From Cardiobacteriaceae bacterium (GTDB taxonomy: Bacteria; Pseudomonadota; Gammaproteobacteria; Cardiobacteriales; Cardiobacteriaceae), in contig JAUMXB010000004.1 of the NCBI GenBank assembly GCA_030529365.1, positions 62,001-126,000 on the forward strand: a DNA stretch of 64,000 nucleotides, given 5' to 3'. Shown here piece by piece: positions 1 through 64,000 of this stretch. A model generated the notes under the pieces. It saw only the letters and a list, made by a program, of their open reading frames with translations. It was not told the origin of the DNA and ran no database searches. How positions within the stretch are numbered: position 1 is the stretch's first letter; each line of letters opens with the position of its first letter. Position numbers and translations under genes: made by a program.

Positions 1-1
1 C

Positions 2-973
2 CAGTTCGTGAAAGGCAAGGTGGTGCAGCCGCTGGATGGCAAAGTCTTTGCCCATGACGCCATCGAGAAGGACTTTTTCCCCATCGTGACCGCCATGAAG
101 CGCGACGGGGAGTATTACGGCCTGCCGACCGCAGTGCGTTCGCTCGCGCTTTTCTACAATGAAGATCTTTTCAAGGCTGCTGGCGTGGAAGCGCCGCCGC
201 AAACGCTCGATGAACTCGTGGCCGTTGCCAAGAAAATTGCCCAGCATGACGCGGGCGGCAACCTCACCACCGCCGGCATGACGCTCGACATGGCCGGCCA
301 GGATCACCACTGGTGGCGCGAAGTGCTGGTGCGCCAGTTTGGCGGCGCGCCCTACAGTGATGACAATAAAAAAGTCGCCTACAACAACGAAGCCGGGCAA
401 AAAGCGCTTGCCTTCTATACCGGCCTGCAAACCAACGAGAAAATCGGCATGGCCGGTTTCATGGACGAAGGCCAGGCCGCTTTCCGTGCCGGACGGGCGG
501 GCATGACCATTGACGGCACCTTCCGCCTCGGCGCCTTCAAATCCATAGAAGGCTTTACCTGGAAAGTCGCAGAACTCCCGGCCAATGCCGACGGCGTGCG
601 CTCCAACTATGCCTCCTATTTCGCAAACGGCATCGGCAGCGGCAGCAAGGGCGAAAAACTCGAAGCCGCGCAGAAATTCCTGCAATACATCTCCTCGCCG
701 GAAGCGATGGACATCTGGCTTGCCGAAGTGGGCGAACTGCCCGCGCGGCGCGACGTGGCATTGACCGACGCCAACCTTGCCAACCCGATCTACGCGCCCT
801 TCCTCAAAGGGCTGGAATACGCGCACACCACCATCTTCGTGGATGAATCGGCGCAGCGTCAGGTCGCCATCGACATGGCCAACCGCGTGCTCCTGCAAAA
901 TGAAGCCGTGGATGCCTCGTTGAAACAGGGCGCGGAAGCCGAACAGAAGCTGCTCGACAAGTTTTACAAATAA
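2..973 (+). CDS. Extracellular solute-binding protein of a sugar ABC transporter (5' truncated)
   Basis: The open frame enters from the left edge, so the N-terminus and any signal or lipobox are outside the window; 323 residues are visible. It resembles the C-terminal two thirds of family 1 (MalE/UgpB-like) periplasmic solute-binding proteins: an internal YGLPTAVRSLALFYNEDLF stretch typical of the hinge/ligand cleft, a central GRAGMTIDGTF segment and a late 'FLQYISSPEAMDIW' helix. Two permeases and a MalK-type ATPase follow on the same strand, so it should deliver a carbohydrate to that importer. The substrate cannot be read from the sequence. The gap to the permease (755 bp) is filled by repeats, which is unusually long for one operon. 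Family assignment is confident; ligand unknown. Confidence 0.85.
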   Translation, partial: QFVKGKVVQPLDGKVFAHDAIEKDFFPIVTAMKRDGEYYGLPTAVRSLALFYNEDLFKAAGVEAPPQTLDELVAVAKKIAQHDAGGNLTTAGMTLDMAGQDHHWWREVLVRQFGGAPYSDDNKKVAYNNEAGQKALAFYTGLQTNEKIGMAGFMDEGQAAFRAGRAGMTIDGTFRLGAFKSIEGFTWKVAELPANADGVRSNYASYFANGIGSGSKGEKLEAAQKFLQYISSPEAMDIWLAEVGELPARRDVALTDANLANPIYAPFLKGLEYAHTTIFVDESAQRQVAIDMANRVLLQNEAVDASLKQGAEAEQKLLDKFYK

Positions 974-1040
974 AAAACCGTAGGGGGTGGGCTTTGGCCC
1001 ACCGTTCGATTTACGGGGAAATGTATAAATTCACAAATTG

Positions 1041-1127
1041 ATTAAAAATAGTGATTTTTTACCATAATGAAGCACTTTCAATGAGAAAATTTATCGATAT
1101 AAGCGCTTTTTGATGGGAGTTTCTCAT
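1041..1127 (+). repeat. AAGCGCTT element, copy R1
   Basis: Order C-A-B-A-B: TTTTTTACCAT, a degenerate A box AAGCACTT (1070), GAGAAAATTTATC, A box AAGCGCTT (1101), and a decayed B box ending TTTCTCAT. The A boxes start 31 bp apart. The mismatched first A box marks this as an older or weaker copy. Confidence 0.85.
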
Positions 1128-1236
1128 GATGCGTAGGGTGGGTGTTAACCCGCCATTGCGAAGCGATTGTAGGTTGGTGGTGAGGCGAAGCCGAACCTCA
1201 ACATCAATTGGCATCGTTTGTTGGGGTTCACTCCGT

Positions 1237-1310
1237 GGTTATCGCATTTTGGCGGGCGGTTATCGCATTTCGGCAGGCGGTTATTGAGCTTGCCGAAATG
1301 CAATAACCGC
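1237..1310. repeat. 21-bp direct repeat with inverted third copy
   Basis: Two adjacent 21-bp units starting GGTTATCGCATTT (1237-1257 and 1258-1278; three differences) are followed by an inverted copy reading TGCCGAAATGCAATAACCGC (1291-1310). RNA from here could form a long hairpin. No function is evident. Confidence 0.7.
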
Positions 1311-1433
1311 TTGTCGAGATGTCCACCGGGCACCCATGAAAATGCGACTGCATTTTCATGGGAAACCCGCCAAGCTACGCTTTATTTATAACCGCATGGG
1401 TTTACACCCATCCTACGATGGTTTTATAAAATG

Positions 1434-1522
1434 GTTAAAAATAGCAGTTTTTTACCATTATAAAGCGCTTATCGTGAGAAATTTTCTCGCCATAAGCGCT
1501 TATGAATGAGAAAATTTCTCAT
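1434..1522 (+). repeat. AAGCGCTT element, copy R2
   Basis: Near-canonical full copy: TTTTTTACCAT, A box at 1463, GAGAAATTTTCTC, A box at 1494 (31 bp spacing), then TGAGAAAATTTCTCAT. Confidence 0.9.
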
Positions 1523-1604
1523 ATTGCCCTGCGGGCAACGGTGAGTTGACATCCACCACACCCAATGATGGGCTGAAGCTCACCTTACATGAAATTCATG
1601 AATT

Positions 1605-1688
1605 GATTGAAAATAGATGTTTTTTACCATCATGAAGCGCTTATGGTGAGAAAATTTATCGCAATAAGCGCTTGTTGATGAGAAAAAA
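1605..1688 (+). repeat. AAGCGCTT element, copy R3
   Basis: TTTTTTACCAT, A box at 1635, GAGAAAATTTATC, A box at 1666 (31 bp spacing), and a shortened terminal B box TGATGAGAAAA. It ends about 40 bp before the permease start, so it lies in the probable 5' leader of that gene. Confidence 0.9.
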
Positions 1689-1728
1689 TACCAAAACCAC
1701 CTGCCAATCCACAAACCCGAGGACTGCC

Positions 1729-2613
1729 ATGACCACGCTCAGCCACAACACCCGCAAACTGCTCTGGGTCTGGAGCTTTCTCGCCGTGCCCGTGGTGTTT
1801 TACAGCGTGATCCGCTTTTATCCCACGCTGGAGGCTTTCTGGCTGTCCTTGACCGACTGGGATTTCCTCTCCGACCCCGAATTCATCGGTTTGGAAAATT
1901 ACCGAAATCTTTTCAATGACCCGGAATTCTGGAAAGTCTTCAAGAACACCTTCCAGTATCTCGCGATCGGCATGCCGGTGTCGCTGCTCCTTGCCTTCAC
2001 GATTGCCTATTTTCTCGACCGCATCCGCTTCGGCCACACTTTCCTGCGCGTGCTCTATTTTCTGCCCTATATCACCACGGCCTCGGCCATGGCCTGGGTG
2101 TGGCGCTGGTTTTACCAGCCCGCGCCGACCGGCGTCATCAACAACTTCCTCGGCCAGCTCGGCTTCGAGCAAATTCCCTTTCTGCAATCGACTGCCTATG
2201 CGCTGCCCTCCATTACTGTGGTGGCCATCTGGGCGGGGCTGGGTTTTCAGGTGATCATCTTCATGGCCGGCCTGCGCGCCATTCCGCAGACCTATTACGA
2301 AGCGGCGCGCATCGATGGCCTCAATGAATGGCAGGTGCTGCGCAAGATTACGCTGCCGCTCCTGAAGCCGACCACCATCTTCCTCGTCGTGCTCGCTTCC
2401 ATCGGCTTTCTGCGCATTTTCGACCAGGTTTACAACATGACCACCATCGACCCCGGCGGACCGCTCGGCTCCACCAAGCCGCTGGTGCTGATGATTTACC
2501 AGACCGCTTTCAAGTCCTACCAAATGGGCGAAGCCGCCGCGCAAACCACGATTCTTTTCCTCGTGCTGCTCGTCATTTCCCTGTTGCAACTCTGGCTCAT
2601 GCGGGAGAAATAA
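1729..2613 (+). CDS. Sugar ABC transporter permease (first subunit, MalF/UgpA type)
   Basis: A 294-residue inner-membrane permease with about six hydrophobic segments and the binding-protein-dependent permease EAA loop near the C-terminal third (YYEAARIDGLNEWQVLRKITLP), which docks on the ATPase. I start it at ATG 1729, preceded by a GAGGA ribosome site at 1718-1722; the longer frame from 1672 begins inside repeat R3 and would add an unlikely polar extension. The second permease starts 1 bp after this stop, so they are translationally linked. With the upstream binding protein and the ATPase at 4933 it forms a carbohydrate importer of the CUT1 type by family knowledge. Substrate unknown. Confidence 0.93.
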   Translation: MTTLSHNTRKLLWVWSFLAVPVVFYSVIRFYPTLEAFWLSLTDWDFLSDPEFIGLENYRNLFNDPEFWKVFKNTFQYLAIGMPVSLLLAFTIAYFLDRIRFGHTFLRVLYFLPYITTASAMAWVWRWFYQPAPTGVINNFLGQLGFEQIPFLQSTAYALPSITVVAIWAGLGFQVIIFMAGLRAIPQTYYEAARIDGLNEWQVLRKITLPLLKPTTIFLVVLASIGFLRIFDQVYNMTTIDPGGPLGSTKPLVLMIYQTAFKSYQMGEAAAQTTILFLVLLVISLLQLWLMREK

Positions 2614-2614
2614 G

Positions 2615-3439
2615 ATGACTGGCAAAAACATCCGCCCTGGCCGCATTCTCCTCTGGACGCTGCTCTTTCTCGGCGGCGTGGTGATGGTCACTCCGCTGCT
2701 CTACATGTTCTCCACCTCGCTGAAAAGCGCCGGGCAAATCTACGACATGCGCTTGATTCCCTCTGCACCCACCTTGCAGAACTATCTGAAAGTTTTGGAA
2801 AACGGCCATTTCATGGACTGGTTCAAGAATTCGCTTTTCATCGCCTGCGTGGTGACAGTCTCCAATCTCTTTTTCGACAGCCTCGTCGGCTACACGCTCG
2901 CCAAATTCCGCTTTCGCGGGCGCGGCCTCATCTTTATCGCTATCCTTTCCACCCTGATGATTCCCACGGAAATGCTCGTCATTCCCTGGTATGTGATGAG
3001 CGCGCATTTCGGCTGGCTCGATACCTACTGGGGCATCATGTTCCCCGGCATGATGACGGCCTTCGGCACCTTTTTGATGAAGCAGTTCTTCGAAGGTATT
3101 CCTGATGATTTTCTGGAAGCCGCGCGCATTGATGGCATGAACGAATTCACCATCTGGTGGAAGATCGCCATGCCCCTGGTCATGCCCGCGCTCTCCGCGC
3201 TCGCCATCTTCACTTTCCTCGGCAACTGGACGGCATTCTTCTGGCCGCTCATTGTCACCACCAGCCCCGAGCTTTATACCCTGCCGGTTGGCCTCACTTC
3301 CTTTGCCGTCGAGCAATCGGTGCAATGGGAGATGATCATGACCGGCGCGGCGCTTGCCACTTTGCCCACCCTGGTGCTCTTTCTCGCCCTGCAACGCTAC
3401 ATCGTGCGCGGCGTGATGCTCGCCGGCCTCAAAGGATGA
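2615..3439 (+). CDS. Sugar ABC transporter permease (second subunit, MalG/UgpE type)
   Basis: A 274-residue permease with six predicted membrane segments and the EAA motif DDFLEAARIDGMNEFTIW, followed by IAMPLVMPALS. It belongs to the MalG-type partner of the preceding permease; the two would form the heterodimeric channel of the importer. The ATG lies 1 bp after the upstream stop, with GGGAG in the end of that gene as ribosome site. The argininosuccinate-lyase-like gene follows after 3 bp, indicating a tightly packed operon. Family confident; transported sugar unknown. Confidence 0.93.
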   Translation: MTGKNIRPGRILLWTLLFLGGVVMVTPLLYMFSTSLKSAGQIYDMRLIPSAPTLQNYLKVLENGHFMDWFKNSLFIACVVTVSNLFFDSLVGYTLAKFRFRGRGLIFIAILSTLMIPTEMLVIPWYVMSAHFGWLDTYWGIMFPGMMTAFGTFLMKQFFEGIPDDFLEAARIDGMNEFTIWWKIAMPLVMPALSALAIFTFLGNWTAFFWPLIVTTSPELYTLPVGLTSFAVEQSVQWEMIMTGAALATLPTLVLFLALQRYIVRGVMLAGLKG

Positions 3440-3442
3440 CTC

Positions 3443-4933
3443 ATGGATTATTCAACATTCCCCGATCCCGTTTACCGCGATACCGTGCTGAAGCCGCTTT
3501 TCGACGGCGTGAAAGCCCATCATGTTGATGCCTTTTGCGCCATCGACCGCGCCCATCTCGTGATGCTCTTTGAAACCGGCATCCTGCCGCCGGAAACCGC
3601 GCGCGCCATCGCCCAGGCGCTCGACGCCATCGAGCGCGACATCGATCCCGAAACGCTGGAATACACCGGCGAAGTGGAAGACTATTTCTTTGCCCGCGAG
3701 CAGGCGCTGAAAGCGCGTCTCGGCGCCGACATGGGCGGCCGCCTGCATACCGCGCGCTCGCGCAACGATATCGACCACACCGTCTTCAAGCTCGCGCTCA
3801 AGCCGCGCATCGACTATCTCCTCGATGACCTGCGCGCCCTTGTTGCAGCGCTCATTGCCAAAGCGGAAGCGGAACAGGAAACGCTGGTCATGGCCTATAC
3901 CCACGGCCAGCCGGCGCAGCCCACCACCTTCGGCCACTATCTCGCCGCGCTTCTTGAAGTGCTGCTGCGCGACATGGCGCGGCTCGAGGCGGCGCGCGAA
4001 ACCGTGAACCTCTGTTCGATGGGAGCGGCGGCGATCACCACTTCCGGCTTTGCCATTGACCGCGCGCGCGTCGCCGCGCTGCTGGGCTTTGCCGCGCCGC
4101 AGGAAAACAGCTACGGCTGCATTGCCGCCGTGGATTATGTAACCGCGACCTACAGCGCCATCGAACTCGTCTTCCTGCATCTCGGGCGCTTCATTCAGGA
4201 TCTGCAATTCCAGACCGCCTTTGAAGTCGGCCAGCTGTATGTGCCGAACGCTTTCGTGCAGATTTCCTCCATCATGCCGCAAAAGCGCAACCCCGTGCCC
4301 ATCGAGCACTTGCGCCATCTCGCCTCGCAGACCGTGTCGCGCGCGCGCATGATGCGCGACATCGTGCACAACACGCCCTTTACCGACATGAACGACAGCG
4401 AGGGCGAAACCCAGGAAACCGGCTACCAGACTTTCACCAGCGGCCATCGCGTGCTGAGCCTGCTGGCAAGCCTCGTCCCCGCCCTGCAAGTGAACGAAAA
4501 GCGCGTGCGCGAGCATATGGACAAGGCCTGCGTCACCATCACCGAACTTGCCGACGAACTGGTGCGCCGCGATGATCTTTCCTTCCGCGCCGCGCATGAA
4601 ATCGCCGCCAAAGTGGCGAAAGCCGTGGTCGCGCGCGAAGAAAGCCTGCCGCAGGGCGGCTATGCGCCGTTTGTTGCGGCCTTCCGCGAAGTGGCTGGCT
4701 GCGAGCCGGGCATGGACGCGGAAACCTTCGCGCAAGTCGTCTCGCCCGAACATTTCGTTGCCGTGCGCGAGCGCTTCGGCGGCCCCGGCAAACAAGCGTT
4801 GCAACAAGCGCTCGCCCGCTATCGCGCGGCGCTCGATGACGCCCGCGCGCGTGCGCAAGCCATAGAAAAACAGGAAAAAACCGCCAAAGAGGCGCTCGAC
4901 CGCGCCTTTGCCCAACTCACGGAGATGTGCTGA
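3443..4933 (+). CDS. Argininosuccinate lyase family protein within the sugar-transport operon
   Basis: A 496-residue member of the fumarase/aspartase superfamily. Visible are the substrate loop HTARSRNDIDHT, the region YTHGQPAQPTTFGHY and the family signature SSIMPQKRNPVPIEH with its catalytic serine. Superfamily members reversibly eliminate fumarate from N-substituted aspartates (argininosuccinate, ethylenediamine disuccinate, adenylosuccinate). It is longer than ordinary ArgH (about 460 residues) and sits between ABC permease and ATPase genes with no argG nearby, so I infer it acts on an imported N-succinyl/aspartyl conjugate rather than in arginine synthesis. True ArgH activity remains possible. 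ATG 3443 has AAAGGATG upstream, and the stop overlaps the next start (TGATG). Confidence 0.85.
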   Translation: MDYSTFPDPVYRDTVLKPLFDGVKAHHVDAFCAIDRAHLVMLFETGILPPETARAIAQALDAIERDIDPETLEYTGEVEDYFFAREQALKARLGADMGGRLHTARSRNDIDHTVFKLALKPRIDYLLDDLRALVAALIAKAEAEQETLVMAYTHGQPAQPTTFGHYLAALLEVLLRDMARLEAARETVNLCSMGAAAITTSGFAIDRARVAALLGFAAPQENSYGCIAAVDYVTATYSAIELVFLHLGRFIQDLQFQTAFEVGQLYVPNAFVQISSIMPQKRNPVPIEHLRHLASQTVSRARMMRDIVHNTPFTDMNDSEGETQETGYQTFTSGHRVLSLLASLVPALQVNEKRVREHMDKACVTITELADELVRRDDLSFRAAHEIAAKVAKAVVAREESLPQGGYAPFVAAFREVAGCEPGMDAETFAQVVSPEHFVAVRERFGGPGKQALQQALARYRAALDDARARAQAIEKQEKTAKEALDRAFAQLTEMC

Positions 4934-6000
4934 TGGCCGCCATAAGCTTGAAAAAACTGCACAAGCGCTTCGGCGCTACCCACGTCATCCGCGGCATGGA
5001 TCTGGAGATTGCCGATGGCGAATTCGTCGTCTTCGTCGGCCCCTCCGGCTGCGGCAAATCGACCGTTTTGCGCATGATTGCCGGGCTTGAGGAAGTGAGC
5101 GATGGCGACATTCACATCGGCGCGACGCGCGTCAACGATCTCGATCCGAAATCGCGCAATATCGCCATGGTTTTCCAGAATTACGCCATCTATCCGCACA
5201 TGAGCGTGCGGCAGAACATCGCCATCGGCCTTTACACCGCGAAAGCCGATAAGCAAACGAAAAACGCGCGCGTCGAGGAAACGGCGGAACTGCTGGGGCT
5301 TACCCCTTATCTCGACCGCAAACCGGCGGCGCTTTCCGGCGGCCAGCGCCAGCGCGTCGCCATTGGCCGCGCCATGGTGCGCGATCCCGCCGTCTTTCTT
5401 TTCGACGAGCCGCTCTCCAACCTCGATGCCCAGCTGCGCGCGCAGATGCGCATCGAAATCAAGAAACTGCACCAGCGCCTCGGCACCACCATCATCTACG
5501 TCACCCACGACCAGACCGAAGCCATGACCATGGCCGACCGCATCGTCGTCATGAAAGCGGGCGAAATCCTGCAAGCCGGTGCGCCGATGGCGCTGTACGA
5601 CGCGCCCGCCGATGTCTTCACCGCACGCTTTATCGGCAGCCCGTCGATGAATATCGTGCGCGGCCGCGCCGAGGGCGTCAGCTACCGCTTTGACCGCGAA
5701 GGCGACGTGCTGCTCGGCCTGCGCCCGCAGGATTTGCGCGTCGGTGAAGGGGAGGGCCTGCAGCTTGCTGGCGTGGTGCGCGCCGTGGAACCGCTCGGCC
5801 CGGAAACCTATGTGCATATGGACGTGGACGGCGAAACCGTGATCGCTTCCGCCCCCGGCCACCATATCCCGGAGGTGGACAGCCGCATCGTTGCCACCCT
5901 GCCGTTGGATCGCCTGCACCGCTTTGATCCCGAAACGGAATTGCGCATAGCACCGGAATGCAGGTTGGCGGTGAGCGCAGCGAACCTCAACATGGCATGA
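4933..6000 (+). CDS. Sugar ABC transporter ATP-binding protein (MalK/UgpC type)
   Basis: A 355-residue ATPase with Walker A GPSGCGKST, Q-loop NYAIYPHMSV, signature LSGGQRQRVAIGRA, Walker B VFLFDEPLSNLDAQ and switch His in YVTHDQTEA; a C-terminal TOBE/OB region follows from about residue 235. I chose ATG 4933, which overlaps the lyase stop and has GGAG at 4921-4924; an in-frame GTG at 4927 is the alternative. The last dozen codons (5961 onward) are a copy of a GC-rich intergenic repeat (GGTTGGCGGTGAG...CCTCAACAT, also at about 1170 and 15317), so the C-terminus looks repeat-derived. It powers the importer encoded upstream. Confidence 0.93.
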   Translation: MAAISLKKLHKRFGATHVIRGMDLEIADGEFVVFVGPSGCGKSTVLRMIAGLEEVSDGDIHIGATRVNDLDPKSRNIAMVFQNYAIYPHMSVRQNIAIGLYTAKADKQTKNARVEETAELLGLTPYLDRKPAALSGGQRQRVAIGRAMVRDPAVFLFDEPLSNLDAQLRAQMRIEIKKLHQRLGTTIIYVTHDQTEAMTMADRIVVMKAGEILQAGAPMALYDAPADVFTARFIGSPSMNIVRGRAEGVSYRFDREGDVLLGLRPQDLRVGEGEGLQLAGVVRAVEPLGPETYVHMDVDGETVIASAPGHHIPEVDSRIVATLPLDRLHRFDPETELRIAPECRLAVSAANLNMA

Positions 6001-6036
6001 CGATGATACTGTAGTTCATCTTATTCATCACAAGCC

Positions 6037-6086
6037 CAAAAATCATCATTTTTTACCACAATAAGCGCTTAAATATGGTAAAAAAG
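6037..6086. repeat. AAGCGCTT element, single-unit copy R4
   Basis: Minimal symmetrical form: TTTTTTACCA, one A box (6063), then ATGGTAAAAAA. It lies between the ATPase and ROK genes, 40 bp before the ROK start. Confidence 0.85.
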
Positions 6087-6126
6087 CATCATAAAAAAAC
6101 AAAAAAATGAATAAAGCGGAACAGAC

Positions 6127-7011
6127 ATGACACACTACCTCGGCATCGACGTCGGCGGCACGAAAATCCTCGCCGTCCTCGTCAACGAACAGGGCGACAT
6201 CCTCGCGGAAAGCCTTGCGTCCACCAGCCAGCAGGGCGAAGCGGCGCTGGCCGCGCAAATCGCCGGCATGGGGCAGGCGCTCGCGCGCGAGGCCGGTGTG
6301 GCCGTGCAGGCGGTTGGCATCGGCATGCCTGGTGCAGTCTGCCCGCGCAGCCAGTCGCTCTCCCTGATGCCGAACGTGGCGGGCATTGCCGGAACGGGCC
6401 TCATTGAAAAACTGCGCGCCGCCTTTGCCGTGCCCGTCGTGCTCGAAAACGACGTCAACGCCGCCGCGCTCGGCGAAGCCTGGCGCACGCAGGCGGGCAA
6501 TCCCTTCGTGTTCATGGCGCTGGGCACCGGCATCGGCATGGGGTTGGTGATCAACGGCGCGCTCTGCTGCGGCCATCATGGCGCGGCAGGAGAAATTGCC
6601 TGGTTGCCGATCGCTGATTCGCGGCCAACCCCCGCCCAATACCGCGCCGCCATGCTGGAAAGCCAGCTTGGCGGCAAGGCGTGGATCGATGACTATCATG
6701 CACGCGGTGGCACACAAGCCACCCTCGCTGCATGTTTTGCCGCGCCAGACAATATTTTTGCCGACATGCTTGCCGACAAAAGCGAACGCCTTGCGCTCGC
6801 CATCCTCGCCATTGCCGCCGTGATCGATCCCGAAACCGTCTGCCTCGGCGGCTCGATCGGTTTGCAGCCCGCGCTGCAAGAAGCGACGCGCGAAGCGCTT
6901 GCCCGCTACAGCGACCATCCGCCTGCCATCACCGCTGCCCGTCTCGGCGGCCATGCCGGGGCGATCGGTGCAGCAAGAGCGGGGATGCTGCATGGTAAAA
7001 AACAATCATGA
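6127..7011 (+). CDS. ROK family sugar kinase or regulator-like protein
   Basis: A 294-residue ROK protein: N-terminal ATP-binding LGIDVGGTKI, catalytic region VLENDVNAAALGE (Asp base) and phosphate-2 motif ALGTGIGMGLV. There is no N-terminal helix-turn-helix, so a kinase (glucokinase or N-acetylhexosamine kinase type) is more likely than a repressor. The usual zinc motif CxCGxxGCxE of many ROK kinases is not visible; an unusual linker IADSRPTPAQYRAAMLE replaces it. The final residues KKQS and the stop lie inside repeat copy R5. Context implies phosphorylation of the sugar brought in by the upstream importer. Substrate unproven. Confidence 0.85.
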   Translation: MTHYLGIDVGGTKILAVLVNEQGDILAESLASTSQQGEAALAAQIAGMGQALAREAGVAVQAVGIGMPGAVCPRSQSLSLMPNVAGIAGTGLIEKLRAAFAVPVVLENDVNAAALGEAWRTQAGNPFVFMALGTGIGMGLVINGALCCGHHGAAGEIAWLPIADSRPTPAQYRAAMLESQLGGKAWIDDYHARGGTQATLAACFAAPDNIFADMLADKSERLALAILAIAAVIDPETVCLGGSIGLQPALQEATREALARYSDHPPAITAARLGGHAGAIGAARAGMLHGKKQS

Positions 7012-7079
7012 TAAGCGCTTTGGATAGTAGTTTTTTATCATGATAAAGCGCTTATTTCGGTAAAAAATAGCGATTTTTA
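6991..7079. repeat. AAGCGCTT element, copy R5, overlapping the ROK stop codon
   Basis: C'-A-C-A-C' arrangement: ATGGTAAAAAA, A box (7013), TTTTTTATCATGAT, A box (7046, 33 bp spacing), GGTAAAAAATAG. It contributes the last codons and the stop of the ROK gene. Confidence 0.85.
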
Positions 7080-7161
7080 GACTGTTTGTGAATAAATCAA
7101 ATCCCACTATCATCTACGACGCCTGCAACACGATTTTCAAACCCGAGCTATCGGAGGAGCC

Positions 7162-9639
7162 ATGGCCACTATGACCCGCAGAACCTTTCTCGCCACCTTG
7201 GGCACGAGCGCGGTTGCCACTGCCATTCCCGCCTGGGCAGTGCCGCGCAGTGATCTCGATCTCATTGCCCGCCAGCAGGGCGCGCCGCTGATGGTGCAGC
7301 TGGCGCGCGCACTGAAGCGTCTCACTTCGACGCTCACCTTCATGACCACCGGCGCGCACCCCGATGACGAGCCTTCCGCCATGCTCGCCGCCCTGCGCTA
7401 TCACTATGGCGTCAGCCCCGTCATTTACTGCATCACGCGCGGCGAGGGCGGGCAGAACAATATCGGCCCGGAGCGCGGCGTGGTCTTGGGCGTCTTGCGC
7501 ACCCGCGAAATGCAGGAAGCCTGCCGCGCCCTCGATGCCCGCCTCGTCTTCGGCGGCGAGGACATGCACGACACTGTCACCGATTTCGGCTTTTCCAAGG
7601 ATCCGCACGATACCCTGCACCGCTGGAACGAAGACATCGTGGTCGAGCGCATGGTGCGCGCCATCCGCAAATACCGCCCCGACATCATCTTCAATTGCTT
7701 CAATGATGTGCCCGGCCAGCACGGCCACCATCGCGCCGCCGTTTTGGCGACTGACAAGGCAGTCGATCTCGCCGCGCGCGACGATGCCTATCCTGAACAT
7801 TTCGCGGACGGTCTTGCGCCGTGGAACGTCAGCAAGCTCTATGACCCGGCCTGGGGCGGCGGCGGCAGCACCTATGATGACGAAAACCCGCCGCCCAAGG
7901 CGACCCTCATCGTCGGCGCGCCCGAGCGCGATGCCATTTCCGGCGCGACCTGGCCGCAAATGGGCGAATGGTCGCGCGCCTGCCACCTCACGCAAAAAAT
8001 GGGGCGCTGGATTCCCGAGCCGAAAACCGACTGGCCGTTGCACCTGCGCCGCTTTGCCGCTGGCGAAGCGCCTGCCGAAAGCGATATCCGCGAGCATCTG
8101 CCCGCCACTTTGGGGGCGCTGGCCGATCTGCCCGGCGTGGATGCGGAGAGTGCACAGCACTTGCGCGACATGCAGGCCATCGTCGAGCGCATTGCCGATG
8201 CCTACACCCGCCCCGATGAGGTGCTGAATGGCGCCTTGCAGCTCGCGGCGTTGCTGGAAAAAGTCCGGCTGCCGTCCGGCCACGAGCAGCGCCTCACGCG
8301 CAAGGCGCGCGAAATCGATGCCGTGATTGCGCTCGCCGCCGGTGTGCAGGCGCGCAGCTTTATTGATGGCAAGCAGCACGCGCACAGCGGCGAAGCCAAG
8401 GTCACCACCCTGGTGGACGCGCCGGCAAGCGTCAGCATCAAGGCCGTCAACATCATGGCGCGCGGCGATTTGCAAGTGGACGGCGAGCGCATCGTCATTC
8501 CCGCGGACGCCATCTTCACCAATCCCATGCCCGCCGTGTTCGACCCCATGGGCGGCAATGGCGATGCCTGGACGCAAGTCGTGCTCGCCATCGGCGGCCG
8601 CGAGGTTGCGCTTGCTCTCGATCTCGAAGATGCCCTGCGCATCGTGCCGCAGGCGAGCATCACCCTCGCGCCGGAAGCGCTTGTCATCAACCAGGCCAAA
8701 CGCCTGCCGCTGCACCTGCAAGCCATGCTGCGCGCGGCCAGCCTCGATGATTTGCAGTTTGCGCTGCCGGAAGCGTGGCAAATCCGAATGGATAACAAAA
8801 TCAGCGACAAACAGGGCGAATTCAGCCTGATTGCGCCGAAATCATTGAAGAACGAGCGCTTCTCCCTTGTGCCGCAGCTCGCCGGCAAAGACGCCTGGAA
8901 AATCGAGGAATTTTCCTATCCGCACACCGGCAAAGTCATCGTGCCGCGGCCTGCGGCGCTGCCCGTGCAGGTGGTGGATGCCAGGCTGCCCAAAGCGCGC
9001 GTCGCCTACATCGGCTCGAATAACGACAACGTCGCCATCTGGCTCAAGCGCATGGGCGTGGAAGTGGCCGAACTCGACGAACGCGCGGTGCAAAGCGGGG
9101 CGTACCAGGATGTTGATACCCTCGTCATCGGCGTCTTCACCTTTGGCAAGCGCCGCGACGTGCAGGAAGCGCTGCCCGCCATCCATGAATGGGTGAAAAA
9201 CGGCGGCCATTTGCTCACGCTTTATCATCGCCCGTCCGATGGCTGGAAACCGGAAAGCGTGCCGCCTGCCCATCTGAAAATCGGCTCGCCCTCCATCCGC
9301 TACCGCGTCACCGATGAAAACGCGCCCGTCACCCACCTCGCGCCCGAGCATCCGCTGCTGAACTATCCCAATACAATCAGCGAAGCCGACTGGGTGGGCT
9401 GGGACAAGGAACGCGGCCTCTATTTCGCGAGCGAATGGGATAGCGCCTATGTGCCGCTGCTCGCCATGAACGACCCTGGCGAGAAAGCGCTGGAAGGATC
9501 ATTGCTCAGTGCGGAAATCGGCCAGGGCCGCCATACGCACACCGCGCTCGTGCTCCATCACCAGCTCGACAAACTCACCCCCGGCGCGTTCCGCCTGATG
9601 GCCAACCTGCTGCAAGGCGCGAAAGAAGCAAAAGGGTAA
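7162..9639 (+). CDS. Exported PIG-L (LmbE-type) deacetylase, large multidomain form
   Basis: An 825-residue protein starting MATMTRRTFLATLG with a hydrophobic stretch ending AWA, consistent with a twin-arginine export signal. The PIG-L domain follows (about residues 45-260): the zinc motif AHPDDE, a conserved GEGGQN and the second metal segment GQHGHHRAA. PIG-L enzymes remove N-acetyl groups from GlcNAc-containing substrates. Residues about 390-600 look like beta-rich accessory modules; about 610-820 resembles a flavodoxin-like/GATase1-like fold with a VIGVFTFGKR strand-turn. GGAGGAG precedes ATG 7162. As the last gene of the sugar island it may deacetylate an amino-sugar conjugate before or during uptake; that is inference. 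Confidence 0.87.
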   Translation: MATMTRRTFLATLGTSAVATAIPAWAVPRSDLDLIARQQGAPLMVQLARALKRLTSTLTFMTTGAHPDDEPSAMLAALRYHYGVSPVIYCITRGEGGQNNIGPERGVVLGVLRTREMQEACRALDARLVFGGEDMHDTVTDFGFSKDPHDTLHRWNEDIVVERMVRAIRKYRPDIIFNCFNDVPGQHGHHRAAVLATDKAVDLAARDDAYPEHFADGLAPWNVSKLYDPAWGGGGSTYDDENPPPKATLIVGAPERDAISGATWPQMGEWSRACHLTQKMGRWIPEPKTDWPLHLRRFAAGEAPAESDIREHLPATLGALADLPGVDAESAQHLRDMQAIVERIADAYTRPDEVLNGALQLAALLEKVRLPSGHEQRLTRKAREIDAVIALAAGVQARSFIDGKQHAHSGEAKVTTLVDAPASVSIKAVNIMARGDLQVDGERIVIPADAIFTNPMPAVFDPMGGNGDAWTQVVLAIGGREVALALDLEDALRIVPQASITLAPEALVINQAKRLPLHLQAMLRAASLDDLQFALPEAWQIRMDNKISDKQGEFSLIAPKSLKNERFSLVPQLAGKDAWKIEEFSYPHTGKVIVPRPAALPVQVVDARLPKARVAYIGSNNDNVAIWLKRMGVEVAELDERAVQSGAYQDVDTLVIGVFTFGKRRDVQEALPAIHEWVKNGGHLLTLYHRPSDGWKPESVPPAHLKIGSPSIRYRVTDENAPVTHLAPEHPLLNYPNTISEADWVGWDKERGLYFASEWDSAYVPLLAMNDPGEKALEGSLLSAEIGQGRHTHTALVLHHQLDKLTPGAFRLMANLLQGAKEAKG

Positions 9640-9670
9640 GCGCAGTTGATGCGCGGCAAATTCGCCAGTG

Positions 9671-9704
9671 AAAAAAAATCGGCCACATTGTGGCCGATTC
9701 TTTT
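9671..9704. terminator. Probable bidirectional rho-independent terminator
   Basis: A 9-bp GC-rich stem ATCGGCCAC/GTGGCCGAT with loop ATT is flanked by eight A on the left and CTTTT on the right, placed 30 bp after the deacetylase stop. It could also stop transcription from the opposing ubiC side. Confidence 0.75.
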
Positions 9705-9841
9705 GATGCCGGGCGTTGCGACAGGCGTATGGACGCAGTCCGCGCAATCGGTTGATGCAGTGGATTCATAGATATGCGTATCGATGTTGCTGCCACAAGT
9801 TCTGAAAAGATAAAAAATTGTCCGTTCAGACAGAATTTTAT

Positions 9842-9919
9842 CAATTTTGCTTTTTTACTATCGACAAGCGCTTATTATGAGAAATTTTCTCACAGAAAGC
9901 GCTTAACATTGAGAAAAAC
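9842..9919 (+). repeat. AAGCGCTT element, copy R6
   Basis: Left border TTTTTTACTAT, A boxes at 9866 and 9897 (31 bp spacing) around GAGAAATTTTCTC, truncated final B box. Lies just downstream of ubiC. Confidence 0.85.
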
Positions 9920-9946
9920 TATCTATTTTTCTATTTTTTCTAAAAA

Positions 9947-10426
9947 TCAGAAATATCGTGACAAGCCCGGCAGAAAAGCCTCGCTCAGGATAAGCAGCTC
10001 GCCGTGGCCGTCGAAATGCGACTGCCGCATCCATACCGGTGCATCCGTCTCCGGCACCTGCCCGGCACGGGTCAGCGCATAACGGAAAGGGCTGCGCGCC
10101 GCCTGCACGTCGCCGCCGAAAAGACGCGCGCCGAGCGGCTGTTCGCCGCAATCCAGCACTTTGCGCCAGCCCGTGGCATCAACCGCACACACGCTTCTTG
10201 CCCACACCACCGGCGCCCCATCCAGCAGCAAATGCACTTCGCGCGCATAGAGCCGTCCGCCCGCATCCGCTTCCCATGCCGTTTCCAGCGCCCCCTGATG
10301 ACGCACGCGCACGGCAAAATCCGCCCCGGTCGCTTTCAGCGCCGCAGTGAGCGATTGCGTCTGCATCAGCGTGCGCCACGCGCGCGTCACTTCTTGCGGA
10401 TGTTCCTGCCAGATCAATTGCATCAT
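9947..10426 (-). CDS. ubiC: Chorismate-pyruvate lyase
   Basis: A 159-residue UbiC-family protein. Matching family positions are YAREVHLLLDGAPVVWAR (catalytic Arg region), CGEQPLGARLF, and a late ILSEAFLPG containing the conserved Glu. UbiC releases pyruvate from chorismate to give 4-hydroxybenzoate, the first committed step of ubiquinone synthesis. The chosen ATG at 10426 overlaps the tctA stop (ATGA), with AAAAGG immediately upstream; a second ATG follows directly. Coupling to a carboxylate transporter instead of ubiA is odd. Length and motifs fit a functional enzyme. Confidence 0.82.
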   Translation of the reverse strand: MMQLIWQEHPQEVTRAWRTLMQTQSLTAALKATGADFAVRVRHQGALETAWEADAGGRLYAREVHLLLDGAPVVWARSVCAVDATGWRKVLDCGEQPLGARLFGGDVQAARSPFRYALTRAGQVPETDAPVWMRQSHFDGHGELLILSEAFLPGLSRYF

Positions 10427-11907
10427 CCTTTTCTCTTTTTCCACCACGGCGTGTTGGCCGCAAACAGCAGCGCCATCATGGCGCACAGCAGCAGCGACAA
10501 CGGATTGCTGAGCACATCGAGCACGAACGCCTGCGGATCATTGCCCACCGATTCCATCGCCTGACGATAGCTGCGATCCATCAGCGGCCCGAGAATCACG
10601 CCCAAAATCACCGGCCCCAGTTCAAACCCGAATATTTTCAGGAAATAGCCAAACACGCCGAACCCCACCATCCAGTACACGTCGGCCAGAGAATGGTTGA
10701 TGGCATAGGTGCCCACCACGCACAGCACCACAATCAGCGGCACCAGCAGCGCGCGCGGCAGCTCCACCAGACGCGTGAAGAAACGGATGCCGAGCAGCCC
10801 GAAAATGAGCAGGAACATATTGGCCAGCACCAGCGCGCCCACCATGAACCAGAACATGTGCGGCGAGGAGAGCATCAGCATCGGGCCGGGTTCCAGCCCG
10901 TGAATCACCAGCGCGCCAATCATCACTGCCGTTACCGCGTCGCCGGGCATGCCGAGCGTCAGCATGGGAATGAACGCGCCGGCCACCGCCGCCGAATTGG
11001 CGCATTCCGGCGCCACCAGCCCCTCATAGGCGCCCTGCCCGAACGGCCGCGACGGATGTTTCACCGTGCGCCGCGCATGGTCATAGGCAAAGAGCGCGGC
11101 AATATCGCCGCCGGTACCGGGCAACGCCCCCACCACCACGCCTATCCCCGAGCTTTTCAGGGAGAGCGGCAAAAAGCGGCGCAACAGCGACCAGCTCACC
11201 ATTCCCTTGCCGGGCATTTGCCGCATTGGCCGCACATGCACCGCATGCACCTGATAGAGTGCTTCGCTCATCCCGAAAAGACCAATCATCACCACCACAT
11301 AATGCACGCCGCCGAGCAGCGCTTCCGCGCCGAAAGTGAGGCGCGGTTGCGCGGTGAACTGATCCAGCCCGACGAGGCCGATCATCGCGCCCAAGGCGGC
11401 GGAAAAGATTCCCTTGGCAAGCGACGCGCCGGAAAGGCTGCCCACCAGCAGCAAGCCCATCAGCGCCAGCAGCAGATAGTCGCGCGGCGCGAAATTGAGC
11501 GCCGCATCGGAAATGGCGGGCGCGAGCAAGGCCAGCACCAGCGTGCCGAAAAGCCCGCTTGCCACCGACATCACCGTGGAAAGCCCGATGGCCTGCCCGG
11601 CTTCGCCGAGTCTGGCGAGTGGATAACCGTCAAACGCTGTGGCCACCGCGGCCGGCGTGCCCGGAATATTGAGGAGAATGGCGGTGCGCGAACCGCCGTA
11701 CACCCCGCCGCAGAAAACGCCGACCATCAGCGCCAGAGCATGGTTGACATCCCAGGAAAACGTAAAGGAAATCAGGATGGAGACCGCCATGGTCACGGAA
11801 AGGCCGGGCAGCGCGCCGATATAGATGCCGGCGAACACGCCGCCAGCGGTCAAGGCAAGCAGACGCCAATCCGTCCACGACATGAAAAAATACGACAATT
11901 CCTGCAT
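10423..11907 (-). CDS. tctA: Tripartite tricarboxylate transporter large permease (TctA family)
   Basis: A 494-residue, highly hydrophobic protein with about 10-12 membrane segments and the TctA glycine/proline-rich signatures GALPGLSVTMA near the N-terminus and GALPGTGGDIAALFAYDHAR in the second half. It forms the channel of a secondary, binding-protein-dependent carboxylate importer with TctB and TctC encoded upstream. The ATG at 11907 is 2 bp past the tctB stop; an in-frame TTG at 11913 is an alternative. Its stop overlaps ubiC. The substrate (citrate or other carboxylate) is not decidable from sequence. Confidence 0.93.
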   Translation of the reverse strand: MQELSYFFMSWTDWRLLALTAGGVFAGIYIGALPGLSVTMAVSILISFTFSWDVNHALALMVGVFCGGVYGGSRTAILLNIPGTPAAVATAFDGYPLARLGEAGQAIGLSTVMSVASGLFGTLVLALLAPAISDAALNFAPRDYLLLALMGLLLVGSLSGASLAKGIFSAALGAMIGLVGLDQFTAQPRLTFGAEALLGGVHYVVVMIGLFGMSEALYQVHAVHVRPMRQMPGKGMVSWSLLRRFLPLSLKSSGIGVVVGALPGTGGDIAALFAYDHARRTVKHPSRPFGQGAYEGLVAPECANSAAVAGAFIPMLTLGMPGDAVTAVMIGALVIHGLEPGPMLMLSSPHMFWFMVGALVLANMFLLIFGLLGIRFFTRLVELPRALLVPLIVVLCVVGTYAINHSLADVYWMVGFGVFGYFLKIFGFELGPVILGVILGPLMDRSYRQAMESVGNDPQAFVLDVLSNPLSLLLCAMMALLFAANTPWWKKRKG

Positions 11908-11909
11908 AT

Positions 11910-12356
11910 TCAAGGCAATTGCACTCTAAACAGCACGTTGAACACCCCGTACACCAAAGCCGTTGTCGCGAGCGCAACCGCCGCGGCAAAGGCCGGGCGT
12001 CCCCGTTGCAGGAAAACAATGGCCAGCGTGAGAAAAAGCGTGCCCGCGAGCCAGAACCCCGCCACATCCAGCAGCAGGACGAATCCCAGCACCAACCCCA
12101 GCATCGCGCACCAGCGCGCCGACACATAGGGCCGGAAAGCGCGGCGTGCGCTGCTGCGCCACGCATTCCGGGCAATCACCAGCGCACTCACGATCATCAC
12201 CCCGGCCAGCGCCAGCGGAAACGCCCCCGGCGACGACCATTGCGGCCAGCCCTCGATGCGCCAGGCTTCCCATGCCACCAGCGCACTGAAGCACAGCAAC
12301 AGCAGCGCAAAAACCATCTGCGCCTGTCGCCCCGGCATTCTGCTGTCTTCATTCAT
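11910..12356 (-). CDS. tctB: Tripartite tricarboxylate transporter small permease (TctB family)
   Basis: A 148-residue membrane protein with about four hydrophobic helices (MVFALLLLCFSALVAWEA, FPLALAGVMIVSALVI, and two near the C-terminus), fitting the weakly conserved TctB/DUF1468 family. I start it at ATG 12356, 17 bp after the tctC stop, with GGTGG about 8 bp ahead; an in-frame GTG at 12368 is possible. Position between tctC and tctA, in the usual order C-B-A, supports the call more than the sequence itself. Confidence 0.85.
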   Translation of the reverse strand: MNEDSRMPGRQAQMVFALLLLCFSALVAWEAWRIEGWPQWSSPGAFPLALAGVMIVSALVIARNAWRSSARRAFRPYVSARWCAMLGLVLGFVLLLDVAGFWLAGTLFLTLAIVFLQRGRPAFAAAVALATTALVYGVFNVLFRVQLP

Positions 12357-12372
12357 GCGCTGCGCCACCGCA

Positions 12373-13365
12373 TCACGGCTTGGCGATGCCGAGTGTTTCC
12401 GGCGACACCTTCGCCGTACCCGTCGCCTGCATCGCCCAGGCGGTGACCGATTGCCAGCGCGTCACAAACTGCACCGCCGCCTCATCGCGCAAATTGAGAG
12501 GAAGGCCGCCATTCTTGGTGAGAAACGTCTGGAATTCTTCCGTATTGACCGCTTCCTCATAAACATCGGACAAGCGCTTTTTCACATCCGCATCCAATCC
12601 CTTGGGCGCTGCCACTACCCAGAACGGCCCCCACGGCAGATAGCGCGCCATCTCCGGCAAGGTCTCGGTAATCGGTGGCACGTTCGGCAGATGTTCCACT
12701 TTTTCCGTGGCCACCACGGCGAGTGCGCGCAAACGCCCGGCTTCCAGCTGCGCGTTCACGCCGGTGAGCGTGAGCGGCATGAAATCGATATGGCCGCCGA
12801 GCAGCGCGGTAATCCCCGGGCCGTCGCCCTGGAACGTCACATTGCGCACCTTGAAATCCGCGACCGACGACACCAGCGCTTCCAGAGTTGCCGGCAAACT
12901 GCCCGCGCCATTGGTGCCCATCTTCACGCTGTCCGGCGTATCCTGGATTGCTTTCAGCAAATCGGCCATCGACTGGTACGGGCTTTCCGCCGGCACCACG
13001 ATCACCACCAGCCCCTGCCCGACCACATTGATGAGATCCATGTCGGCATAACTCATCTTCGCAAGATCGAGCACCTGATAAAGCTGGGGGTTTTCCGCGC
13101 CATAGAGCAGCGTATAGCCGTCAGCCTTGCGCTTCATCACTGCCGTCATGCCGATCACGCCGGTGCCGCCCGGGCGGTTATTGAGCACCACCGACTTGCC
13201 CAACGCCTTTTCCACATGCGGCGTCAGGCTGCGCGCCACGTTGTCCGTCGTGCCGCCCGCCGCCCACTGAATAATGCCCTCGAGATTGCGCTCGGGAAAC
13301 TCGGCCGCCGCCGTCGCCGACATCGCCGCCAAACCCAGGGCAAGCGCCTTCCAATTCATCTTCAT
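12373..13365 (-). CDS. tctC: Tripartite tricarboxylate transporter substrate-binding protein (TctC/Bug family)
   Basis: A 330-residue periplasmic protein with a short signal peptide (hydrophobic ALALGLAAMSATAAA after MKMNWK). It shows Bug-family features: WAAGGTTDNVARSL, LNNRPGGTGVIGM and GTNGAGSLPATLEAL, the ligand-cleft loops that hydrogen-bond carboxylates. It captures the ligand for TctAB and is the first gene of the tctCBA-ubiC string. Ligand unknown. Confidence 0.92.
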   Translation of the reverse strand: MKMNWKALALGLAAMSATAAAEFPERNLEGIIQWAAGGTTDNVARSLTPHVEKALGKSVVLNNRPGGTGVIGMTAVMKRKADGYTLLYGAENPQLYQVLDLAKMSYADMDLINVVGQGLVVIVVPAESPYQSMADLLKAIQDTPDSVKMGTNGAGSLPATLEALVSSVADFKVRNVTFQGDGPGITALLGGHIDFMPLTLTGVNAQLEAGRLRALAVVATEKVEHLPNVPPITETLPEMARYLPWGPFWVVAAPKGLDADVKKRLSDVYEEAVNTEEFQTFLTKNGGLPLNLRDEAAVQFVTRWQSVTAWAMQATGTAKVSPETLGIAKP

Positions 13366-13430
13366 CTTTGTACTCCCCTCAAAAACAAAGCCGCATCATA
13401 CAAGCTCCATATCAGCGGCACAAAACATCC

Positions 13431-13517
13431 CGAGAAATGATAAATTTTCTCATCAACAAGCGCTTGTCATGCAAAAAATTCTCATAATAAGCGCTTCATC
13501 ATGAGAAAATTTCTCAT
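13431..13517. repeat. AAGCGCTT element, copy R7
   Basis: B-A-B-A-B without a recognisable C border: GATAAATTTTCTCATC, A box 13458, a degenerate B, A box 13489 (31 bp spacing), TGAGAAAATTTCTCAT. Lies between tctC and the GNAT gene. Confidence 0.85.
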
Positions 13518-13533
13518 ACCTCTTCCCGATCCC

Positions 13534-14094
13534 CTACCGCAACTCCCACACCATATGATGATAGGCCGCGTCAGCCAAACGCTTCTCCCCTACCGCCACA
13601 AAGCCGATACGCTCATAAAGCCTGCGCGCATCCGCCTTCTCGAACGCCACCAAAAGCCCCACGCGCGAGCCGCCCTGTTCGCGCACATGATCGGCAAACG
13701 CCCCTATCATGCGCTTGCCCATGCCGCGCCCCTGCAAAGCAGGCGCGACGCTCACCGTATCCACATACCACTCGCCCGCCCCGGTTTCATCGGCCAGTTG
13801 CAAGGCGCGCCCGAGGGCTGCCGATTGCGCCGCCACAATCGGCGCACGCAGAGCATGTAAACGCGCGCCATCGTAGCCGGTAATCGACGCGCAAACCTCG
13901 CTGCCTTCCTCAAAAACCAGCGTATTTTCAAAAGAATATAGATTTTCACGAGCTGCGATCCAATGGCGGAGAAAATCCTTGCCGGTTTGCGCATCCGCGC
14001 TCCCCGTCCAAAATGCCACCACCTCCGGCATCGCCTGCCACATCAGGGCGGCCACCGCCGCCGCATCATCCGCCCGCGCCATGCGCAACCCCAT
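13534..14094 (-). CDS. GNAT family N-acetyltransferase
   Basis: A 186-residue acetyltransferase with the acetyl-CoA binding motif A ([21 protein letters not shown]/RxxGxG/A type) and a C-terminal motif B with [21 protein letters not shown] proteins transfer an acetyl group from acetyl-CoA to an amine; the acceptor is unknown. ATG 14094 is favoured because GGAGG lies 5 bp upstream; an adjacent GTG at 14097 is too close to it. It is divergent from fabI with a 57-bp gap. Confidence 0.85.
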
Positions 14095-14151
14095 CACAGC
14101 CTCCGCTTTGCGTTACAATGGCGCGTCTTTTACCACAAATCAGGAACGATC

Positions 14152-14946
14152 ATGGGCTTTTTACAAGGCAAAAAAATTCTCATCACCGGGCTTGCCAGCA
14201 ACCTCTCCATCGCCTACGGCATCGCCCAGGCCATGCACCGCGAAGGCGCGGAACTCGCCTTCACCTATCAAAACGACAAACTGAAACCGCGCGTGGAAAA
14301 AATGGGCGCGGAATTCGGCTCCACCCTCTATTTCCCCTGCGACGTCGGCAACGACGACGAAATCAAAGCCGTCTTCACCGGCCTTGGCCAGCATTGGGAC
14401 GGCCTCGACGGCCTCATCCACGCCATCGCCTACGCGCCGCGCGAAGCCATCGAAGGCCGCTTTCTGGAAGGCTGCACCCGCGAGAACTTCCAGATCGCCC
14501 ACGACATCAGCGCCTACAGCTTTGCCGCACTCATGCGCGAAGCCTATCCCATGATGCAGGGCCGCAACGCAGCAGCACTCGCGCTCACCTACCTCGGCGC
14601 CGTGCAAGCCATCCCCAACTACAACACCATGGGCCTTGCCAAAGCCAGCCTCGAAGCCGCCATCCGCTACCTTGCCGCCGATCTGGGGCAGGACGGCATC
14701 CGCGTCAACGGCATCAGCGCCGGCCCGATCCGCACCCTCGCCGCCTCCGGCATCAAGGATTTCCGCAAAATGCTCAAGGGCTTTGAGAAAACCGCGCCGC
14801 TCAAGCGCTGCGTCACCATCGAAGAAGTGGGCAACACCGCCGCCTTCCTCTGCTCCGATCTCGCGAGCGGCATCACCGGCGAAATCACCTACGTCGATGG
14901 CGGCTACAACATCTTCTCCTCCGTGCAGATGGCGGATGAAGATTGA
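14152..14946 (+). CDS. fabI: Enoyl-[acyl-carrier-protein] reductase (NADH)
   Basis: A 264-residue divergent SDR. The NAD-binding start [19 protein letters not shown] and the FabI catalytic set Tyr147/Tyr157/Lys164 in [20 protein letters not shown] are intact. FabI reduces enoyl-ACP in the last step of each fatty-acid elongation cycle. A longer frame is open upstream, but the family N-terminus begins exactly at ATG 14152 (MGFLQGKK), with AGGAA 6 bp upstream. Monocistronic: the GNAT gene diverges and a repeat-filled gap follows. Confidence 0.96.
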
Positions 14947-14962
14947 TGATTTCATAAAATCA

Positions 14963-15049
14963 TCCAAAATAGTTATTTTTTACCATGCACAAGCGCTTAT
15001 TGTGAGAAATTTTATCGTAATAAGCGCTTATCGATGAGAAAATTTCTCA
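14963..15049 (+). repeat. AAGCGCTT element, copy R8
   Basis: TTTTTTACCATGC, A box 14991, GAGAAATTTTATC, A box 15022 (31 bp spacing), TGAGAAAATTTCTCA. Begins 16 bp after the fabI stop. Confidence 0.9.
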
Positions 15050-15097
15050 ATCATTACTCATCACGTAGGGTGGGCTTCAGCCCGACATTTGTTTGAT

Positions 15098-15292
15098 GTC
15101 GGCCATCAATGGCCGACCTACAAACGCACGCCCGTAGGTACGGTTAGGCGAAGCCGTAACCGTACGATATAAACAGGCAAAAAATGTACGGTTACGCCCT
15201 GCGAGCTAACCGTACCTACATTGCCGTTGCTTGCCAATCACCACCAATGCTATCGCTGCGCGACGGTGGGTTGACACCCACCCTACGAACGG
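15098..15292 (+). repeat. GC-rich direct repeat, left copy (about 195 bp)
   Basis: Near-identical to 15622-15815 at an offset of 523-524 bp. It comprises a GTCGGCCATCAATGGCCGAC hairpin, the GGTACGGTTAGGC...GCCGTAACCGTAC hairpin, its counterpart GTACGGTTACGCCC...GAGCTAACCGTACC, and a GGTGGGTTGACACCCACC hairpin. Confidence 0.85.
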
Positions 15293-15420
15293 GTAAATGC
15301 TCGCGGAACGAAACCGTAGGTTGGCGGTGAGGCGTCAGCCGAACCCCAACATAAAAAACCGCATTACATGTTGGGAGTCATTGCGCAAGGCGCTTCGGCA
15401 AGCTCGGCAACCTTGCCAAT

Positions 15421-15660
15421 CACCGCCAATCAATCGCTGCGCGACGGGGGGTTGACACCCACCCTACGAACGGCAAACGTTTTATACCCGGCATCAAAAA
15501 CGTCGGCCATGAATGGCCTGCCTGCGATTGCTTGCCAATCACCGCCGATGCAATCGCTGCGCGACGGTGGGTTGACACCCACCCTACGAACGGCAAACGT
15601 TTTGCACCCGCCATCGAAAACGTCGGCCATCAATGGCCGACCTACAAGCACACGCCTGTA
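15421..15660 (+). repeat. Two tandem 120-bp GC-rich units
   Basis: CAATCGCTGCGCGACGG recurs at 15431 and 15551, exactly 120 bp apart, each followed by GGTTGACACCCACCC, CTACGAACGGCAAACGTTTT and AACGTCGGCCAT. A third partial unit starts at about 15773. Confidence 0.85.
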
Positions 15661-15815
15661 GGTACGGTTAGGCGAAGCCGTAACCGTACGATATAAACAG
15701 GCAAAAAATGTACGGTTACGCCCTACGGGCTAACCGTACCTACATTGCCGTTGCTTGCCAATCACTGCCGATGCAATCGCTGCGCGACGGTGGGTTGACA
15801 CCCACCCTACGAACG
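15622..15815 (+). repeat. GC-rich direct repeat, right copy (about 195 bp)
   Basis: Second copy of 15098-15292, differing at only about ten positions (for example CCCTACGGGC against CCCTGCGAGC). Ends just before the 3' end of the phospholipase-D gene. Confidence 0.85.
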
Positions 15816-15856
15816 GCAAACGTTTTGTACCCGCCATCGCCTGTTCTCCCGGCAGC

Positions 15857-17389
15857 CTACAGCAAGTGCTCAATCGGCAGCCATGACAGGAACCACACGG
15901 AGAAGCGCTTGAATGCGCTGCTTTGCGGTTCCTTGCCGTAGGTTTCGTCGCCATCCCGCCATTGCAGTTCGCCATCGGCCGTCAGCGTCACATGGTAGGC
16001 ATGGCTGGCCATATGTTCGCCGATGCCGTCTTTCAGGGCGCCGGCCAGCGCCGGATGTTCAAAGACGATGCCCATTTCCGTGTTGATGGCTGCGGAGCGC
16101 GGATCCATGTTGAAAGAGCCGACAAAGAGCTTTTCGCCGTCCACCGCAAAGGTTTTCGCATGGAGGCTGGCGCCGCTGCTGCCGGCAAAATGCAGGCCGG
16201 TATCGGATTCCTCGTGCACGGCAAAGCTCGCTTCCGGCTTGAGTTCGTAGAGTTTGACGCCGGCTTTCAGGAGGTCTTTGCGGTATTTGGCATAGCCGGC
16301 ATGGACGGGCGCGACGTCGGTCGCCACCAGCGAATTGGTCAAGACCGTGGTTTCGATGCCTTTCGCGGCGGCCTGCGCAAATATGGCGGCGCCGTTTTTC
16401 GTGGGCACGAAATAGGGGGAGACGATGATGATGTCGCTTTTGGCGCTGGCAAAGAACGGCGCGAGTTTCGCCACGACGGTATCCTGATAGCGCGCTTTGC
16501 CGAGCCCTTTCGCCGGATCATCGGAAAAGAGCGTCGCTGGCGCCCAAACAGGGCGCAGGCCACCATCGCGCAAGCGCTCGACGTAATCGGAGGCGGCAAG
16601 TTTGCCAAGGTATTCGCGGGTTTGCGCGTCATCGCGCGGCGTGTCAGCAAATGGCGTGGGCAGGCCGTCGGGCAGGATGGTGGTGATGGGATAGCTGGAT
16701 TCGCTCGCCCAGTAGCGGTCGAAATCGTCTTCAATGGCCGGGACGACGCTGCCGGTTACCGATACGTCCAGATCGGCGAACATCACGCCGTCGCCCGCGC
16801 CGAAATATTCATCGCCCACGTTGCGGCCGCCAACGATGCTGACGAGGCCGTCGGCAGTAAACGATTTGTTGTGCATGCGGCGGTTCAGGCGGAAAAAATC
16901 GCTCAGGTAGCCGATCGGGCGGAAGCCGCGCTGCATGAAGGGGTTGAACAGGCGCACCTCGGCATTTTCGTGGGCATCGAGGGCGAGGAGCACGCCATCC
17001 ATGCCCTGCGTGTTGTTGTCATCCAGCAGGAGACGCACGCGCACGCCGCGCCCGGCAGCGCGTTGCAGGGCTTGCAACAGCAGATGGCCGGAGGTGTCGT
17101 TATGCCAGATATAATATTGAACATCCAGGGAATATTGTGCCGTTTCCGCCAACGCCAGCCGCGCGATAAAGGCTTCCATGCCGTCGGCAAAGGCATGCAC
17201 GCCGCTCAATCCCGGATGCGCCGCGTTGGCAGACAGGATGGCGCGCGCCAGCACGCCGTCAGGATTGGGCGGCAGCCATTGCGAGACGGTGCGGTTGTGG
17301 TTGGCAGGCAATTCCCGACGCGAGATAAACGCCGTGATCACCAGCACGATGACCAGAAAAACCATGAAAAGCGCCAGTTTTTTCAGCAT
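15857..17389 (-). CDS. Phospholipase D family protein (cardiolipin synthase C-like)
   Basis: A 510-residue protein with an N-terminal membrane anchor (LALFMVFLVIVLVITAFI) and two HKD motifs: HNKSFTADGLVSIVGGRN in the first half and HAKTFAVDGEKLFVGSFN in the second, each with the His, Lys and Asp of phosphatidyl-transferase/phosphodiesterase catalysis. Architecture fits YmdC/ClsC-like cardiolipin synthases. ATG 17389 is preferred over the upstream ATG 17401 because TGGAG lies 7-8 bp before it. It follows the AI-2E family gene by 12 bp and is probably co-transcribed. Exact lipid substrate unproven. Confidence 0.88.
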   Translation of the reverse strand: MLKKLALFMVFLVIVLVITAFISRRELPANHNRTVSQWLPPNPDGVLARAILSANAAHPGLSGVHAFADGMEAFIARLALAETAQYSLDVQYYIWHNDTSGHLLLQALQRAAGRGVRVRLLLDDNNTQGMDGVLLALDAHENAEVRLFNPFMQRGFRPIGYLSDFFRLNRRMHNKSFTADGLVSIVGGRNVGDEYFGAGDGVMFADLDVSVTGSVVPAIEDDFDRYWASESSYPITTILPDGLPTPFADTPRDDAQTREYLGKLAASDYVERLRDGGLRPVWAPATLFSDDPAKGLGKARYQDTVVAKLAPFFASAKSDIIIVSPYFVPTKNGAAIFAQAAAKGIETTVLTNSLVATDVAPVHAGYAKYRKDLLKAGVKLYELKPEASFAVHEESDTGLHFAGSSGASLHAKTFAVDGEKLFVGSFNMDPRSAAINTEMGIVFEHPALAGALKDGIGEHMASHAYHVTLTADGELQWRDGDETYGKEPQSSAFKRFSVWFLSWLPIEHLL

Positions 17390-17401
17390 GAAAATCTCCA
17401 T

Positions 17402-18472
17402 TCAGTCATGGACGGGGGTAAAGCTGTCCACATCTTCGGCAAGCATGACGGCGACGGGACGCGTGCCGGGAAAGGCGGCACAAATAATGGCAATCATCGA
17501 GGTGAGCGGGATGGCGAGAATAGCCCCGGCCACGCCCCAAAGACTGCCCCAAACCGACAGGGCAACGAGCACGACGAAGGGCGACAGATTGACTTGCCTG
17601 CCGATCATTTTCGGCTCGAGCACGTTGCCTACGTAAAACTGCGCGGCGGTCAGCACGGCGGCCACCAGCAGCGTGGTCTGCACCGAACCGAATTGCGCCA
17701 GCGTCAGCAATACTGGAAAAATGACGCCCAAAAACGAGCCGATATAGGGAATATAGTTCAAAAGCGCGATGATCAGCGCCCAAAACACGGCAAAATCCAC
17801 GCCGAATGCCCACATCACCGCCCAGGAAATCACGCCGAGGATGACGTTGACCAGCGTCTTGGTGGCCAGATAATGGCCGATGCGGCGGTTGATATCGCGG
17901 ATGATCTGCTGCGTGTGTTCCGCGCGGCTGCCGGGCAGGGCAACGGCGAGCTTGTGCGCGAAGCTCGCGCGCTCACCGAGCAGGAAAGCCATGTAAATGG
18001 CAATCAGCGATACCGTACCGAACAGCGAACTCACCGAGCCCAGCACGCTGCCCAGCAAGGTTTGCAGGCGGATGCGGTCGAGCGTGGCGGCGCGCAGTTT
18101 TTGCAGGCTTTCCTGCGTGTCGAGATGGAGAAGATGGGTGAGGCGGGCAAACAGTTTGCCAAGATTTTCCTGATACCTGGGCAAGGCGGCCAGCACCTGC
18201 TCGGCCGTGGCCATCATGATGAGCACCAGGAAAAAAGCGGCGGCAAAGAAACCGAGCAGCACCAGCAGACGCCGCGCCCACACTGGCCAACGGCCAACCA
18301 GCGGCACGCGCGACAGCCAGTCGGCAGCAGCCACCAGCACATACACGGCAATCAGCGCCACAAAAACCGGCAGCAGCACATCGCGGCCAATGTGCAGCAG
18401 CCAGCCGCTCATGAGAACCAGCAACAGGGAGAACACCAGCGTCTGCAACGGATGGGAAGGGGAATTGCGCAT
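17402..18472 (-). CDS. AI-2E family transporter (PerM/TqsA-type membrane protein)
   Basis: A 356-residue membrane protein with clustered hydrophobic helices at the N-terminus (VFSLLLVLMSGWLLHIG, VLLPVFVALIAVYVL), a central soluble region (about 150-200) and a C-terminal helix group including LLNYIPYIGSFLGVIFPVLL, the family hallmark, and VLEPKMIGRQVNLSPFVVL. Family members export small molecules or ions; autoinducer-2 export is shown for only a few. Start at ATG 18472; the frame is open further upstream, but that part is polar and overlaps the divergent promoter side. Forms a two-gene unit with the phospholipase-D gene. Confidence 0.9.
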   Translation of the reverse strand: MRNSPSHPLQTLVFSLLLVLMSGWLLHIGRDVLLPVFVALIAVYVLVAAADWLSRVPLVGRWPVWARRLLVLLGFFAAAFFLVLIMMATAEQVLAALPRYQENLGKLFARLTHLLHLDTQESLQKLRAATLDRIRLQTLLGSVLGSVSSLFGTVSLIAIYMAFLLGERASFAHKLAVALPGSRAEHTQQIIRDINRRIGHYLATKTLVNVILGVISWAVMWAFGVDFAVFWALIIALLNYIPYIGSFLGVIFPVLLTLAQFGSVQTTLLVAAVLTAAQFYVGNVLEPKMIGRQVNLSPFVVLVALSVWGSLWGVAGAILAIPLTSMIAIICAAFPGTRPVAVMLAEDVDSFTPVHD

Positions 18473-18708
18473 GAAAAAAGCCGTAAAAATAATCGCGCAT
18501 TCTACGGGATATGGCGCAAAAAAACGTCGCGCATGACGCGCGGCCGGAGAAATGCTCCGGTTTTCCGTCTTGTCATCCGCCCCGCCCTTCTCCTCGTGCC
18601 GCCAGCCGACATCGCGGCTATAATGCGCGCCGCCCCAACGCAAGCGGGCCTGCGCGGCAAGCGTCGCCCGTTTGCAACGCTTTTTTCCATTCCATTCGGA
18701 GCCTTTTC

Positions 18709-19239
18709 ATGAATATCCTGCTTTTCAACGCCAGCAACAGCGAATCCTCCATCCATCGTGTGCTGCTCGATGCCGTGCGCCCGCATCTCGCCGGCCATGA
18801 CGTCACTTACAGCAGCACTGCCGATTTCGACCTGCCCCTCTTCAGCACCGATCTCGAGCGCGAAGAAGGCTATCCCGAGGAAGTGGAAGCGTTTTATGAG
18901 CTGATTGCCGCGCATGATGCCGTAGTCCTCGCCTGCCCCGAGCACAACGGCTCTATCCCCGCTGCTTTCAAAAACCTCTTTGACTGGACTTCGCGCTACG
19001 CCAATACGCAAAGCGCGAAAATGTTTGCGGAAAAAGCGGTGCTGCTCTTTTCCACCTCGCCCGGCCCCAATGGCGGCGCGACCAATCTCGCCCATCTGGC
19101 AGGATTGCTGCCGTGGCAAGGCGCGACAGTCGTCGGTCAGCACAGCCTGGGCGGCTTTGCCGCACGCTTTACGGACGGCAAGGCCAATGCCGAAACGGAT
19201 GCCGTGCTCAAGGAAGCCGTTCAGGCGCTATTTAATTGA
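18709..19239 (+). CDS. NADPH-dependent FMN reductase / flavodoxin-like oxidoreductase
   Basis: A 176-residue flavodoxin-fold protein: N-terminal phosphate loop NILLFNASNSESSIHR, central CPEHNGSIPAAFKNLFDW (YGGYGS-like substrate loop region typical of NADPH-dependent FMN/quinone reductases) and a final FTDGKANAET helix. Likely reduces FMN or quinones with NAD(P)H in the cytoplasm. ATG 18709 with CGGAG upstream is clear; the frame continues upstream only by chance. A terminator follows at 19265. Confidence 0.85.
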   Translation: MNILLFNASNSESSIHRVLLDAVRPHLAGHDVTYSSTADFDLPLFSTDLEREEGYPEEVEAFYELIAAHDAVVLACPEHNGSIPAAFKNLFDWTSRYANTQSAKMFAEKAVLLFSTSPGPNGGATNLAHLAGLLPWQGATVVGQHSLGGFAARFTDGKANAETDAVLKEAVQALFN

Positions 19240-19264
19240 CCGACAAGGAATATTTTTCCAACGC

Positions 19265-19290
19265 AAAGACGCCGCCAGGCGTCTTTTTTT
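19265..19290 (+). terminator. Rho-independent terminator of the FMN reductase gene
   Basis: Stem AAAGACGCC/GGCGTCTTT with loop GCCA, followed by a T run, 26 bp after the stop codon. Confidence 0.85.
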
Positions 19291-19391
19291 GTGCGCTGCG
19301 CAAAGGAATAGGCATTGGTACGGCTAGGCGCATATCGTTGTAACCGTATATTTTTCATGATTTTTTGATGAATCAAAAACGCTCTGGTGGC

Positions 19392-19420
19392 AAAAAAGAA
19401 GCGCTTCCGAAGAAGCGCTT
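19392..19420 (-). terminator. Rho-independent terminator of phaA with UUCG loop
   Basis: On the - strand, AAGCGCTTC-TTCG-GAAGCGCTT is followed by CTTTTTT. Both stem arms contain the AAGCGCTT octamer of the intergenic repeat family; the loop is the stable cUUCGg tetraloop. Located 28 bp after the phaA stop. Confidence 0.88.
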
Positions 19421-19447
19421 GTGTTGACGGCGATGCCCTGGGGAGAA

Positions 19448-20623
19448 TCAGCGTTCGACGGCGATGGCAAGGCCCATGCCGCCGCCCACGCACAGGGTGG
19501 CGATGCCTTTTTTCGCGTCGCGGCGCTGCATTTCATGGAGCAGGGTGACGAGGATGCGGCAGCCGGATGCGCCGATCGGGTGACCGAGGGCGATGGCGCC
19601 GCCGTTGACGTTGACTTTCGCTATGTCGAAGCCGAGTTCCTTGGCCACGCCGAGCGCCTGGGCGGCAAAGGCTTCGTTGGCTTCGATGAGGTCCACTTCA
19701 TCGAGGCTCCAGCCCGCTTTTTCCAGGGTGGCTTTTACCGCACCGACCGGCCCGAGGCCCATGACTTCTGGCTCGACGCCGGTCGCGGCATAGGCCTTGA
19801 TGGTGGCAAGGGGCTTCAGGCCGCGTTTTTTCGCTTCATCGGCGCTCATGACGACGACAGCGGCGGCACCGTCGTTGATGCCGGAGGCGTTGCCCGCGGT
19901 GACGCTGCCGTCCTTGCGGAAGGCGGGGCGCAGTTTTTCAAGCCCTTGCGCGCTGGCGTCGGCCTTGATGTATTCGTCTTCGGCAAATTGCACGGGATCG
20001 CCTTTGCGCTGCGGGATGGCGACGGAGACGATTTCATCCTTGAACTTGCCGGCGGCGCGCGCGGCGGCGGCTTTTTGCTGCGATTCGAGGGCGAGTTTGT
20101 CCTGCTCTTCGCGCGAGAGGGTGCAGCGCTCGGCAATGTTTTCGGCGGTGATGCCCATGTGGTATTGGTTGTAGGCGTCGGTGAGGCCGTCGGCGACCAT
20201 GCTGTCCACGAGTTTGCCGTCGCCCATTTTCAGGCCGTCGCGCATGCGGATGTAGTGCGGGCTTTGCGACATGGATTCCTGGCCGCCGGCGATGACGATG
20301 GTTGCATCGCCGCTTTTGATGGCCTGCGCTGCCATGTGCACGGCTTTCAGGCCGGAGCCGCAGACGACGTTGACGGTGGTGGCGGGTTTTTCAATAGGGA
20401 TGCCTGCGCCCATGGCGGCCTGGCGCGCGGGGTTCTGGCCGACGCCGGTGGTGAGCACGTTGCCCATGATGACTTCGCTGACGTCAGCAGGGGCGATACC
20501 GGTGGTTTCCAGCAGGTTTTTGATGACGGCGGCGCCGAGTTGCGGGGCGGCAAGGGGGGCGAGGCTGCCCAGGAAGCTGCCGATGGGGGTGCGCTTGGCG
20601 GCGACGATGACGATGTCTTGCAT
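19448..20623 (-). CDS. phaA: Acetyl-CoA acetyltransferase (beta-ketothiolase)
   Basis: A 391-residue biosynthetic thiolase. The acyl-enzyme cysteine is Cys88 in NVVCGSG; the C-terminal catalytic motifs are [17 protein letters not shown] and LCVGGGMG. It condenses two acetyl-CoA to acetoacetyl-CoA, the first step of polyhydroxybutyrate synthesis. It lies downstream of phaC on the same strand, separated by 118 bp containing repeat R9, so it may be the last gene of phaB-phaP-phaC-phaA or have its own promoter. A strong terminator follows. Confidence 0.95.
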
Positions 20624-20651
20624 GCGATTTCCTTCCTGTTTTTCATTTTTT

Positions 20652-20741
20652 GGTTAAATATAGTAATTTTTTCTCATCATGAAGCGCTTATGGCGGGAAA
20701 TTTTTGCACTATAAGCGCTTATGAGTGAGAAAATTTACCAT
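20652..20741 (+). repeat. AAGCGCTT element, copy R9 (between phaC and phaA)
   Basis: AATTTTTTCTCATC, A box 20682, GGGAAATTTTTGC, A box 20713 (31 bp spacing), TGAGAAAATTTACCAT. It abuts the phaC stop codon exactly. Confidence 0.88.
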
Positions 20742-22520
20742 TTAGATGAGGTTAACCTTGACGTAGCGCCCCGGGGCGTCTTCGATGGCCTGGTGCTGCT
20801 CGTTGCCGATAGCGCGCGCCGCGACTTTTTCCCCGGCGTAGGGGGCGACCCATTCCTGCCAGGCGAGCCACCACGAGCGCGGGGTGAAGGTTGCGCCTTC
20901 GAGCCAGCTTTTTGCGTCTGTGTAGGGCGCGGGGTTGGTGTAGTAGCCGTATTTGTTTTTCGCGGGCGGATTGATGATGCCGGCGACGTGCCCCGATTCG
21001 CCGAGCACCAGCGTGCTGTCGCCGCCAAGGGCGTTGGCGCCCTGGAAGGTGCCTGCCCACAGGGCGATGTGGTCTTCAAGGGTGGAGATGAAGAAGTTCG
21101 GCGTTTTCACGCGCGAGAGGTTGAGCCCCACACCGTCCACGCGCACTTTGTTGGGCTGGATGAGTTCGTTGTCGAGATAGAGTTTGCGCAGGAGGAAACT
21201 GTGCACCTTGCCCGGGATGTTGGTGCCGTCGCTGTTCCAGTAGAGGATGTCGAATTGCGAGGGTTCCTTGCCTTTCAGGTAGTTTTCGATGTAGTAGTTC
21301 CAGTAGAGCGTGTTTTCGCGCAGCAGGCTGAAGGTAACGGCCAGCTGACGGCCGTCGCAGATGCCGCGCGCCTCGTTCATGGCTTCCATCGCGGCAATGA
21401 CGGGTTCGTTGATGAACACGCCCAGGCTGCCCGGATCGGAGAAGTCGAGGATGGTGGTCATGTAGGTGGCGCTTTTGATGCGGTTTTTCGCTTTCTTGCC
21501 CACGTACCAGGCTTGCGCGGCAGCAAGCAGGGTGCCGCCGATGCAGTAGCCGATGGCGTTCACCTCGCGTTCGCCGGTGACTTCTTCGATGATTTGCACG
21601 GCCTTGGCCACGCCGTCAGTGATGAGGTCGCCGTAGGTGAGATGGGCCTGCTCGGGTGTGGGGTTGCGCCAGGAAATGAGGAAGACGGTGTGCCCCTGTT
21701 CGCGCATCCAGTTGACCATGGAGTTCTGGGCGCGCAAATCGAGGATATAGAATTTGTTGATGAAGGGCGGGACGAAAAGGAGCGGGGTCTGGAAGACTTC
21801 TTCCGTGGCCGCTTCGTACTGGATGAGCTGGAAGATGTCGTTTTCAAAGATGACCTTGCCCGGTGTGTAGGCGAGATCGCGGCCGACCTGGAAGGCGTCG
21901 CTGTCGGTCATGCGCACGCACAGGTATTTGCCGCTGTTCAGGACGTCGTCCTTGAAGATTTCCATGCCGCGCAGGAGGTTGGCGCCGTTTTCTTCCATGG
22001 TTTGCTTCAGCACTTCCGGGTTGGTCCACAGGAAGTTGCCGGGGGAGAGGGCGTTGATGAACTGGCGGGTGAAGAAATGCAGGCGGTCGCGCACGTCTTT
22101 TGGCAGGCCTTCCACGCTGTCGAGCATGTCCATGACGATTTTGCTGAAGTGCAGATAGGATTGCGACAGGAGATCGAAATTGGGCTGCTCGCCCCACAGT
22201 TCGCTGGCAAAGCGGCGATCGCCGGCTTCGGCCGTGACGGCGGGAGCAATGTCCTTGTCTTTTTCCAGCATGCGCATCATGACGTTGCGGTAGATTTCCA
22301 TCTGCCCCTGCCACCAGCGGAATTGCAGTTCCATGAGGCGGGCGGGATTTTTGGCGAGCGCGTCGAAAAAGGTTTGCAGATCGTCGTGGTTGATTTTGGC
22401 GAGCGCGTCGTTGACAGGGTTGTCGCCGAAATAGAATTCCTGCACTTTTTTCAGCATGTCGTCACTCATGGCGAAAAAGTCGCGGATGTTTTTTTCGGTA
22501 TCGGGAAAGGGTGTGATCAT
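20742..22520 (-). CDS. phaC: Class I polyhydroxyalkanoate (PHB) synthase
   Basis: A 592-residue synthase with the lipase-like box IGYCIGG and nucleophile Cys326; the downstream Asp and His of the triad lie in the conserved C-terminal half (the SGHVAGIINPP segment contains the catalytic His). Class I enzymes polymerise 3-hydroxyacyl-CoA of short chain length on granule surfaces. Length matches the Cupriavidus-type enzyme. GGAGGAAC lies 5 bp before ATG 22520. It follows the phasin gene by 69 bp on the same strand. Confidence 0.96.
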   Translation of the reverse strand: MITPFPDTEKNIRDFFAMSDDMLKKVQEFYFGDNPVNDALAKINHDDLQTFFDALAKNPARLMELQFRWWQGQMEIYRNVMMRMLEKDKDIAPAVTAEAGDRRFASELWGEQPNFDLLSQSYLHFSKIVMDMLDSVEGLPKDVRDRLHFFTRQFINALSPGNFLWTNPEVLKQTMEENGANLLRGMEIFKDDVLNSGKYLCVRMTDSDAFQVGRDLAYTPGKVIFENDIFQLIQYEAATEEVFQTPLLFVPPFINKFYILDLRAQNSMVNWMREQGHTVFLISWRNPTPEQAHLTYGDLITDGVAKAVQIIEEVTGEREVNAIGYCIGGTLLAAAQAWYVGKKAKNRIKSATYMTTILDFSDPGSLGVFINEPVIAAMEAMNEARGICDGRQLAVTFSLLRENTLYWNYYIENYLKGKEPSQFDILYWNSDGTNIPGKVHSFLLRKLYLDNELIQPNKVRVDGVGLNLSRVKTPNFFISTLEDHIALWAGTFQGANALGGDSTLVLGESGHVAGIINPPAKNKYGYYTNPAPYTDAKSWLEGATFTPRSWWLAWQEWVAPYAGEKVAARAIGNEQHQAIEDAPGRYVKVNLI

Positions 22521-22589
22521 CGGGTTCCTCCAGGTGGTGATGGCAAAAACGGACGCACCGGCCTGAGCCGGTGCGCGTGCGCTTTGCCC

Positions 22590-22928
22590 TTATTTGGAGG
22601 GAGCGGATTCGGCGATGAGTTTTTCCAGATCAGCCTTGAACTGGTTGGCGAGATTGGCGAGTTTCTTGCCGTCCTCGATCATCTGCTGGCTCAGTCTGGT
22701 CATGGTTTCCAGCTGCTTGGTGCCGCTCGCCATCAGGGTTTGCGGATCGCGGATCTGGCTGTTGAGCGTCAGTTGCTCAAGACCGATTTCCGCGTACTGG
22801 CGCGCGGATTCGAGCTGGAGATTGGTAAGGTCGGTGAAGTTTTTCGCCACCAGCTGGTTGTATTTGATGTAGGGCTCGAAAGCGCTTTGATACTGGGTGT
22901 TGAGGCTCGAGAAGATGTTGCCGTACAT
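22590..22928 (-). CDS. phaP: Phasin, PHB granule-associated protein
   Basis: A 112-residue, alanine/leucine/glutamine-rich helical protein starting MYGNIFSSLNTQYQSAFEP, with heptad-like leucines, matching the small Phasin_2-type granule coat proteins. Phasins cover PHB granules and limit coalescence. ATG 22928 has AAGGAG 7 bp upstream; the longer open frame extends into the spacer only. Placement between phaB and phaC strongly supports the call, since the sequence alone is weakly diagnostic. Confidence 0.85.
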   Translation of the reverse strand: MYGNIFSSLNTQYQSAFEPYIKYNQLVAKNFTDLTNLQLESARQYAEIGLEQLTLNSQIRDPQTLMASGTKQLETMTRLSQQMIEDGKKLANLANQFKADLEKLIAESAPSK

Positions 22929-22977
22929 AATGGACTCCTTTGGCAGATGAAAAAGATGGAATAAACGGAATAATGCG

Positions 22978-23724
22978 TTACTGCATGTACAGTCCGCCGT
23001 TGACGGACAGGGTTTCGCCGGTGATGTAGGCGGCGGCATCGCTCACCAGATACATGACGGCAGCGGCGATTTCTGCCGGAGCAGCCAGGCGTTTCAGGGG
23101 GATTTGATCTTCGATGCTTTTCACAACGTCTTCGCGCATGGCGGTGACCATCGGCGTGGCGGTGTAGCCGGGCGCGATGACGTTGACGGTGATGCCGGAA
23201 CGCGCGCCTTCCTGGGCGAGCGCCTTGGAAAAGCCGATCATGCCTGCCTTGGCGGCGGAATAGTTGGCCTGGCCAAACTGGCCTTTGAGGCCGTTCACCG
23301 AGCTGATGCTGATGATGCGGCCGCTGCCCTGTTCGAGCATTTTCAGGAAGACGGGCTGGGTGACGGTATAAAGAGTTTTCAGGTTGACATCAAGAACTTG
23401 TGACCACTGCTCGAAAGTCATTTTCTTGAAAACGGCGTCGCGGGTGATGCCGGCGTTGTTGACCAGCACGTCGATGCGTCCTTCAGCGGCAATCGCTTCG
23501 GCAATGGCGGCGTGGGCGGCGTCGTGATCGGCAAGGTTGCAGTGCACGAAACGCACATCTTCGGCGCGGATGCCTTCTTTCGCGAGCCAGTCGGCTTCAC
23601 GCGAGGTATCGCGCGGCACGACGGTGGCGATGACTTTGTAGCCGGCTGCGATCAGGCTGCGGCAGATTTCGCTGCCGATGCCGCCCAGGGCGCCCGTGAC
23701 CAAGGCAATTTTTCTGTCGGACAT
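22978..23724 (-). CDS. phaB: Acetoacetyl-CoA reductase
   Basis: A 248-residue short-chain dehydrogenase: N-terminal NADPH motif TGALGGIG, NNAG at the fourth strand, catalytic Ser in ISISSVNG and Tyr/Lys in NYSAAKAG. The GLKGQFGQANYSAAKAGMIG context is typical of PhaB over FabG. It makes (R)-3-hydroxybutyryl-CoA for PhaC. ATG 23724 with GGAG 7 bp upstream; the extra N-terminal frame is rejected. First gene of the pha string. Confidence 0.94.
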   Translation of the reverse strand: MSDRKIALVTGALGGIGSEICRSLIAAGYKVIATVVPRDTSREADWLAKEGIRAEDVRFVHCNLADHDAAHAAIAEAIAAEGRIDVLVNNAGITRDAVFKKMTFEQWSQVLDVNLKTLYTVTQPVFLKMLEQGSGRIISISSVNGLKGQFGQANYSAAKAGMIGFSKALAQEGARSGITVNVIAPGYTATPMVTAMREDVVKSIEDQIPLKRLAAPAEIAAAVMYLVSDAAAYITGETLSVNGGLYMQ

Positions 23725-23894
23725 TTGGTTCTCCGGTGATATATGAAAAAGCATGTGATCTGCCTCATGCAAGACGGTGCTTGCGCAGCCTTGCCGTGAG
23801 TTTACCCATATATTAAGCAGTGGTTATGATAGCCAGTATGTTTCAGCAAGACAAGGATTTGTCTTTTTTGTTTACACGAGTAATAGCTAAAAAC

Positions 23895-23970
23895 ATGGTA
23901 AAAAATCATTATTATAAGCGCTTAATATACGCTATTTTTACCAATAATATGCTTTCTTGTGAGAAAAAAT
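23895..23970. repeat. AAGCGCTT element, degenerate copy R10
   Basis: ATGGTAAAAAATC, A box 23916, ATTTTTACCAATA, a decayed second A position (about 23947) and GTGAGAAAAAATT. Lies in the phaB/dciA gap, between a promoter-facing end and a gene 3' end. Confidence 0.65.
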
Positions 23971-23986
23971 TATTGCCAATATCCGG

Positions 23987-24448
23987 CTATTTTTTGCGGT
24001 GGCGGGCAAGGAAAGCGGCAAGGATGCGGTTGGTTTCGTCATCGGAAAGACGCTCGCACGGCGCGGGCAGGCTTTTCGGCCTGTGCAGACTGTAGGGCGT
24101 TTTCATGGCAGGATCGACTTTTACCACGATGGGCGGCACATGCGGCAGGCTTTCTGCCAGCTGGCGCTGGATTTCCGGGATGAAGAATTTCAGGCGGCAG
24201 GCCGTGGCGCTGTCGAGAGCGAAGATTTCCCAGCCGCGATATTGCAGCTTGCCAAGGCGCACCTGCGCGTGCCACTGCTCGGGAATGGCGCGCATGAGCA
24301 GCGCGTGATAGCGCAGGTAATTTGGATTGTGCCTGGGCAGCAGGCCTTTGCCGAGCAGGTCATGCAGAATGTTTTCCAGCGGCATGGCGCTGTCGTAGCG
24401 CTTTTTGCGCAGGACAAGGGAAGGTTGCGGACTTGTTTTTTCTTTCAT
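23987..24448 (-). CDS. dciA: DciA family (DUF721) putative replicative helicase loader
   Basis: A 153-residue protein with the DUF721 pattern: an N-terminal HDLLGKGLLPRHNP segment, then LRYHALLMRAIPEQWHAQVRLGKLQYRGWEIFALDSATACRLKFFIPEIQRQL (read in pieces), the compact KH-like domain. DciA is the ancestral loader of DnaB in bacteria lacking DnaC. Divergent placement beside secA is typical of gammaproteobacteria. ATG 24448 is chosen over a TTG at 24457; the ribosome site is weak. The C-terminal 40 residues are basic and low in conservation. Confidence 0.75.
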   Translation of the reverse strand: MKEKTSPQPSLVLRKKRYDSAMPLENILHDLLGKGLLPRHNPNYLRYHALLMRAIPEQWHAQVRLGKLQYRGWEIFALDSATACRLKFFIPEIQRQLAESLPHVPPIVVKVDPAMKTPYSLHRPKSLPAPCERLSDDETNRILAAFLARHRKK

Positions 24449-24553
24449 CTGACCCAATGTTGTTGCAAGTTTTGCGGCGGTGCCAAACCGGGGGCTATTT
24501 TACGGTATCATGCCCGTCGTTTTGATCTTGGATGCAAATTTTAGGAAAAAGTC

Positions 24554-27262
<2,709 letters not shown>

Positions 27263-27601
27263 TGCCAGCACGGTAGATACGGTTAGGGCCTGTTGACAAT
27301 TGATACTTTGAAGCAACGAACCGTCAAATGAAGCAGCGGGTTAAAGCCCCTCCCCCTTGAGGGGGAGGGGTTGGGGACTCGAAGAGCTGCGGAGCAGAGA
27401 GGGGGATAGATAAAATCGCGCAGCGATGAAACTACCGATATTTCAAATACTTTTCTGAAACCCTGTAAACTCTGGTCGCGAATTGTCAACAGCCCCTAGC
27501 GCTGCAAGGCGCGTAACCGTACCTAAAAGACCGCATTTTGCGTCCAATGCTCAACAAGGTCGGTCACAAAGTGGCCGACCAACATTTTGATTCTCTTGCA
27601 C
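27263..27601. other. secA-mutT intergenic region with MITE-like insertion
   Basis: Contains a GC-rich repeat half (TAGATACGGTTA at 27274-27285), the 211-bp insertion 27286-27496, the other repeat half (TAGCGCTGCAAGGCGCGTAACCGTACC from 27497) and a GTCGGTCAC.../GTGGCCGACC hairpin. No gene; the small - strand frame is repeat DNA. Confidence 0.8.
27286..27496. mobile_element. MITE-like insertion, 211 bp, with 16-bp terminal inverted repeats
   Basis: Left end GGGCCTGTTGACAATT and right end AATTGTCAACAGCCCC match as inverted repeats at 15 of 16 positions. A TA dinucleotide stands on both sides (27284-27285 and 27497-27498). Removing the element and one TA rejoins an inverted repeat GGTTAGCGC/GCGCGTAACC of the GC-rich repeat family. 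The interior has a CCCCTCCCCC/GGGGGAGGGG hairpin (27347-27370) and no coding capacity. TA duplication and the end sequence suggest mobilisation by an IS630- or IS5-type transposase elsewhere; that is inference. Confidence 0.75.
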
Positions 27602-28030
27602 ATGACAGCCATACCTCAATCCAAACCCCCGGTGCGCGTCGTCGTCGCCATCATTGAAAACGCGCGCGGCGAATTTCTCATCGCCGAACGCCCGGAAAGC
27701 AAGCCCGCCGCCGGATTGTGGGAATTTCCGGGTGGCAAGGTGGAAGCCGGCGAGAGCGATCACCAAGCGCTTGCGCGCGAGCTCGAGGAAGAGCTTGGCC
27801 TTGACCTGCGCGAAGATACTTTCACACCCTTTGCCGATAACGCGAGCGGCCATCTGACCCTTGCGTTCTACTATCTGCGCGCCTCGCGCGAACTCTTTCC
27901 CGAAGGCCGCGAAGGCCAGCAATGGCGCTGGGTGGCGCGTGCCGGGCTGGGCGATTATCCCTTCCCTGCGCCGAACCGCATCGTGCTGGAAAAGCTCTTG
28001 CAGGAAGATGGTAAGAAATATCCATCATAA
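27602..28030 (+). CDS. mutT: Nudix hydrolase, MutT-type 8-oxo-dGTP diphosphatase
   Basis: A 142-residue Nudix protein with a complete Nudix box GGKVEAGESDHQALARELEEELG and the preceding KPAAGLWEFPGG typical of MutT. It cleans 8-oxo-dGTP from the nucleotide pool to prevent A:T to C:G mutations. The first ATG (27602) is used although no clear ribosome site precedes it; an in-frame TTG at 27587 is an alternative. Its stop codon lies inside repeat R11. mutT near secA is common in gammaproteobacteria. Confidence 0.92.
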   Translation: MTAIPQSKPPVRVVVAIIENARGEFLIAERPESKPAAGLWEFPGGKVEAGESDHQALARELEEELGLDLREDTFTPFADNASGHLTLAFYYLRASRELFPEGREGQQWRWVARAGLGDYPFPAPNRIVLEKLLQEDGKKYPS

Positions 28031-28090
28031 GCGCTTGTTATGGTGATTTTTTATCACGATAAGCGCTTTATAATGAGATAATTTCTCATA
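28023..28090. repeat. AAGCGCTT element, copy R11, overlapping the mutT stop
   Basis: A box 28029, TGGTGATTTTTTATCACG, A box 28061 (32 bp spacing), TGAGATAATTTCTCAT. The mutT TAA stop forms part of the first ATAAGCGCTT. Confidence 0.85.
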
Positions 28091-28350
28091 ATCTTGGGAT
28101 TTATATAAATCTATGCTGACAAGAATATTCTGGTGCAGCATGGGCTTACGTCCACCCTGCGCGTCGGCAATGTTTGCATGGCCATTCAACCTGAAAACTT
28201 CCACATACCTCTCCGACAAACAGGCGAGGCAGACGCAGGGACGTAGCAGGCTACGTCCCTGAATAACCAAACACATGATGCACCACGGACGTTGCAGGCA
28301 ACGTCCCTACAGAAAATCGTGCCGCCGTCGTGCAGCGATAGCGGTCGCAG

Positions 28351-28387
28351 GCTGGGGTTAGGCTTTGCCTAACCCCAGCATTTTTTT
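28351..28387 (+). terminator. Strong hairpin followed by T run
   Basis: A 13-bp perfect stem GCTGGGGTTAGGC/GCCTAACCCCAGC with loop TTT, then A and seven T. It fits a rho-independent terminator for + strand transcription but lies 320 bp after mutT, so it may instead be a member of the GC-rich hairpin repeat family. Confidence 0.6.
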
Positions 28388-28509
28388 GTTTTTTGGAGAA
28401 CAGGTGCAGGTTTTTGAGTTGAATGGCTATATTGGGTGGCTTGTCGCGGATGATCCATAGCGCAAATCGCTGTGCAGATTTTCTCCCTAATTTATATCAA
28501 AAATAACGG

Positions 28510-28566
28510 AAAAATAGTTATTTTTTACCATCATGAAGCGCTTATTGTGGTAAAAATCGGTTATTT
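28510..28566. repeat. AAGCGCTT element, single-unit copy R12
   Basis: Minimal form TTTTTTACCATCATG, A box 28536, TTGTGGTAAAAA. Same layout as R4. Ten bp beyond it is the 3' end of the ABC adaptor gene. Confidence 0.85.
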
Positions 28567-28575
28567 TTGCATCTT

Positions 28576-29751
28576 TTATGGTGTTTCGCTGATCAGGCTG
28601 CCGTCGCGGAGCATGTCGTCGGGCTGGAGGATGACGCTATCGCCTTCTGCGAGGCCGCTGGTGATTTCCACCTGGGTGGCGGCGCGCAGGCCGGTTTCTA
28701 CCGGCGTGCGGCGGGCGCGGCCTTCTTCGATGCGCCACACCGCCCAGCCGTTTGCATCGCGGAAAAGTGCGCTGGCCGGGATGGCGAGGGCATTTTCCTT
28801 ACTGGCGGTGATGAATTCGATGTCCACGCGGTAGGCGTCGCCGAGGGTTTGCCATTGTTCCCGGGGGCTTGCGAGATCGAGCAGCACGCGGGTGCGCTGT
28901 TCTTCAACGCCCAGCGCCGAGACTTTGGTGAAACCGCCGGGTTCGATGCGGCTGACGGTGGCGGCAAGCGCTTCGCCGCCCCAGTGCAGGACGCGCGCGG
29001 GCGTGCCGGGCGCAAGGCGCACGGCGTCGTCAGAGAGAATGTCGGCTTCGAGTTCGAGTTCGCCGGGGTCGCCGGTTTCCATGAGGGGTTGCCCAGGGCT
29101 GACCGGGGTTTCGCTTTCGAGATGACGGCGCAGGAGCAGGCCGGCGGCAGGGGCTTTGACGTGGATGACGGTTTTTTGCCGACCGGGTTGGGTGTTGAGC
29201 TGGGCCTGTGCGGCTTCCACGCGCGCCTTGGCCATTTGTACTTCGGCGCGGGCGGCGGCGAGCTGGGCATCGGCATTTTCCAGTTGCGCCTGGGCGTGAT
29301 CGAGTTGCTGGCGGCTGGCGGCCTTGGCCTTGACGAGAGATTGCAGGCGGTGCTGTTCCTTGCGGGCGAGGGTTTGCGCGCTTTGCGCGGCATGGATGCG
29401 TTCTTCTGCTGCCTGTTGTGCGGCCTCGGCAGCGCGCAGTTCGGCTTCGCCGCGTTCGCGGCTGCGCGCGTCGAGCAGGGCGGCGGTGGCCGGTTCGATT
29501 TCGGCGACGGTTTGCCCGGCGGCGACGCTATCGCCGGGTTGCAGGGTGATGCGGCGCAGGGTGCCGGCAACGGGCGCGGCGATCTGGTAGCGCGCCTTGA
29601 CCCGGGTTTTGCCTTCTTCGCTGAAGGTTTGCTGCAAGGTGGTGGTTTGGGCCCGGGCGGTGGTGACGAATATCGGGCGTTCCCGGATGGCGAGGTAGGC
29701 CAGTCCGCCCGTCAGCGCGACAAGGATGAGGATGATGAGGGCTTTGCGCAT
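28576..29751 (-). CDS. HlyD/MacA-type periplasmic adaptor of an ABC exporter
   Basis: A 391-residue membrane-fusion protein: N-terminal anchor KALIILILVALTGGLAYLAI, a barrel-sandwich lipoyl-like half (VAGTLRRITLQPGDSVAAGQ), a long coiled coil rich in Ala/Gln/Glu (about residues 95-190), the second lipoyl half (VKAPAAGLLLRRHL) and a C-terminal beta barrel. It should bridge the inner-membrane ABC permease (29755-32118, 3 bp upstream) to an outer-membrane channel. No outer-membrane factor gene is nearby. Substrate unknown. Confidence 0.88.
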   Translation of the reverse strand: MRKALIILILVALTGGLAYLAIRERPIFVTTARAQTTTLQQTFSEEGKTRVKARYQIAAPVAGTLRRITLQPGDSVAAGQTVAEIEPATAALLDARSRERGEAELRAAEAAQQAAEERIHAAQSAQTLARKEQHRLQSLVKAKAASRQQLDHAQAQLENADAQLAAARAEVQMAKARVEAAQAQLNTQPGRQKTVIHVKAPAAGLLLRRHLESETPVSPGQPLMETGDPGELELEADILSDDAVRLAPGTPARVLHWGGEALAATVSRIEPGGFTKVSALGVEEQRTRVLLDLASPREQWQTLGDAYRVDIEFITASKENALAIPASALFRDANGWAVWRIEEGRARRTPVETGLRAATQVEITSGLAEGDSVILQPDDMLRDGSLISETP

Positions 29752-29754
29752 GGA

Positions 29755-32118
29755 TTACTCCCGGGTTTTCAATACTTCGATGAGATCAAGGCGGCGGATG
29801 CGGCGCAGGATGACGAGGGCGGAAAGGATGGCGCTGATGATGGTGGTGAGCGCGGCGATGGCGTAAGTGGAGGGTTCGATGATGAGCGGGATGCGGTAGA
29901 GGTCGGTTTGCAGGCCGGCAACGAGAAGGGCGATGAGGCCGTAGCCGGCGGCAAGGCCAAGCGGCAGCGAGACGATGACGAGGATGGCCATTTCGCCGAG
30001 CAGGATGTAGCTGACTTCGCCGTGGGTAAAACCAAGGACGCGCAGGCTGGCCAGCTCGCGGCCACGCTCGGAAAGCGCCATGCGCATGGCGTTGTAAACC
30101 ACGCCGACGTTGACGATCACGCCCATCAGGATGGCAATGGTGGAGAAGCTGCCGCTGACACGCTCCACCATGTCACGGAAGGCCTGTACGGCAGCTGTGC
30201 GCAGGTCGGCGCCCATGACTTTTGGGCGTGCGTCAAGCTGGTGCAGCAAGGCATTTTCCATGCCCGGTTCGACGGCAAGCAGGGCGCTGTTGACAAGATC
30301 GCCGTCGCCGAGGAGGCGGTTCATGCTTGAGAGCGTCATGTAGGCGCTGCTGCCGTTCAGGTCATAAATGGTTTGCACCACGGGGATTTGCACGCTGCGG
30401 CTGTTGCCTTCAAGGATATCCACCCACACGCGGTCGCCGACTTTGATGCCGAGCATGTTGGCAAAATAGTCGCCCAATATCAGCCCGCCTTCCTGCAATT
30501 CGACGCTGCGCAGGGCGGGATCGAGGAGATGGCGCAGCTGGCTGCCTGCGGCTATGCCTTCCAGCCCGAGGCGTTTTTGCCTGCCTTGGTGATGCAGACG
30601 GATGGCGATGCCGCGCTGCCCTTCGACACGGCGCACGCCGGGCAGATGCGCCAGTTCATGGAGGGCACGCGGCGGTGCGGCATCGATGAAGGTGGTGGCG
30701 ATATCGTGCTGGCGGGCGAGGCGGTATTCCACGTTGAGCATGTAGTTGATCGAGCCGCGCTGGAAGTTGCCGACCACGACGATGCTGGCGGCTGCCGCGA
30801 GGCCGAGCAGGGTGAAGAGCGCCTTGCCGGGGCGGCGCTCCAGCTGGCGCCAGATCATGCGCGTGGGCTGCGAGAGGAAGCGTGAAAGCCCCATGCGTTC
30901 CAGCAGGGTGCGGCGGAAGCGATCCGGCGCGGGTGGGCGCATGGCCTGCGCCACCGGTTCGCTGGCGGCGCGATAGACGGCAAAACCGCTGCCGAGAAGC
31001 GCGGCGGCAAGGCTTACGGCAGTGCCGATGGCGACGATGTGCGGGTTCAGGCGGAAATGCAGGTAGGGGAAATGGAAGCTGATCTGGTAGAGCGCGGCAA
31101 GGTGCTGGCCAAGCCAGATGCCGGCAAGCGTGCCGAGCGCGATGCCGGCAAGGCAGATAAGGCTGACCATGAGGGCATAGTGGCGCACGATATCGGGCGT
31201 GCCGTAGCCGAAGGCCTTGAGAATGGCGATTTGTTCGCGTTGCAGGCTGATGAGGCGCTTGAACACCATGTTGAGGAGAAAGGCGGCCACGCCGAGAAAG
31301 ATGGTGGGGAACATCCAGGTCATGGTGGCAAGCTGGCGGAATTCCTCGTGCAGCATGCGGTAGGAGAGCTGGTCGAGGCGGCCATGCGCGCCATGGCTGC
31401 CATGGCGGGAAAGAATGCGGTCTGCCGCGGCAATGACGTTGCGCTCGTGTGCGCCGGGGGCGAGACGCAGGGTGGCTTCATTGAACGCGCCGCGCATGTC
31501 GAGGGCTGCGGCCAGGCTTTCCTGCGGAATCCAGAGGATGGTATAGCGCCGGTCGTCGGGGAACATGCTGCCGGGCTGTACCAGATAAAGATGCTCGGCG
31601 GACATGGCGATGCCGCTCAGAGTGAAGCGCTGGCTGCGGCCATTGATGGTGGCGCGCAGGGTGTCGCCAGGTTTCAGGCGGTGCACTTTGGCAAAGGTTT
31701 CGCCAATGAGTATTTCATGGGTGGCGCCCGGAGCGGGCAGGCGGCCGCTGCGGAGAAATAGGCGGTTTTGCCGGGTTTCACCCGTTTCGGGCAGCGATTG
31801 CACAAGCGCCTGCACCGGCTCGTCGAAACCGGGAATTTCCAGTTTGGCGCCGGTGACGAGCCGGGCTTCCGCTTCGGCGACGCCGGGGATATCGGCAAGC
31901 CGCGTCAGGACGCTTTGCGGCGCGCGCTTGACCTGCGCCCACACATGCGAGAAGCGGCTTTCCTGATAGAGGCGCGCGCGCGTATCGCGCAGCGATTCGA
32001 GCGTTGCCTGCGACATCACCAGCATGGCTATCCCCGAGGCAATGACGAGTGCAATGGCAAGCGCCTGGCCGCGCATCAGCCACAAATCGCGCAGTGCCTT
32101 GCGGGTGAGGGAAGTCAT
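29755..32118 (-). CDS. ABC transporter permease, large FtsX-type
   Basis: A 787-residue permease with an N-terminal membrane helix (ALAIALVIASGIAMLVMS), a periplasmic MacB-core-like region, three helices (about 265-380), a second periplasmic domain (about 430-650) and a final FtsX block (VIVNVGVVYNAMRMALSERGRELASLRVLGF). Duplicate FtsX units of this size occur in 'YbbP/DevC-like' export or lipoprotein-type systems. It is co-directional with the ATPase, but repeat R13 lies between them. The adaptor follows by 3 bp. Mechanotransmission-type export is the likely role; cargo unknown. Confidence 0.88.
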   Translation of the reverse strand: MTSLTRKALRDLWLMRGQALAIALVIASGIAMLVMSQATLESLRDTRARLYQESRFSHVWAQVKRAPQSVLTRLADIPGVAEAEARLVTGAKLEIPGFDEPVQALVQSLPETGETRQNRLFLRSGRLPAPGATHEILIGETFAKVHRLKPGDTLRATINGRSQRFTLSGIAMSAEHLYLVQPGSMFPDDRRYTILWIPQESLAAALDMRGAFNEATLRLAPGAHERNVIAAADRILSRHGSHGAHGRLDQLSYRMLHEEFRQLATMTWMFPTIFLGVAAFLLNMVFKRLISLQREQIAILKAFGYGTPDIVRHYALMVSLICLAGIALGTLAGIWLGQHLAALYQISFHFPYLHFRLNPHIVAIGTAVSLAAALLGSGFAVYRAASEPVAQAMRPPAPDRFRRTLLERMGLSRFLSQPTRMIWRQLERRPGKALFTLLGLAAAASIVVVGNFQRGSINYMLNVEYRLARQHDIATTFIDAAPPRALHELAHLPGVRRVEGQRGIAIRLHHQGRQKRLGLEGIAAGSQLRHLLDPALRSVELQEGGLILGDYFANMLGIKVGDRVWVDILEGNSRSVQIPVVQTIYDLNGSSAYMTLSSMNRLLGDGDLVNSALLAVEPGMENALLHQLDARPKVMGADLRTAAVQAFRDMVERVSGSFSTIAILMGVIVNVGVVYNAMRMALSERGRELASLRVLGFTHGEVSYILLGEMAILVIVSLPLGLAAGYGLIALLVAGLQTDLYRIPLIIEPSTYAIAALTTIISAILSALVILRRIRRLDLIEVLKTRE

Positions 32119-32156
32119 GGGGTGAAGTCCGTTATTCTTTTCATGATTCTATGTTT

Positions 32157-32241
32157 TATAGTTGATTTTTACCATTAATAAGCGCTTATAATGAGAAAAA
32201 AATAACGATACTAAGCGCTTGTTGTGGTAATTTTTACCATG
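32157..32241 (+). repeat. AAGCGCTT element, copy R13, supplying the ATPase stop
   Basis: ATTTTTACCATTAAT, A box 32180, GAGAAAAAAATAACG, A box 32213 (33 bp spacing), TGGTAATTTTTACCAT. The last codon (Trp) and TAA stop of the ABC ATPase gene lie in the terminal TTTTTACCAT (read on the - strand). Confidence 0.85.
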
Positions 32242-32956
32242 TAATCTCCTGCGCTGACAGGCGGTTGGCGTTTTCCGCTTCACGGATGATTTGGCCGTCC
32301 TGCATCCACAGGATGCGTTCGGCCATTTTGGCAATGTCGGCATTGTGGGTGATGATGACGGTGGTGGTGCCCATGTCGCGGTTGACGGTTTCCAGCGCTT
32401 CGAGGACGCGCACGCCGGTGGCGGAATCGAGTGCGCCGGTAGGTTCGTCGCAGAGCAGGACGACGGGGCGCTTGGCGATGGCGCGGGCAATGGCGACGCG
32501 CTGCTGTTCGCCGCCGGAGAGTTGCGCGGGGAAGTGGTCGAGGCGTTTTTCGAGGCCGACGAGGGCGAGCGCGTCGGCAGGGTCGAGCGGGTTTTTCGCG
32601 ATTTCGGTGACGATGGCGACGTTTTCGCGCGCGGTGAGGCTGGGGATGAGGTTGTAGAACTGGAAGACGAAGCCGACGTGTTCGCGGCGAAAGCGGGTGA
32701 GCTCGGCATCGCTGGCGTGGCTCAGGTTTTCACCGTGATACCACACTTCGCCGGCGCTTGGCGTATCGAGGCCGCCAAGGATGTTGAGCAGGGTGGATTT
32801 GCCGCTGCCGGAAGGGCCGAGCATGACGACGAATTCACCGCGATGAAGGGCGAGATCAATGCCGCGCAGGGCATGCACCTGCACTTCGCCCATTTGGTAG
32901 GTTTTGGTGAGATTTTCTGCGCGGAAGATGGGGGCGTGTCCGGTTGCGGAAGTCAT
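32234..32956 (-). CDS. LolD/MacB-type ABC transporter ATP-binding protein
   Basis: A 240-residue ATPase with Walker [19 protein letters not shown] loop [18 protein letters not shown], signature [15 protein letters not shown], Walker [15 protein letters not shown] and switch His in IITHNADI, all typical of the LolD/MacB/FtsE family. Pairs with the FtsX-type permease downstream. AAGGAGG sits 5 bp before ATG 32956. It starts 23 bp after the acidic 123-residue gene, so that gene probably belongs to the operon. Its 3' end reads into repeat R13. Confidence 0.93.
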
Positions 32957-32979
32957 ACCACCTCCTTGTGGCAGGCGGT

Positions 32980-33351
32980 TCAGCGCACGCCGATGGCATC
33001 GAGGAATTGCACGAGCAGGGTTTCGTACAGGCTGAAGATGCGCATGGTGAGCGGGCAGGTGTAGCGCAGGGGCACGAAGTCGTCGTCATCGTCTTCATAC
33101 TGGAAGAAGATTTCCAGAAGCTCGGGATCGCTGCCGTCGTAGTCATAGAGCAGGGTGATATGGACGGTTTTGTGGCTGCTGCCCTGGGCTTCGCCATATT
33201 CCGTCCAGGCGGCGCGCGCGGAGAAGGTGACGCGGTAATGGTCGTCAACCGAGTCGTAATCGATGGCTTCGATGTCTTCGACATGCAAGAGGCTGATAAG
33301 CGCAGGATCTTCTTCGTAAAGGGAAAGCAGGTGGTCGGAGAGGGTCAGCAT
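32980..33351 (-). CDS. Acidic protein of unknown function at the head of the ABC exporter operon
   Basis: A 123-residue protein I do not recognise. It is strongly acidic, with a run YEDDDDDFV at about residue 88 and many Asp/Glu in the first half, no signal peptide and no membrane segment. Predicted mixed alpha/beta with a C-terminal amphipathic helix ([19 protein letters not shown]). A good ribosome site (AGGAGC) precedes ATG 33351 and the next gene starts after 23 bp, so it is a real, expressed gene. Co-transcription suggests a cytoplasmic accessory to the exporter, but this is only context. Confidence 0.75.
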
Positions 33352-33455
33352 GGCTTTGCTCCTGAAAAGACAAACATGTGCCAGGCCATTCTAGCGCCGA
33401 ACGCGGGATTGCGCTAATCTTCGTGATGCGTTTTCTCAATTGCAGGAGGTGGCTC

Positions 33456-34382
33456 ATGGCAAAGATTGGCGTAGTGGGAACGGGGTTTGTCGGCGCAAGT
33501 TCGGCCTATGCGATGACGCTGGCCGGTGTCGGCAACGATATGGTTCTGGTGGACGTGAACACTGCGCGCGCGCAGGCAGAAGCCGCGGATATTGGCCATG
33601 CTGCGTCGCTGTCGTCCGGGATGCGCGTGGTGGCTGGCGATTATGCCGCGCTGCAAGGGGCGGCCGTGGTGGTGATTGCTGCCGGGGTCAACCAGAAACC
33701 CGGTGAGTCGCGGCTGGATTTGCTGTCGCGCAATGTGCAGATTTTCCGCAGCATTATTCCCGAGATCGTGCGCCATGCCGAAGACGCCGTGGTGCTGGTG
33801 ACGACCAATCCGGTGGACATCATGACAGAGGTGACGAAATGCCTGCATCCCCATCCCGAACGGGTACTGGGTTCGGGCACGCTGCTCGATACCGCGCGTT
33901 TCCGCACGTTGCTCGGTCGCGAATGCGGCATCAGCCCGCGCTATATTCACGCGAACGTGCTGGGCGAACATGGCGATAGCGCGGTGCTGTGCTGGGATGG
34001 CGCGCGTCTTGCCGGTTTGCCGCTCGCCGAATTCATGGGCGCGGCGCTCGACGAGGAGAAGAAAAAGTCCATCGAGGCGGGCGTGCGCGATGCCGCGGCC
34101 ACGATCATTGCCGGCAAGCAGGCAACGTATTACGGCATTGGTGCGGCAGTGAGCAAGATTGTTTCCGGCATTCTCGGCGACAAGCGCGGGGTATATACCG
34201 TGTCGGCGGAAAGCCCGTATGGCGTGTGTCTGAGTTTGCCGCGGGTGGTGGGCGCTGGTGGCGTGTGCCGCACGGTGATGCCGCATTTGTCCGTGGCAGA
34301 GCAGGCGGAGATGCAGGCCAGTGCCGAGGTGCTGAAACAGTCTTTGCTGGGCGTGGTGGAAAACGGCAAGCTGCTGGTGTGA
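33456..34382 (+). CDS. ldh: L-lactate dehydrogenase
   Basis: A 308-residue NAD-dependent dehydrogenase: N-terminal GTGFVG loop, Gln80 and Arg86 in the substrate loop GVNQKPGESRLD (Gln at this position marks lactate rather than malate dehydrogenases) and the catalytic His in VLGEHGDS. It interconverts pyruvate and L-lactate. ATG 33456 has a strong AGGAGGTGG; the longer frame upstream is rejected. The stop codon is fused to repeat R14. Lactate production fits a fermentative or microaerophilic lifestyle. Confidence 0.92.
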   Translation: MAKIGVVGTGFVGASSAYAMTLAGVGNDMVLVDVNTARAQAEAADIGHAASLSSGMRVVAGDYAALQGAAVVVIAAGVNQKPGESRLDLLSRNVQIFRSIIPEIVRHAEDAVVLVTTNPVDIMTEVTKCLHPHPERVLGSGTLLDTARFRTLLGRECGISPRYIHANVLGEHGDSAVLCWDGARLAGLPLAEFMGAALDEEKKKSIEAGVRDAAATIIAGKQATYYGIGAAVSKIVSGILGDKRGVYTVSAESPYGVCLSLPRVVGAGGVCRTVMPHLSVAEQAEMQASAEVLKQSLLGVVENGKLLV

Positions 34383-34463
34383 TGAGAAAATTTCTCATCA
34401 TGAAGCGCTTATGGTGAGAAGTTTTCTCATTATAAGCGCTTATGGTTGGTAAAAAATCACTAT
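34381..34463 (-). repeat. AAGCGCTT element, copy R14 (reverse orientation)
   Basis: TGAGAAAATTTCTCATCATG, A box 34403, GAGAAGTTTTCTC, A box 34434 (31 bp spacing), TTGGTAAAAAATC. It begins within the ldh stop. Confidence 0.9.
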
Positions 34464-34478
34464 ATTTTGATGTTTCAT

Positions 34479-34507
34479 AAAAAAAGCGCTTCACAAGGAA
34501 GCGCTTT
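34479..34507 (-). terminator. Rho-independent terminator of the lpd gene
   Basis: On the - strand AAAGCGCTTC, loop CTTGT, GAAGCGCTTT followed by T residues. As with the phaA terminator, both arms carry the AAGCGCTT octamer. Located 20 bp after the lpd stop. Confidence 0.85.
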
Positions 34508-34526
34508 CTGCTGTAGCTGTTTATGA

Positions 34527-36287
34527 TCAGCTACGTTTTTTCTGCGGCGGCAGGTCGGTACAGACGCCTTCCGCCACTTCCGCAGCCATGCCGATGGATT
34601 CGCCCAGAGTCGGGTGCGGGTGGATAGTGAGCGCGATGTCGGCAACGTTGGCCTGCATTTCGATGGCCAGCGCGATTTCGCCAATCATGTCACCGGCATT
34701 GGGACCGACGATGGCGCCACCGACAACGAGATGGGTGTCTTTGTCGATGAGGAGTTTGGTAAAGCCGTCTTCAGCGCCGTTGGCAATGGCGCGGCCGGAG
34801 GCGGCCCACGGGAAGACGGCTTTGTCGATGTTAAGCCCTTCGGCCTTGGCCTGCGCTTCGGTCACGCCCACCCACGCCACTTCCGGGAAGGTGTAGGCGA
34901 CGCTGGGGATGACGCGCGCGTCGAAATAGGATTTCTGGCCAGCGGCGACTTCGGCGGCAACGTGGCCTTCATGCACGCCCTTGTGCGCCAGCATGGGCTG
35001 GCCGACGATGTCGCCAATGGCGAAGATGTGCGGCTGGTTGGTGCGCATTTGCTTGTCAACAGTGATGAAGCCGCGCTCGCTGACCTGGATGCCCGCGGCA
35101 TCCGCGCCGATTTTGAGGCCGTTGGGGCTGCGGCCAACGGCAACGAGCACGCGATCGTAGCGCTGCGCCTCGGCCGGTGCATTGGCACCTTCAAAGCGCA
35201 CGTAAATGCCGTCTTCCTTCGCTTCCGCGCCGACCGTCTTGGTGGAGAGCATGACGTTCTTGAAGAGGGGGACGTTGCGCTTCTGCCAGACTTTGACGAG
35301 ATCCTTGTCAGCGCCGGCCATGAGGTTGTCCGCCATTTCCACGATGTCGATATCCGTGCCGAGCGTGGCATAGACCGTGGCCATTTCCAGACCGATGATA
35401 CCGCCGCCGACGACGAGCATGCGCTTGGGCACGTCGGCAAGGGCGAGTGCGCCGGTGGAATCCATGACGCGCGGATCCTCCGGCATGAAGGGCAACTTGA
35501 TGCTCTGCGAACCGGCAGCGATGATGGCCTGCTTGAAGGCGATGGTTTTGCTGCCTTCTGCGGTTTCCACGCGGATTTCATGCGGAGAAACGAAGGTGCC
35601 GGTGCCCTGCACGACAGTCACCTTGCGTTGCCTGGCCATACCGGCAAGGCCAGTGGTAAGTTTGTTGATGACTTTTTCCTTGTGCGTGCGCAGCTTGTCG
35701 ATATCCACTTCGGGCTTGGCGAAAGTGACGCCGGAAGCAGAAAGGGTGGCCGCTTCTTCGATGATTTCCGTAACGTGCAGGAGCGCCTTGGAAGGAATGC
35801 AGCCGACGTTGAGGCAGACGCCGCCGAGAGTGGGATAGCGCTCGATCAGGGTAACATTGAGGCCAAGGTCGGCGGCGCGGAAAGCAGCGGAGTAACCGCC
35901 CGGGCCCGCGCCCAGCACGACGAGATCCACGGCATCTGCCGGGGCGGATGACGGTGCTGCGGGCGCAGGCGCAGCAGCAGGTTGCGGCTTGGCGGGTTCC
36001 GCCGGTTTTTCCGGCGCGGCAGCAGGCGCCGGGCTGGCTGCCGCATTATTGGCAAGCTCCAGTTCGCCAATCACGTCGCCCTGGGAAACCTGGTCACCGA
36101 CCTTGACGTTCAGCGACAGCAGCGTACCGCTGAATTCGCTGGGAACTTCCATGGAAGCCTTGTCGCTTTCCAGCGTGATCAGGGGGTCGCCCTCGCGGAT
36201 GCTGTCTCCCACTTTTACCATGACTTCAATGACATCCACTTTGCCGGAATCACCAATATCAGGAATGACCAGTGCCTGCTTGCCCAT
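34527..36287 (-). CDS. lpdA: Dihydrolipoyl dehydrogenase with N-terminal lipoyl domain
   Basis: A 586-residue fusion: a lipoyl domain (residues 1-80, lipoylation Lys43 in ESDKASMEV), an Ala/Pro-rich linker (about 82-118) and a full E3 with FAD motif VLGAGPGGYSAAF, redox-active cysteines in GGVCLNVGCIPSK and the C-terminal TIHPHPTLGES His-Glu pair. E3 reoxidises dihydrolipoamide of pyruvate or 2-oxoglutarate dehydrogenase. Lipoyl-E3 fusions are normally encoded after aceE-aceF; here it stands alone after trxB. GAGG precedes ATG 36287. Confidence 0.96.
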   Translation of the reverse strand: MGKQALVIPDIGDSGKVDVIEVMVKVGDSIREGDPLITLESDKASMEVPSEFSGTLLSLNVKVGDQVSQGDVIGELELANNAAASPAPAAAPEKPAEPAKPQPAAAPAPAAPSSAPADAVDLVVLGAGPGGYSAAFRAADLGLNVTLIERYPTLGGVCLNVGCIPSKALLHVTEIIEEAATLSASGVTFAKPEVDIDKLRTHKEKVINKLTTGLAGMARQRKVTVVQGTGTFVSPHEIRVETAEGSKTIAFKQAIIAAGSQSIKLPFMPEDPRVMDSTGALALADVPKRMLVVGGGIIGLEMATVYATLGTDIDIVEMADNLMAGADKDLVKVWQKRNVPLFKNVMLSTKTVGAEAKEDGIYVRFEGANAPAEAQRYDRVLVAVGRSPNGLKIGADAAGIQVSERGFITVDKQMRTNQPHIFAIGDIVGQPMLAHKGVHEGHVAAEVAAGQKSYFDARVIPSVAYTFPEVAWVGVTEAQAKAEGLNIDKAVFPWAASGRAIANGAEDGFTKLLIDKDTHLVVGGAIVGPNAGDMIGEIALAIEMQANVADIALTIHPHPTLGESIGMAAEVAEGVCTDLPPQKKRS

Positions 36288-36349
36288 ACTTTGAACCTCT
36301 GCAATAAAAAACGGTATTGTTCGAAAATGCGAAGTGTATCACCGGATAC

Positions 36350-37348
<999 letters not shown>

Positions 37349-37378
37349 CTACTATATGCGGGATTGGGAGAGCACGGT

Positions 37379-46500: not shown

Positions 46501-49203
46501 GAAGAAGCAACGCGGCCAGTGCAGGCAGAAGCTCCGGCAGCAGCAGTTCCGGAAGTGGAAGGGGTCTTTGGTGAAGGGTTTGACAGTGATATTGATCCTG
46601 TATTGGTAGATATCTTCAGTGATGAAGCGGAAGAATTGCTGCAAGCAACCGAGACACATCTGGAGAGCGACATTGCCAATCCTGGAGTAGCTGAAGAATT
46701 CAAGCGGACGATGCACACGCTGAAAGGAGGCGCGCGTCTGGTTGGCTTGACTGCCATGGGCGATACATCGCACCTGATGGAATCGGTAATGGAAAAAGTG
46801 CCGGAATTGGGCGAAGGCAAGATACGGCAGGCGAAAACGCTGCTGCAAGCAGGATATGAGAGTTTGCGTACAATGCTGGATGCTGTGCTGCGCCAGGAAA
46901 TGCCCAAGCCTGCCGATGCTGTGAACCATGCGTTGGAGTTGTTTGTCCGCGAGGGTCGCTTTGAAACGCCGAAAGTGGACACGCCTGTGCAAACGCCTGC
47001 GACGTCTGCGGCAGATACCGCATTGGCACCTGAAACTGTATCCGTAGCGGAGCAAAGCCCGGCGGATGAAGCCGTTGCGGGCGAGCCGGTGGTTGCTGCT
47101 GTGCCAGGCGGTGAAGCGGAAGCGTCCATTGCGGCCGGGGACAAAGCCGAGCCTGCCGTGCAGTCAGGCAAATCCGCTGCAACTGCGCAGGAGGCGGCTG
47201 TTCAAGAGTCTGTAACCGCAACAGAGGCACAGTCAGCACCTGCACCTTCCGCCAGTATGGAGAAGGCGGCAGAAACTATGGGTTCTCCCGCATCGCAGCC
47301 TGATGACACTGTGCAGGACAAGCCGGAAAGCACGGCCGCAGAAAAAGAGAAATCGGCACAGGACCAGGATCGTATGTCCGATGTGTCGCGTTTTGTTCGC
47401 GTGGATTCGCAGCTGCTGGATGAGATTATTGCCATGGTGGGCGAGGCTTCCATCATGCGTTCGCGTATCGAGAACCTTTCTGCCGGTGTCGAGTTCAACA
47501 TTGGCGAATTGACCCGCATTTCCACGCGGATTGCCGAACAGATGCGGCGATTGGACAATGAAACCGAAGCACAGATGTTGTTCCGTCGCGAGAAACACGG
47601 CGGTGATGACGAGCATTTCGATCCGCTGGAAATGGACCGCTTTACCGAAATCCAGCAGCTGTCGCGCCAGTTGTCCGAAGCCATTGACGACTTGAAAAAC
47701 GTTCAGGGCACACTGGCAAACGACAACACGGTATTGCGAAACCTCGCCAGCCAGCAGGGCATTATCCAGCGCAGTTTGCAGGATCGCCTGCTTACCACGC
47801 AATTGATGCGTTTTGATGTCAACGAACCGCGCTTGAAGCGTCTGGTACGTCAAACGGCGAAAACGCTGGGCAAGGAAGTGAATTTCGTGCTGGAAGGCGG
47901 GCAGGTGGAATTGGAGCGCCGCCTGCTCGAAGACGTGCTGCCCGCTTTGGAGCACATGATCCGCAATGCCATTGCCCACGGTATCGAAGCACCGGCGCAG
48001 CGTCGCCAGGCAGGCAAGCCGGAAATCGGCACGATCAAGTTGGTCATCGCCGCGCAATCTTCTGAAATCACCATGCGCCTCATTGACGACGGACAGGGTT
48101 TCGATTACGGGCGCATCCGCAGCAAGGCACGCGAAAAAGGCATACTCGACGAAGCGCAGGCCAACGATACTCACTATCTCAACAGCCTGGTCCTGCGTTC
48201 CGGTTTCTCAACCGCGCAGTCGCTGACCCAGATTTCCGGGCGCGGTGTGGGCATGGATGTCGTGAACGAAATGGTCAAACAGCGTCGTGGCCGCCTGAGT
48301 GTGGATTCCCTGCCGGGCAAAGGTACGGAATTCACCGTAGTCATGCCGTTTTCGATGAGTATCGCCGAGGTGCTGCTGGTGGATATCGGCGGACGCACCT
48401 ATGCGGCGCCGATGAGCTCGATTACGGCCGTCAGTCAGGTCAGCCGTACCGACCTGCAGGAAAGCCTCTCCGGCGAAGTGGTTTACCACCGTTATGACGA
48501 GCGCGATTACCGCCTCTATGTGCTTGGCAGCTATTTCGAGCCGGGCAATTACGAGTTTGCGCCGGAAGCGCACCAGTTGCCGGTACTGTTCATTGATTCC
48601 GGTGAAGAGGCGGTGGCCTTCCACGTGGACCGCATCCTCAACCGCCTGGAGATCATCGTCAAGAACGTCAACCGCCAGGTGCTCAACATTCCGGGCATTT
48701 CCGGTGCAACCATTCTCGGCGATGCCAGTGTGGTGCCGGTGCTCGAGCTCATGGATCTTGCCCGTCGCATCGGCAGCATCGTGCCGCACAAAGAGGAAGA
48801 AATCCTCGAGGAAAGCACCGAGAAGCGCATTCTGGTGGTCGATGATTCCGTCACCATGCGCAAAGTCTCTACCCGTTTGCTCGAGCGCAACCACTTTATC
48901 GTGGAAACCGCCAAAGACGGTCTGGATGCCATCGAGGTGCTCCAGCACTTCAAGCCCGATCTCATCATGCTCGACATCGAAATGCCGCGCATGGACGGCT
49001 TTGAGTTTGCCGCGCACGTCCGCCAGAATTCCGACGTGCCCAACGTGCCGATCGTCATGGTCACCTCGCGTACCGGCGACAAGCACCGCGAGCGCGCCGG
49101 CCAGATTGGTGTGCAGGGCTACCTCGGCAAGCCGTACCGTGAGGATATCCTGATGGAAACCCTGAACAGCTTATTGAATACCACAACAGGTGTAACCTCA
49201 TGA
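40507..49203 (+). CDS. chpA: Giant hybrid chemotaxis histidine kinase ChpA
   Basis: A 2898-residue hybrid kinase (Pseudomonas ChpA about 2470). The N-terminal about 600 residues are degenerate Hpt/FimL-like helices. Canonical Hpt histidines are His650 (FHTLKGSGRTVGY), His1889 (MHTLKGSARMAGY) and His2070 (MHTLKGGARLVGL). Residues about 780-1030 and 1410-1700 are acidic, low-complexity linkers; about 1037-1401 holds four related helical repeats I do not recognise. From about 2290: dimerisation helix, ATPase with N box around Asn2487 (RNAIAHG), DDGQGF and SGRGVGMDVV, a CheW domain, and a receiver with Asp2823 (LIMLDIEMPRMDG). Base composition rises sharply in GC at about 47.4 kb. AGAGG precedes the ATG. 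Confidence 0.93.
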   Translation: MSTEISKQILARLQDEMSRNISSIKQKISEWLDHPQAGGLEFLRDSMGEISGGLSMLNRPEAAELSNEIMAVIVALQKAVSDAGDTKPADFDSAGAEVASAILILDDYIDRLDEKQRDDGEIIREIIRVLQSLKEDTTSRSSFSAPPKITKDTYQALAAKVSEVIETSRNQIEQYAHDPEKPFNASALISHNKNLINMFAVLDLKEPQLLLQKINQMLVEQLSESQWIDVAEAMILVEETLNQVQSNRSPVVSTYAEAVAEQTRHSRELEVNNLVRDTGEVAFRFFEAMRKKVVHDEKIHAVQGWRDAALRLAHYSAIAELVELLPLAEVLKNMGKSYAAISLQPSVDANVFASVIDSLVGAEYIFFELSESGHPSKQDIVFLRESVENIGRYIPVTPEAERLFAGFIDTDIESEHEEREDLSGAFSNILSGSLDTLDRFGAPVDMQATADGIFDEMAEETLSPSMVHVASVGEVTPGKSISSLDDVTIQGNIVQEKAVRDALPSLASASEQETMEEKEDATPSGTNLTAQTESEGGISALPQSGELSAFDVAEPAVEQGAQVSGEEQAVTAFVPFFRGKSMTDLDVLPIPDSKKDFVNAHADAVMDDEIREFFVEELAELIELVNKAYPQWLESPESQMLTTELRRAFHTLKGSGRTVGYESLGEFAWQHEQLLNRVLDNHYRANKLVQSTVGDAIDLLNILKNQDEFFEHQGALLQQAAVAEAVREALMQDREMGESQGSFVQISRQLRLHEEQLAGRFMLANEKSTFLSEKDVVQTVGDSVISHVAPDEPVMVSYATDAIPGEFALSDETYEQGENWPDESASVDVRDNEQQDLETVSQAFPESPGEVEIVPETSDAVLFDLVGKDAEETVESALQKESDHEDDWIPPFSLADDTEEISEEFPQQAEAVPAAENVLPFELLPHGAESATTSVESPDMGEEEALVADGLFSLVGEDELFEHSAPHEKVESVAVAGASKEDFLEFLDEALPAESPAESLPQSSRVTDEYSGAPVTVIVPELTSSNDTVPGPDARMTAKIVKTLQRGLGDIPEAERTDAAISAAMEETIKRQLAQEQFDDPARLAELAKAVREEISMADATLARQAEDILSRVAESAKANDESVEIDFTDMDFLQELAPIDPRAEQVVRMLEQGLAERADDARLSAALLKHQLSNEVLSNSSKLDALLAEINAILNGMSVTTDDYETSDDFAASVEQISQIIEEGLALGSLSADDKEALAAAVRQQLTYPPASLQDSDALKEAVGARLEQNDILSSEDVQDVLQGAFIRVAHDTEAGAGDLSVQDAAARLPLSPVDALQALDDAAVSTLRKTLQKALGSGHVDESVAAGIGMALAHQWQQNNLPLDDAAFAAIAARLRHDCGQDSDDVEVVLQALAKRLGVTPAGKIDDSPLVSFERKEDDSSLQAGDWLDEVVANDADDQMASRGETLLWDSTTDIEHTASAAENLADEALFALDVGGTEDVASDALSDSFALAEAPDEEAVVEAGQEAGSSVEPDNVPLTSPMTHEALVSDMPDDIDLQTEEMFVAQAAEKAGEAEFSFDEEKTASELFSEPVRVSSVADTAFTEDTINLPFDASALPACEETGEHLPVSGLSEDMLHPVFSETAADDESVSDSIPEESGSEWVDMAENMSQPAVSMRPSAAAQRLSRELEELSQHPALNDAVNRSSSVAASNARSGPAVFLHAVDRFETLSQQVENSNDPDAINELIESVYDIEDSIEPETAPDWIWRMLDAVEQLLLMYKYQGAAVSLSAASILRQSAHLIEHHKDQENEDEALETINSLISARQERSKISSAQQDAPLAGSTPGFASANYSEELVQDPNANSVLSETFLDEAMALFGRGQLDAEQWDEDLSRVNILDRMRRDMHTLKGSARMAGYMAIGDLTHAVESLIDNILDGYSEASPRAAAILSGAMWQGMIMLDNIRDGYLPQIDPYILNNISDYLKQPLPYPEVAEREKEAKELQRQEAEDAQFRALEEATRPVQAEAPAAAVPEVEGVFGEGFDSDIDPVLVDIFSDEAEELLQATETHLESDIANPGVAEEFKRTMHTLKGGARLVGLTAMGDTSHLMESVMEKVPELGEGKIRQAKTLLQAGYESLRTMLDAVLRQEMPKPADAVNHALELFVREGRFETPKVDTPVQTPATSAADTALAPETVSVAEQSPADEAVAGEPVVAAVPGGEAEASIAAGDKAEPAVQSGKSAATAQEAAVQESVTATEAQSAPAPSASMEKAAETMGSPASQPDDTVQDKPESTAAEKEKSAQDQDRMSDVSRFVRVDSQLLDEIIAMVGEASIMRSRIENLSAGVEFNIGELTRISTRIAEQMRRLDNETEAQMLFRREKHGGDDEHFDPLEMDRFTEIQQLSRQLSEAIDDLKNVQGTLANDNTVLRNLASQQGIIQRSLQDRLLTTQLMRFDVNEPRLKRLVRQTAKTLGKEVNFVLEGGQVELERRLLEDVLPALEHMIRNAIAHGIEAPAQRRQAGKPEIGTIKLVIAAQSSEITMRLIDDGQGFDYGRIRSKAREKGILDEAQANDTHYLNSLVLRSGFSTAQSLTQISGRGVGMDVVNEMVKQRRGRLSVDSLPGKGTEFTVVMPFSMSIAEVLLVDIGGRTYAAPMSSITAVSQVSRTDLQESLSGEVVYHRYDERDYRLYVLGSYFEPGNYEFAPEAHQLPVLFIDSGEEAVAFHVDRILNRLEIIVKNVNRQVLNIPGISGATILGDASVVPVLELMDLARRIGSIVPHKEEEILEESTEKRILVVDDSVTMRKVSTRLLERNHFIVETAKDGLDAIEVLQHFKPDLIMLDIEMPRMDGFEFAAHVRQNSDVPNVPIVMVTSRTGDKHRERAGQIGVQGYLGKPYREDILMETLNSLLNTTTGVTS
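43615..44709 (+). repeat. Four-fold protein repeat inside chpA (residues about 1037-1401)
   Basis: Related helical units start near residues 1040 (IVKTLQRGLGDIPEAERTDA), 1146 (VVRMLEQGLAERADDARLSA), 1216 (EQISQIIEEGLALGSLSADD) and 1327 (STLRKTLQKALGSGHVDESV). Each has a pattern of hydrophobic-x-x-hydrophobic-L-x-x-G/A-L, an acidic turn, a second helix AA...L..QL and a third rich in Ala/Leu. Units 1, 3 and 4 add a further amphipathic helix (AEDILSRVAES, VQDVLQGAFIRV, VEVVLQALAKRL). Divergence between units means this is old. Confidence 0.75.
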
Positions 49204-49652
49204 ATGAAATGGATGTTATCCTGATTCCCACGGCAGGGCCGGGGCTATTGCTGCCGCAGGCCATTGTCGGGAAAGTCTTTCCCTATGCGCCGACGCTCAG
49301 CTTCGATGAAGCCAGCGAGTTTGTTCTCGGAGGGCTGCTGATCCAGAACGAGAAAGTGCCGCTGCTGGATTTCAATTTTGGCCACAGTGCAGCAAGCGAA
49401 GTGGATAGCGCCGGCTTCCGCCTGATTCTGGTATCCACCATCAGCGAGGAATCGCGCTATAGCCGCTATGCCATATTGGCGCACGGCGAGCCGGAACTTT
49501 ATCTCCTGCGCGAAGAAGATGTTGACGTCGTGCCCTCTCCCAGGAATCACCGCTATATCGCGCAATCCGTTACAATCCGCAGCCGGGGCGGGCAGGAAAC
49601 CTACATCATTCCCGATCTGCCCCTGTTTGAAACCGAATTGCATATGAGATAA
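49200..49652 (+). CDS. chpC: CheW-like protein ChpC
   Basis: A 150-residue CheW-domain protein ([46 protein letters not shown]). Its start overlaps the chpA stop (ATGA). By synteny with Pseudomonas it is ChpC, a second adaptor that links other receptors to ChpA. It ends the operon: no methyltransferase (pilK) or methylesterase (chpB) gene is present, and accA begins 2 bp later. Confidence 0.85.
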
Positions 49653-49654
49653 AC

Positions 49655-50614
49655 ATGAACGCCGATTATCTGGATTTTGAACAACCCATCGCCGAGCTGG
49701 AGCACAAGCTTTCCGAATTGCGCCAGTTCAGCCAGCAATCTGACGTGGATCTGAGCGACGAAATCGAGCGTCTGGAAAAGAAAAACCGCAGCCTGACAGA
49801 AAGCATCTTTGCCGACCTTTCCGACTGGCAAATCGCGCAAATTTCGCGCCATCCCCAGCGCCCATATACCAGCAATTATTTGCAGACGGTCTTTACGGAT
49901 TTCCATGAACTGCACGGCGACCGCCATTATGCTGACGACAAGGCCATTGTCGGCGGTCTTGCGCGCCTGGATGGCCGCCCCGTCATGGTGATCGGCCATG
50001 AGAAAGGGCGTGACACCAAGGCCAAAGTCATGCGCAACTTCGGCATGCCGCGCCCCGAAGGCTATCGCAAGGCACTGCGCCTGATGCAGATGGCTGAGCG
50101 CTTCAAGCTGCCCATCATTACCTTTATCGACACGCCCGGCGCCTATCCCGGCGTAGGCGCGGAAGAGCGCGGCCAATCGGAAGCCATTGCGCGCAATCTC
50201 TATGAAATGGCAAAACTGGATACCCCCATCATCGCCTGCGTCATCGGCGAAGGCGGCTCCGGCGGCGCGCTGGCCATTGGCGTGGCAGACAAAGTCCTCA
50301 TGCTGGAATACAGCATGTACTCCGTGATTTCCCCGGAAGGCTGCGCTTCCATCCTCTGGCGCAGCGCCGAATATGCTGCCGATGCGGCGGCCGCCATGCG
50401 CGTGACATCCGCGCATTTGGAAAAACTCGGTCTGGTGGATGAAATCATCCGTGAACCGCTGGGCGGCGCGCATCGCGATGCGGCGGCCATGAGCGCCATC
50501 CTGCGCCAAAAGCTGCTTGGCAGCCTGGCCGAGCTGGACAAGCTCAACAGCAGCGAGCGCTTGGCGCGGCGTATGGAAAAATTGCGCGGTTACGGACAAT
50601 TTGAAGAAGCCTGA
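49655..50614 (+). CDS. accA: Acetyl-CoA carboxylase carboxyltransferase subunit alpha
   Basis: A 319-residue AccA: N-terminal coiled region ([20 protein letters not shown]), conserved [21 protein letters not shown], oxyanion glycine motif [16 protein letters not shown] and [11 protein letters not shown]. With AccD it transfers CO2 from biotin to acetyl-CoA for fatty-acid synthesis. It starts 2 bp after chpC, with ATGAGATAA as a weak ribosome site, so it may be partly read from the Chp transcript. Terminator follows. GC content returns to the level of the flanks. Confidence 0.97.
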
Positions 50615-50640
50615 AAGATGGCCTGACACCGTGAAAAGCG

Positions 50641-50670
50641 AAAGAGCGAGCGTGGGTTCGCTCTTTTTTT
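50641..50670 (+). terminator. Rho-independent terminator of accA
   Basis: Stem AAAGAGCGA/TCGCTCTTT, 8-base loop, run of seven T, 26 bp after the accA stop. Confidence 0.88.
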
Positions 50671-50742
50671 GCCGATGGCGTCGGCATGTTGCGCCAATCC
50701 CATGGGCACGATAGCGCTACCGGTATATAGTTGAAAATAGAA

Positions 50743-50829
50743 AATGAGAAAATTTATCACCAATAAGCGCTTATTGCGATAAATTTTCTCACTATAAGCG
50801 CTTATTGATGGTAAAAATACACTATTTTT
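50743..50829 (-). repeat. AAGCGCTT element, copy R15 (reverse orientation)
   Basis: TGAGAAAATTTATCACC, A box 50765, GATAAATTTTCTC, A box 50796 (31 bp spacing), GATGGTAAAAATAC. It ends about 38 bp before the hydrolase start, inside its probable promoter/leader. Confidence 0.9.
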
Positions 50830-50867
50830 CGTTAAAATTTGAAATAATCAATAACCAGGGAGTGCAA

Positions 50868-51437
50868 ATGAAAAAAGTGTATATTATTCATGGTTATGGC
50901 GCGACAGCCGCCAATCACTGGTTTAGCTGGCTGCAAGACCAGGCACGCGCTCATGGCGCAACAGCAACAGCGCTGACACTGCCGGATAGCGAAAACCCGG
51001 ATTTTTCCGCATGGCAGCAAGGCCTGCATGACGCCATCGGCATGCCGCAAGCGGATGACATCTTTGTCGCCCACAGTTTGGGCGTGATCAGCCTGCTCCA
51101 TTACCTTACGGCAATGTCTCCTCAACAAATTGGCGGTTTGGTGCTGGTGTCGGGATTTGTGGACAAGTTGCCGGGTTTTGCCGCGATTGGCGATTTCGAC
51201 ATGGACGATTTCATTGCCCGGGCGAATGTCAACCTGTCGAAAATTGCGGCAATGACGCCGGAAATCACCTGCGTGATCAGTGACAACGATCATGTCGTGC
51301 CGTCCGCGCTCAGCCACCAGCTGGCGGAAAAACTGCGTGGTCGGGTGGTCAGTGTTGCCGGTGGTGGGCATTTTTTGGGGCGCGAAGGCTTCACGGAATT
51401 GCCGCAAGCCTGGCAAGCCGTGGCAGCGCTGCTGTAA
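50868..51437 (+). CDS. RBBP9/YdeN-type alpha/beta hydrolase
   Basis: A 189-residue serine hydrolase of the small RBBP9/YdeN family: early oxyanion segment VYIIHGYGATAANHW, nucleophile Ser in FVAHSLGVISLLHY, acid Asp in CVISDNDHVVP and catalytic His in VAGGGHFLG. Substrate unknown. ATG 50868 with AGGGAG upstream; the longer frame starts in repeat R15 and is rejected. Single gene with its own terminator. Confidence 0.88.
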   Translation: MKKVYIIHGYGATAANHWFSWLQDQARAHGATATALTLPDSENPDFSAWQQGLHDAIGMPQADDIFVAHSLGVISLLHYLTAMSPQQIGGLVLVSGFVDKLPGFAAIGDFDMDDFIARANVNLSKIAAMTPEITCVISDNDHVVPSALSHQLAEKLRGRVVSVAGGGHFLGREGFTELPQAWQAVAALL

Positions 51438-51462
51438 GCACGATCAACTAACAATCCTCATG

Positions 51463-51489
51463 AAAACCGCTGCTTGCAGCGGTTTTTTT
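51463..51489 (+). terminator. Rho-independent terminator of the hydrolase gene
   Basis: Stem AAAACCGCTG/CAGCGGTTTT, loop CTTG, T run; 26 bp after the stop. Confidence 0.88.
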
Positions 51490-51579
51490 GTGCCTGCGCC
51501 ACGCCATGCCTCCGCCTTCCGCTTTTCTCCCACTTTATTGCACCATTGTTGATAAGATTGTGCATAACTCGCCTTTTCT

Positions 51580-51606
51580 GTGGATTTCCTTGTGGGTAAA
51601 ACGGGC
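51580..51606 (+). promoter_or_regulatory. Possible MraZ-binding repeats upstream of mraZ
   Basis: GTGGAT (51580), GTGGGT (51592) and CGGGC (51602) are spaced about 10-12 bp apart, and a further GTGGGA is at 51673. MraZ proteins bind tandem GTGG(G/A)N boxes in front of their own gene. The spacing is looser than in Escherichia coli, so this is tentative. Confidence 0.4.
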
Positions 51607-51644
51607 GTAAATCCCCGCTATTTTCATGTTTTATCTATCGCTTA

Positions 51645-51672
51645 TTGCAATGAATGCGCCGGGGGTTATAAT
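51645..51672 (+). promoter_or_regulatory. Candidate sigma-70 promoter of the dcw cluster
   Basis: TTGCAA (51645-51650), 16-bp spacer, perfect TATAAT (51667-51672). It lies 38 bp before the mraZ ATG and overlaps a GTGGGA box, consistent with autorepression by MraZ. Confidence 0.65.
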
Positions 51673-51710
51673 GTGGGAAATTGTGCAATGAACTGGATGT
51701 CATTAACCCC

Positions 51711-52166
51711 ATGTTTCGCGGAATTCATCAAATCACGCTCGATGCCAAGGGTCGCCTGTCGATCCCGGCCAAGCTGCGTGCATTTTTTGAAGAAGAATCC
51801 GAGAACAAGCTGGTGATGACGGCGGACATCGAAAAGAATTTGATGATCTATACCCTGCCGCAATGGGAAGCGGTGGAAGCCAAGCTCACCAAGTTGCCAA
51901 GCCTCGACAAAAAAGCGCGGCAATTGAAGCGCCTCTTCATGGGCTATGCGAGCGAGCTGGAGCTCGATGGCACCGGCCGCGTTCTCATTCCTTCCATGCT
52001 GCGCGAATACGCAGGGCTCGACAAGAAAGTGACGCTGGTTGGCATGGGCAACAAGTTCGAGCTGTGGAGCGCCGAGCGCTGGGAAAGCCAGTTGGCTGCC
52101 GACATCGACGATTTGCTCGATGATGGCGCGGACCTCGATGAGGCGCTGGGCGGGCTGTCGATATGA
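51711..52166 (+). CDS. mraZ: Transcriptional regulator MraZ
   Basis: A 151-residue double AbrB-like (SpoVT) protein: first half MFRGIHQITLDAKGRLSIPAK, second half ELELDGTGRVLIPSMLREYAGL, both with the DxxGR/RxxIP motif that contacts DNA. It represses the dcw operon that it heads. ATG 51711 matches the family start but lacks a clear ribosome site. The stop overlaps rsmH (ATGA). Confidence 0.96.
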   Translation: MFRGIHQITLDAKGRLSIPAKLRAFFEEESENKLVMTADIEKNLMIYTLPQWEAVEAKLTKLPSLDKKARQLKRLFMGYASELELDGTGRVLIPSMLREYAGLDKKVTLVGMGNKFELWSAERWESQLAADIDDLLDDGADLDEALGGLSI

Positions 52167-53083
52167 GTACGCCGCATGTCAGCGTGTTGCTGGAAGAAAG
52201 CGTGGCAGCGCTTGATATTCGTGAAGATGGCGTTTATCTCGACGGCACTTTTGGTCGCGGCGGCCATAGCCGCGCCATTCTCGCCGCCTTGGGCGCAGAA
52301 GGGCGGCTTTATGCGCTCGATCGCGATCCGCAGGCGGCAGAAGCGGCAGCCACGATTCATGATCCGCGTTTCCGTTTTGCGAAATCGCCGTTTTCCGCAC
52401 TCGACAGCGCTTTTGCCGAAGTGGGCGAGGCAAGCCTTGATGGCGTGCTCTTCGATTTGGGCGTCTCTTCGCCGCAACTCGATCAGGGCGAGCGCGGTTT
52501 TTCCTTTCTCCATGAGGGGCCTATCGACATGCGCATGGACCCGGAGAGCGGCATGAGCGCGCGCGACTGGCTGCTCGCAACCGATGTGGCCACTCTTGCC
52601 CGCGCCATTCGCGATTTGGGCGGCGAACCGCATACGGTGGCAAAACGTATTGCCGAAGCGGTAATGGCAAAGCGCGAGCGCCTGACGACGACCACGGAAC
52701 TTGCGGCCGTCATTGCCGAAGCCATGCCGAAGAAATTCCATAGACCGGGTTATCACCCGGCCACGCAAACCTTTCAGGCCATCCGCATGGTGGTCAATGA
52801 CGAGGTGGGCGAAATCGAGCGCGGACTTGCCGCGGCCACGCGCTGCCTCAAAAGCGGCGGCGTGTTGGCGGTGATTACCTTTCACGGCCTTGAGGACGCG
52901 CTGGTCAAGCGCTTTGTCAGAAGCCGCGAGGGCGAAGAATTGCCGGCGGAAATCCCGTCGGAAAAAGGACGGATGAATCAGGTCTTGCGCCTGGTGCGTC
53001 CGGTGATCAAGCCGTCGGTCGAAGCGATCGCGGCCAATCCAAGGTGCAGGAGTGCACGGTTAAGAAAGGCGGTGAAAATATGA
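52163..53083 (+). CDS. rsmH: 16S rRNA (cytosine-1402-N4)-methyltransferase
   Basis: A 306-residue SAM-dependent methyltransferase with N-terminal HVSVLLEESVAAL, SAM loop DGTFGRGGHSRAIL, GVLFDLGVSSPQLD and the C-terminal ITFHGLEDALVKRF. Methylates C1402 in the ribosomal P site. Coupled to mraZ and ftsL by 4-bp overlaps at both ends. Confidence 0.97.
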   Translation: MSTPHVSVLLEESVAALDIREDGVYLDGTFGRGGHSRAILAALGAEGRLYALDRDPQAAEAAATIHDPRFRFAKSPFSALDSAFAEVGEASLDGVLFDLGVSSPQLDQGERGFSFLHEGPIDMRMDPESGMSARDWLLATDVATLARAIRDLGGEPHTVAKRIAEAVMAKRERLTTTTELAAVIAEAMPKKFHRPGYHPATQTFQAIRMVVNDEVGEIERGLAAATRCLKSGGVLAVITFHGLEDALVKRFVRSREGEELPAEIPSEKGRMNQVLRLVRPVIKPSVEAIAANPRCRSARLRKAVKI

Positions 53084-53346
53084 AAATCCTGATGTTGATC
53101 GTATTGGCGTTGACAGGATTTCTGGGCATTCAAGGAGTGCGCACAGTGGTTTATGCCCATGAGCACGCCAATCTCGTGAGCGAGGTGCAAATGCTCAAGC
53201 AATCGCGCGACAAGATCAATGCCGAGTGGACGCAGCTCCTGCTCGAGCAAAAAATGCTCGCCGATGACAGCGTGATCAACCGCGCCGTGGCGCATGGCCT
53301 GGAAATGCATTTGCCCCAGGCCACGCAAGTGGTTTATCTGCACTGA
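53080..53346 (+). CDS. ftsL: Cell division protein FtsL
   Basis: An 88-residue bitopic protein: one N-terminal membrane helix (ILMLIVLALTGFLGIQGV) followed by a periplasmic leucine-zipper-like coil (HANLVSEVQMLKQSRDKINAEW in part). It recruits FtsB and FtsQ and activates FtsWI. The ATG overlaps the rsmH stop (ATGA). Identified mainly by position and topology; the family is poorly conserved. Confidence 0.88.
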   Translation: MKILMLIVLALTGFLGIQGVRTVVYAHEHANLVSEVQMLKQSRDKINAEWTQLLLEQKMLADDSVINRAVAHGLEMHLPQATQVVYLH

Positions 53347-53358
53347 TTTTTCCCGCGG

Positions 53359-55239
53359 ATGGCTCGTTCGGCTTCACGTTACGGCGCGGCGCAGCGGCAG
53401 CGCATCGTGCTCGGGTTTCTCGGGCTGTGTGCGCTTGGGCTTGTTGCCAATCTCGTGCGCCTGCAAGTGGGCGGAACGTCGGCCTTTCTCGAAGAGCAGG
53501 GCGAAAACCGCTTTTTGCGCGTGCAGCGCGAAGATGCCCTGCGCGGCATGATCATGGATCGCGAGGGCGAGCCGCTCGCGATTTCCACGCCGGTCTCGGC
53601 GCTGTGGGCCAATCCGCAAATGCTGTGGGCGACCTTGCAGGGCGATTTCGATCGCCTGCACGAGCGTTGCCAGCAGGATGCCAGGGCTGACGAACGCTGC
53701 GCCGGGATGCTTGCGGGCAGTGACGCGGAAAAAGCGGCGGCGCTGTTGCGCTTTCAGCGTGATCGCCTAGCGCCGGTCGCGGAAATTCTCGGCACGCCGC
53801 TCGATGAACTGTACGAGGCATTGAAATCGCGGGAAAACCGCAAGTTTTATTATCTGAAGCGGCAAATCTCGCCGGTGGAAGTCGATGAAATCATGGCGCT
53901 CAACATCGCCGGCCTTGAGCGCGAGGACAGCTACCAGCGCTTTTATCCGGCGGGGGAAGTGGTCGGGCAGATCGTCGGCTTTACCGGTATCGACGAAAAA
54001 GGCCAGGAAGGCATAGAACTCGTCTATGACCAATGGCTTGCCGGGCAGACCGGGCGCGTGCGCATCATGCGCGACAAAAGCGGCAATGCCATCCAGGTCG
54101 TCGATGAAGAAAGGCCGGCTTCACCCGGCTCGCCGTTGCAGCTTTCCATCGACAAGCGCATCCAGTACATCATGCACCAGGTGCTTTCCGAAACGCTTGC
54201 CGAATTCCGCGCCGCTTCCGTTTCCGGGGTGATGGTCGATGTGAAAAGCGGCGAAATCCTTGCCATGGTGTCGCTGCCTGCGGGCAATCCCAACAATCCC
54301 GCCGAGCGCGTGCCCGAGCTCATGAAAAACCACATCATCACCGACGTGTTCGAACCCGGCTCCACCATCAAGCCGCTCGCGATGGCCGCCGCGCTCGATC
54401 ATGGCATCATCACGCCGAAAACTCAGTTCAAGACCAGTCTCACCTACCGCATGGGCAAGAATATGGTGCGCGACGTGCATTATTACGGCACGCAGGACGC
54501 CATCGGCGTCATCCGCAAATCCTCCAACGTTGGCATGGCCATCCTGAGCCAGCGCATGCCGCGCCAGCATTATTACGAATTTCTGAAAAAACTCGGTTTC
54601 GGCGGTTACTCCGGCGTGCGTTTCCCCGGCGAACAGCCGGGTGTGTTGCGCAATCCGAAAAAGCTGAACGACTTCGAATACGCGACCACTACCTTCGGCT
54701 ACGGCATTTCCACTACTGCCCTGCAAGTGGCGCATGCCTATGCCACGGTTGCGAACGGCGGCGTGCGCTTGCCGCTGTCGCTGCTGAAAGTCGATCGCCC
54801 CGGCGATGGCGTGCGCGTGATGAGAGAGCGCACGGCGAAGCAGGTCACGGAAATGCTGGCTGCCGCCACCGGCCAGGGCGGCACGGGCACGCGCGCCAAC
54901 ACGGAAAGCTATACCGTGGCCGGCAAGACCGGCACCTCGCACAAAATCATCAACGGCCGCTATGCCGAGAAGCGCTACCGCAGCCTCTTTGCCGGTTTTG
55001 CGCCGGTAAATGACCCGCGCATTGCCATGGTCATCGTGGTTGATGATCCGGTACCGCAGGGCAAGAACTACTACGGCGGACTCACCGCTGCGCCGCCGTT
55101 CGGGCGCATTGCCGAATGGTCGCTGAAAATGCTCGGCGTGCTGCCGGACAAGATTGCCAAAACCGAGCAGGTCGAACTCGATGTCGATCCCGCGCTCTTT
55201 GAAGACAACGATTCGGAGGTGCCCTTTGCGTCTCAATGA
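53359..55239 (+). CDS. ftsI: Peptidoglycan transpeptidase FtsI (PBP3)
   Basis: A 626-residue class B penicillin-binding protein: N-terminal membrane anchor (about 16-35), pedestal domain, catalytic Ser335 in PGSTIKP, SSN in the second motif and KTG in VAGKTGTSHK. Synthesises septal cross-links with FtsW. About 40 residues longer than E. coli PBP3; the extra lies in residues about 90-150, including CQQDARADERC. The murE start is inside its last codons. Confidence 0.97.
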   Translation: MARSASRYGAAQRQRIVLGFLGLCALGLVANLVRLQVGGTSAFLEEQGENRFLRVQREDALRGMIMDREGEPLAISTPVSALWANPQMLWATLQGDFDRLHERCQQDARADERCAGMLAGSDAEKAAALLRFQRDRLAPVAEILGTPLDELYEALKSRENRKFYYLKRQISPVEVDEIMALNIAGLEREDSYQRFYPAGEVVGQIVGFTGIDEKGQEGIELVYDQWLAGQTGRVRIMRDKSGNAIQVVDEERPASPGSPLQLSIDKRIQYIMHQVLSETLAEFRAASVSGVMVDVKSGEILAMVSLPAGNPNNPAERVPELMKNHIITDVFEPGSTIKPLAMAAALDHGIITPKTQFKTSLTYRMGKNMVRDVHYYGTQDAIGVIRKSSNVGMAILSQRMPRQHYYEFLKKLGFGGYSGVRFPGEQPGVLRNPKKLNDFEYATTTFGYGISTTALQVAHAYATVANGGVRLPLSLLKVDRPGDGVRVMRERTAKQVTEMLAAATGQGGTGTRANTESYTVAGKTGTSHKIINGRYAEKRYRSLFAGFAPVNDPRIAMVIVVDDPVPQGKNYYGGLTAAPPFGRIAEWSLKMLGVLPDKIAKTEQVELDVDPALFEDNDSEVPFASQ

Positions 55240-56671
55240 TTTGCTTGCCGGCATCGTGGACATCCACGACACGACCGAGATCACCGCCCTGGCCAGCGAT
55301 TCGCGCGAGGTGCGCGCGGGCACGTTGTGGCTCGCGACGCGCGGCATCAGCCATCATGCGCTCGATTTTTACCGCGATGACATGCGCGCCGCCGCCATTG
55401 TTTACGAACCGCCGTATGATCCCGTGCCGTTGCGCGCCATTCCTTGCCAGGCGCTTGCCGAGAGAATGGGCGAGATTGCCGCGCGCTTTTATCGCCATCC
55501 GTCGCGCGAAGTGGCGGTGATTGGCGTTACCGGCACCGACGGCAAATCCTCGCTCGTGCATTTTTTGGCGCAAGCGCTGGACGCGGCCATGCTCGGCACC
55601 ATCGGCTACGGACGCCTCGCGCGCCTTCAGGAAGCAAGCCATACCACGCCCGATGTGCTGCGCGTGCAGCGCTATCTGCGCGAATTCGCCGATCAGGGCG
55701 TGCAAACCGTCGCCATGGAAGTCTCCTCGCATGCGCTTGCCCAGGGGCGGGTCGATGCCGTGGATTTCGATGTCGCCGTCTTTTCCAATCTGAGCCGCGA
55801 CCATCTCGATTACCACAAGGACGAAGAAGACTATTTCCTCGCCAAAGCCCGCCTTTTTGCGCGCCCGGTGCGCGTGGCCGTCATCAATATCGATGATGCG
55901 CACGGCAGACGCCTGCTCGATGAACACCGCGTGTATGACGCGGCGCAGGTGATTGCCGTTTCCAGCGAAGGGCGGCGTCATGGCAAAGCGCATGTTCATC
56001 TGCTCGCCGAGGACTGGCGTCTGACTGCGGACGGCATCCGCCTCAGGCTCGTGCTCGAGCAGGGCGGGGCGCGCGAAGAAGCGCTGATTGAGAGCGCCTT
56101 GCTGGCGCGCTTCAATGTGGACAATCTCTTGAATGTGGCCGCCTGCCTGTTGAGCCAGCATGTTCCCTTCGCCGACATCCCCGGCAAACTCGCGTCGCTG
56201 CATGGCGTGCCTGGTCGCGTCGAGCGCATCGCGCTCGCCAACGGCGCCGCGGCGATCATTGATTACGCGCACACCCCGAAAGCGCTGGAAAGCGTGCTTT
56301 CCGGCATCCGCCCGCATGTACCGGGGCGGTTGTGGGTAGTGTGTGGATGCGGCGGCGATCGCGATCGCGGCAAGCGCCCCCTGATGGCGCAGGCCGCTGT
56401 TGCCTTTGCCGATGAAGCGGTTTTCACGGACGATAATCCGCGCACGGAAGCGCCCCTCTCCATTATTCACGACATGCTTGCGGGCCTGGAAAATCCCGAT
56501 GCCGCGCACGTCGTACAGCCGCGCGAAGCGGCCATTCGCCATGTTCTTGGCGAGCTGCGTCCGGGCGATGCCGTGGTCATTGCCGGCAAGGGCCATGAGA
56601 ACTACCAGATCATCGGCACGGTCAAGCATCACTATGCCGACCAGGAGGTTGTGCGCACATGGCAGGGATAA
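55226..56671 (+). CDS. murE: UDP-MurNAc-tripeptide synthetase (meso-diaminopimelate adding)
   Basis: A 481-residue Mur ligase. The P-loop reads GVTGTDGKSS, a variant of the usual GTNGKT(T/S); the DAP-recognition motif is FTDDNPRTEAP, indicating meso-diaminopimelate rather than lysine. The start is inferred as TTG 55226: GGAGG lies at 55215-55219 and the family N-terminus begins there, overlapping ftsI by 14 bp. Adds the third residue of the stem peptide in the cytoplasm. Confidence 0.94.
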   Translation: MRLNDLLAGIVDIHDTTEITALASDSREVRAGTLWLATRGISHHALDFYRDDMRAAAIVYEPPYDPVPLRAIPCQALAERMGEIAARFYRHPSREVAVIGVTGTDGKSSLVHFLAQALDAAMLGTIGYGRLARLQEASHTTPDVLRVQRYLREFADQGVQTVAMEVSSHALAQGRVDAVDFDVAVFSNLSRDHLDYHKDEEDYFLAKARLFARPVRVAVINIDDAHGRRLLDEHRVYDAAQVIAVSSEGRRHGKAHVHLLAEDWRLTADGIRLRLVLEQGGAREEALIESALLARFNVDNLLNVAACLLSQHVPFADIPGKLASLHGVPGRVERIALANGAAAIIDYAHTPKALESVLSGIRPHVPGRLWVVCGCGGDRDRGKRPLMAQAAVAFADEAVFTDDNPRTEAPLSIIHDMLAGLENPDAAHVVQPREAAIRHVLGELRPGDAVVIAGKGHENYQIIGTVKHHYADQEVVRTWQG

Positions 56672-57990
56672 GCGCTTTCACGGCGAAAGACATCGTTGCC
56701 GCCACCGGCGGTACGCACACGGGCGCGGATTTCTCCGCCTGGAACCTCAGCACCGACTCGCGCACCTTGCAGGCAGGCGACATCTTCGTGGCGCTGGATG
56801 GCGACAACTTCCGCGGCGCGGATTTCCTGCCGCAGGCAGAAAAGGCCGGGGCAGTCGCCGCTATTGTCAGTGCGCCCTGCGCCAGCGCCTTGCCGCAGAT
56901 TGTCGTTGCCGACACGCGCGTGGCGCTCGGGCAACTGGCGCGCGCGCGCCGCCACCAAAGCCGCGCGACCGTTTTTGCCATCACCGGCAGCAACGGCAAA
57001 ACCACCACCAAGGAAATCCTTGCCGCCATTCTCGCGCGCGCCGGTGAAACGCTCTACACCCAGGGCAATCTCAATAACGACATCGGCGTACCGCTCACGC
57101 TCCTGCGCCTGCGCGATGCCCATCGCCATGCCGTGATCGAAATGGGCGCCAATCATGTGGGCGAAATCGCCTATCTTGTCAGTATTGCCGAGCCGGACGT
57201 GGCAGTGATTACTAACGTTGCGCCCGCGCATCTCGAAGGCTTCGGCGATTTTGCCGGCGTCATCGCCGCGAAAACGGAAATGTATGCGGCAAGCCGCGCC
57301 GCACTCGCTATCAACCTCGATACGCCCGCTTCACGCGACTGGCTGGCGCAAACCGCAGATCGCCAGCGCCTCACTTTCTCCATGCAGGACGCGCGCGCCG
57401 ACTGCCATGCGCAGATGCTCGCCGACGGACGCTTTCGCCTCACCGCCCAGGGGCAAAGCGCGGAGATCCGCTGGCAGCTGGTCGGCGCGCACAACGTCAT
57501 GAATGCGCTGGCCGCCTGCGCGAGCGCCTTGCTTGGCGGCATTGATTTTGCGACCATTTGCGCCGCGCTCGACGGCTTCAATGTGGCCAACAGCCGCCTC
57601 ACTGCGCTGCGTGTCGGCACGCACACAGTTTACGACGACACCTACAACGCCAATCCCGCTTCCTTCAAGGCGGGCATCGCTGTGCTTGGCAAACCGGCGC
57701 TGGTCATTGCCGGCAAAATGGCGGAACTGGGCGCGACCAGCGCGGCGTTGCACGCAGAAGTCGCCGCCTTTGCCCGCGAACAGGGCGTGGGCGAATTCTG
57801 GGCAGTGGGCGCAGCCGCCAACGATTACGCTGCGGGCTTTCCCGGCCTGCGCGCCTTTGCCGATACCGCTTTGGCTGGCGAAGCGCTGCGGCAGTGGCTC
57901 GATGCACACGACAACGGCCATGTGCTGGTGAAAGGTTCGCGCAGTGCGGCGATGGAAAACGTCTTGCGTGCGGCGGGATTGAAAACATGA
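56659..57990 (+). CDS. murF: UDP-MurNAc-pentapeptide synthetase
   Basis: A 443-residue Mur ligase: N-terminal STDSRTLQAGDIFVAL, P-loop ITGSNGKTTTKEIL, IEMGANHVGEI and late DDTYNANPASFKAG. Adds D-Ala-D-Ala to the UDP-MurNAc tripeptide. It overlaps murE by 13 bp, with AGGAGG upstream. Its stop is followed directly by repeat R16 and a hairpin before mraY. Confidence 0.97.
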   Translation: MAGISAFTAKDIVAATGGTHTGADFSAWNLSTDSRTLQAGDIFVALDGDNFRGADFLPQAEKAGAVAAIVSAPCASALPQIVVADTRVALGQLARARRHQSRATVFAITGSNGKTTTKEILAAILARAGETLYTQGNLNNDIGVPLTLLRLRDAHRHAVIEMGANHVGEIAYLVSIAEPDVAVITNVAPAHLEGFGDFAGVIAAKTEMYAASRAALAINLDTPASRDWLAQTADRQRLTFSMQDARADCHAQMLADGRFRLTAQGQSAEIRWQLVGAHNVMNALAACASALLGGIDFATICAALDGFNVANSRLTALRVGTHTVYDDTYNANPASFKAGIAVLGKPALVIAGKMAELGATSAALHAEVAAFAREQGVGEFWAVGAAANDYAAGFPGLRAFADTALAGEALRQWLDAHDNGHVLVKGSRSAAMENVLRAAGLKT

Positions 57991-57991
57991 A

Positions 57992-58073
57992 ATGGGAAAA
58001 TTTCTCATCAATAAGCGCTTATTGTGAGAAAATTTCTCATGATAAGCGCTTATTGGTGGTAAAAAATAGCCAT
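57992..58073 (-). repeat. AAGCGCTT element, copy R16 (between murF and mraY)
   Basis: GGGAAAATTTCTCATCA, A box 58013, GAGAAAATTTCTC, A box 58044 (31 bp spacing), TGGTGGTAAAAAATAG. The element starts 1 bp after the murF stop and lies inside the dcw cluster. Confidence 0.9.
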
Positions 58074-58112
58074 AAAAACGAGTTTAATAGTAAAAATAAT
58101 TTCTGGATTATT

Positions 58113-58139
58113 AGCCCCTCCCTCACGGGGGAGGGGCTT
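58113..58139 (+). terminator. GC hairpin between murF and mraY, possible attenuator
   Basis: AGCCCCTCCC, loop TCAC, GGGGGAGGGGCTTT. It resembles the CCCCTCCCCC/GGGGGAGGGG hairpin inside the MITE at 27347. The short T run makes complete termination doubtful, and mraY follows 42 bp later. Confidence 0.45.
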
Positions 58140-58180
58140 TGCAAGCGCCCGGATTGGCGAGAAAGGATAAAGGAGTTCAC

Positions 58181-59263
58181 ATGTTGTACTGGCTGGCCGA
58201 AGTATTGAGCCCGTATTTTTCGCCGCTGAATGCGCTGACCTATCAAACCTCGCGCATGATTCTGGGCGCGCTCACCGCGCTGCTGCTTTCCATCGGTTTT
58301 GGCGGGCGCATGATTGCGCTTCTGAAGAATTTGCAGATGGGGCAGTTCGTGCGTGATGACGGCCCGCAGACCCATTTGCAAAAGGCGGGCACGCCGACGA
58401 TGGGCGGGGCGCTGATTATCGTGAGCATTACCGTGGCGATGCTGCTGTGGGCGGATTTGCGCGTGGCCTACAGCTGGGTGGCGCTTTTCGTGCTGCTTGG
58501 CTTCGGGGCGGTGGGCTGGATCGATGATTACCGCAAGCTGGTGCTGAAAAATTCCAAGGGTCTGAGCGCGAAAGAGAAATATACGGCGCTGTCGGCAGTT
58601 GCCCTGGTGACGGCGGTGTGGCTCTACTGGCTGGCCGACACGCCGGTGGAAACCACGCTGATCGTGCCGTTTTTCAAGGATGTGAGCTGGCATCTGGGTT
58701 GGCTGTTCATTCCTTTCACCTATGTGGTGCTGACCGGTGCGAGCAATGCCGTGAACCTGACCGATGGCCTCGATGGCCTCGCGATCATGCCGATCGTCCT
58801 GGTTGCGGCCGGTCTGGGCGTGTTCGCCTATGCCTCGGGCAATACCTATTTTGCCAACTATCTGCATATTCCTGCCGTGCCCGGCGCGGGCGAGATGGCG
58901 ATTTTCTGCGCAACGATTGCCGGCGCGGGTCTCGGCTTTCTCTGGTACAACGCGCATCCCGCGCTGGTGTTCATGGGCGATGTGGGCGCGCTGTCGCTTG
59001 GCGCGGCTTTGGCGGTGGTTGCGGTGGTGATCCGTCAGGAACTCGTGTTTGCGGTGATGGGCGGTTTGTTCGTAGCGGAAGCGCTTTCCGTGATGATTCA
59101 GGTGACGTCCTACCGCTACCGCAAGAAGCGCGTCTTCCGCATGGCGCCCTTGCACCACCATTTCGAGCTTTCCGGCTGGCCGGAATCGCGGGTGACGATT
59201 CGTTTCTGGATCGTGACCGTGGTTCTGGTGTTGGTCGGGCTTTCCACCTTGAAACTGCGCTGA
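58181..59263 (+). CDS. mraY: Phospho-N-acetylmuramoyl-pentapeptide transferase
   Basis: A 360-residue, ten-helix membrane enzyme: [10 protein letters not shown] (Mg-binding Asp pair), [24 protein letters not shown] and [11 protein letters not shown]. It forms lipid I from undecaprenyl phosphate. AAAGGAG precedes ATG 58181. First gene after the 190-bp murF-mraY gap, so a local promoter is possible. Confidence 0.97.
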
Positions 59264-59270
59264 GGGAATT

Positions 59271-60602
59271 ATGGATACCTTGCATTCGAAGTTGTATGCG
59301 CTGGGCTTGCCCGAGCCGATTGCCGTGGTCGGCATGGGCGCATCGGGAACGATGACGCTGAAAGTGCTGCGCGAAGCGGGCTACGACGCTTTTGGCGCGG
59401 ATGAGCACAAGGCGGCGCGGCATGTGCTGCAATGCGATCTGGACGATGCCGATGCCCTGCGCGCGGCGGCCACCATGATCCTGAGCCCGGGCGTGGACAG
59501 CCGCAAGGCCGCGATTGCCGCGAGCGGCGCGCGGAAAATCAACGATATCGAACTCTTTGCGCTGTTGAATGATTTGCCGGTTTATGCCGTGACCGGTTCC
59601 AACGGCAAATCCACGGTGGTGACTTTGCTGGCCGAATGCCTGCGCCATGCCGGGAAAAAGGCGGTGCTCTGCGGCAATATCGGCCGTCCGGTGCTGGAAG
59701 CGCTTTTTGCAGAAGATGATGCCGATTGCTATGTGATCGAGCTTTCCAGCTACCAGCTCGAATTTTGCCCGTCGCTGTCGCCGGACGTGGGCACGGTGAT
59801 GAACGTGACGCCCGACCATCTCGACCGCTACGACAGCTTCGCCGCCTATGCCGCCGCCAAGGCCAATCTGGTGCGCCAGTCCGATGTGAGCGTGCTCAAT
59901 GCTGACGATGCCTTTTGCCGCACCATGGCCAACGAGGCGCGCCAGGTGCGCTGGTTTGCGCTGGCCGACAGCCGGGCGGAGAATCGTGTAGAGAAGGGCG
60001 AATTCTATCTGCACGGTGAAGCCGTGCTGCCGACGGCCGCGCTGACCTTGCAGGGTGCACCCAATCACGCCAATGTGCTCGCCGTGCTCGTCATGCTCGA
60101 TGTCATTGGTGTGAAGCCCGATGCCGTGCGCGCCGTGCTGGAAACCTTCGCTGGCCTTCCGCACCGCATGCAGCTCGTTGCCGAGCAAAATGGCGTGCGC
60201 TATATCAACGATTCCAAGGCGACCAATATCGGTGCTGCCGCTGCTGCGCTCTCCGGCCTTAGCGCGCCTTTGCATCTCATCGCTGGCGGCGTGGGCAAGG
60301 GGCAGGATTTCAACGATTTCGCCAAGGTGATTGCTACTTCCAGCGTGCGCCATATCTTCCTGATCGGCAAGGATAACAGCGATATGCAGCAAGCCTTTGC
60401 CAAGGCGGGCCTCGCCTTTGAAGATTGCGGCACGATGGAGAAGGCGGTCGCGCGTGCACGTGACGTGGCGCTTTCTGGCGACGTTGTGCTGCTGTCGCCC
60501 GCCACTGCCAGTTTTGACCAATATTCCGGCTTCGCCGAACGCGGAGAGGCCTTTGCCTATGAGGTGACTACATCATGCCGACAAGAAGCGCCGCAACCCT
60601 GA
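59271..60602 (+). CDS. murD: UDP-MurNAc-L-alanine:D-glutamate ligase
   Basis: A 443-residue Mur ligase: N-terminal VVGMGASGTMTLKVL, P-loop VTGSNGKSTVVTLL, SSYQLEF and NDSKATN, plus C-terminal SPATASFDQYSGFAERG. Adds D-Glu to UDP-MurNAc-L-Ala. Starts 7 bp after mraY and overlaps ftsW by 28 bp. Confidence 0.97.
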   Translation: MDTLHSKLYALGLPEPIAVVGMGASGTMTLKVLREAGYDAFGADEHKAARHVLQCDLDDADALRAAATMILSPGVDSRKAAIAASGARKINDIELFALLNDLPVYAVTGSNGKSTVVTLLAECLRHAGKKAVLCGNIGRPVLEALFAEDDADCYVIELSSYQLEFCPSLSPDVGTVMNVTPDHLDRYDSFAAYAAAKANLVRQSDVSVLNADDAFCRTMANEARQVRWFALADSRAENRVEKGEFYLHGEAVLPTAALTLQGAPNHANVLAVLVMLDVIGVKPDAVRAVLETFAGLPHRMQLVAEQNGVRYINDSKATNIGAAAAALSGLSAPLHLIAGGVGKGQDFNDFAKVIATSSVRHIFLIGKDNSDMQQAFAKAGLAFEDCGTMEKAVARARDVALSGDVVLLSPATASFDQYSGFAERGEAFAYEVTTSCRQEAPQP

Positions 60603-61783
60603 AAAATCCTGTCGCCGATTTTCGCCGCAACCAGAGCCGCCAGCAACCGCGCTGGCACGGCCTTGCCTTTCCCGATATCTGGCTGATGATCGCCTGGTTT
60701 GCGCTGGTGGTGATCGGCATGGTGATGGTGACGTCCGCGTCCATGTCGGAAGCGGTGAGCCACAATGCCGGGCCTTTATATTTCAGCTACCGCCAGATGG
60801 CCTACTATGTGCTGGGGCTGGTGATGGCCTATGTGGTTTTCCAGTTGCCGACCAACGTCTATTACGAGCATGGCAGCAAATTGCTGGTGGTGACTTTTTT
60901 GATGCTGTTCCTCGTGTTCGTGCCGGGCATCGGCACGGCAGTAAACGGCGCGCACCGCTGGATCAATTTCCGTGTTTTCAATTTCCAGGTGGGCGAGCTC
61001 GTCAAGCTGGTGATGATCCTCTATGCCGCCGCCTATTTGCAGCGCAACAATTACCGAATTGAAAACAGCTGGATGCCCATGTTTGGTTTGCTCGGCGTGG
61101 GCGGAATCTTTTCCCTCGCGCTCCTCAAGCAGCCTGATTTCGGCACCACGTTCGTGATGATGGCAACGCTGATGGGCATGTTGTTCATGGCGGGCGTTTC
61201 CATCAAGCGCTACAGCCTGCTGGTGGGCGTGGTGAGCCTGCTCATGGTGGCCGCGCTGCTGATGGCGCCGTACCGGCGCGCGCGCCTCACTTCTTTCCTC
61301 GATCCCTGGGACAAGCAGTTCGACCAGGGCTACCAGCTGGTCAATTCCCTGATTGCCGTGGGGCGCGGTGGCGTCTCCGGCGTGGGCCTGGGCGAGAGCG
61401 TGCAAAAGCATCAGTATCTGCCGGAAGCGCATACAGACTTCATTTTTGCCATCATCAGCGAGGAGCTGGGGCTGATCGGCGCGCTGGTGGTGATGGGGCT
61501 GCTCGCGCTCGTCGTCTGGCGCGCCTTTGCCATCGGCAAGCTCGCCGACAAGATGCGCAAGCGCTTTGCCAGCTATATTGCCTACGGCATTGGTCTGTGG
61601 ATCGGCTGCCAGTCGCTTATCAATATTGGCGTTGCCACCGGAGCGCTGCCGACCAAGGGGCTGACCCTGCCCTTTATCAGCTATGGCGGCAGTTCCGTGC
61701 TGATTTTGTTCATGGCGCTCGCCATTCTCTTGCGCATCGATGCGGAAAGCCGTTTTCAGGCGAAGCGCGAGGGCGTGCTGTGA
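60575..61783 (+). CDS. ftsW: Septal peptidoglycan polymerase FtsW
   Basis: A 402-residue SEDS protein with about ten membrane segments; GAHRWINF, KQPDFGTTFVMMATL, GVGLGESVQKHQYLPEAHTDFIFAI (in pieces) and LPFISYGGSSVL are SEDS signatures, including the catalytic Asp region. Polymerises lipid II at the septum with FtsI. Start overlaps murD; stop overlaps murG (GTGA). Confidence 0.97.
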   Translation: MPTRSAATLKNPVADFRRNQSRQQPRWHGLAFPDIWLMIAWFALVVIGMVMVTSASMSEAVSHNAGPLYFSYRQMAYYVLGLVMAYVVFQLPTNVYYEHGSKLLVVTFLMLFLVFVPGIGTAVNGAHRWINFRVFNFQVGELVKLVMILYAAAYLQRNNYRIENSWMPMFGLLGVGGIFSLALLKQPDFGTTFVMMATLMGMLFMAGVSIKRYSLLVGVVSLLMVAALLMAPYRRARLTSFLDPWDKQFDQGYQLVNSLIAVGRGGVSGVGLGESVQKHQYLPEAHTDFIFAIISEELGLIGALVVMGLLALVVWRAFAIGKLADKMRKRFASYIAYGIGLWIGCQSLINIGVATGALPTKGLTLPFISYGGSSVLILFMALAILLRIDAESRFQAKREGVL

Positions 61784-62871
61784 ATCTCGCGGGCAAAACG
61801 GTTCTGATGATGGCAGGCGGCACCGGCGGGCACGTCTATCCCGCCCTGGCCGTCGCACAGGCGGCGCGCGAGGCGGGGGCGGAAGTGCATTGGCTCGGCA
61901 ACGCCCAGGGCTTTGAAGGGCGCAAGGTGCCGGCCTACGGCTTTGCCTTTCATGACATTGCCGTGCGTGGCCTGCGCGGCAATGGGCTGGCCGGCTGGCT
62001 GCAAGCGCCGCTCATGCTCACGCGTGCCATTCGCGCGGCGCGGCGCGTGATCAAAAGCATTCGTCCCGATGTGGTGATCGGCATGGGCGGCTTTGCCGCA
62101 GGCCCGGGCGGGGTTGCAGCGAAGATGGCGGGCGTGCCGCTCGTCATTCATGAGCAAAATGCAGTGGCAGGGCTGACCAACCGTCTCCTTGCGCGCGTGG
62201 CCGATGTGGTGCTGTTGGCCGATGGCCGCGCAGCCGCGCGGCTGGGCGGCAAGGGCGAAGTGACCGGCAATCCGGTGCGCGCCGCCTTTGCCGATGTGCC
62301 CGAGCCAGCCGTGCGTTATGGCGCGCGGCAGGGCAGGATTCGTCTGCTGGTGCTGGGCGGTTCACAGGGTGCGAAGGCTTTGAATGCGCTGGTGCCGCAG
62401 GCGCTGGCGCGCTTGCCGGAAGATGCGCGGCCGGAGGTGCTGCATCAGGCGGGCGAACGCGGGCTGCAAGAAGCGCAAAGCGCTTATGCCGAATGCGGCG
62501 TGGCGGCGGAAGTCGTGCCCTTTATGGAAGACATGGCGAGCGCCTATGCCGATGCCGACTGGGTGATTGCCCGTTCGGGAGCCTTGACCGTGGCGGAAAT
62601 CGCGACGGTTGGCCTGCCCGCGCTTTTCGTGCCGTTCCCCCATGCGGTGGACGATCACCAGACGGCCAACGCGCAGACGCTGGTCGATGCCGGTGCCGCA
62701 CAAGTGGTGCAACAGGCGGATCTCACGGCGGAAAGGCTTGCCGGCATCATCGCCGCGCATGGCGATCGCGCGGCATTGCTCGCCAGGGCCGAAGCGGCGC
62801 GGCGAGTGTCGCACGACGAAGCGCTTGCCCGCATCATGGATGCGGTTGGAAATGTAATTTTCAAAAAATAG
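61780..62871 (+). CDS. murG: Lipid II synthase GlcNAc transferase
   Basis: A 363-residue GT-B glycosyltransferase: MMAGGTGGHVYPALAVA, GMGGFAAGPGGVAA, HEQNAVAGLTNR and VLGGSQGAKALN, with RSGALTVAEIA in the donor domain. Adds GlcNAc to lipid I. The GTG start at 61780 overlaps the ftsW stop (GTGA). The final codons read into the border of repeat R17. Confidence 0.96.
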   Translation: MNLAGKTVLMMAGGTGGHVYPALAVAQAAREAGAEVHWLGNAQGFEGRKVPAYGFAFHDIAVRGLRGNGLAGWLQAPLMLTRAIRAARRVIKSIRPDVVIGMGGFAAGPGGVAAKMAGVPLVIHEQNAVAGLTNRLLARVADVVLLADGRAAARLGGKGEVTGNPVRAAFADVPEPAVRYGARQGRIRLLVLGGSQGAKALNALVPQALARLPEDARPEVLHQAGERGLQEAQSAYAECGVAAEVVPFMEDMASAYADADWVIARSGALTVAEIATVGLPALFVPFPHAVDDHQTANAQTLVDAGAAQVVQQADLTAERLAGIIAAHGDRAALLARAEAARRVSHDEALARIMDAVGNVIFKK

Positions 62872-62959
62872 CCAAGAATAGCAGTTTTTTACCACCATTA
62901 AGCGCTTATCGTGATAAATTTTCTCATAATAAGCGCTTATGAATGAGAAATTTTATCAC
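62871..62959 (+). repeat. AAGCGCTT element, copy R17 (between murG and murC)
   Basis: AATAGCAGTTTTTTACCACC, A box 62900, GATAAATTTTCTC, A box 62931 (31 bp spacing), TGAGAAATTTTATCA. It occupies nearly the whole 100-bp murG-murC gap and ends 12 bp before murC. Confidence 0.9.
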
Positions 62960-62971
62960 CGGATTTGAACA

Positions 62972-64000: not shown

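What the first reader, a model, noticed from the sequence alone, without database searches (positions are those of the whole stretch)
1041..62959. New-looking family of two-box palindromic intergenic elements with fixed 31-bp phasing
Seventeen copies in 64 kb share palindrome AAGCGCTT (A), a palindrome-like TGAGAAAATTTCTCA (B) and borders TTTTTTACCAT/ATGGTAAAAAA (C). In R1, R2, R3, R6, R7, R8, R9, R14, R15, R16 and R17 the two A boxes start exactly 31 bp apart (R1 with a one-base variant first box); R5, R11 and R13 show 32-33 bp. The 23 bp between boxes vary in sequence but not in length, and changes in the left and right halves of B are not compensated, so RNA pairing is not obviously what is conserved. 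31 bp is about three helical turns, which would put two protein dimers on one DNA face. I know of no described family with this layout, but cannot search.
Basis: partly seen in the sequence, partly recalled or inferred. Interest (0 to 1): 0.85.

Follow-up and report, generated by a model that had tools for sequence, protein, structure and literature searches.

The report
Curved-DNA repeat family between genes
Hundreds of copies of a roughly 100-letter element sit between the genes of this bacterium, and their letters are spaced so that the DNA should bend smoothly in one direction, which suggests a docking or wrapping site for a chromosome-shaping protein that has not yet been identified.

Summary
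In detail: 17 copies in the window, boxes 31 bp apart in 10 exact pairs plus one variant. Genome-wide there are 463 two-box pairs and 446 in a sister species. In the sampled part 81 of 94 close neighbours are exactly 31 bp apart.

One-box copies, not chosen for spacing, show the same phasing to about 50 bp on each side. The nine most curved segments of the window (predicted) are all elements.

A boxes are kept while linkers drift; opposite arms of B do not covary. Position and direction are largely shared between the two species. Short divergent gaps are avoided.

Best reading: a genus-specific family of architectural, protein-wrapped DNA sites; gyrase or an Lrp/AsnC-type protein are untested candidates. 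Rfam gives no match. A distant genus repeats the same 8-bp core 4,391 times, apparently without the rest of the element.

The parts
1028..1129 (+). R1: two-box element, first box a one-base variant (AAGCACTT at 1070); extent and direction by eye
1421..1522 (+). R2: two-box element C-A-B-A-B, 31 bp
1593..1694 (+). R3: two-box element, 31 bp
6017..6116 (.). R4: one-box element, A/T tracts on both sides; absent from the orthologous gap of the sister species
6991..7100 (.). R5: two boxes 33 bp apart; overlaps the 3' end of the preceding gene
9824..9925 (+). R6: two-box element, 31 bp
13437..13517 (.). R7: two-box element with B at both ends, 31 bp
14949..15050 (+). R8: two-box element, 31 bp
20640..20741 (+). 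R9: two-box element, 31 bp; cap is a variant (script label half-B), direction by eye
23870..23965 (.). R10: one-box element
28004..28090 (.). R11: two boxes 32 bp apart; weakest predicted curvature of the 17
28490..28585 (.). R12: one-box element; strongest predicted curvature in the window
32140..32250 (.). R13: two boxes 33 bp apart
34382..34483 (-). R14: two-box element, 31 bp, between convergent genes (my gene calls)
50744..50845 (-). R15: two-box element, 31 bp
57992..58093 (-). R16: two-box element; three boxes at the same place in the sister species, same direction
62858..62959 (+). R17: two-box element; present at the same place and in the same direction in the sister species

Best explanation
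A genus-specific family of intergenic DNA elements (about 100 bp) that are intrinsically curved and act as docking or wrapping sites for an abundant architectural (nucleoid or topology) protein. Shown by sequence: A/T tracts recur every 10.5 bp on one helical face, with the GCGC boxes half a turn away; the A boxes are conserved while linkers drift; most copies compared keep their place and direction between two species; copies avoid short gaps between divergent genes. Predicted: curvature. Inferred: a protein wraps the element and reads the AAGCGCTT and TGAGAAAWTTTCTCA boxes as double-stranded DNA, the 31-bp step being three turns of that wrap. Candidates, neither tested: DNA gyrase, whose E. 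coli motif has a central core with arms phased at 10.75 bp, or an Lrp/AsnC-type protein, which reads 15-bp semipalindromes two or three turns apart and can wrap about 100 bp.
For: Tract phasing of 112 two-box copies peaks at 10.5 bp (score 3.56; linker-randomised maximum 2.07 in 30 runs; dinucleotide shuffles maximum 1.17 in 30), and 221 of 224 GCGC boxes lie 0.4-0.6 turn from the tracts. In 103 one-box intergenic copies, not chosen for spacing, tracts lie about 16, 27, 37 and 47 bp from the box centre (413 tracts, Rayleigh nR2 173; 151 boxes in genes: 118 tracts, nR2 3.5), symmetric to about 50 bp in the 53 copies with half-sites on both sides. The nine most curved 92-bp segments of the window are elements, 15 of the top 30 overall. 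In 92 caps found without using the A box, 85 have a perfect box. Four orthologous pairs in register: A 0 of 64, B 10 of 60, inner linkers 19 of 32 changed. Orthologous gaps agree in 15 of 17 (9 both, 6 neither, p = 0.0037). No positive covariation in the arms of B. No orientation bias against transcription, 33:33 in 66 tandem gaps. Paper analogies: gyrase motif (PMC6379681, three sections read, the discussion in its first part); Lrp wrapping (PMC10201364, PMC2995911, passages only).
Against: No binding protein was identified. Curvature is predicted only, with wedge parameters recalled from memory. The two-box set was chosen for 31-bp spacing, so part of its phasing is built in; the one-box copies are the independent test, and their control (boxes in genes) is poorer in A/T tracts. 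R10, R11, R13 and R14 are not among the window's 2% most curved positions, and 15 of the top 30 curved segments are not elements. Positions next to the A boxes show some mirror pairing (z 3.3 and 2.8 in G000, 3.4 in G001) and RNA folds are stable, so an RNA role is not excluded. The A-box zero is partly ascertainment, since pairs were found by exact match. The deficit in divergent gaps is not significant above 200 bp: this fits promoter avoidance and gives no support to a supercoil-sink role.
Confidence: 0.5

Rival explanations
1. A non-autonomous mobile or selfish intergenic repeat (MITE-, REP- or BOX-like) that once spread and settled where it does least harm; the phasing reflects only the sequence of the founder.
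For: Hundreds of copies, polar unit, number of boxes that changes between species, preference for non-promoter gaps, strong matches only in one genus among the 40 genomes searched, with 100 candidates scored per genome. Longest words shared by the two flanks are slightly commoner than in shuffles (6 bp: 33 against 25 of 112; 7 bp or more: 13 against 10).
Against: Copies shared between species keep their A boxes although inner linkers differ at about half of positions. No clear target-site duplication. The single strong Y1 transposase of this genome has no A box in the 3,360-bp locus around it.
Confidence: 0.22
2. An RNA element: a bidirectional terminator or 3'-end stabilising hairpin, like REP elements or inverted uptake-sequence pairs.
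For: Often next to stop codons (median 29 bp in 77 tandem gaps of G000). Six window stretches fold as RNA with z from -3.7 to -8.6. Some mirror pairing next to the A boxes.
Against: Arms of B do not covary, linkers diverge between species, no T run directly after the hairpin in the consensus (by eye), both orientations equally common, and copies lie in gaps that I read, by eye only, as murF-mraY and murG-murC. Exact 31-bp phasing is not needed for a hairpin.
Confidence: 0.13
3. The AAGCGCTT box is a DNA uptake word and the elements are its intergenic carriers.
For: 1,674 copies in 2.3 Mb, a density like that of known uptake words (recalled). If the family is Cardiobacteriaceae (my guess), a 1985 title in a reference list reports identification of Cardiobacterium hominis by genetic transformation. 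Another genus of the family carries the same core 4,391 times.
Against: Copies in genes are few (0.25 per kb), in part explained by codon context, and by eye 7 of 23 are kept in the sister species, roughly what 85% identity would leave of any 8-mer. An uptake word does not need phased A/T tracts or the B and C boxes. No comparably dominating word was seen in the other family members sampled, one of which (G011) was sampled too thinly to tell.
Confidence: 0.08
4. The elements are strong DNA gyrase sites specifically, analogous to E. coli BIME-2 (a narrower form of the best explanation).
For: One-box copies have a central core and symmetric A/T-phased arms to about 50 bp; the E. coli motif has a 36-bp core and arms of period 10.75 bp (PMC6379681).
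Against: Not tested. The element is shorter than the 130-bp motif and its first A/T peak (16 bp) lies inside the E. coli core. Placement shows no significant dependence on gene orientation once gaps are longer than 200 bp.
Confidence: 0.12

Closest known systems
BOX elements of Streptococcus pneumoniae (PMC3049150, passages)
   Same: Composite intergenic repeats: end modules with a variable number of inner modules; number of modules differs between strains or species.
   Different: Sequence relation not tested; different phylum. BOX elements run from 67 to 637 bp; here boxes are 8 and 15 bp on a 31-bp lattice with phased A/T tracts.
REP / BIME elements (PMC3733652, PMC12306157, passages)
   Same: Hundreds of palindromic intergenic copies, often near gene ends.
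   Different: No conserved GTAG or CGTC tag, no A box near the Y1 transposase, no arm covariation in B; longer, with strict helical spacing.
E. coli DNA gyrase motif and BIME-2 sites (PMC6379681, three sections)
   Same: Central core with arms of helically phased A/T and G/C; indirect readout proposed there.
   Different: The E. coli motif is degenerate and 130 bp; here discrete conserved boxes and about 100 bp. Binding untested.
Lrp/AsnC-family wrapping sites (PMC10201364, PMC2995911, passages)
   Same: 15-bp semipalindromic sites two or three helical turns apart; about 100 bp wrapped by three dimers in one archaeal case.
   Different: B matches the recalled E. coli Lrp consensus at only 8 of 15 positions, an A-centred control at 7; the conserved A box has no counterpart; hundreds of near-identical copies.
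HIP1 and DNA uptake words (PMC4390886, PMC3630211, passages)
   Same: A short word, palindromic in HIP1, hugely over-represented in the genome.
   Different: In this genus the word is concentrated in structured intergenic elements; the resemblance fits the other genus (G003) better.

Membership tests
REP / BIME | conserved GTAG or CGTC tag at one end of a short hairpin | tested here: not met
   consensus of 112 oriented elements shows no such tag
REP / BIME | RAYT gene flanked by the repeats | tested here: not met
   one strong Y1_Tnp hit in G000, no A box in its 3,360-bp locus
REP / BIME | extragenic, high copy number | tested here: met
   463 pairs; 180 of 182 paired boxes of the G000 sample outside called genes
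REP / BIME | compensated stem changes (stem-loop) | tested here: inconclusive
   no positive covariation in the arms of B; some mirror pairing next to the A boxes
MITE | target-site duplication at the ends | tested here: not met
   shared flank words close to shuffles: 7 bp or more in 13 of 112 against 10 expected
BOX-type composite repeat | end modules with variable number of inner modules | tested here: met
   element-bearing gaps with 1 to 5 A boxes; box number differs at orthologous sites
BOX-type composite repeat | sequence similarity to pneumococcal boxA/B/C | not tested
   not aligned
DNA uptake sequence | word spread through genes and intergenic DNA above codon-context expectation | tested here: inconclusive
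   91 against 18 in genes, but related words raised too
DNA uptake sequence | preferential uptake of DNA bearing the word | not testable with these tools
   needs transformation assays
Strong gyrase site | helically phased A/T arms around a core | tested here: met
Strong gyrase site | gyrase binding or cleavage | not testable with these tools
   needs Topo-Seq or EMSA
Lrp/AsnC wrapping site | 15-bp semipalindromes at two or three turns | tested here: met
   B boxes about 31-32 bp apart
Lrp/AsnC wrapping site | match to the family's consensus; binding by such a protein | tested here: inconclusive
Intrinsic terminator | hairpin followed directly by a T run | tested here: not met
   consensus read by eye in both directions
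Rfam families | score above a family's gathering cut-off | tested here: not met
   0 matches in the window

The most novel reading that the evidence does not exclude
The AAGCGCTT box is read by one conserved chromosome protein in this family of bacteria. One genus (G003) scatters it as a bare 12-bp palindrome roughly every 360 bp through genes and spacers; the window's genus has built it into curved, wrapped 100-bp docking sites between genes. That would be a DNA-encoded, nucleosome-like positioning system in a gammaproteobacterium, with two evolutionary states to compare.
Probability: 0.12. Interest if true: 0.9.

Novelty: new variant of a known kind. Interest (0 to 1): 0.58.

Why it matters
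Bacterial intergenic repeats are common but rarely come with a physical rationale. Here the spacing rule has one: tracts and boxes are placed as intrinsic bending would require, in hundreds of copies, and shared between species. That makes a testable case of DNA shape encoded genome-wide, and a direct route (pull-down with a phased and a de-phased copy) to the protein that reads it.

Tried and rejected
RNA structure as the main constraint: stable folds but no covariation in the arms of B and diverging linkers. REP/RAYT origin: no tag, no A box near the single strong Y1 transposase. MITE insertion: no clear target-site duplication. LacI-type reader (AAGCGCTT resembles LacI-family operator cores, recalled): PF00356 is found only in G000 and G001 among 12 genomes, but in both the gene lies beside a frame I read by eye as a PfkB-type sugar kinase, and in G000 also near one I read as a sugar-transport permease, so a local regulator is more likely; G003 lacks it although rich in the word. 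It is not excluded. Methyltransferase explanation (HIP1-like): no C5 methylase (PF00145) in G000 or G001; the one in G003 lies beside a frame that I read by eye as a restriction-type nuclease; other methylase families were not searched. Uptake word: see rivals. Supercoil-sink placement: not supported in gaps above 200 bp. Phylogeny of G000 against G003 by SecA: unresolved (the first tree, used a wrong frame for G000 and is void). Naming the organism: one search found nothing and the best 80 of 589 SecA relatives kept reach at most 62% identity; that the family is Cardiobacteriaceae is a guess from memory.

Limits: gene calls are home-made. G001 contigs were partly picked because they carried element hits, so G001 densities and gap frequencies are biased upwards. 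Model R1 was built from 60 of the 112 oriented elements (one search printed 70 and I passed 60 of them). Relatives were sampled by stretches, not whole. The two C-anchored sites without a recognisable box (4 and 6 mismatches) are counted among its 92. Paper searches showed only part of long lists: 25 of 405, 15 of 41, 10 of 41, 8 of 15.
Full report
OBSERVATION. Ten have exact boxes 31 bp apart, R1 has a one-base variant first box, and R5, R11 and R13 are 32-33 bp, as written. The window lies in a 2.30-Mb genome (G000) held in 32 contigs; names are withheld. The two-box pattern occurs 463 times genome-wide and never in its reversed form; the sister species G001 has 446. AAGCGCTT itself occurs 1,674 times against 54 for the reversed word; in the nine other family members besides G001 and G003 it occurs 4 to 235 times. 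In a 437-kb sample (window plus 20 stretches) 81 of 94 neighbours within 60 bp are exactly 31 bp apart; in G001 81 of 104.

ANATOMY. Of 183 two-box copies (30-32 bp apart) in the two samples, 2 lie in arrays; of the other 181, 93 have a C cap at one end and a full B palindrome at the other, and 29 more a C cap and a half B; 10 have two caps and 1 two full B palindromes; the rest are mixed or unlabelled by the script. The element is thus usually polar. The logo of 112 oriented 31-bp copies reads, from cap to B end: TTTCATAAAAT-nnnn-AAAAATAGTGATTTTTTACCAT-n3-AAGCGCTT-n4-TGAGAAAWTTTCTCA-n4-AAGCGCTT-n5-TGAGAAAATTTCTCA, about 102 bp. One-box and multi-box versions exist: in G000, 37 of 118 element-bearing gaps have one box, 75 two, 6 three to five.

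PHASING. A/T tracts (A(n)T(m), at least 4) in the 112 copies are phased with a best period of 10.5 bp; the score is 3.56 against at most 2.07 in 30 runs with linker lengths randomised and 1.17 in 30 dinucleotide-shuffled runs. The GCGC centres lie 5.17 of 10.5 bp from the tract phase, 221 of 224 within 0.4-0.6 turn. Because these copies were picked for 31-bp spacing, the independent test is the 103 intergenic one-box copies: tracts stand at 16, 26-28, 36-38 and 46-48 bp from the box centre (413 tracts, nR2 = 173). The 151 boxes inside genes do not show this (118 tracts, nR2 = 3.5), though their surroundings hold fewer tracts. In the 53 one-box copies with half-sites on both sides, A/T content oscillates symmetrically to about 50 bp and is then flat. 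A wedge model (parameters recalled) predicts end-to-end shortening of 0.143 against 0.052 for shuffles and 0.065 for linker-randomised versions. In the window the nine most curved 92-bp segments, and 15 of the top 30, overlap elements; R11 (13% of positions as curved or more), R13 (5%), R14 (2.4%) and R10 (2.2%) stand out less or not at all.

CONSERVATION. Of 92 caps found without using the A box, 85 have a perfect box, 4 one mismatch, 1 two mismatches and 2 no recognisable box. In four orthologous two-box elements in register, A boxes differ at 0 of 64 positions (partly ascertained), B at 10 of 60, outer half-sites and cap at 41 of 172, outer linkers at 14 of 32 and inner linkers at 19 of 32. 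Of 178 gaps, 17 had an orthologous gap in the G001 sample: 9 carry an element in both, 6 in neither, 1 in each alone (Fisher p = 0.0037). In 8 of the 9 shared gaps a direction can be read, partly by eye, and it is the same. The number of boxes can differ.

PLACE. Elements are intergenic: 180 of 182 paired boxes in the G000 sample lie outside called genes. They are common in tandem and convergent gaps and rare in short divergent ones: 5 of 38 divergent against 76 of 164 other gaps of 50-199 bp (p = 0.0001), but 23 of 39 against 109 of 156 at 200-800 bp (p = 0.25; both species pooled). This fits promoter avoidance and gives no support to a supercoil-sink placement. In tandem gaps the cap faces the upstream gene in 33 and the downstream gene in 33.

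WHAT READS IT. Mirror positions within B do not covary; some positions next to the A boxes do (z 3.3 and 2.8 in G000, 3.4 in G001). RNA folds of six window stretches are stable, but linkers drift between species. I therefore favour double-stranded DNA reading. Two known kinds of wrapping fit parts of the anatomy. The E. coli gyrase motif is 130 bp, with a 36-bp centre and arms of 10.75-bp period (PMC6379681; three sections read, the discussion in its first part). Lrp/AsnC-type proteins read 15-bp semipalindromes two or three turns apart and can wrap about 100 bp with three dimers (PMC10201364, PMC2995911, passages). Neither was tested; B matches a recalled Lrp consensus at 8 of 15 positions, an A-centred control at 7.

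DISTRIBUTION. A sequence-only model finds strong elements in G000 and G001 only, among 40 genomes, 100 candidates at most being scored in each. G003, another genus of the family, gives 22 weak hits at E up to 0.05; the three of those loci that I read show the bare A box without the C-A-B-A-B layout. G003 has AAGCGCTT 4,391 times in about 1.6 Mb, mostly as part of CAAAGCGCTTTG and with no other flanking signal, 244 in called genes of the sample against 18 expected. That 12-mer occurs 0-6 times in each of 369 genomes of the class, G003 not among them. The other family members sampled show no comparably dominating word; G011 was sampled too thinly to tell.

NOVELTY. Rfam has no match in the window. 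Paper searches on the family name and repeats, the box, uptake sequences and curved or palindromic intergenic repeats listed nothing on it; only the listed titles and abstract starts were seen, four of the lists were cut, and the library lacks most subscription journals. I file it as a new variant of a known kind: a modular intergenic repeat family with a helical-phasing rule.

Noticed in passing
G003 (L040-L046, L134, L149, L151): CAAAGCGCTTTG: the core AAGCGCTT occurs 4,391 times in about 1.6 Mb, in genes and spacers; one-mismatch neighbours of the core are hardly enriched and some are depleted. Uptake-word-like or HIP1-like; unexplained.
   Followed up: partly
window 27282-27499: Another dispersed repeat of about 215 bp with many partial matches in G001.
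   Followed up: no
window 34484-34507 and 19399-19420: AAGCGCTT boxes 14-15 bp apart that look like stems of ordinary terminators, not elements.
   Followed up: no
window 40507-49203: A 2,898-aa open reading frame. No element lies between R14 and R15, a stretch of about 16 kb.
   Followed up: no
intergenic gaps of G001 (e.g. L121, L107): Other short repeats (GTAGGGTGGG-like and CCCTCTCCC-like) fill orthologous gaps around the elements and differ between the species.
   Followed up: no
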